DNA of 23,222 nt from a virus, in IMG/VR virus record IMGVR_UViG_3300042445_001514, positions 1 to 23,222 of that record; one strand, 5' to 3'. A program made the translations under genes and the position numbers. This document shows positions 1-23,222 of the stretch, piece by piece. Position 1 is the first letter of the stretch; the number at the start of each line of letters is the position of its first letter. The notes under the pieces are model-generated. The model was not told the DNA's origin. It made no database searches and saw nothing but the letters and a program-made list of their open reading frames with translations.

Positions 1-149
1 GTCATGCCGTAAGCTGGCTTGACGCCGACATCTGCCCCCGCAGTTGTGCCGTATCCGATAGTCCAGATGCCCACGATGTCTTGGTAAGCAACCAGCTTGC
101 AGCCCTCGAACCGCTTTATCAGATCAATGGTGGCCTGATTGACGCTCAC
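1..149 (-). CDS. Endolysin, T4-type lysozyme (GH24), N-terminal part
   Basis: This is the N-terminal 49 residues of a muramidase that would cleave peptidoglycan at lysis; the rest lies beyond the left window edge. Reading from a GTG at 149, it contains LIKRFEGCKLVAYQDIVGIW followed by TIGYGTT. Glu15, Asp24 and Thr30 have the same spacing (9 and 6 residues) as the T4 lysozyme catalytic triad Glu11, Asp20, Thr26. The GTG start overlaps the stop of the upstream membrane protein gene by 4 nt (GTGA), so the two are translationally coupled as a lysis pair. No signal peptide is visible, so export would depend on a holin. I am sure of the family; only the C-terminal part is unseen. Confidence 0.9.
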   Translation of the reverse strand, partial: MSVNQATIDLIKRFEGCKLVAYQDIVGIWTIGYGTTAGADVGVKPAYGM

Positions 150-391
150 TTACGCATCTCCCTCTGGATTTCATCTAGCTGTGTCAGGACGTTGGCAAAG
201 CCATCTTTGATTTCCTTAAGTTCGCGGTCGTGGCCTTGCTTGGTCAGATTGTATTCTGACTTCATGACAGCAATTTCTGTGTCGTGGCCCTGCGTCATCT
301 TGTAGTGCATCCACACGAAAGCCACGATTGGGATCACCGCAAATTGCAGCAGGAGTCGCGCTAGTTCCATTAAGTCCATCTCCTGCTGCAT
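146..391 (-). CDS. Small membrane-anchored coiled-coil protein, holin or spanin candidate
   Basis: This 81-aa protein has one hydrophobic segment at about residues 9-28 (ELARLLLQFAVIPIVAFVW). A charged, helix-prone coiled-coil tail (about 33-81) follows, ending in REMRK. Its place directly before the lysozyme gene, with a 4-nt overlap, points to a lysis role such as a holin or an i-spanin-like protein. I do not recognise a specific family. The start at 391 has AAGG 7 nt upstream. An internal ATG at residue 8 also has a GGAG 9 nt upstream, so a dual-start holin/antiholin arrangement is possible but unproven. Confidence 0.75.
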   Translation of the reverse strand: MQQEMDLMELARLLLQFAVIPIVAFVWMHYKMTQGHDTEIAVMKSEYNLTKQGHDRELKEIKDGFANVLTQLDEIQREMRK

Positions 392-400
392 GGTATTGCC

Positions 401-799
401 TTATGGTTTCGTCGGCCAAGCGACATTGTGGGGGAAGCCTGACTGCTGCGGGACATCAAGCAGTGCTTGGCGATAAGCAGTCCATGCGGCTTGCTGCTCC
501 GCAGTCATGCCGCTCCAACGCAACGGATTTGAGACAATGGGATCAACTTCATCTGCAAGGGTGTTATCGCGTGTGCTGCGGACAGCGGTCGCCTGTGCGG
601 CGTCACGTTCAGCTTGCGTGGGGGGGACGTAGGAAGCGGTAGCGGGATCAGCCGCCATTGCATCATACAGTGCAACAACATCAAACACTGCGCCAGTGTC
701 GGTCGGATCACAGGTGAATGGTATCCAGCCGTGGACGGGGTGGTTGATCTCGCAGTCGATTCGAGCGCCGTCAAGGTATTTTGCGTTGCGGTATTCCAT
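401..799 (-). CDS. Tail-fibre assembly chaperone-like protein (Phage_tail_APC type)
   Basis: This 132-aa protein starts at [11 protein letters not shown]. Its C-terminal half has the pattern of the phage tail assembly chaperone family: a helix with R-x3-D-x-T-L-A-x-E-x-D, then AAWTAYRQALLDVPQQSGFP and a WPTKP end. Such proteins help fold or attach tail fibres and are often encoded right after the fibre gene, as here. I chose the ATG at 799 because it overlaps the fibre stop by one base (TGATG). Longer starts at 817 or 871 would run into the fibre coding sequence. The N-terminal 60 residues (CEINHPVHGWIPFTCDPTDTG) resemble the usual linker region of these proteins. Confidence 0.75.
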   Translation of the reverse strand: MEYRNAKYLDGARIDCEINHPVHGWIPFTCDPTDTGAVFDVVALYDAMAADPATASYVPPTQAERDAAQATAVRSTRDNTLADEVDPIVSNPLRWSGMTAEQQAAWTAYRQALLDVPQQSGFPHNVAWPTKP

Positions 800-1635
800 C
801 ACGAAATCCTTAGCCATAGGGTGATAAGGTATTGCCCAGAACCAAAAACGCGGTTTCCCATACAGCGCCATGTTCCAGCTTGTGCAGAGCCAAGGGATTG
901 CGATGACGCGCTTCCTGACGTTGCATCGTATGTGAACGATCCACCGGGCAAAAGCAGACTTCCGGCAATAGTTGCCCCTGTGGTATAGTTGCTTGTGTTG
1001 TTAGGATAGGCAAAAATATATGTTCCAACATCACTTGCAGCCGCCCCAGCAGTAGCAGCCAATACAGCAGCCGTATTTGTTGCCGCCGTAATGGCTTGCT
1101 TTGTTTGCAGCGGCGTCATCAGTTTCGCCGCATCCGTGCCAGCTTCTGCCTCGGCTTGCGATGCCAAAATCGGGGCCAATGTTGGGTTGCCAGCAACGCC
1201 ATCGCCATTGGTGACAGTGATGGACGAGTTGCCAGTGATTGTGCGGCCAGTGAACGTGTCGGCGGCAGTCTGCGTCATTAGGCCAGCAGTGTTGTATGCA
1301 GCCAGCGCGGTCAGCGTAGCATCTAGGGCTTGCTTGGCGTCAAGTTGCGTCTGAATGGCAGAAGTGACGCCATCAACGTAACCAAGTTCTGTCGAAGTCA
1401 GACCAGCGGGCGTTCCCGCCAGTTTGTTAAGTTCAGCAGCAGTCGGAGTGACGGCTGTGCCGTCGATCTTCCACAGACCGCCAGATAGGTTTGGCTTGGC
1501 TTTTTGTGCGCCAGTGCCACCAAGAAGTGCGTCGACCGCATCGAGGTCCGCATTGACTTTAGTCCCCCATGTGTCCGAACTGGCCCCAACTTCTGGTTTT
1601 ACGAGGGCGTAGTTCGTCGTTGTTGTATCAGCCAT
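799..1635 (-). CDS. Tail fibre protein with shared C-terminal tip
   Basis: This 278-aa structural protein is probably a trimeric fibre. The N-terminus [20 protein letters not shown], followed by [13 protein letters not shown], is a common fibre attachment signature. The middle has AELNKLAG...[22 protein letters not shown] repeats typical of phage fibre shafts. The last 60 residues ([11 protein letters not shown]...YDATSG...[12 protein letters not shown]...TLWLRIS) match the end of the fibre gene at 2588-3307, so the two proteins share a tip domain that may be receptor binding. The GAGGGTAG ribosome site 5 nt before ATG supports the start. It lies 11 nt downstream of the preceding fibre-like gene. 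Confidence 0.85.
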
Positions 1636-1646
1636 CTATTCTACCC

Positions 1647-2531
1647 TCATTCAGACCATGCTGACGTATCAGCGGCTTGTGGTGTCCAACTGCCAGAGTT
1701 GGCGGTTTGCCCAGTCCATCCAGATGTCGCGCTATTTTGTGCCGTCCAAGGATCAGTGGCCGGAGTCTCTGGGGTCCAGTCTTCGCTATCTGCTGACTCA
1801 TCTTCCCATTTTTTGCGAGCAAATGCAACAAACGTGAGTTGGTTGGTCACAATTACGGACGCCAAGGCAATGCGCGTAGCGTTCGCGCTGACTGGAGATA
1901 GGACTGGAATGACCGCGCCTGACTCAAAAACGACATTAGCGGTTGCTGTTACGTCAGATATAGCAGCCAAAAAGGCAGCGCCTAGTTGGATGCGCTGGGC
2001 TAGTGCGGTTAATGCAGTGGTGTTTTGGATGGTCGCCGCGCCTAACAAGATGCGCTGTGCGCTGATAGTCTGGCTAGTTATGATGTCGATAGTCGAGGTC
2101 GGCTGCTGCACACGAGTGGCTGCTGCGACAAAGGTAGACAAGTTTGAGATGTTAGACGCAGCATCAGCTATACGCAGGGCGCTGCTGCTGACTGAAGTCA
2201 GCGCAGATATAGTCGAGCCTGTCAGGAAGACGATATTGGCAAGTGTGGTTACGGCAAATGTGCCAGTTATGGAAGACGCTGCTAGTTGGATCAGTTGTGC
2301 GGCACTTGCTAGTGCAGCAGCATTTTGAATGGTCGCCGCTCCAAGGAGGACACGTTCAGCAGCAATAGTCTGCTCTGCCGTAACCGCCAAAGTTGCGGCT
2401 GCTGATTGTAGATTACCCGCAGTTGCGGCAAAAGCTGACTGGACTGGAATAGCCGCAGCAACGTCAGTGACATCGCCTTCAGCATACCCTGTGATCCAGT
2501 AGTCAGGCTCAACGTAATACGGCGCGGGCAT
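1647..2531 (-). CDS. Alanine-rich repetitive fibre-like structural protein
   Basis: The 294-aa protein starts MPAPYYVEPDYWITGYAEGD. The body is low-complexity and rich in Ala, Thr, Ile and Ser, with two recognisable longer repeats around [ST/AE]-x-[QE]-R-[IV]-LLGAATIQN and QLIQLAAS / QRIQLGAA. The C-terminal about 45 residues form a tryptophan-rich repeat (DWTPETPATDPWTAQ, SGWTGQ, GSWTPQ, SAWSE). Its position between two fibre genes suggests a virion surface or fibre role. I do not recognise a named family. The start is probably coupled to the preceding 17-codon ORF, whose AAGGA lies just upstream. Confidence 0.75.
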   Translation of the reverse strand: MPAPYYVEPDYWITGYAEGDVTDVAAAIPVQSAFAATAGNLQSAAATLAVTAEQTIAAERVLLGAATIQNAAALASAAQLIQLAASSITGTFAVTTLANIVFLTGSTISALTSVSSSALRIADAASNISNLSTFVAAATRVQQPTSTIDIITSQTISAQRILLGAATIQNTTALTALAQRIQLGAAFLAAISDVTATANVVFESGAVIPVLSPVSANATRIALASVIVTNQLTFVAFARKKWEDESADSEDWTPETPATDPWTAQNSATSGWTGQTANSGSWTPQAADTSAWSE

Positions 2532-2534
2532 TGG

Positions 2535-2588
2535 TCATTCCTTATGTCTGGTAATAATGCCTGTCGTGCCGTTGATGGTGATGGACAT
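2535..2588 (-). pseudogene. 17-codon ORF, likely stub of a fibre gene start
   Basis: A 17-aa reading frame (MSITINGTTGIITRHKE) begins one base inside the stop of the fibre gene (TAATG) and ends 3 nt before the next start. MSITINGTTGI resembles the usual beginning of many phage fibre genes, so this may be a remnant left by recombination in the fibre locus. It could also serve as a translation-coupling leader for the gene at 2531, because its last codons supply an AAGGA ribosome site. Coding status is uncertain. Confidence 0.45.
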
Positions 2589-3307
2589 TACGAAATCCTC
2601 AACCAAAGGGTCGCAGAGTTAGTGTTTCCTCGGTTGTTCGCCCTGTTTCCCATACATTGCCACGTTCCAGCTTGTGCGGCTCCAGCGGTGCAAGTTGTGG
2701 CATTTCCAGATGTTGCATCATAAATGAGAGAGTTAACTGGTAGAAGAAGGCTTCCGGCTATTGTTGCGCCAAAAGCATATGCTGTTGAGTCATTCGGTCT
2801 GGCGTATGCGTATGACCCAACAGCACCAGCAGATAAACCTGCCGTTGCCGTGCCAACTTGTGCAGTTGTAGGTGCTGCGGCAGATGGGGTAACCCAAGAA
2901 GGCGCACTCGCTCCATTGGATTGCAAAACTTGCCCAGACGTTCCAGCGTCAGTTGCAGCCAATGTGGATGTGTCAGTCGCATAGGCAACGCCGCCAGCAG
3001 CAGTGAACGTGCCGAACGACTTGCCGTCAACAGATGCCGCATCGCCAGATATGCTGATAGCCCAAGTGCCAGATGCACCCGTTCCCGTTTTTGATGGGGC
3101 ATCGTTGGCAATCTCAGCATTCACGAAGGCGGTCGTGGCAATCTGCGTTGTATCGGTTCCGACAGTTGCAGTAGGTGCTGTTGGCGTCCCCGTAAAAGGA
3201 GGCGAAGCCAACTCCGCCTTGTCGTTGTTCAGATTGTTAAAATTGGCGTCCACCTCATTGTGCGTGAGTGGACTACCTTTTCCCGCCCGTGTGACTATGG
3301 TTGCCAT
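2588..3307 (-). CDS. Tail fibre protein, second copy of the shared tip
   Basis: The 239-aa protein opens with VTRAGKGSPLTHNEVDANFN, a widespread fibre N-terminal signature in which the segment attaches to the tail and short shaft repeats follow (SPPFTGTPTAPTA, TTQIATTAFVNAEI). The C-terminal 60 residues ([10 protein letters not shown]...YDATSG...AQAGTWQCMGNR...LWLRIS) are similar to the tip of the 799-1635 fibre. At the DNA level both end in AGGATTTCGT followed by an overlapping ATG of the next gene, which suggests duplication or exchange of the tip cassette. It is a tail component by family and context. Confidence 0.85.
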   Translation of the reverse strand: MATIVTRAGKGSPLTHNEVDANFNNLNNDKAELASPPFTGTPTAPTATVGTDTTQIATTAFVNAEIANDAPSKTGTGASGTWAISISGDAASVDGKSFGTFTAAGGVAYATDTSTLAATDAGTSGQVLQSNGASAPSWVTPSAAAPTTAQVGTATAGLSAGAVGSYAYARPNDSTAYAFGATIAGSLLLPVNSLIYDATSGNATTCTAGAAQAGTWQCMGNRANNRGNTNSATLWLRIS

Positions 3308-3314
3308 GTCAGGA

Positions 3315-3695
3315 TCAATCCAGTGTGATGTCTAGATCACCAGTCGGAACGCGCAGCACATCGCCAGAGGCAATCGTTTTTGATACAGTCAGATCGCCAT
3401 AAGCGATCAGAGTACCGCCAGTTACCGCAGTAAAGACGCCGACTGCTACAATGGTTCCCCACGCGCCGCCAGCAGTTGGGTATTCGATGTTTGCCGAATT
3501 AGATGCAGTATCCCCAGTTACAGTCATGGCAAATGACTGACGAGCGTAGGAAGTGCCGCTGCACTCAGTTCCGCCGCCAGTGTCTGTGGGGGCGACAGTG
3601 TAGAGGGCCAGATACCAAGCCGTGGGGCGCGTAACTGCGGTTGCAGTGAACAGCCACTCAAGCGTGGTGGTTTCAAAGGCGTTTGACAGGCTCAT
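3315..3695 (-). CDS. Small phage tail-fibre-family protein (LSNxxE type)
   Basis: The 126-aa protein starts MSLSNAFETTTLEWLF, followed by WYLALYTVAPTDTGGGTECS and SYARQSFAM. This pattern (LSN-x-x-E, then ALYTxAPTDxGGGTE and YxRQ) is characteristic of a small beta-rich structural protein usually annotated as a phage tail fibre protein. The rest is predicted beta strand with Gly/Thr turns. The ATG lies in a 4-nt overlap (ATGA) with the upstream connector gene and has a GGAG site inside that gene. It is probably a minor virion protein; its exact place in the particle is not shown. Confidence 0.75.
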   Translation of the reverse strand: MSLSNAFETTTLEWLFTATAVTRPTAWYLALYTVAPTDTGGGTECSGTSYARQSFAMTVTGDTASNSANIEYPTAGGAWGTIVAVGVFTAVTGGTLIAYGDLTVSKTIASGDVLRVPTGDLDITLD

Positions 3696-4318
3696 GCGAC
3701 AACTCCCGGCATTGGGGCGCGTAGCGGGCTTCCCGCATAACGACGACCAGCTTCAGCGTTAATGACAGACGCGAGCGTCTCGTCATACTCATTCTTCCAT
3801 AATGCCACACGTTCATCCTCTTTTAAATAGGTAGGAGTGTGACGCAGGACAGCGTAGGTGTAGAGGTCGAGATAGTCGTCGGCCAGCCACGAGGTGTTGG
3901 TCGTCGCAAAGTCAGGGATTTTGCTGTAGTAGGTCATAATGATCGACCGAGCAGGATTGTCGGTCGCTGCCATAGGACCGACAAAATACAGGGCGTCATT
4001 GGCAATAGTGTAGATCGGCTGGAAGACCGAGGCGTTCGCCAGTTTGATGCGCTCGCGTTCGTAGGGCGAGACATACTGCATGGGGGCAGGAGGACTATCA
4101 GATGTGATTGTCCGCATTTCCAGATAATTGGCAGGAAGAGCGATTGAGTCAGCGAGCAAGTCAGCGTTGGCGACGACAACCATGCGCTGAATCCGCAGAT
4201 CGCGGTTTAGGCGGGCGTGGCCCATGTTGACGATGTTGTCGAGGTCAGCCTCGAACACTGTGTCGCCGTTCCGCAAAAGGAACCGCGCAAGGTAGGCTTT
4301 GAAGTCAGCGTAGTTCAT
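3692..4318 (-). CDS. Head-tail adaptor/connector protein
   Basis: This 208-aa protein contains FEADLDNIVNMGHARLNRDL and IQRMVVVANADLLADSIALP followed by ANYLEMRTIT. This arrangement is familiar from proteins annotated as phage adaptor or head-completion proteins in short-tailed phages. The middle and end (IIMTYYSKIPDF, WLADDYLDLYTYAVLRHTPT) fit the same family, in which a helical core docks under the portal. It has 4-nt overlaps with the genes on both sides, inside the capsid-to-fibre part of the operon. Assignment is from pattern recall, so the precise family name is not certain. Confidence 0.7.
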   Translation of the reverse strand: MNYADFKAYLARFLLRNGDTVFEADLDNIVNMGHARLNRDLRIQRMVVVANADLLADSIALPANYLEMRTITSDSPPAPMQYVSPYERERIKLANASVFQPIYTIANDALYFVGPMAATDNPARSIIMTYYSKIPDFATTNTSWLADDYLDLYTYAVLRHTPTYLKEDERVALWKNEYDETLASVINAEAGRRYAGSPLRAPMPGVVA

Positions 4319-4617
4319 TTCTGATGCACCCTTAGTCTAGCCCACATTCCATCGCGTAGTTTTGTTTTAGCATAGATTGCCCACTCACGCGACCCTACTG
4401 ACGCGCCGCACTCTTTTGCCCATTGCTGGGCGATCAGGACAGGCACTGTGCCGAGGTATTTGCCCCCAGCGGGGCCAGTGTTAGGGCGCAGCGTCTCCGC
4501 TGCATCCTTGGCGGCGTCTAAGATGCCCTGCACATCTTGCGTTTTGACGAAGTGAAACTGCGTCCCATTTGGATTGAGATACAGTTTTTCAACGATGGGC
4601 GAAGATGGCAGGAACAT
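4315..4617 (-). CDS. Hypothetical virion-region protein
   Basis: This is a 100-aa protein starting MFLPSSPIVEKLYLNPNGTQ. I reject a longer 124-aa frame because GAGGAA lies just upstream of this ATG, at the end of the preceding gene. It has a helical segment (VQGILDAAKDAAETLRP) and a basic C-terminus (AIYAKTKLRDGMWARLRVHQK), with no motif I can name. It sits between the capsid and adaptor genes and overlaps the adaptor start by 4 nt, so a minor head or head-completion role is plausible by position only. Confidence 0.7.
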   Translation of the reverse strand: MFLPSSPIVEKLYLNPNGTQFHFVKTQDVQGILDAAKDAAETLRPNTGPAGGKYLGTVPVLIAQQWAKECGASVGSREWAIYAKTKLRDGMWARLRVHQK

Positions 4618-4618
4618 A

Positions 4619-4870
4619 TTATTCCTCAATGTAGGGCTTGAGGTAGCCGAGTTTGTTGTAATGCACAGCCAAATCAGTCGGCAGTTCAACGATGGAACCG
4701 GGCTGAATCAACGTCTCCATACCGCCGCCGTAGGGGCTGATTGCGCCGTTGATGACTTCGTATTTGGCCGTAGCTGGCTTTGCCCGCTTCTTGGGCGCAA
4801 TTTCTTCTGTCTTTTCGACTGCGATTTCGACATCGACTTCGACGACAGCGATTTCAGGTTGGTTAGCCAT
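4619..4870 (-). CDS. Hypothetical small head protein
   Basis: The 83-aa protein has an acidic, Val/Glu-rich N-terminus (about 1-25), a short lysine-rich stretch (APKKRAKPATAK), and a C-terminal part with YGGGMETLIQPGSIVELP. It follows the major capsid gene with a 51-nt gap, where small decoration or head-tail joining proteins are often encoded. I recognise no family. An AGGTG site precedes the ATG. Confidence 0.65.
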   Translation of the reverse strand: MANQPEIAVVEVDVEIAVEKTEEIAPKKRAKPATAKYEVINGAISPYGGGMETLIQPGSIVELPTDLAVHYNKLGYLKPYIEE

Positions 4871-4921
4871 AATGCACCTATGCTGGAGGTAGGGGCGGCG
4901 TCTCCGCCGCCCCAGTTGATG

Positions 4922-5917
4922 TTAGGCCGCTGCGCCAGTGGTCGCGTGGATCGCGCCGTGGGCTTTCTCGTTCGAGACTTTCAGCGTGTATTCGCAATGC
5001 ACCATGCGGCGCTTTGCGTGGCCCGTCTGGGCCAGTTCCGTCTGACGCGGAGTCTCCAAGAACGAGAGGCTCGCGTATTCGGGGTCCAGCACATACACCG
5101 AGTAGTTGTCTGTGGCGGTGGTTTGCTGGAAGCGGTTCGGGACGACCGAAAGTTCACCGAAATCCGAGTCATAGATGTCGATGGCGGCAGTCAGACGCTT
5201 GTCGATAGCGTCCTTGTAGCGAGTGGCGTTACCCGTGAAGTTCTTCGAGATAACGCGCTTGTTGTTGGCGTTGACCATGATGATCGAAGGCGAAGCGCCC
5301 TCGTTCCAGCAAGACTGAATGACGTTATTCAGGTTGGTTTCGGTCAAAACAACCGCCGTTCCCGGAGTCAGGGCAGCGTTGGGATAACCAGTGGTCGTGC
5401 CGGAGAGCGTGGGCGCAGCGCCACCCGAACCCAGAACGATGTTGGTACGCAGCCAAGCGGGCAGACCAGCAGCCTGACGGGCAGTACCCGACGAGCCAGC
5501 AGCAGCAGCGATGTTCTGGAGCAGCATGGCTTCCATATCGCGCTTCATTTCCTTCAGCTTGATGGCAACCTGAGCGGCCAAACGCTGGACGTTTTCGGCG
5601 GCTGCGTCAACAGCTTCCGAGGTGTTCGACACCGAGACGATCTTGTCGCTGATCTGGGTGTAGTTCCCAAAACGCTTGCCAAGAGTGCCGTTGTCTTCGC
5701 CGGGAGCATCGTCACCTTCGATGACGCGGTTCGAGGTCGAGGGCGAGGCCAGTTCCACAACAGTCCACTCGTGATAAGTGTTGGTTGCGGCGGGGCCGAC
5801 ACCGATTGCAGTCTGGAACGGCGTCTCTTCAGGAGAGATCATCGTGTACTGCTGTTCGAGGTCTTCACGGATGACAGTGTTGTCATACGTTTCGATGGTT
5901 TGTGCATCAACTGCCAT
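4922..5917 (-). CDS. Major capsid protein (SU10/DUF5309-like)
   Basis: The 331-aa protein starts MAVDAQTIETYDNTVIREDL, followed by YTMISPEETPFQTAIG. That is the N-terminal pattern of the SU10-type major capsid family (DUF5309), an HK97-fold shell protein. Later parts fit too: a long helix EVVDAAAENVQ-like spine (EAVDAAAENVQRLAAQVAIK), the central IIMVNANNKRVISKNFTG segment, and the C-terminal YVLDPEYASLSFLETPRQTE. It follows the scaffold gene after 6 nt and has an AGGTGA ribosome site, as expected for the most highly expressed virion gene. Length is normal for the family. Confidence 0.85.
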   Translation of the reverse strand: MAVDAQTIETYDNTVIREDLEQQYTMISPEETPFQTAIGVGPAATNTYHEWTVVELASPSTSNRVIEGDDAPGEDNGTLGKRFGNYTQISDKIVSVSNTSEAVDAAAENVQRLAAQVAIKLKEMKRDMEAMLLQNIAAAAGSSGTARQAAGLPAWLRTNIVLGSGGAAPTLSGTTTGYPNAALTPGTAVVLTETNLNNVIQSCWNEGASPSIIMVNANNKRVISKNFTGNATRYKDAIDKRLTAAIDIYDSDFGELSVVPNRFQQTTATDNYSVYVLDPEYASLSFLETPRQTELAQTGHAKRRMVHCEYTLKVSNEKAHGAIHATTGAAA

Positions 5918-5923
5918 GATAGT

Positions 5924-6934
5924 TCACCTTTTCGGTTTGCGGACAAGCATGGTGGCGGCGATGTCTTCGACGCGACCTGACTTGCGAGCGGTTTCCAGAG
6001 CGGCCTTCTGGTTCCGAGCGATTGAAGACGCAGCAGCGACAGTTTTAGACGTTCCGGGCCTCATGGTGACTGTTGCCTTCGTCTGCTTCTGGGGTGCGGC
6101 TTGCCCTTTTGCCTTCAGTTGCCTGTAGGCAGCGGCGTCAGCCAGCACGAGATACATACGATGATCCACGATGTCGGACAGTTCAGCGTCATTGAATTGG
6201 TATGCACGAGCGGCGTCTACCATCATTCGCTGGATTTCTGGCCCTTTTACGGGATCGCGCAGCACTGGCATTGCTTCAACAAGGCGATGAGCGGCGTTTG
6301 CCTTCATCTGATTGAGTTGCTCTGCTTCCTGCTGTTGGAACAGCGACACAGCTTGTTGCACTTTGGATCGCTTCTCTTGAAGTTCACCTTGCTCCGCCCG
6401 CCAATTCTCTAGTTGGATGAGGTATTGGGTAGGGTTGGTTTGCTGAAGTGCAGGATTAGGCTGTGGGACTTGAGACTGGAACATCAAACTCTCGAAGGCT
6501 GTGAATGCTTTCACGAGGTTCTGACGGCCAGAGTTTAACTCCTGCTCCACTTGGACCTTCAGGCTTTCGGCCTGTTTTTTGGTTTCAGTGGCAACTTGCA
6601 GTCGTTTTTCGATTGCTCCTTCACCAGAATAGGCACGTTTCAAGTCAGCGAGCGTTACTTCTCGACCCTCTCCATCTACTGTCACCGGGATAAGCGTATC
6701 GTCGGTTAGTTGGAACGTCTCGAAGTTTTCATCATCGTCATTGGCGGCATCATCGGTGGCGGTGGCGTCTGAGTCAGCATCTGACTCAGATGTAGCAACG
6801 TAGTCTTCGACGCTATCGTCCGCAGCGTCAGCGGTAGTCTCCTCCTCCTTTTCAGGGTCAGCGGAGACGATCATGGAGGCAGCGATGTCATCCATAGACA
6901 TCTTGCCAGTTGGTTGTCCGGCTTCAAGAGCCAT
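5924..6934 (-). CDS. Capsid scaffold/assembly protein
   Basis: The 336-aa protein has a very acidic N-terminal third (about 25-75, Asp/Glu/Ala/Thr-rich). Next come a short ordered segment (IPVTVDGEGREVTLADLKRA), long coiled-coil helices rich in Gln/Glu (about 115-235), and a basic C-terminus (RKSGRVEDIAATMLVRKPKR). This acidic, helical, basic-tailed design and its position immediately before the major capsid gene are those of phage scaffolding proteins, whose basic tail binds the shell protein inside the procapsid. The start overlaps the previous stop by one base (TAATG), with GAGG upstream. Confidence 0.75.
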   Translation of the reverse strand: MALEAGQPTGKMSMDDIAASMIVSADPEKEEETTADAADDSVEDYVATSESDADSDATATDDAANDDDENFETFQLTDDTLIPVTVDGEGREVTLADLKRAYSGEGAIEKRLQVATETKKQAESLKVQVEQELNSGRQNLVKAFTAFESLMFQSQVPQPNPALQQTNPTQYLIQLENWRAEQGELQEKRSKVQQAVSLFQQQEAEQLNQMKANAAHRLVEAMPVLRDPVKGPEIQRMMVDAARAYQFNDAELSDIVDHRMYLVLADAAAYRQLKAKGQAAPQKQTKATVTMRPGTSKTVAAASSIARNQKAALETARKSGRVEDIAATMLVRKPKR

Positions 6935-7161
6935 TAGGGTTTCCTCTCATCGACCTGCCTTGCGATATTGCGAAGCGTTGCTCGAAATTCATCCACGGCC
7001 CTGACTTTGGCGTGGATGTGAGTCATCCTTACAGTATCTTGACTATCAACGGAACAAAATTCTGCAAAAGCCTCTGCAACCATCTGGTTGGTGATCTCGG
7101 TCACAACCGAATCCTCAAGCAGTTCGCGGGCGCGGCGGGCTTTTGTGAAGGGATCAGCCAT
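6934..7161 (-). CDS. Hypothetical helical protein between portal and scaffold
   Basis: This 75-aa, charged, mostly helical protein (ARRARELLEDSVVTEITNQM, then HIHAKVRAVDEFRATLRNIA) lies between the portal and scaffold genes, overlapping the portal gene end by 8 nt and the scaffold start by 1 nt. Small proteins of this kind are common here in short-tailed phages but have no assigned function that I can name. GGAG upstream of the ATG supports the start. Confidence 0.65.
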   Translation of the reverse strand: MADPFTKARRARELLEDSVVTEITNQMVAEAFAEFCSVDSQDTVRMTHIHAKVRAVDEFRATLRNIARQVDERKP

Positions 7162-9376
7162 TCGTCATCACTCCAGCAGGAGGAATTGTGTTTGCTGACT
7201 GCGTGGCCTCCGCTGGGGTGGCTGGCGCGGGCGGCGGCGTGATCGGTTCAGGCACAGGGGTGTCGTAAGGAGCCATCCTGACTTTATCCTGCTCCAGTTT
7301 GATCCGCTGTTTGTCGATTGCTGACTTCGAGGCAGCGATTTCGAGGTCTTGTGCCATTTTGTCGCGCTCAAGATCGTCCTTGGCTGCAAACTCCAAGGCA
7401 CGGATTTGGTTGTCCAGCGCGAGGCGGCGCTCCTCTAGCATCGAAGTGACGTAGAGTTCGCGTTCCTTGAGTTGTGCCTTGATCTTTTCGGCTTCGATCA
7501 TGGCAGTGCCGGGGTCAACCACAGGCTGCTGGTTCTGCGCGGCCTGTTGGGCTTGCTGGGCAAGGACTTGCTCGACTTCCGGCGTGACGGGGGAGAAGTA
7601 GCGGCTGACGTTGTAGATGCCGTACAGCTTCGTCATGTCTTCGAGCGTGTTGTAGATGTTGCGGTAGGTCACGATGGGGTTCATCGGCCCAAGGGTCGCT
7701 ACGATCTCTTTCTGCTGCGCTAGGACGCCCTGTAGGCCCGCCAGCTTCTCTGTAGCCTCACCAGTGCCTAGACCCACGTTGGCCCGCATATACAGCGTAG
7801 GATCAAACATGGCGGTGTCTACGGGGACGTAATCGCCGTTCACTTCCATGACTTGCTGGCGCGGCATATGCCACATGGACAGCTTTAGGAGGCCGTTGAA
7901 GACAGTCTTCAAGCCTTCCGCAATGTTGCGGGCCATGACTTCGATCTGGCCCTGCGAAAGCTGGATCGTGTTCATGGCTGCTTCGCGGGTGGTGGACTGC
8001 AAGGCATCGTGGTCGATGCCCATTGCAGCGCCAGTGATGCCCACTTTCTGCTCTGTGTCTTGCTTGAGGAACTGCAAGAGAGGCAGCATGGACGAGATGG
8101 TGGACTGAACCCCAATTTCTTGGATTTGTCCTGCTGACTTGAAGCGAATTGGAGCGCCTACAGCGGGGTTCAGCACATCATCCATGTTCACGAGCGTGTC
8201 GTGAACAGCAAGGCGGCGGTTGTTCGAAAGGTGTGCGTTATCGACTGTCGCCCGTAGGAGCGAGGTCATCGTGTCTTGTTCTTGGCGTGTAACGTCATAG
8301 ATGGACTTGCCAAAGACAGTATTTGGCTCTGGGTCGATGGATACGAGGCCAAATGGAACTTGTGAAGCGCGTTCATGCTGTAGAAGGTCGTAATTCGTGC
8401 CGCCAAGCCAGAAACGATAGAGTTGTGGGATGCCAGTGCCATCAAGATCGTAACGTGCGTAACATTCCGTGATGAGAACAAGCCGCATCATGCGGTCTAT
8501 TGATTCCTGCTCCGTGACTTTCATGTAGCCACGGCGATATTCGGATTCGCCCGCTCCTGCGTAGAGTTCAACGTCGATTGTGTCGAGGTTGTCTAGTTCG
8601 TCAAACGGAAGGCCCATCGCAACGGCATCGCCCACGCGCATTTGGCGGCGATGCCCGACAACGCGGGCAGTTTCGATGTTCGAGGCGTTCTCGTCGATGA
8701 AAAACTCTTCCAAAGGCACGTTTTCGACGCAGATTTTGCCGCCTTTGACGTAAATTGCGACTTCTGCGTCAAAAAGCTGGATTGCTGTGCCATCAGGGGA
8801 GATTGCGATGGGTTGCGATGCGGAAGGCGTCACAGACAAAAGCATTGCGTCAGGTTGCGCGGAGATGCGGTCAATTTCTTCAGTCGGAAGTGCAGTCAGG
8901 TCGTAATATTTGACTTCAGTCGAGTCGTCGAACCAGAATTTCATCACGCCTAGCTTCTTCAGCATGGCATTTTGGATGCAATCGTAGAGTGCCTGATAGC
9001 CGTTCGAGCGGAAAAACAGGGAATTGACGAATTTGGACTGCTGTGCGGCCAAAGCGGCTGACTGAGAGCCGTTTGGCACAAACTCAACGATGGTGTCTGC
9101 TTGCAGGAAGATACGCAGCAAGGACGGACGCGCACTACGGATTGCGTCCCGCACTGCTGTCATCACGACTTTGGAGCGGCCTTGGACAGTTTGGATGTCA
9201 GTCAGGCCATCGTAGTACTTTTGCGCTGACTCCCAACCGGGCATGAACTGCTCGTCGATGAAGTTGACCGCACTGTTGACCAGTGCGCCCAGTTCGTGGG
9301 CTGCGTCATCGACAGAAATGGTCTGATCGTCAGCCGGAGGAACCGCGCCGTCGATGTCAAAGATGTCTTCAGCCAT
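7154..9376 (-). CDS. Portal protein
   Basis: A 740-aa protein of podovirus head-to-tail connector size. It has the portal pattern: an N-terminal helix region with PGWESAQKYYDGLTDIQTVQ and GRSKVVMTAVRDAIRSARPSL, a central wing/stem with CYARYDLDGTGIPQLYRFWL, SLLRATVDNAHLSNNRRLAV, and GAPIRFKSAGQIQEI. The C-terminal barrel region is a long Gln/Ala-rich coiled coil (about 610-690). Portals form the 12-fold ring through which DNA is packaged by the terminase encoded just upstream. The ribosome site GAGGTAGGA before ATG is strong. The proline-rich last 40 residues are presumably disordered. Confidence 0.85.
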   Translation of the reverse strand: MAEDIFDIDGAVPPADDQTISVDDAAHELGALVNSAVNFIDEQFMPGWESAQKYYDGLTDIQTVQGRSKVVMTAVRDAIRSARPSLLRIFLQADTIVEFVPNGSQSAALAAQQSKFVNSLFFRSNGYQALYDCIQNAMLKKLGVMKFWFDDSTEVKYYDLTALPTEEIDRISAQPDAMLLSVTPSASQPIAISPDGTAIQLFDAEVAIYVKGGKICVENVPLEEFFIDENASNIETARVVGHRRQMRVGDAVAMGLPFDELDNLDTIDVELYAGAGESEYRRGYMKVTEQESIDRMMRLVLITECYARYDLDGTGIPQLYRFWLGGTNYDLLQHERASQVPFGLVSIDPEPNTVFGKSIYDVTRQEQDTMTSLLRATVDNAHLSNNRRLAVHDTLVNMDDVLNPAVGAPIRFKSAGQIQEIGVQSTISSMLPLLQFLKQDTEQKVGITGAAMGIDHDALQSTTREAAMNTIQLSQGQIEVMARNIAEGLKTVFNGLLKLSMWHMPRQQVMEVNGDYVPVDTAMFDPTLYMRANVGLGTGEATEKLAGLQGVLAQQKEIVATLGPMNPIVTYRNIYNTLEDMTKLYGIYNVSRYFSPVTPEVEQVLAQQAQQAAQNQQPVVDPGTAMIEAEKIKAQLKERELYVTSMLEERRLALDNQIRALEFAAKDDLERDKMAQDLEIAASKSAIDKQRIKLEQDKVRMAPYDTPVPEPITPPPAPATPAEATQSANTIPPAGVMTNG

Positions 9377-9390
9377 TTCCTACCTCAAAG

Positions 9391-9525
9391 TCAGCGGTTG
9401 TCTACGATGTCCACAAGAATCTGCGACTTCGACTCTGCGACTACAGCGTGTTTCACATGGTTGATCTTCGCGTAGTATGCGCTGGCCTTGTTGTTCGGGC
9501 TGGGCGGCGAGATCGTGACGGCCAT
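9391..9525 (-). CDS. 44-aa hypothetical protein
   Basis: This small frame (MAVTISPPSPNNKASAYYAK, then INHVKHAVVAESKSQILVDI) ends 14 nt before the portal start. Its ATG overlaps the stop of the preceding gene by one base (TAATG). Tight packing in the operon and an even amino-acid mix support it as a real gene. I know of no function for it. Confidence 0.55.
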   Translation of the reverse strand: MAVTISPPSPNNKASAYYAKINHVKHAVVAESKSQILVDIVDNR

Positions 9526-9695
9526 TAGCTTTTACCGACTTTGCCGTTGGTACGCATGGCTTCTGCGACAGTCTTTTTAACGATGGCTGACTGCTTTACA
9601 GGGTCCATCTTCTGCTTGCCGTCTCCAGAAAACATACCGCCATTGGTCGGGGGCATGATCTTGGGGAAGGGATTCTTTACGCCGCGAATAGGCAT
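9525..9695 (-). CDS. 56-aa hypothetical protein
   Basis: The protein (MPIRGVKNPFPKIMPPTNGG ... VAEAMRTNGKVGKS) is basic and Gly/Pro-rich in its N-terminal half and helical at the end. The ATG at 9695 is preceded by GGAGG with a 5-nt gap, an excellent ribosome site, so I prefer it to an upstream TTG. It lies between the terminase large subunit and portal genes. No recognised domain. Confidence 0.65.
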   Translation of the reverse strand: MPIRGVKNPFPKIMPPTNGGMFSGDGKQKMDPVKQSAIVKKTVAEAMRTNGKVGKS

Positions 9696-9763
9696 TTGTG
9701 CCTCCAAGTTACAGGTTCAGTTGCGTTACTCTACCAGTTAGGCAGCTTTTGGTCAACGAAGGC

Positions 9764-11185
9764 TCACACAAGACCCGGCGTAGACCACTGAAGCGGCTTC
9801 TTCCAGCTATTTCGGCCATTGGATCGGCCAACTGCAATGGCCCCGCCGCCAGCAAAAGTCAGACACAAGGCGTCAGCTAAGTTGGGCGACCGCACCCCGC
9901 GCTGCTTCATCGCACCTTTTGATTCAACGTCTGCCTTGCCAGTCGATGTGAAGATCGCTTGCGGCTCCGCCAATTCCGACATCAGCTTTTCAGTCAGGTC
10001 AAGTTCTTTGGGCAAGACGACATTGCGCTGCTCCAGCCATTCCCTGACTGCGTACCACAGTTCCGCCCGCAACCGCGTGTAGCGGTCCTTCATGGATGGA
10101 GACTCAGCAACATTAACATCAACAGCAGGAAGCCCAAGTTCACGAAGGCGGTCAGCCACACCAGCACCCAGACCGATGGAATCGACGAAGATGGATTCCG
10201 GCCTGTCTTTGTCTGCCGTGCGATCCCAACGTTCTTTAACACGGCCTGTGACGCGCATGAGGTCGGCGTCATACCATTCGAGGAGTTCTTCAACATGGTT
10301 GTCTGCTCGGATGCAAAAGCCTGTTGGATCGCCTCCGCGTCCGGGGTCCACACCCCATACACGCTCCGTGCCGCGTAGGAGATCAACGTCTCTGCCCCAT
10401 GCGCCATCAATCAACTCCTTGGGGATTACAGTGTCGGATACGCTCTCAGGAAACTCGCCCAAGACTTTGTAGCGGTAGGTGTTCGAGCCTGTGCCGTAAG
10501 TCAGGGCGATGTTGTCAACGAAATCCTGCGTCACCCTAGACGAGTCAAAAGACGACACTTTCTTGGTAAACCACTTGTGCTTCAGCAGACTGTGCGTTTT
10601 GTGAAAGTATCCAGTCGGTCGTGTTGGGTTGCCGATCAGGATGAAGATAGAACCAGCCGACGACATTGTGCCTTCAGCAAATTCGAACACGATGTCCGGC
10701 ACACCGCTCGCCTCGTCCACGATTGCCATTACATGACTTGCGTGGATACCCGCCAGTGCTTCAGGCGAGTCAGCGCGGGCCGTTCTGAACGAGATAAAGT
10801 TGTTGTCGCCGCCCGGAACGCGCCGGATGCGGTCTTCCGTCATTTCGATCTGGACGCGCAGAAAGTCAGGAAGTTTGGCAATCCAGCGTTTCGTCTCTGG
10901 GATCAAGCCGTCTTTCAACTGGGAACTGGACGGAGCAGTCACAGGAATCTTCACATCGTCGCGGAACAGCAGATAGTGGATGGACAGCCAAGCACACAAG
11001 GCAGTCTTGCCCACGCCGTTGCCAGACCTGATCGAAATTCGCGTCTCACCACTGTCGAGCGCGGCCATCGTCTCGCGCTGCCAGTCTTCGACTTTCTCAA
11101 CGCCCAAAATCTCAGTGACGAAGAAATACCGATCTACAGCACACCGAGCGACTAAGGCAGAGTAAAGATCGTCTTCTTCGCTCAC
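9764..11185 (-). CDS. terL: Terminase large subunit (packaging ATPase/nuclease)
   Basis: This 473-aa two-domain packaging motor has a Walker A SGNGVGKT at about 54-61, a Walker B MAIVDEAS at about 153-160, and a coupling motif GNPTR at about 185-189. The C-terminal RNase H-like nuclease carries acidic residues in VWGVDPGRGGD (Asp280), IFVDSIGLGAG (Asp335) and SPNLADALCL (Asp438). It cuts concatemers and pumps DNA through the portal. I place the start at the GTG at 11185, which overlaps the stop of the cysteine-rich mini-gene by 4 nt (GTGA). A longer frame from 11221 would overlap that mini-gene entirely. All expected motifs are intact. Confidence 0.9.
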   Translation of the reverse strand: MSEEDDLYSALVARCAVDRYFFVTEILGVEKVEDWQRETMAALDSGETRISIRSGNGVGKTALCAWLSIHYLLFRDDVKIPVTAPSSSQLKDGLIPETKRWIAKLPDFLRVQIEMTEDRIRRVPGGDNNFISFRTARADSPEALAGIHASHVMAIVDEASGVPDIVFEFAEGTMSSAGSIFILIGNPTRPTGYFHKTHSLLKHKWFTKKVSSFDSSRVTQDFVDNIALTYGTGSNTYRYKVLGEFPESVSDTVIPKELIDGAWGRDVDLLRGTERVWGVDPGRGGDPTGFCIRADNHVEELLEWYDADLMRVTGRVKERWDRTADKDRPESIFVDSIGLGAGVADRLRELGLPAVDVNVAESPSMKDRYTRLRAELWYAVREWLEQRNVVLPKELDLTEKLMSELAEPQAIFTSTGKADVESKGAMKQRGVRSPNLADALCLTFAGGGAIAVGRSNGRNSWKKPLQWSTPGLV

Positions 11186-11274
11186 TTCATTTTTGCCATG
11201 CAGCGGCCAGCAGCTTTGCACTTGGCTGGGCTAGGGCACTTGGAGCAAGGCTTAAACACTGGGGCTTTTTTCAT
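11182..11274 (-). CDS. 30-aa cysteine-rich mini-protein
   Basis: A 30-aa frame starts MKKAPVFKPCSKCPSPAKC and ends KAAGRCMAKMK. It has four cysteines as C-x2-C-x5-C-x5-C, surrounded by lysines, so a small zinc-binding nucleic-acid-associated fold is possible. Tiny KPCxxCPxPAKCKxAGxC proteins occur in other phages, as I recall. It is joined by 4-nt overlaps to the terminase large subunit (GTGA) and to a still smaller lysine-rich frame upstream (ATGA). Confidence 0.6.
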   Translation of the reverse strand: MKKAPVFKPCSKCPSPAKCKAAGRCMAKMK

Positions 11275-11315
11275 TTCTTCTTACCCTTACGCTTCTTTGT
11301 CATGCACGACGACAT
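11271..11315 (-). CDS. 14-codon lysine-rich leader ORF
   Basis: The frame encodes MSSCMTKKRKGKKK. It has AGGG 8 nt upstream of its ATG and ends in an ATGA overlap with the cysteine-rich mini-gene. It may be a basic peptide or simply a translation-coupling leader. It is too short to judge on codon use. Confidence 0.3.
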   Translation of the reverse strand: MSSCMTKKRKGKKK

Positions 11316-11335
11316 TTGCGGCCCTTTCAAGGATG

Positions 11336-11374
11336 CCTACGCCCAGCGGGCATTTGTGGGCGGCTGGGCGTAGG
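11336..11374. other. Perfect 12-bp stem-loop between terS and terL region
   Basis: CCTACGCCCAGC (11336-11347) and its exact reverse complement (11363-11374) flank a 15-nt loop. The stem is GC-rich and lies between the small-subunit candidate and the tiny ORFs. No T-run follows on either strand, so it is not a typical intrinsic terminator. It may be an RNA-processing or attenuation signal, or a packaging-related site near the terminase genes. Confidence 0.55.
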
Positions 11375-11430
11375 ACTTTGCGAGCAACAGGGAGGACTGA
11401 TGCAAAGGCAGAATACAAAAAGACGAAGTG

Positions 11431-11826
11431 CTAGTCAATCTTCTTTGCTGACTTCGCCCCTTGCAACTCAGGCAAGTTCAGCGTCCCGGCCAGCAGCCTC
11501 AAGTGGTGCGGCAAAGCACCAGCAACTTCAGAAGTCGAGTCAGCCAATTTCGCTTCTGCACTGACAGTCTCAACGCGGCCATAGGCTCGTGTGATCGCCA
11601 TCTCAATCAGCGCCATCTGATTGCGCGGCCCCATGCCTTCCCACTTCTCCTCGTCGTTCAGCATCTCGAACATCTTGAGGACAGCGCGGCGTCCATTCTC
11701 CTTCAGCAGCTTCGCGCTTGCAGCGTCCAGCGCATACCTGTCGTGGACAGCAGCCTTGCGGACCTGATCCTCTGGGGACGGCGGTACAACAACAAGTCTA
11801 GCATTTGGCAGTGGGCTATCAGTCAT
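11431..11826 (-). CDS. Terminase small subunit candidate
   Basis: A 131-aa protein starts MTDSPLPNARLVVVPPSPED. A helical centre (SAKLLKENGRRAVLKMFEML, then MGPRNQMALIEMAITRAYGR) follows, with a basic end QGAKSAKKID. It is the first gene of the minus-strand operon and lies just upstream of terL, where the DNA-recognising small terminase is normally found; size and helical content agree. I assign it by position and general form rather than a diagnostic motif. The longer 201-codon frame is rejected because GGAGG sits 5 nt before the ATG at 11826 and the extra 70 codons cover operator-like DNA. Confidence 0.6.
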   Translation of the reverse strand: MTDSPLPNARLVVVPPSPEDQVRKAAVHDRYALDAASAKLLKENGRRAVLKMFEMLNDEEKWEGMGPRNQMALIEMAITRAYGRVETVSAEAKLADSTSEVAGALPHHLRLLAGTLNLPELQGAKSAKKID

Positions 11827-11915
11827 GGGTTCCCTCCAGTTGCCAAAAGTATAGCGACAGAAAGTCGTTGTGTCCACAGGGGACGGAGCGCCAGCGTAGT
11901 CCACCTGTAGTGGAC

Positions 11916-11954
11916 TGCGCGTAGGGGATAAAGCCTCGCGCATAGGACATATGG
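11916..11954. repeat. Regulatory repeat copy A (ATAAAGCC element)
   Basis: This 39-bp element runs TGCGCGTAGG, GGATAAAGCCTCGCGCATAG, GACATATGG. It closely resembles the 38-bp element at 12968-13005 in the same orientation. It lies about 90 bp upstream of the terminase small subunit start. A third core, ATAAAGCCTCGC, begins at 11972, 44 bp after the core of this copy. It is likely a protein-binding region controlling the divergent operons; this is inferred from repetition and position. Confidence 0.5.
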
Positions 11955-11991
11955 CAATAGCGCGTTCGTTCATAAAGCCTCGCCCGCGATA

Positions 11992-12077
11992 TTGCAGCGA
12001 AAAATTTTGTGGTGCGGTTTCGCCCCCAAAGTACACTACTACTTATAGTAGTGTAAAAATTTGCAGCGAAAAATTTT
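11992..12077. repeat. 17-bp direct repeat pair flanking a palindrome
   Basis: TTGCAGCGAAAAATTTT occurs identically at 11992-12008 and 12061-12077, 69 bp apart, on either side of the perfect palindrome at 12032-12055. The AT-rich tails stand out against the GC-rich surroundings. This looks like an operator/promoter block for the leftward operon or a part of a replication origin. Confidence 0.6.
12032..12055. promoter_or_regulatory. Perfect 24-bp palindromic operator-like site
   Basis: TACACTACTA and TAGTAGTGTA are exact 10-bp inverted arms around CTTA. Dyads of this size usually bind a dimeric regulator. It also holds TATAAG on the minus strand, which could act as a -10 element for the leftward late operon, although no good -35 is visible at the right distance. 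It is not followed by a T-run on either strand, so a terminator is unlikely. Confidence 0.55.
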
Positions 12078-12085
12078 TGAGGTCG

Positions 12086-12131
12086 CTGACTCGGCCTGAC
12101 TCATCCTGACTGGCCCTGACTCACGCTGACT
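12086..12131 (+). repeat. Five CTGACT boxes at exact 10-bp spacing
   Basis: CTGACT begins at 12086, 12096, 12106, 12116 and 12126, with a variable 4-nt filler after each (CGGC, CATC, GGCC, CACG). The constant hexamer and exact 10-bp step put all boxes on one face of the helix. That fits iterons or an array for a cooperatively binding protein; the binding protein is unknown. Confidence 0.75.
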
Positions 12132-12157
12132 CGACGTATGAAATTTCTCGGAAAATA

Positions 12158-12203
12158 TAAAAAATGCGGGCTTTGGCGCACGAAAAAGTAAAAAATGCGG
12201 GCT
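12158..12203. repeat. 15-bp direct repeat pair, 31 bp apart
   Basis: TAAAAAATGCGGGCT occurs at 12158-12172 and 12189-12203, about three helical turns apart, just beyond the CTGACT array. The A-tract plus GC box could be a bent or bound site. Function unknown. Confidence 0.55.
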
Positions 12204-12323
12204 GTCGGCCTGTTAGGGTGTCAAAATAAAACTGCCCGCCCCCGCCGCCACCCCGTGGGGGGTCACGCGCCAAAGTCAGCCCTGACTCAGCCTAAGCCCT
12301 TGAAATTGCTACACTTTCCCCTT

Positions 12324-12411
12324 GCCCTGACTTGGCCCTGACTGGACGCCGCGCATCCCTGACTTGGTTCAAGGTTGAACCATTTTGCCGCCCTGACTTG
12401 GCCCTGACTGG
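12324..12411. repeat. 22-bp direct repeat containing two CTGACT boxes
   Basis: The segment 12324-12345 is repeated exactly at 12390-12411. Each copy contains CCCTGACTTGG followed by CCCTGACTGG, that is, two CTGACT hexamers 11 bp apart. A 7-bp-arm inverted repeat (GGTTCAA / TTGAACC) at 12366-12381 lies between the copies. The downstream copy runs into GCCCGCCGCC, the same core as the array after the AAA+ cassette. Confidence 0.6.
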
Positions 12412-12568
12412 CCCGCCGCCGGATGCGTGACGCGCCGCCGCTGACTGGCCCGCCGCCCGCCGCGCCGTGCTGACTGAGGCGGGCGGGCGCGGCGGGCGGT
12501 CGCGCACGAGGTTGGGCCAAGCCTATGACTTGCATAGCCAATGGCTAACCACATCCTGACTTGGGTAG

Positions 12569-12661
12569 GCAATGCTTAGGCATTGCTTAGGCTTGGCCTA
12601 TCTTGGCCCTATGCCTGCATGGGCCTGACCTATGCAGGGCATAGGCAATGCCTAATTAGGC
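12569..12661. repeat. Nested inverted repeats (cruciform cluster)
   Basis: GCAATG/CATTGC arms (12569-12586) are followed by a long imperfect hairpin at 12608-12645. Its 13-bp stem is CCTATGCC-TGCAT against ATGCAGGGCATAGG, with one bulged base and an 11-nt loop. Then come AGGCAATGCCT (12643-12653) and the perfect dyad GCCTAATTAGGC (12650-12661). ATTGCTTAGGC also recurs directly. Such density of dyads is typical of origins or multi-site operators. Confidence 0.6.
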
Positions 12662-12738
12662 CAGATCGGGGGCAGATGTTCGATTTGTGATAGTAAATCC
12701 TGACTTTTGCATCCTATCCATTGCTTAGGCTGGACCTA

Positions 12739-12795
12739 ATGGCCCGCAGAGGCCCGCAGAGGCCCGCCAGAGGGCCATGCCGCTTGGCCTAGGCC
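12739..12795. repeat. 10-bp tandem repeat inside an inverted repeat, plus GGCCTAGGCC
   Basis: GGCCCGCAGA is repeated twice, with a third divergent copy, at 12741-12770. ATGGCCC (12739-12745) and GGGCCAT (12772-12778) bracket it as an inverted repeat. The perfect palindrome GGCCTAGGCC follows at 12786-12795. No gene lies here. Confidence 0.5.
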
Positions 12796-12967
12796 TTCCC
12801 CTATCTCACCCCTGACTTCGCATTCTGCGGGGTTTGTGCTGTTCTCTGGCGCTGTATCGCCCGCCGCCCGTTAGATCACGCCTCACCGCTTGGCCTTGGG
12901 CCTCAGATCGTCAGACAACTGTGTCCGCGCCGTCCTCGCGCCAGCGGGGGCGGTGTCTATAGGACAC

Positions 12968-13005
12968 TGCGCGAGGCGATAAAGCCACGCGCGAGGCTGA
13001 TATGG
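12968..13005. repeat. Regulatory repeat copy B (ATAAAGCC element)
   Basis: This 38-bp element (TGCGCGAGGC, GATAAAGCCACGCGCGAGG, CTGATATGG) matches copy A at 11916-11954 at most positions and in the same direction. It lies about 150 bp upstream of the AAA+ ATPase gene, as copy A lies upstream of the terminase operon. Paired placement before both divergent operons suggests shared regulation. Confidence 0.5.
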
Positions 13006-13025
13006 AACCGCGCGCGAGGACGTTG

Positions 13026-13090
13026 CAAACCATTGAAATCATTAGGTTATTTTCGGTGTTTTTTCGTCACGATCTTACAAACCATTGAAA
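13026..13090. repeat. 13-bp direct repeats 52 bp apart upstream of the AAA+ gene
   Basis: CAAACCATTGAAA is found at 13026-13038 and 13078-13090, both followed by A/T-C-ATT. The 52-bp separation is close to five helical turns. Related AAAACATTG words recur at 13088 and 13101. These are probably binding sites for a regulator of the rightward cassette. Confidence 0.5.
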
Positions 13091-13111
13091 ACATTGCATA
13101 AAACATTGTTC

Positions 13112-13140
13112 TTGCACTGTCTGACTTGACTTTGTATAGA
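13112..13140 (+). promoter_or_regulatory. Possible sigma70-like promoter
   Basis: TTGCAC (13112-13117) and TATAGA (13135-13140) are separated by 17 bp, each with four of six consensus bases. Transcription would start near 13147, which is after the GAGGTG ribosome site (13139-13144) of the ATG at 13152. If this promoter is real, translation would more likely start at the ATG at 13182. This conflict keeps the call weak. Confidence 0.35.
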
Positions 13141-13151
13141 GGTGGCGGGCG

Positions 13152-14348
13152 ATGTTGCCCGACCTGCTAGGATTGACCGCCATGCACCTGACTAACGCTG
13201 ACCGCGCCACCCTTCGCCGCTTGATTGCGGCGCATCCTGACTGGCCCGCCTACCGCCGCTTGCACGGCGTTGACACGTCCAGCTTGGGCGCATCCCGCGC
13301 CCTTGAAGTGGCCCGCCACCTTGGGATTGACACCGCCCACATCACAAACAAAACAGAGGACGCCCACACCATGACAACACCGCCCACCGCCCCCGCTGGC
13401 CTTTTCAACACCGCCGCCCGCCCTTACGTCAAACCCGCCGCCGCCCCTGTTGTGGCCCCAAGCGTTCAATCCGCGATGGACGCCTTGCTTGCCGCCTTAT
13501 CGGCTCAACAGGGTAGCGGCGAGGCGCTCGAGGCCCTAACCTCGAGGGTGGAAACGCTCGAGGCCCAAGCGCCTCGCTTGCTCGTTGTCAACGAGGCGGG
13601 CGAGGCGTGGGGCGCTGACTTGCCACCCACGCGCCACCCGATGTTGGAAACGCTGATCCTGACTGTGGCGGCGCGTGACTTGGCGGGCCACCGCATAAAC
13701 GCATGGCTTGCTGGCCCCGCTGGCTCTGGCAAAACAACCGCCGCCCGCATGGCGGCGGACGCCTTGGGCCTGACTTTCGGGCCAATGGGGGCCATGAGCC
13801 AAGCGCACGAATTGCTTGGCTTTGTCGATGCAAACGGCACTTTCCATGAAACGCCGTTCACCCGCGCTTATCGGGCGGGCGGTGTTTGCTTGTTGGATGA
13901 ACTGGACAGCGCGGACGCCTCGATAACGCTTTTGCTCAATGGACCGCTCGACAACGGGCTGTTGACCCTGCCCACGGGCGAGGTGATCGCCCGTCACCCT
14001 GACTTTGTTTGCATCGGGGCCGCCAACACTTGGGGAAGCGGGGCCACCGCAGAATATGTTGGCCGCAACCGCCTCGACGGGGCTTTTCTGGACCGCTTTG
14101 CGGGCCTTGATTGGGACTATGACGAGGCGCTTGAAACCGCCATTGCTGGTAATGCCGTTTGGTCTGGCCGTGTCCAGTCAGCGCGGCGGCGGGCGGCGGC
14201 GGCGGGCCTCAAAGTGCTGATAACACCTCGATCCTCGACGCGCGGCGCTGCCCTAATCCGTCAGGGCCTCGACGCTGACGCCGTGGCCCGTATGACCTAT
14301 TTGAAGGGGTTGACCGCCGCCCAAATCTGCCAAGTGGAGGGCTTCTAA
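13152..14348 (+). CDS. MoxR/CobS-like AAA+ ATPase
   Basis: The 398-aa protein has an N-terminal helical region, an Ala/Pro-rich linker (about 75-105), a short coiled coil (about 105-140), and a AAA+ module. Walker A is GPAGSGKTT at 188-196, Walker B VCLLDELD at 245-252, sensor 1 GAANTWG at 289-295 and an arginine-finger segment NRLDGAFLDRF at 306-316. This matches the CobS-like ATPases carried by many phages, which resemble cobaltochelatase or MoxR remodelling ATPases and whose phage role is unknown. GAGGTG lies 7 nt before this ATG; an ATG at residue 11 (13182) has AGGA 9 nt upstream. GC is far above that of the flanking operons. It is coupled by TAATG to the next gene. Confidence 0.85.
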   Translation: MLPDLLGLTAMHLTNADRATLRRLIAAHPDWPAYRRLHGVDTSSLGASRALEVARHLGIDTAHITNKTEDAHTMTTPPTAPAGLFNTAARPYVKPAAAPVVAPSVQSAMDALLAALSAQQGSGEALEALTSRVETLEAQAPRLLVVNEAGEAWGADLPPTRHPMLETLILTVAARDLAGHRINAWLAGPAGSGKTTAARMAADALGLTFGPMGAMSQAHELLGFVDANGTFHETPFTRAYRAGGVCLLDELDSADASITLLLNGPLDNGLLTLPTGEVIARHPDFVCIGAANTWGSGATAEYVGRNRLDGAFLDRFAGLDWDYDEALETAIAGNAVWSGRVQSARRRAAAAGLKVLITPRSSTRGAALIRQGLDADAVARMTYLKGLTAAQICQVEGF

Positions 14349-15214
14349 TGCTGCACCTTGATCTGAAAACCTCGACGGGCCAGCGCGTGGCGGCGGCGCG
14401 TTTTGACGCGCCGGAGGATTTCGCGGCGTTTCTTGCTGGCCCCGTTGCGGCGGCGGGCTGTGATCACTGGCTCGAGGACAACCGCTCATTTCACGGGGCC
14501 AGCACTCTTGACACGCTCAAGCGGGCGCAACGGGGTGACCTATCGCGGGTGGCCCTTGCTGACGCCATGCTGGCCCGCCTCGAGGACGCCGTGGGCTTCG
14601 AGGCGCGGCGGTGGCGCACTGTTGACAGCGTGGCGGGCGGTGCGCCCAACGTGGCGGCGTTTCTGGCTGGCTCGCCCGTGTCCATGCGGCGGCGGGTGCG
14701 AATGATGGACGCCGCCGCCCCGCTGACTATCGCGGTTGAAATGGTAGTCAGCGCAAACGCTGACAAAGCCAGCATTGCACGGCGCGGCGCGGCGGCGCTG
14801 GCCTTGGCCCGTATTGCGGCGGGCCAGCGCCCCGTGGCCCTTTGGGGTTACTACGTTTGCCGTGACGACGACGACAAAGCCGCCGCTTACGCTGTCAGGA
14901 TCGACACCGCCCCGCTCGACACCTCGAGGGCGGCGTGGCTGTTGTGCGCCCCTGAGGCTTGCCGCCGCGCGGCGTTTGCCGTTTGCTCTCAGATTGGCGG
15001 ATGGGACCGCCACAGCGGGCGGGTGCGCTGGCTTCCCGCCCACGCCGCCGCCGTGGCCTCGATCCTGCCCGCCCTGACGGGTGCGGGTGATCTAGTCAGC
15101 GTGGCGGGCCTCAACACTGACGAGGGCGGGCTGGCCTTTGCCACAGACGAGGCGGCGGCGGCGTGGGTCAAGTCTGCACTGGCCTTGCATGGCGGTGTCG
15201 AGCGGGCCAGCTAG
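14348..15214 (+). CDS. Partner protein of the CobS-like ATPase (possibly DUF7192-like)
   Basis: The 288-aa protein overlaps the ATPase stop by one base (TAATG), implying joint function. It has FxGASTLDTLKRAQRGD near 57-73, GGAPNVAAFLAGSPVSMRRR near 97-116, and a core LTIAVEMVVSANADKASIAR followed by RGAAALALARI. The NVxxFLxGxPxxM and later beta-strand/helix pattern recalls a phage family I know as DUF7192, which sits beside CobS-like ATPases. The core may be a degenerate von Willebrand A-like fold, by analogy with MoxR-VWA and CobS-CobT pairs. No metal-site DxSxS motif is visible, so that is inference. The gene is very GC-rich and rich in CTCGA words. Confidence 0.65.
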   Translation: MLHLDLKTSTGQRVAAARFDAPEDFAAFLAGPVAAAGCDHWLEDNRSFHGASTLDTLKRAQRGDLSRVALADAMLARLEDAVGFEARRWRTVDSVAGGAPNVAAFLAGSPVSMRRRVRMMDAAAPLTIAVEMVVSANADKASIARRGAAALALARIAAGQRPVALWGYYVCRDDDDKAAAYAVRIDTAPLDTSRAAWLLCAPEACRRAAFAVCSQIGGWDRHSGRVRWLPAHAAAVASILPALTGAGDLVSVAGLNTDEGGLAFATDEAAAAWVKSALALHGGVERAS

Positions 15215-15230
15215 GCCCGCCGCCCTGACT

Positions 15231-15259
15231 GGCCCGCCAATGGCGGGCCTATTCTTTCG
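15231..15259 (+). terminator. Intrinsic terminator after the AAA+ cassette
   Basis: GGCCCGCC (15231-15238), loop AAT, and GGCGGGCC (15242-15249) form a perfect 8-bp all-GC hairpin, followed by TATTCTTTC. It lies 17 nt after the stop of the partner gene and would separate the cassette from the downstream operon. Confidence 0.7.
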
Positions 15260-15278
15260 CCTTGCCCCTGCCCGCCGC

Positions 15279-15568
15279 CAGCACCTGACTGGCCCGCCGC
15301 CGCCCTGCCCGCCGCCCCGCCGCCGCCAGCACCTGACTGGCCCGCCGCCGCCGTGACTGGCCCGCCCTGCCCGCCGCCGCCAGCACCTGACTGGCCCGCC
15401 GCCCTGCCCGCCGCCGCCAGCACCTGACTGGCCCGCCGCCCTGCCCGCCGCCGCCAGCACCTGACTGGCCCGCCGCCCTGCCCGCCGCCGCCGCCAGCAC
15501 CTGACTGGCCCGCCGCCCTGCCCGCCGCCGCCAGCACCTGACTGGCCCGCCGCCGCCCTGACTGGCCC
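15279..15568 (+). repeat. 37-bp GC-rich tandem repeat array
   Basis: Seven units start with CAGCACCTGACTGGCCCGCC at 15279, 15327, 15381, 15418, 15455, 15495 and 15532. The intervals are 48, 54, 37, 37, 40 and 37 bp. The differences come from gain or loss of CCG/GCC triplets or an extra partial CTGACTGG unit. Each unit continues with GCCCTGCCCGCCGCCGC. No plus-strand gene covers it; minus-strand frames are Gly/Arg/Gln low complexity. The array lies between the terminator and the promoter of the early operon. Every unit carries one CTGACT in the same direction. Confidence 0.85.
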
Positions 15569-15622
15569 GCCGCCCGCCGCCCGCCGCCGCCCTGCACCTG
15601 ACTTTAGGGGCTTGATTTTTAA

Positions 15623-15683
15623 GCAAGAATAGCAAGAAAGATGCAAGAAAGACGCTTGACAAGATGACAAGAAAGGCTAGACT
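15623..15683 (+). promoter_or_regulatory. Early-operon promoter with three phased GCAAGAA boxes
   Basis: A consensus -35 TTGACA (15656-15661) and a -10 TAGACT (15678-15683) are separated by 16 bp. GCAAGAA occurs at 15623, 15633 and 15643, exactly 10 bp apart, immediately upstream, and a related CAAGAAAG falls inside the spacer. This suits activation or repression of the long rightward operon starting at 15724. Confidence 0.65.
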
Positions 15684-15723
15684 GTAAGGACGGAGCTGCT
15701 AGACCCAAGAAAGGGGCAAGACC

Positions 15724-15834
15724 ATGCAAGACCTGAAAGAGTTTCTAGAATTTATGGCGCGGCCATACGTTTTCGCGCCGTGGATCATCGCAATGGGCCT
15801 TATTGGCTACGGGCTGGGGAGTGTCGGGCTATGA
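15724..15834 (+). CDS. 36-aa single-pass membrane protein
   Basis: The first gene of the rightward operon encodes MQDLKEFLEFMARPYVFAPW, then IIAMGLIGYGLGSVGL. An amphipathic N-terminal helix is followed by one transmembrane segment (about residues 14-34). AAGGGG lies upstream of the ATG. Its stop overlaps the next start by 4 nt (ATGA). Function unknown; small early membrane proteins in phages often target host envelope functions, but nothing here shows that. Confidence 0.65.
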   Translation: MQDLKEFLEFMARPYVFAPWIIAMGLIGYGLGSVGL

Positions 15835-16088
15835 GCGAATACAATGGATGGACGAACAAGGAAACTTGGCTGGTGAACGTGTGGCTGGGCGATGACTTCG
15901 CGCAAAGAAGCGAAGAAGGCGAGATTGTCACCGCCCGCTTTATCCAAGAGACTGTCGAAGAAATGTGCGAGTCAGAAACCAAGAGCGTGGAAGGGCGCTT
16001 CTTGCTTGATCTGTTGAACTGCGCCCTTGGCGAGATCAATTACGACGAACTTGAGCGGCACTATGAGCCAGTGGAGCGGGGGGCATGA
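15831..16088 (+). CDS. WTNKETW-family small phage protein (DUF7249-like)
   Basis: The 85-aa protein starts MSEYNGWTNKETWLVNVWLG, the signature of a small family widespread in phages and plasmids that I recall as DUF7249; its function is not known. The rest is acidic and helical (FIQETVEEMCESETKSVEGR, LGEINYDELERHYEP). I use the ATG at 15831, in a 4-nt overlap with the membrane protein, instead of an earlier in-frame start. Confidence 0.75.
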   Translation: MSEYNGWTNKETWLVNVWLGDDFAQRSEEGEIVTARFIQETVEEMCESETKSVEGRFLLDLLNCALGEINYDELERHYEPVERGA

Positions 16089-16429
16089 TGCTTTTGACAA
16101 GAGCGAACCGCAACGCCCTGCACCGCAATGCGAACGCAAGCGCCGCCGCTATGGGCGAAGACTTGGGGCATCGCCCTGTCGTCAAGCTGTTCACCCCGTG
16201 GGGCAGCGCCACTTGGCTGCTGTCAGAACTGGACCAAGACGGCATTGCCTTTGGGCTGTGCGATCTGGGCATGGGCGAGCCGGAACTGGGTTACGTTGAC
16301 CTGAAAGAACTGGCTGACTTGCGCGGCCCATTTGGGCTGCGGGTGGAGCGCGACTTGCACTTTAAGGCTGACAAGACGCTGACTGAATACGCAGATGCGG
16401 CCTATATGGCGGGGAGCATTGCAGCATGA
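16085..16429 (+). CDS. DUF2958-like protein
   Basis: This 114-aa protein contains VVKLFTPWGSATWLLSELDQ, then IAFGLCDLGMGEPELGYVDL and KELADLRGPFGLRVERDLHF. That is the core of DUF2958 (KLFTP...TWLLxELD...FGLCDLGxGxPELGYV), common on phages and conjugative elements. No biochemical role is established to my knowledge. Two adjacent ATGs (16085 and 16088) could start it; the first gives the usual ATGA overlap. Confidence 0.85.
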   Translation: MMLLTRANRNALHRNANASAAAMGEDLGHRPVVKLFTPWGSATWLLSELDQDGIAFGLCDLGMGEPELGYVDLKELADLRGPFGLRVERDLHFKADKTLTEYADAAYMAGSIAA

Positions 16430-16644
16430 GCGCCGCTGACAAGATGGCAGAAATGGTTTGCGCGGGGGACACCCTGCGCGATGCCGCCGGAAACACCTAC
16501 TTAGTGCGCGGCTTTGTGGGCCACGGCGCGGGGGCTAAGATCAAACTGATGCGCGACCGAGACGAGGCAGAGCGCGAAGTAAGCGCCGATGTCGCTTGGG
16601 CGATGTGGGAAACTGGAAACCTATGGAAAGAGGGCAAGAAATGA
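16426..16644 (+). CDS. 72-aa hypothetical protein
   Basis: The sequence MSAADKMAEMVCAGDTLRDA, GNTYLVRGFVGHGAGAKIKL, ... AWAMWETGNLWKEGKK suggests a small beta-barrel-like fold (about 12-55) with a helical end. It overlaps both neighbours by 4 nt. No family recognised. Confidence 0.65.
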   Translation: MSAADKMAEMVCAGDTLRDAAGNTYLVRGFVGHGAGAKIKLMRDRDEAEREVSADVAWAMWETGNLWKEGKK

Positions 16645-16859
16645 AGTGGCTGAAAAAACTGCTGGGCAAGGAAGAACCGCTGCGCGTCTACATCACGGAC
16701 GAGCGGACGCCGGAGCAAGAAGTTATGTGGCAAGAGCAGAAGCGGATCAGGGCGCTGCTTGGCTTTGAAGAGGGCGACAACGCCCAAAACTGGCTGCGGA
16801 TGCACCAAATCCTGTTGGACCATGAAACGCGCCTGACTGCACTGGAGAGCAAGAAATGA
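16641..16859 (+). CDS. 72-aa hypothetical protein
   Basis: It starts MKWLKKLLGKEEPLRVYITD and ends HQILLDHETRLTALESKK, mostly helical and charged. The N-terminal KWLKKLLGK is amphipathic and could contact membrane. The ATG at 16641 forms an ATGA overlap with the previous gene, so a 15-residue longer frame is rejected. Function unknown. Confidence 0.65.
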   Translation: MKWLKKLLGKEEPLRVYITDERTPEQEVMWQEQKRIRALLGFEEGDNAQNWLRMHQILLDHETRLTALESKK

Positions 16860-17086
16860 GCGATTGGGATAGGGACTTCAACGCCGCCAGCGCTGCGCTA
16901 GAGCGGGCTTTTAGGACTGCTGACGGGCTGGCTGACTTGATCGACGATGTATTGCCCAAACTGGAAAAGGCCAAGAAGGCGCTGCGTAAGATCGCGGAAT
17001 TTTCTGAGGCTGATCCAGTCAAATACATTCAAGGCGTCGACGCCATTGCGCTGGACGCGCTGGCAGAACTGGAAGGTGACCTGTGA
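16856..17086 (+). CDS. 76-aa helical hypothetical protein
   Basis: An all-helical acidic protein (MSDWDRDFNAASAALERAFR, DLIDDVLPKLEKAKKALRKI, ...ALDALAELEGDL). It overlaps both neighbours by 4 nt. Nothing beyond its coiled-coil character can be said. Confidence 0.65.
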   Translation: MSDWDRDFNAASAALERAFRTADGLADLIDDVLPKLEKAKKALRKIAEFSEADPVKYIQGVDAIALDALAELEGDL

Positions 17087-17316
17087 AACTGTGGCACATG
17101 AGAGGGCCAGAACTGGCCGACCCCGCCGAGCGCCACGCGCTGCTGGCTGACTTGGTGGAAGAACTGCAAGACCGCGAGCCTGAATTGTTGGACCTAATCC
17201 GCAAGATGGTGGAGATCATCGACTATGCAGAAGGCGAACTAGAGCGCGAAATCGACACGCTAAGGGATGTCATTACTGACTTGGAAAACGAATTAGCAGA
17301 GGCAAGGAACGAATGA
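17083..17316 (+). CDS. 77-aa acidic coiled-coil protein
   Basis: It is read from a GTG at 17083 in a GTGA overlap (an ATG at 17098 is the alternative). The protein has two long heptad-like helices: HALLADLVEELQDREPELLD and IIDYAEGELEREIDTLRDVI continuing to LENELAEARNE. Dimeric coiled coil is likely; role unknown. Confidence 0.65.
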   Translation: MKLWHMRGPELADPAERHALLADLVEELQDREPELLDLIRKMVEIIDYAEGELEREIDTLRDVITDLENELAEARNE

Positions 17317-17858
17317 CCCTGCCTCTGACGCAAGAGCAGATCAAGACCGCCCTGACAGTGCAGGGCGGTCGCATCGTATGGGCGGAAAGAACGGCTGACT
17401 TTTATGCAAGCAGCTTTTCCAAGGCCTACGATCCAGAAGGTGCAGCGCGACACTGGAACAAGAATAGCGCGGGAAAGCCGCCAGCATGGCGCTTTGACAA
17501 GCTGAAAGCTGACTTTACTTGCACCGCAATGCTGCGTCAGCTAAGTCTGAAGGCAGCTTGCGCCGCGCTAGGCGTCAGCTACGAAAAGCAAAACCTACTG
17601 ACTGCACAAGACCACCAAGACAAGCGCGAAGACACGGCGAAAGGCGTGGTGCTGCGCTGCGTGGAACTGTCTGGTGGTGTGCCTGTCTGGCGGACAAGAA
17701 CGCGAGACAGCCACCCCAAGACACAGCAGAGCGTCCTAGATGACTTCAACGCCCGCTATGCTGGCAAGCAAGTAAAGCCCCGCAAGGGGATGTTTAAGAT
17801 CAGCTATAACCAAGTCAGCGAAGCCCAGCTTAGGGCTTGGCTAGAGGAGACAAAATGA
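17313..17858 (+). CDS. Hypothetical protein with duplicated HNH-associated-like motif
   Basis: The 181-aa protein has two similar segments: VWAERTADFYASS...ARHWNKNSAGK (about 22-55) and VWRTRTRDSHPKT...DDFNARYAGK (about 124-152). The form W-x2-R-T...[WF]-N-x3-AGK resembles the N-terminal part of phage HNH endonucleases (tW+xR...xFNxRxAGKxA). No HNH catalytic core (H-N-H) is present, so it may be a DNA-binding relic or a repurposed module. It overlaps both neighbours by 4 nt. Confidence 0.6.
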   Translation: MTLPLTQEQIKTALTVQGGRIVWAERTADFYASSFSKAYDPEGAARHWNKNSAGKPPAWRFDKLKADFTCTAMLRQLSLKAACAALGVSYEKQNLLTAQDHQDKREDTAKGVVLRCVELSGGVPVWRTRTRDSHPKTQQSVLDDFNARYAGKQVKPRKGMFKISYNQVSEAQLRAWLEETK

Positions 17859-18319
17859 CGATGAGCAAGACCCCTGCAAAGATGCAGACTTACCTAAGCA
17901 AGCTGGACGCGATGGGCCTAAGCCAAGTCAGGCTACTAATCCCGAAAAAGGCCGAGGCAGAGATGCAGCAGATGGCGGAAGCTACGCGCTACAAGTATTT
18001 GCAAGGCATCGTGCGGACTGCCGATGACGCCGACCCGCGCCTAGCCGCACTGGCCCAAAGCAATCTAGCCGTGGCAGTAAAGCAAGACACTGTGGCAAGC
18101 TGGCGCAAAGCCCTGACTGCAAGTCAGCATATACTTTTTGATAAAAAGGTCTTGACCATGCAAGAGCATTGGTCGAGTATGGTAATGGCATCTGCCCGCG
18201 CTTCGATGCGGGATGACCCAGAAGCATTACGACACAGGGCTGAGGCGGCGCTTGCCGCCATTGCTTACAAGAGCGCAAAAGATGATCTGATGCGCTACGT
18301 CAACGAGGCTACGGCCTAA
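17855..18319 (+). CDS. 154-aa hypothetical protein
   Basis: It starts MTMSKTPAKMQTYLSKLDAM in an ATGA overlap. A segment SQVRLLIPKKAEAEMQQMAE has the strand-then-helix look of a ribbon-helix-helix protein. The rest is helical (ALRHRAEAALAAIAYKSAKD). No family recognised. It is the last of eight consecutive 4-nt-overlapping joins. Confidence 0.6.
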   Translation: MTMSKTPAKMQTYLSKLDAMGLSQVRLLIPKKAEAEMQQMAEATRYKYLQGIVRTADDADPRLAALAQSNLAVAVKQDTVASWRKALTASQHILFDKKVLTMQEHWSSMVMASARASMRDDPEALRHRAEAALAAIAYKSAKDDLMRYVNEATA

Positions 18320-18336
18320 CAAAAGAGGTATCTGCT

Positions 18337-18780
18337 ATGACCGACGACATCCTGATCGAACTTGGCCCCGATGACAGCATCGTGGACTTTGCCCACAAGA
18401 TCGCTGACCAGCTTTTTGAAAGCCTACGGCTAGAGGTGACAGAGATTGACCAAGCCGCCGAACCTTTCATCAAGGCGCGGTTTGGCGATGACACCGCCAG
18501 CTTCTTGCTGTTGGTGCTAGGCCACCTCGCAAGCGACATGACGCGCTATGCCTCTTACATGGCTGCTGGCATCTATATGTGCGCTGGCACTGAGGACGAA
18601 GAAGGAAACCACGGGCTGGCTAAGGCTGCTGTGCAAGCATTGCTGCGCGACCAGAAGAAGGCGGCGCAGTTGGGGCTGCTGGCGGCTGAACTGCGGACGG
18701 AAGAAGTCTTGGCAAACGAGACTACTGGCAAGGATATGCTGGACGAGTTGCTCAAGAAGCGCAAAGGGGGCATGAACTGA
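18337..18780 (+). CDS. 147-aa hypothetical protein
   Basis: An acidic helical protein (MTDDILIELGPDDSIVDFAH ... KDMLDELLKKRKGGMN) with a hydrophobic middle (FLLLVLGHLASDMTRYASYM), which may be a buried helix. AGAGG precedes the start after a 17-nt gap. The stop overlaps the helicase start by one base (TGATG), suggesting coupling with the helicase. Function unknown. Confidence 0.6.
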   Translation: MTDDILIELGPDDSIVDFAHKIADQLFESLRLEVTEIDQAAEPFIKARFGDDTASFLLLVLGHLASDMTRYASYMAAGIYMCAGTEDEEGNHGLAKAAVQALLRDQKKAAQLGLLAAELRTEEVLANETTGKDMLDELLKKRKGGMN

Positions 18781-20066
18781 TGCTGACCCCTTTGCCGACA
18801 CAAGTCGAAGACGCTGACTTTCTAGTCAGGCAGCGCCGGGCGTGTCTGTTTTCAGAACCCGGAACAGGCAAGACGCTGACTGCCTTAGAGGCATGGAAGC
18901 AAGTAGGGGGGCGGCTCGTCGTAGTCGCCCCACCCATCGCCCTTGGGATGTGGGCGAAGAACATCGAAGACCACTGCGGCAAGAAGGCGCAGCGCATCAA
19001 GAGCGGCAAAGACAAGATCGACCCCAAGGCTGACGCCTACGTCATGTCTTATGCGATGGCTGGCAAGTTTGCCTTGCGCCCTGATGTGCTAGTGCTGGAC
19101 GAGGCGGACGCCTTAAAAACGCTATCGTCAGAGCGCACCAAAGCTATCTTTGGGGTGCGCTGCAAGATGGACGAGTGCCTAGCTGATGGTGTGCCTTACG
19201 TCTGGTTCCTGACTGGGACGCCGATCAGGCGCTATGCCGACGATCTGTATCCCGTGCTGCAAGCCTTCTGGCCCAATATGCTCAAGAAATACTTTGGCGT
19301 GTCGTCGCTGTCTGGCTTCCAGCAACAATTCTGCGTCACGCAGATGCGGCGCTTCCACCCGCGCCAGCCTATGAAAGCGACAGTTATAGGCAACAAGAAC
19401 GAAGACCAACTGCGTGACTTCATCTACAAGAACCAGATCGCCGTCAGGCGCACAATGGCGGACGTTTCTGCCTATATGCCGCCCCTGACTATCAGGACAG
19501 TCACTGTGGACTACGACAACAGTGAAGAACTGCGCGAGGCGACAGGCGAGGCAGTCTATGCCGGAGAGGCTGACCCGATTATGGCGAAGGCCCGCAGACT
19601 GCTTGGCGTTGCCAAGGCGCACTATGTGGCGGAGTATGTCTACGATGTGTGGGAGCAACTGACTTGCCCTGTGCTGATCCTGTATTGGCACAAGGACGTA
19701 GGCAACGCGCTGGCGGACTACTTCGAGGGCAAGAAGCTGAACATCCGAAAGATCGACGGCGCAACTTCGCAAGACAAAAGGGCCGAGGCAGAGGCAGTCT
19801 TCAACGCCCAAGAGTGCGACATACTGCTGGGCCAGATCGCGTCTATGGGTGTCGCCATCAACTTACAGAAAGGCAGTCACTATGCCGTTTTCGCAGAGCG
19901 TGATTGGTCCCCCGCTGCCCAAGAACAGGCTATGCGCCGCCTCTGGCGGCTTGGGCAAGATACCCATGTGCAGATCGACATCTGCGAGGCAGAGCATCCG
20001 ATGGATGAGGCTGTGGGCATGGTCGTCGCCCGCAAGGGCAAGTCAGCCACCAAGATCATTGATTAA
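18780..20066 (+). CDS. SNF2-type DEAD helicase/translocase
   Basis: A 428-aa superfamily 2 enzyme with all core motifs. The N-terminal LPTQ comes first, then motif I EPGTGKT (26-32), motif II DEAD in LVLDEADAL (107-110), and motif III LTGTP (144-148). The second domain has LILYWHK (299-305), GQIASMGVAINLQKGSH (351-367) and motif VI QAMRRLWRLGQ (383-393). The Q-A-x-R-R-x-x-R-x-G-Q form points to the SNF2 family. It is compact, with no extra domains. It likely moves along duplex DNA in phage replication or recombination. It follows the 147-aa gene by TGATG overlap. Confidence 0.85.
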   Translation: MLTPLPTQVEDADFLVRQRRACLFSEPGTGKTLTALEAWKQVGGRLVVVAPPIALGMWAKNIEDHCGKKAQRIKSGKDKIDPKADAYVMSYAMAGKFALRPDVLVLDEADALKTLSSERTKAIFGVRCKMDECLADGVPYVWFLTGTPIRRYADDLYPVLQAFWPNMLKKYFGVSSLSGFQQQFCVTQMRRFHPRQPMKATVIGNKNEDQLRDFIYKNQIAVRRTMADVSAYMPPLTIRTVTVDYDNSEELREATGEAVYAGEADPIMAKARRLLGVAKAHYVAEYVYDVWEQLTCPVLILYWHKDVGNALADYFEGKKLNIRKIDGATSQDKRAEAEAVFNAQECDILLGQIASMGVAINLQKGSHYAVFAERDWSPAAQEQAMRRLWRLGQDTHVQIDICEAEHPMDEAVGMVVARKGKSATKIID

Positions 20067-20077
20067 GGAGAACCGAA

Positions 20078-20260
20078 ATGAGTGACACAAGAAAGCAAAA
20101 GAAGAACAAGGCTTCTGGTGACAGGATGTGGGGTATTTTTAGCCCGCTATGGACTGGTGCAGAAAAGAGAAAATACAAAGAAGAACTGCGCCAGCAGCAC
20201 GAAAAGGTAGAAAGAAAAAAGCGTGATCAATTTCGCCACAATGCAGAGGAGAAAAAATGA
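20078..20260 (+). CDS. 60-aa highly basic protein
   Basis: MSDTRKQKKNKASGDRMWGI followed by a lysine/arginine/glutamate-rich helix ending FRHNAEEKK. AAGGAG stands 7 nt before the start. The charge suggests nucleic-acid contact. No family recognised. Confidence 0.65.
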   Translation: MSDTRKQKKNKASGDRMWGIFSPLWTGAEKRKYKEELRQQHEKVERKKRDQFRHNAEEKK

Positions 20261-20745
20261 GTGACGATCTGATCAAGCGCAGTGATGTTTTGTCTATGAT
20301 TGAGGCGTTCGAGCGTGACTTTTATAAGTCTTGGAGAGTGCAGTTCCGCGCAAATATAGACGCCATCCCCGCTGTGCCGACCCACAGTTATGCTGGCGAA
20401 AGCCAAGCATCTGTGTATGACCGCAAAGGGTTCCCGCCCATTGGGCTGCAAGGCCATGCCCACGCCCCGTTGCTGACAGCCATCCCCGCCGTAAAAGATG
20501 ACCGCATCGAACAGTTGGAGCGTGGAATGGATGCACTGCAAGACCGCCTAGACACTGCGAATAAAGCGCGGGCGGATGCGAACTTTCGGGCAAATGAAAA
20601 TCAATTCAAACTCGCCGAGGCAATGGAGGCGCTGCGGAAGATTGCAGCATACACGCATATCGGGACGCACGAACAGGGTATTGTCCAAAACGCCGAAGCA
20701 CGGATTGCTTGCACCGCGCTGGCTAAACTGGAGGGCGGGGAATGA
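20257..20745 (+). CDS. 162-aa hypothetical coiled-coil protein
   Basis: The N-terminus MSDDLIKRSDVLSMIEAFER is a common start among small phage proteins. The middle has AGESQASVYDRKGFPPIGLQ, and the C-terminal half is a coiled coil (IEQLERGMDALQDRLDTANK, then AEAMEALRKIAAYT). It overlaps both neighbours by 4 nt. Function unknown. Confidence 0.65.
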   Translation: MSDDLIKRSDVLSMIEAFERDFYKSWRVQFRANIDAIPAVPTHSYAGESQASVYDRKGFPPIGLQGHAHAPLLTAIPAVKDDRIEQLERGMDALQDRLDTANKARADANFRANENQFKLAEAMEALRKIAAYTHIGTHEQGIVQNAEARIACTALAKLEGGE

Positions 20746-20819
20746 GTAACATCATTTACGAAGCCATTGGCCTAGCCGCACTGGTCTACGCCGGATACCT
20801 CATCGAATTGTGGAAGTAA
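20742..20819 (+). CDS. 25-aa single-pass membrane peptide
   Basis: MSNIIYEAIGLAALVYAGYL, then IELWK: one hydrophobic segment (about 4-21) with an aromatic/lysine end. The ATGA overlap with the upstream gene and the 2-nt gap to the next support it. Function unknown. Confidence 0.55.
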   Translation: MSNIIYEAIGLAALVYAGYLIELWK

Positions 20820-20821
20820 GA

Positions 20822-21130
20822 ATGCGAGTCAGAGTAAGAGACAAGATTTACAAGTCAGTCAAAGAGGTCGCAGAAGTTTTTGACATGACGGAAGAAGGCG
20901 TCTACGGCGCAATCTCAAGAGGCAAAGAAGACTTGATTGGTCTGGGGCGAACTAAGCCAAAGAAAGTCGTCATTGGCCCCGTTGAGTTTCGGTCTATGCG
21001 TTCAGCCAGTGAGGCGCTAGGCTTACCACGAAAGGCATATGCCGACATCATCAGTCGAGGCGGAGTGAAAAGGATAGCGATGCTAGAAGCGGCAATCTCT
21101 GCCTATCTTGAGAAAGTGAGTCAGCAATGA
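20822..21130 (+). CDS. DNA-binding protein with duplicated HTH (NUMOD1-like)
   Basis: The 102-aa protein starts MRVRVRDKIYKSVKEVAEVF. Two similar helix-turn-helix segments are visible: KSVKEVAEVFDMTEEGVYGA followed by ISRG (about 11-34), and RSMRSASEALGLPRKAYADI followed by ISRG (about 57-80). This S-x-x-E-A-[hydrophobic]-x-[hydrophobic]-x-x-G/T pattern is that of the small DNA-binding repeats found beside homing endonucleases (NUMOD1/IENR1). No nuclease domain accompanies it, so a regulator is likely. The GTG at 20810 is rejected because it lies inside the previous gene. Confidence 0.7.
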   Translation: MRVRVRDKIYKSVKEVAEVFDMTEEGVYGAISRGKEDLIGLGRTKPKKVVIGPVEFRSMRSASEALGLPRKAYADIISRGGVKRIAMLEAAISAYLEKVSQQ

Positions 21131-21342
21131 CTTTGACTGCAATCAAGCACGTTATCATCAGAAGTCCTGCTGCATTTAGCAGTTCTGAGATACCAGAAAG
21201 GGTCGTAAGTCTGACTTGTCCACCTTGGGAAAAACCTGATGCAGAGCATACAAATAAAGCTGTTAAACTTGCTCAAGCGCGCAAAACAGTTGCTCTCGAC
21301 ACAGAACGACAGCGAGTTAAAGACAAGTCTGGACGAGATTGA
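21127..21342 (+). CDS. 71-aa hypothetical protein
   Basis: MTLTAIKHVIIRSPAAFSSS followed by a TCPPWEKPDAE segment and a basic helical C-terminus. It overlaps the HTH gene by 4 nt. Its last third shares DNA with a second frame at 21239-21379, so either this end or that frame may be non-coding. Confidence 0.55.
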   Translation: MTLTAIKHVIIRSPAAFSSSEIPERVVSLTCPPWEKPDAEHTNKAVKLAQARKTVALDTERQRVKDKSGRD

Positions 21343-21379
21343 AGACTTGGTAAAAAGGCTCTTGCGCGGTGACAGATGA
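21239..21379 (+). CDS. 46-aa helical ORF overlapping the previous gene in another frame
   Basis: The frame gives MQSIQIKLLNLLKRAKQLLS, then LKTSLDEIEDLVKRLLRGDR, a convincing amphipathic helix. It ends in an ATGA overlap with a 22-codon ORF. The first 104 nt lie over the end of the 21127-21342 gene. No clear ribosome site is seen, and coding is uncertain. Confidence 0.4.
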   Translation: MQSIQIKLLNLLKRAKQLLSTQNDSELKTSLDEIEDLVKRLLRGDR

Positions 21380-21444
21380 CTGCGCTAGGACTATGGTCTG
21401 GGGGGCGCATCCAAGCGGCAATGGACGTTTTGAAGCAATGGTAA
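21376..21444 (+). CDS. 22-codon ORF
   Basis: It encodes MTALGLWSGGRIQAAMDVLK then QW. It starts in an ATGA overlap with the 46-aa frame. Very short; I see no independent support. Confidence 0.3.
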   Translation: MTALGLWSGGRIQAAMDVLKQW

Positions 21445-21509
21445 GTTGACGGACTGCGCTACGGCCCAATCAATAGTAACCAAGCCCCCCGACGAATTTG
21501 GAGAGAACG

Positions 21510-21809
21510 ATGACTTCTGTGCGAGAGAATATCCTAAGTCAGGCAGCGGATATAACAGCGGGCGACCGCGAGAAAGATTACGGCAATCCGCACGACAATC
21601 TGACTAACATGGCGCGGCTCGTCCAAGCCTACCTGTTCGGGAAGCACGGCATCGAAGTAGACTTGGATTCCGAGGACATGGCTTGGATCATGTTGCTGCT
21701 GAAAGTTGCGCGATCATCCACGGGCTACAAGCACGACAACTATGTGGACGCCGCAGCCTACGCCGCCATCGCTGGCGAGTGCCGAAATACTATCAACGAT
21801 AGGGCTTGA
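21510..21809 (+). CDS. DUF6378/MazG-like protein
   Basis: The 99-aa protein has GDREKDYGNPHDNLTNMARL, VQAYLFGKHGIEVDLDSEDM, AWIMLLLKVARSSTGYKHDN and YVDAAAYAAIAGE. This is the pattern of DUF6378, a small helical family related to MazG-type NTP pyrophosphatases (RxxxYG..., D-x-A-x-[IM]-M-x-x-[LV]-K-x-[AG]-R, HxDNxVDxAGYA). Some acidic residues of true MazG are in place (Glu/Asp in the DSED segment), but activity is not certain. GGAGAG before the ATG decides the start over an upstream TTG. Confidence 0.75.
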   Translation: MTSVRENILSQAADITAGDREKDYGNPHDNLTNMARLVQAYLFGKHGIEVDLDSEDMAWIMLLLKVARSSTGYKHDNYVDAAAYAAIAGECRNTINDRA

Positions 21810-21835
21810 CAGCCTACAGACTACCGCACTACTCT
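21806..21835 (+). promoter_or_regulatory. Possible promoter before the nuclease gene
   Basis: A perfect -35 TTGACA (21806-21811) overlaps the stop codon of the DUF6378-like gene. TACTCT (21830-21835) stands 18 bp further, with only three of six consensus bases. It would give a transcript start about 105 bp before the nuclease gene. Confidence 0.4.
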
Positions 21836-21842
21836 ATATCCA

Positions 21843-21923
21843 GACAAACACACACGACACGTTAACTTCTATGACCATGACCAGCGCACCACGCAACGGC
21901 CCCATGTTCAGTCTGTGTTTGTC
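21843..21923 (+). other. Leader with 10-bp inverted repeat upstream of the nuclease
   Basis: GACAAACACA (21843-21852) and TGTGTTTGTC (21914-21923) can pair across a 61-nt loop, just before the GGAGG ribosome site at about 21936 of the nuclease gene. An 18-codon ATG frame within it has no ribosome site. It could fold the leader or mark a transcription attenuator. Confidence 0.4.
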
Positions 21924-21946
21924 CTAACGCAAACTGGAGGGCTACT

Positions 21947-22969
21947 ATGGCAATCGACCTATTCAAGTATATCGAAGAAGGTGTCGCGCTGAACAAGTCA
22001 GCGTGGCCGCTGTTTGGTGAAGATGACGTTTACCTTGACCGCAATTCGGTCCTGACCGCTTCCGAAAATCTGCGCTGCTTGCGCGAGTTGAAGTTCTCCA
22101 AAACCACACCCCGCGAAAGCGACAAGTGGGGCATGGCAGAACGGGGCCACGCCGTCGAGGCTTGGGTGGTCGAGCAACTGCGCCGCGCCATGCTGCTGCC
22201 GATGTTCGCTGGCGATCAGCAGCGGTCCTTCCTGCACGACGAGAGCGGTCTGTCAGGCACTCCTGACGGCCTTGTCATGGTGGAAGGCAAGTGGATACTG
22301 CTGGAGTTCAAGTCAGTCGATCCGCGCACCAATCTGGAAGCGATGACGGCTCCTAAGCCGCAGCACTTGGCGCAAGTGCAGCAGAATATGTGGCTGCTGA
22401 ATATGCACGACTACACTGTCGATGAGGCGATGGTGCTGTATGTCGATGCCTCTGACTTCCAGCGGCACAAGCAGTTCAACGTGGCATACGACAACGGCGA
22501 CATGGCGCGGCGGGCAGAAGTCCGCGCAGCTATCTTGTTCGACACCGATGTGATGGATTTGCCCGCAGAGGGCTTGACCAACAACGGCTGCACCTACTGC
22601 GCCTTCAAAGAGGAATGCAGCGCCATTCAGGTTGCCAAGGGCGAGAAGCGCAAGTCCGACAAGCCGTCGATGCCTGTCTTCGCCCCTCGCGGCATCACTG
22701 AGTCAGTCAGGGAATACGGCTCCATCAAGGAGCAGATCAAAGAATTGGAAGCCCGCGCAGACGATCTGGCGGCTACCATCAAGGAGTATGCAACAGGCGA
22801 GAACCAGATGGAGTTCGACACTGCTGCCTACAGCGTCAAAGTCACGGAAGTGGCTGGGCGTAAGACACTGGATACTGCGGCCTATGCGAAGGCCACGGGA
22901 GTCAGTGCAGACGGGTTCTACAAGGTCGGCAAGCCGACTATCCGTCTGGAAGTTACAGCAAAAACCTAA
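21947..22969 (+). CDS. Cas4-like PD-(D/E)XK exonuclease with four cysteines
   Basis: The 340-aa protein carries RecB-type motifs: GHAVEAWV with His68, GTPDG with Asp107, and LLEFKSV with Glu120 and Lys122. QHLAQVQQNMWLL follows (about 139-151). Cys44 in the N-terminus (NLRCLRELKF) and Cys215, Cys218 and Cys224 in CTYCAFKEEC (C-x2-C-x5-C) are arranged like the iron-sulfur cluster ligands of Cas4/AddB nucleases. The C-terminal 100 residues add a coiled coil and a small beta domain (AYSVKVTEVAGRKTLDTAAY). It likely resects DNA ends for phage recombination. GGAGG precedes the start. Confidence 0.85.
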   Translation: MAIDLFKYIEEGVALNKSAWPLFGEDDVYLDRNSVLTASENLRCLRELKFSKTTPRESDKWGMAERGHAVEAWVVEQLRRAMLLPMFAGDQQRSFLHDESGLSGTPDGLVMVEGKWILLEFKSVDPRTNLEAMTAPKPQHLAQVQQNMWLLNMHDYTVDEAMVLYVDASDFQRHKQFNVAYDNGDMARRAEVRAAILFDTDVMDLPAEGLTNNGCTYCAFKEECSAIQVAKGEKRKSDKPSMPVFAPRGITESVREYGSIKEQIKELEARADDLAATIKEYATGENQMEFDTAAYSVKVTEVAGRKTLDTAAYAKATGVSADGFYKVGKPTIRLEVTAKT

Positions 22970-22989
22970 ACATAGCCAAGGAGATCATC

Positions 22990-23222
22990 ATGGCAAACGA
23001 AGTAACCACCTCGCCGTTCGGCGGACCTGTCGCCCTCGTCAACGCCCAAGCAATGGCAGATGCAGTCACAGCATCCGCAGCGCAGGGCCAGATCGGCGGC
23101 GCACCTGACGGCTCTGTCTACCTCAACTTCACTGGTAAGCGCGGCGTCTACGAGTTCGGTAAGGACAAGGAAGACATCGACGCCAGCGAATTGTGGCTGG
23201 TGAACATCGCGTCCTTCGAGGA
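22990..23222 (+). CDS. Phage protein after the nuclease, N-terminal part
   Basis: The first 77 residues (MANEVTTSPFGGPVALVNAQ ... GSVYLNFTGKRGVYEFGKD ... ELWLVNIASFEE) are seen; the gene runs past the right edge. AAGGAG stands 7 nt before the ATG. In phage recombination modules the nuclease is often followed by a single-strand DNA-binding or annealing protein, and YLNFTGKRGVYEFGKD could be the start of such a beta-rich protein. I do not recognise the family. Confidence 0.65.
   Translation, partial: MANEVTTSPFGGPVALVNAQAMADAVTASAAQGQIGGAPDGSVYLNFTGKRGVYEFGKDKEDIDASELWLVNIASFE

Follow-up and report, generated by a model that had tools for sequence, protein, structure and literature searches.

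CTGACT is iterated across the genomes of a podovirus group, with an AAA+/DUF7192 gene pair as a candidate component of a putative reader

Analysis of a 23,222-bp stretch of viral DNA (positions 1 to 23,222 of IMG/VR record IMGVR_UViG_3300042445_001514; hereafter, the window), which encodes an SU10-type portal and capsid protein according to Pfam, revealed that the hexamer CTGACT is iterated throughout on both strands. Our preferred reading, to which we assign a probability of about 0.4, is that CTGACT is a lineage-specific word spread across the genomes of a podovirus group, kept there by selection on double-stranded DNA and read by a phage factor. The initial annotation of the window had estimated about 110 copies (71 CTGACT and 39 AGTCAG) and a roughly tenfold over-representation. 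An exact count gives 71 and 40, respectively, or 111 in all, and the tenfold figure is right against base composition, which predicts 10.4–10.8 copies. CTGACT is the most over-represented hexamer in the window, and its 18 one-mismatch neighbors occur in only 2–31 copies each, which indicates that the word is exact.

Table 1. Coordinates of the iterated word, its arrays, and the adjoining gene pair in the window
Feature	Position	Strand	Remarks
CTGACT/AGTCAG word, 111 copies	1..23222	both strands	exact count
Non-coding region, 17 CTGACT and 1 AGTCAG	12037..13151	+	between the gene at 11431–12036 and the ATPase gene
Five CTGACT at exact 10-bp steps	12086..12131	+	similar 10-bp spacing seen in relatives
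AAA_5 ATPase gene, 398 aa, NorQ/CobS/CbbQ-like; putative part of the reader	13152..14348	+	Pfam AAA_5, 1.8e-12; phrog_249
DUF7192 gene, 288 aa, NorD/VWA-like model; putative part of the reader	14348..15214	+	Pfam DUF7192, 1.5e-10
Second one-sided array, 10 CTGACT and 0 AGTCAG	15225..15603	+	mostly CTGACTGGCCCGCC context

The size of the excess varies with the null model chosen. When the arrays (12037–13151 and 15215–15620) are masked, 83 copies remain, compared with 10.1 expected from composition and with 10.9, 18.4, 30.1, and 53.5 expected under Markov models of order 1, 2, 3, and 4, respectively, where the order 4 expectation largely soaks up the word itself; at order 3, the background proposed in the initial annotation, the expectation does not come near 110. 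Within genes, 86 copies are observed versus 18.5–19.4 after within-gene synonymous codon shuffling (z ~15; range of codon-shuffle z for CTGACT, 11–18), and the two halves of the window, scored separately, give z values of 10.1 and 11.5. Codon or amino acid preference alone is thus insufficient, as had been suspected, and dipeptide use does not wholly explain an excess that persists under this shuffling. The earlier description of sites in several reading frames and in non-coding DNA was accurate: all open frames on both strands are occupied (24 and 21 sites in sense frames; 3, 21, and 13 in antisense frames), the third sense frame being closed to CTGACT by its TGA stop, and 29 sites fall within 2,784 bp of non-coding DNA, a density of 10.4 per kb versus about 4 per kb in genes, both values being approximate because gene choices were mechanical. 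The balanced orientation noted for the left half (19 + and 21 − sites up to 12,036) and the strong asymmetry between 12,060 and 13,151 (17 CTGACT to 1 AGTCAG) are likewise exact. An RNA-level signal was considered and rejected, since sites in the window show no sense bias (44 sense, 51 antisense); in the relative G008, sites lean to sense (93/38).

The ATPase and DUF7192 genes are flanked by two CTGACT-dense arrays. The second of these, together with the lineage-specific words and the link to the gene pair described below, had been absent from the initial annotation; it lies largely inside a 37-bp tandem repeat just downstream of DUF7192 (15362–15554; 5.1 copies, 96%), each unit of which contains one CTGACTGGCCCGCC.

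In order to follow the word through its lineage, we compared the window with 18 loci encoding TerL proteins 82–100% identical to its own. Whether related phages share the word had been raised by the initial annotation, and they do: CTGACT is the top over-represented hexamer, at approximately 7- to 10-fold, in all relatives of at least 11 kb and in all nine longer genomes examined, with 127–163 copies in each genome of 39–42 kb. The signal is weaker in the short fragments L023 and L026 (1.5 copies per kb). Relatives with 74–76% identity share about half of the CTGACT sites, twice the hexamer background, while counts in these relatives and in the window are about equal, indicating that individual sites turn over and that density is kept. 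Where amino acids are unchanged relative to G008 (76% identical), 21 of 24 CTGACT sites are retained compared with 40% of other hexamers (Fisher p 2e-6), and in protein-conserved windows of four other relatives retention is 75–90% versus 40–69%. Because CTGACT is kept more often than other hexamers at unchanged protein, losses are avoided, as expected from selection on the DNA word. Biased gene conversion favoring CTGACT could mimic such selection, and the data fit either process.

The word changes in a more distant cultured phage. Sinorhizobium phage phiM5 (MF074189, locus L028), whose TerL is 47% identical to that of the window, contains only 6 CTGACT versus 18.5 expected. It carries instead 423 copies of TGACA/TGTCA in 44 kb against 60.8 expected, a 7-fold excess (codon-shuffle z 32); this is the densest word found, in a cultured phage whose host, Sinorhizobium meliloti, is a laboratory organism. 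In one host sample, 50 kb of the plasmid pSymB, TGACA is depleted (29 versus 64 expected), although 5-mer usage otherwise agrees between phage and host (r 0.72). In phiM5, the sole relative with a known host, this contradicts a word common to phage and host. The initial annotation had named recombination (Chi-like), primase, uptake, methylation, and packaging signals as possibilities and favored none of them.

Other phages have words of their own. A search with the ATPase recovered Tunturi_4 (PP885687; loci L057 and L068), with 195 TCCTAG versus 41 expected in genes, and mycobacteriophage LeBron, with 161 CTTAG versus 59 expected in genes, which is the weakest of the word-rich cases. Both TCCTAG/CTAGGA and the palindromic word CCTAGG are strongly over-represented in Tunturi_4; in bacteria, words that contain CTAG are usually rare. 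A CTTAG/CTTAAG lean, weaker than that of CTGACT, was also seen in cluster L mycobacteriophages and in Gordonia phage Syleon (loci L098–L103, comprising Faith1, Whirlwind, and Douge, and loci L064 and L065). Of 80 viral loci subsequently collected with an ATPase profile, three contain a word at z ≥9 on about 20 kb. Held-out DNA, meaning further parts of the contigs outside those used in word choice, bears out the words AACAGA (88 versus 15 expected), GCTAGC (29 versus 4), and TGGCCA (106 versus 31), while in 17 control phages no top word exceeds a z of 5.4 on held-out DNA. When words and phages are cross-tabulated, each word is enriched 2.5- to 12.7-fold in the phage to which it belongs, and its enrichment in the other phages does not exceed 1.4-fold.

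In all word-rich phages found (those with CTGACT, TGACA, TCCTAG, CTTAG, AACAGA, GCTAGC, or TGGCCA), the AAA_5 ATPase gene adjoins a DUF7192 gene, and no other gene family as widely common to them was found; this result is partly circular, because five of the seven word-rich lineages came via the ATPase search. DUF7192 was present in 0 of 14 and then in 0 of 121 random viral records, and in all five CTGACT genomes of at least 39 kb. The near relatives and allies MW202711, MW202496, MW202879, C72C1, and tf have neither a comparable word nor DUF7192. Scored over 12-kb pieces, 37 DUF7192 loci have a median z of 5.5 for their strongest word, compared with 4.4 for the 121 random loci (p 1.4e-7; GC-matched p 1.8e-7). 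These p values are optimistic, because some of the 37 loci are related to one another (L188, L194, and L195) and because the initial cases were already known when the loci were compared. A z of at least 7 is reached in 8/37 DUF7192 loci and in 1/121 random loci, and the median for the strongest word is 4.5 in 28 loci that carry just a related ATPase. A strict one-to-one link between pair and word was rejected, as phage K, AM24, MW202803, CECAV04, and L168 carry the pair with no outstanding word. Many DUF7192 carriers have no strong word, and among word-poor DUF7192 phages no gapped word stood out. The AAA+/DUF7192 pair alone is insufficient for a word. The related DUF7192 contigs L188, L193, L194, and L195 have enriched TTTAAA/GTTTAA-type words in common.

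The ATPase matches PDB profiles of midasin, CobS, CbbQ, and NorQ, and is accordingly of the MoxR/CbbQ/CobS type of AAA+ protein. An AlphaFold2 model of DUF7192 built from 39 sequences (pLDDT 85) was searched with Foldseek, where the VWA domain of NorD is the best match and the only one in the PDB below an E value of 0.001, although it is weak (E 5e-4, probability 0.97, TM 0.31). Within BFVD, the model retrieves other DUF7192 proteins first, followed by phage CobT and VWFA proteins. Together these predictions suggest that the ATPase and the adjacent DUF7192 protein are probably a MoxR-type AAA+/VWA pair, resembling NorQ/NorD, CobS/CobT, and CbbQ/CbbO in gene adjacency and in the ATPase profile match, with a weak structural match for the second partner. 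MoxR/VWA pairs remodel enzymes and insert metals, and the known pairs act on enzymes; we know of none that reads DNA. The pair was evaluated as a known defense system and had no PADLOC match, an NCBIfam search gave only weak AAA matches, and one scan of bacterial contigs for related genes gave weak generic ATPases only. A search of open-licence papers for DUF7192, which is found in phages and has no known function, returned none.

Because unrelated phages with the pair have exact words of their own, at a density comparable to that of CTGACT, we regard the pair as the leading candidate for part of the reader. A phage-encoded factor acting in trans would read the word and would act differently on word-rich (phage) and word-poor (host) DNA, which could steer replication, repair, protection, or packaging to phage DNA, with the NorQ/NorD-like AAA+/DUF7192 proteins as part of the reading machine. 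That phage and host DNA would be separated in this way is suggested by the sole host sample, 50 kb, being depleted in the word of its own phage. A broader proposal, which we advance only tentatively, is that each lineage has a private word of 5–6 bp at approximately 3–10 copies per kb, the density of which would be read by a phage AAA+/VWA-like machine in order to tell phage from host DNA, as a form of self-recognition.

Among the alternatives, the one that survives best, and which we consider possible if somewhat unlikely, is that the word is read by the phages' own replication or recombination enzymes, either for initiation by a Prim-Pol primase/helicase or as a Chi-like stop or loading site for a Cas4/RecE-like exonuclease, the AAA+/DUF7192 pair being a fellow traveler. 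The CTGACT group encodes a Prim-Pol/helicase, a family A polymerase, and a RecE/Cas4-like nuclease, phiM5 carries the same kinds of genes (primase/helicase, polymerase, and nuclease), and short non-palindromic words on both strands fit a primase or Chi-like role. However, phages that have no word commonly carry primase/helicase and RecE-type exonuclease genes too, and no organization of CTGACT orientation along the genome was seen outside the arrays, which argues against a reader of this kind.

It is improbable, in our assessment, that a structural DNA-binding protein (nucleoid-like, or involved in packaging or segregation) sits on the word and nucleates at phased arrays. The 10-bp runs, found in the window and in relatives, would place sites on the same helix face, and density is highest in non-coding DNA, both of which favor such a protein; against this, a candidate binding protein was not identified and spacing is Poisson-like outside the arrays, with no even periodicity.

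Quite improbable as well is a modification-linked origin similar to that of HIP1, in which CTGACT is marked by a methylase and then created or preserved through repair or restriction. HIP words, too, are iterated, and from one lineage to another both the word and its methylase are replaced (PMC4390886); several of the words in other phages, including TGGCCA and GCTAGC, are palindromes, as in the modification-linked case. CTGACT differs from its own reverse complement and is therefore not palindromic, unlike a HIP1-like methylase word. Methylation had been among the signal types listed in the initial annotation, but a phage-encoded methylase is unsupported, since five methyltransferase families (PF01555, PF00145, PF02086, PF02384, and PF05869) had no match in six CTGACT genomes, phiM5, LeBron, or G028–G030; Tunturi_4 gave a sub-threshold Dam match only. 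Finally, a functionless artefact of composition, codon usage, or mutational context is scarcely credible, as mild hexamer biases do occur in phages (z 4–9 on 40 kb in 22 controls) but do not account for a codon-shuffle z of about 15, the sharpness of the word, its enrichment in non-coding DNA, and its conservation at synonymous positions.

We return to the preferred reading, a lineage-specific word read by a phage factor, and to its place among known systems. The uptake words of Neisseria and Pasteurellaceae are 9–10 bp long and belong to competent cells. They resemble CTGACT as short, exact words present on both strands, at hundreds to thousands per genome, whereas CTGACT is shorter and words of this kind differ from one phage group to another. 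Chi is likewise short, non-palindromic, exact, over-represented in some phages, and used in self/non-self discrimination, but in lambdoid phages it is the host's own word, present at about 0.2 copies per kb and over-represented about 2.4-fold (PMC3784561), whereas the CTGACT group has 3–5 copies per kb at 7- to 10-fold and a phage-private word, and the word of phiM5 is depleted rather than over-represented in the pSymB sample. HIP1, a palindrome of cyanobacterial chromosomes that has cognate methylases (PMC4390886), is similar in being iterated genome-wide and in giving way to other words in other lineages, and differs in its symmetry and its methylases. Phage tf, which has a related portal protein, also repeats a word at its localized nick sites (TACT/RTGMC; PMC3517423), but there are 14 of these on one strand only, compared with 127–163 CTGACT per genome on both strands. 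We therefore file the CTGACT system as like the iterated words and as a member of none of the Chi, HIP1, and nick-site families.

Most genome-wide iterated words known so far, such as Chi, uptake sequences, and HIP1, are cellular, and among open-licence papers we found no earlier description of such a word system in phages. The words hint at a phage means of marking or handling its own DNA; if true, a phage-private word that is conserved at synonymous positions, differs between lineages, and tracks with an unstudied gene pair would represent a novel means by which viruses label their own DNA. The link between word and pair also offers a handle on DUF7192 that is testable in the cultured phage phiM5.

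Two minor observations concern the window itself. Similar short segments (cgcgaggc...ataaagcc...) recur at 11920–11990 and 12970–13010, at either side of the 12037–13151 non-coding region, and are possibly regulatory or terminal sequences. The gene at 21498–21809 bears the PHROGs name phosphofructokinase and belongs to Pfam family DUF6378, so that the PHROGs name looks mislabeled.
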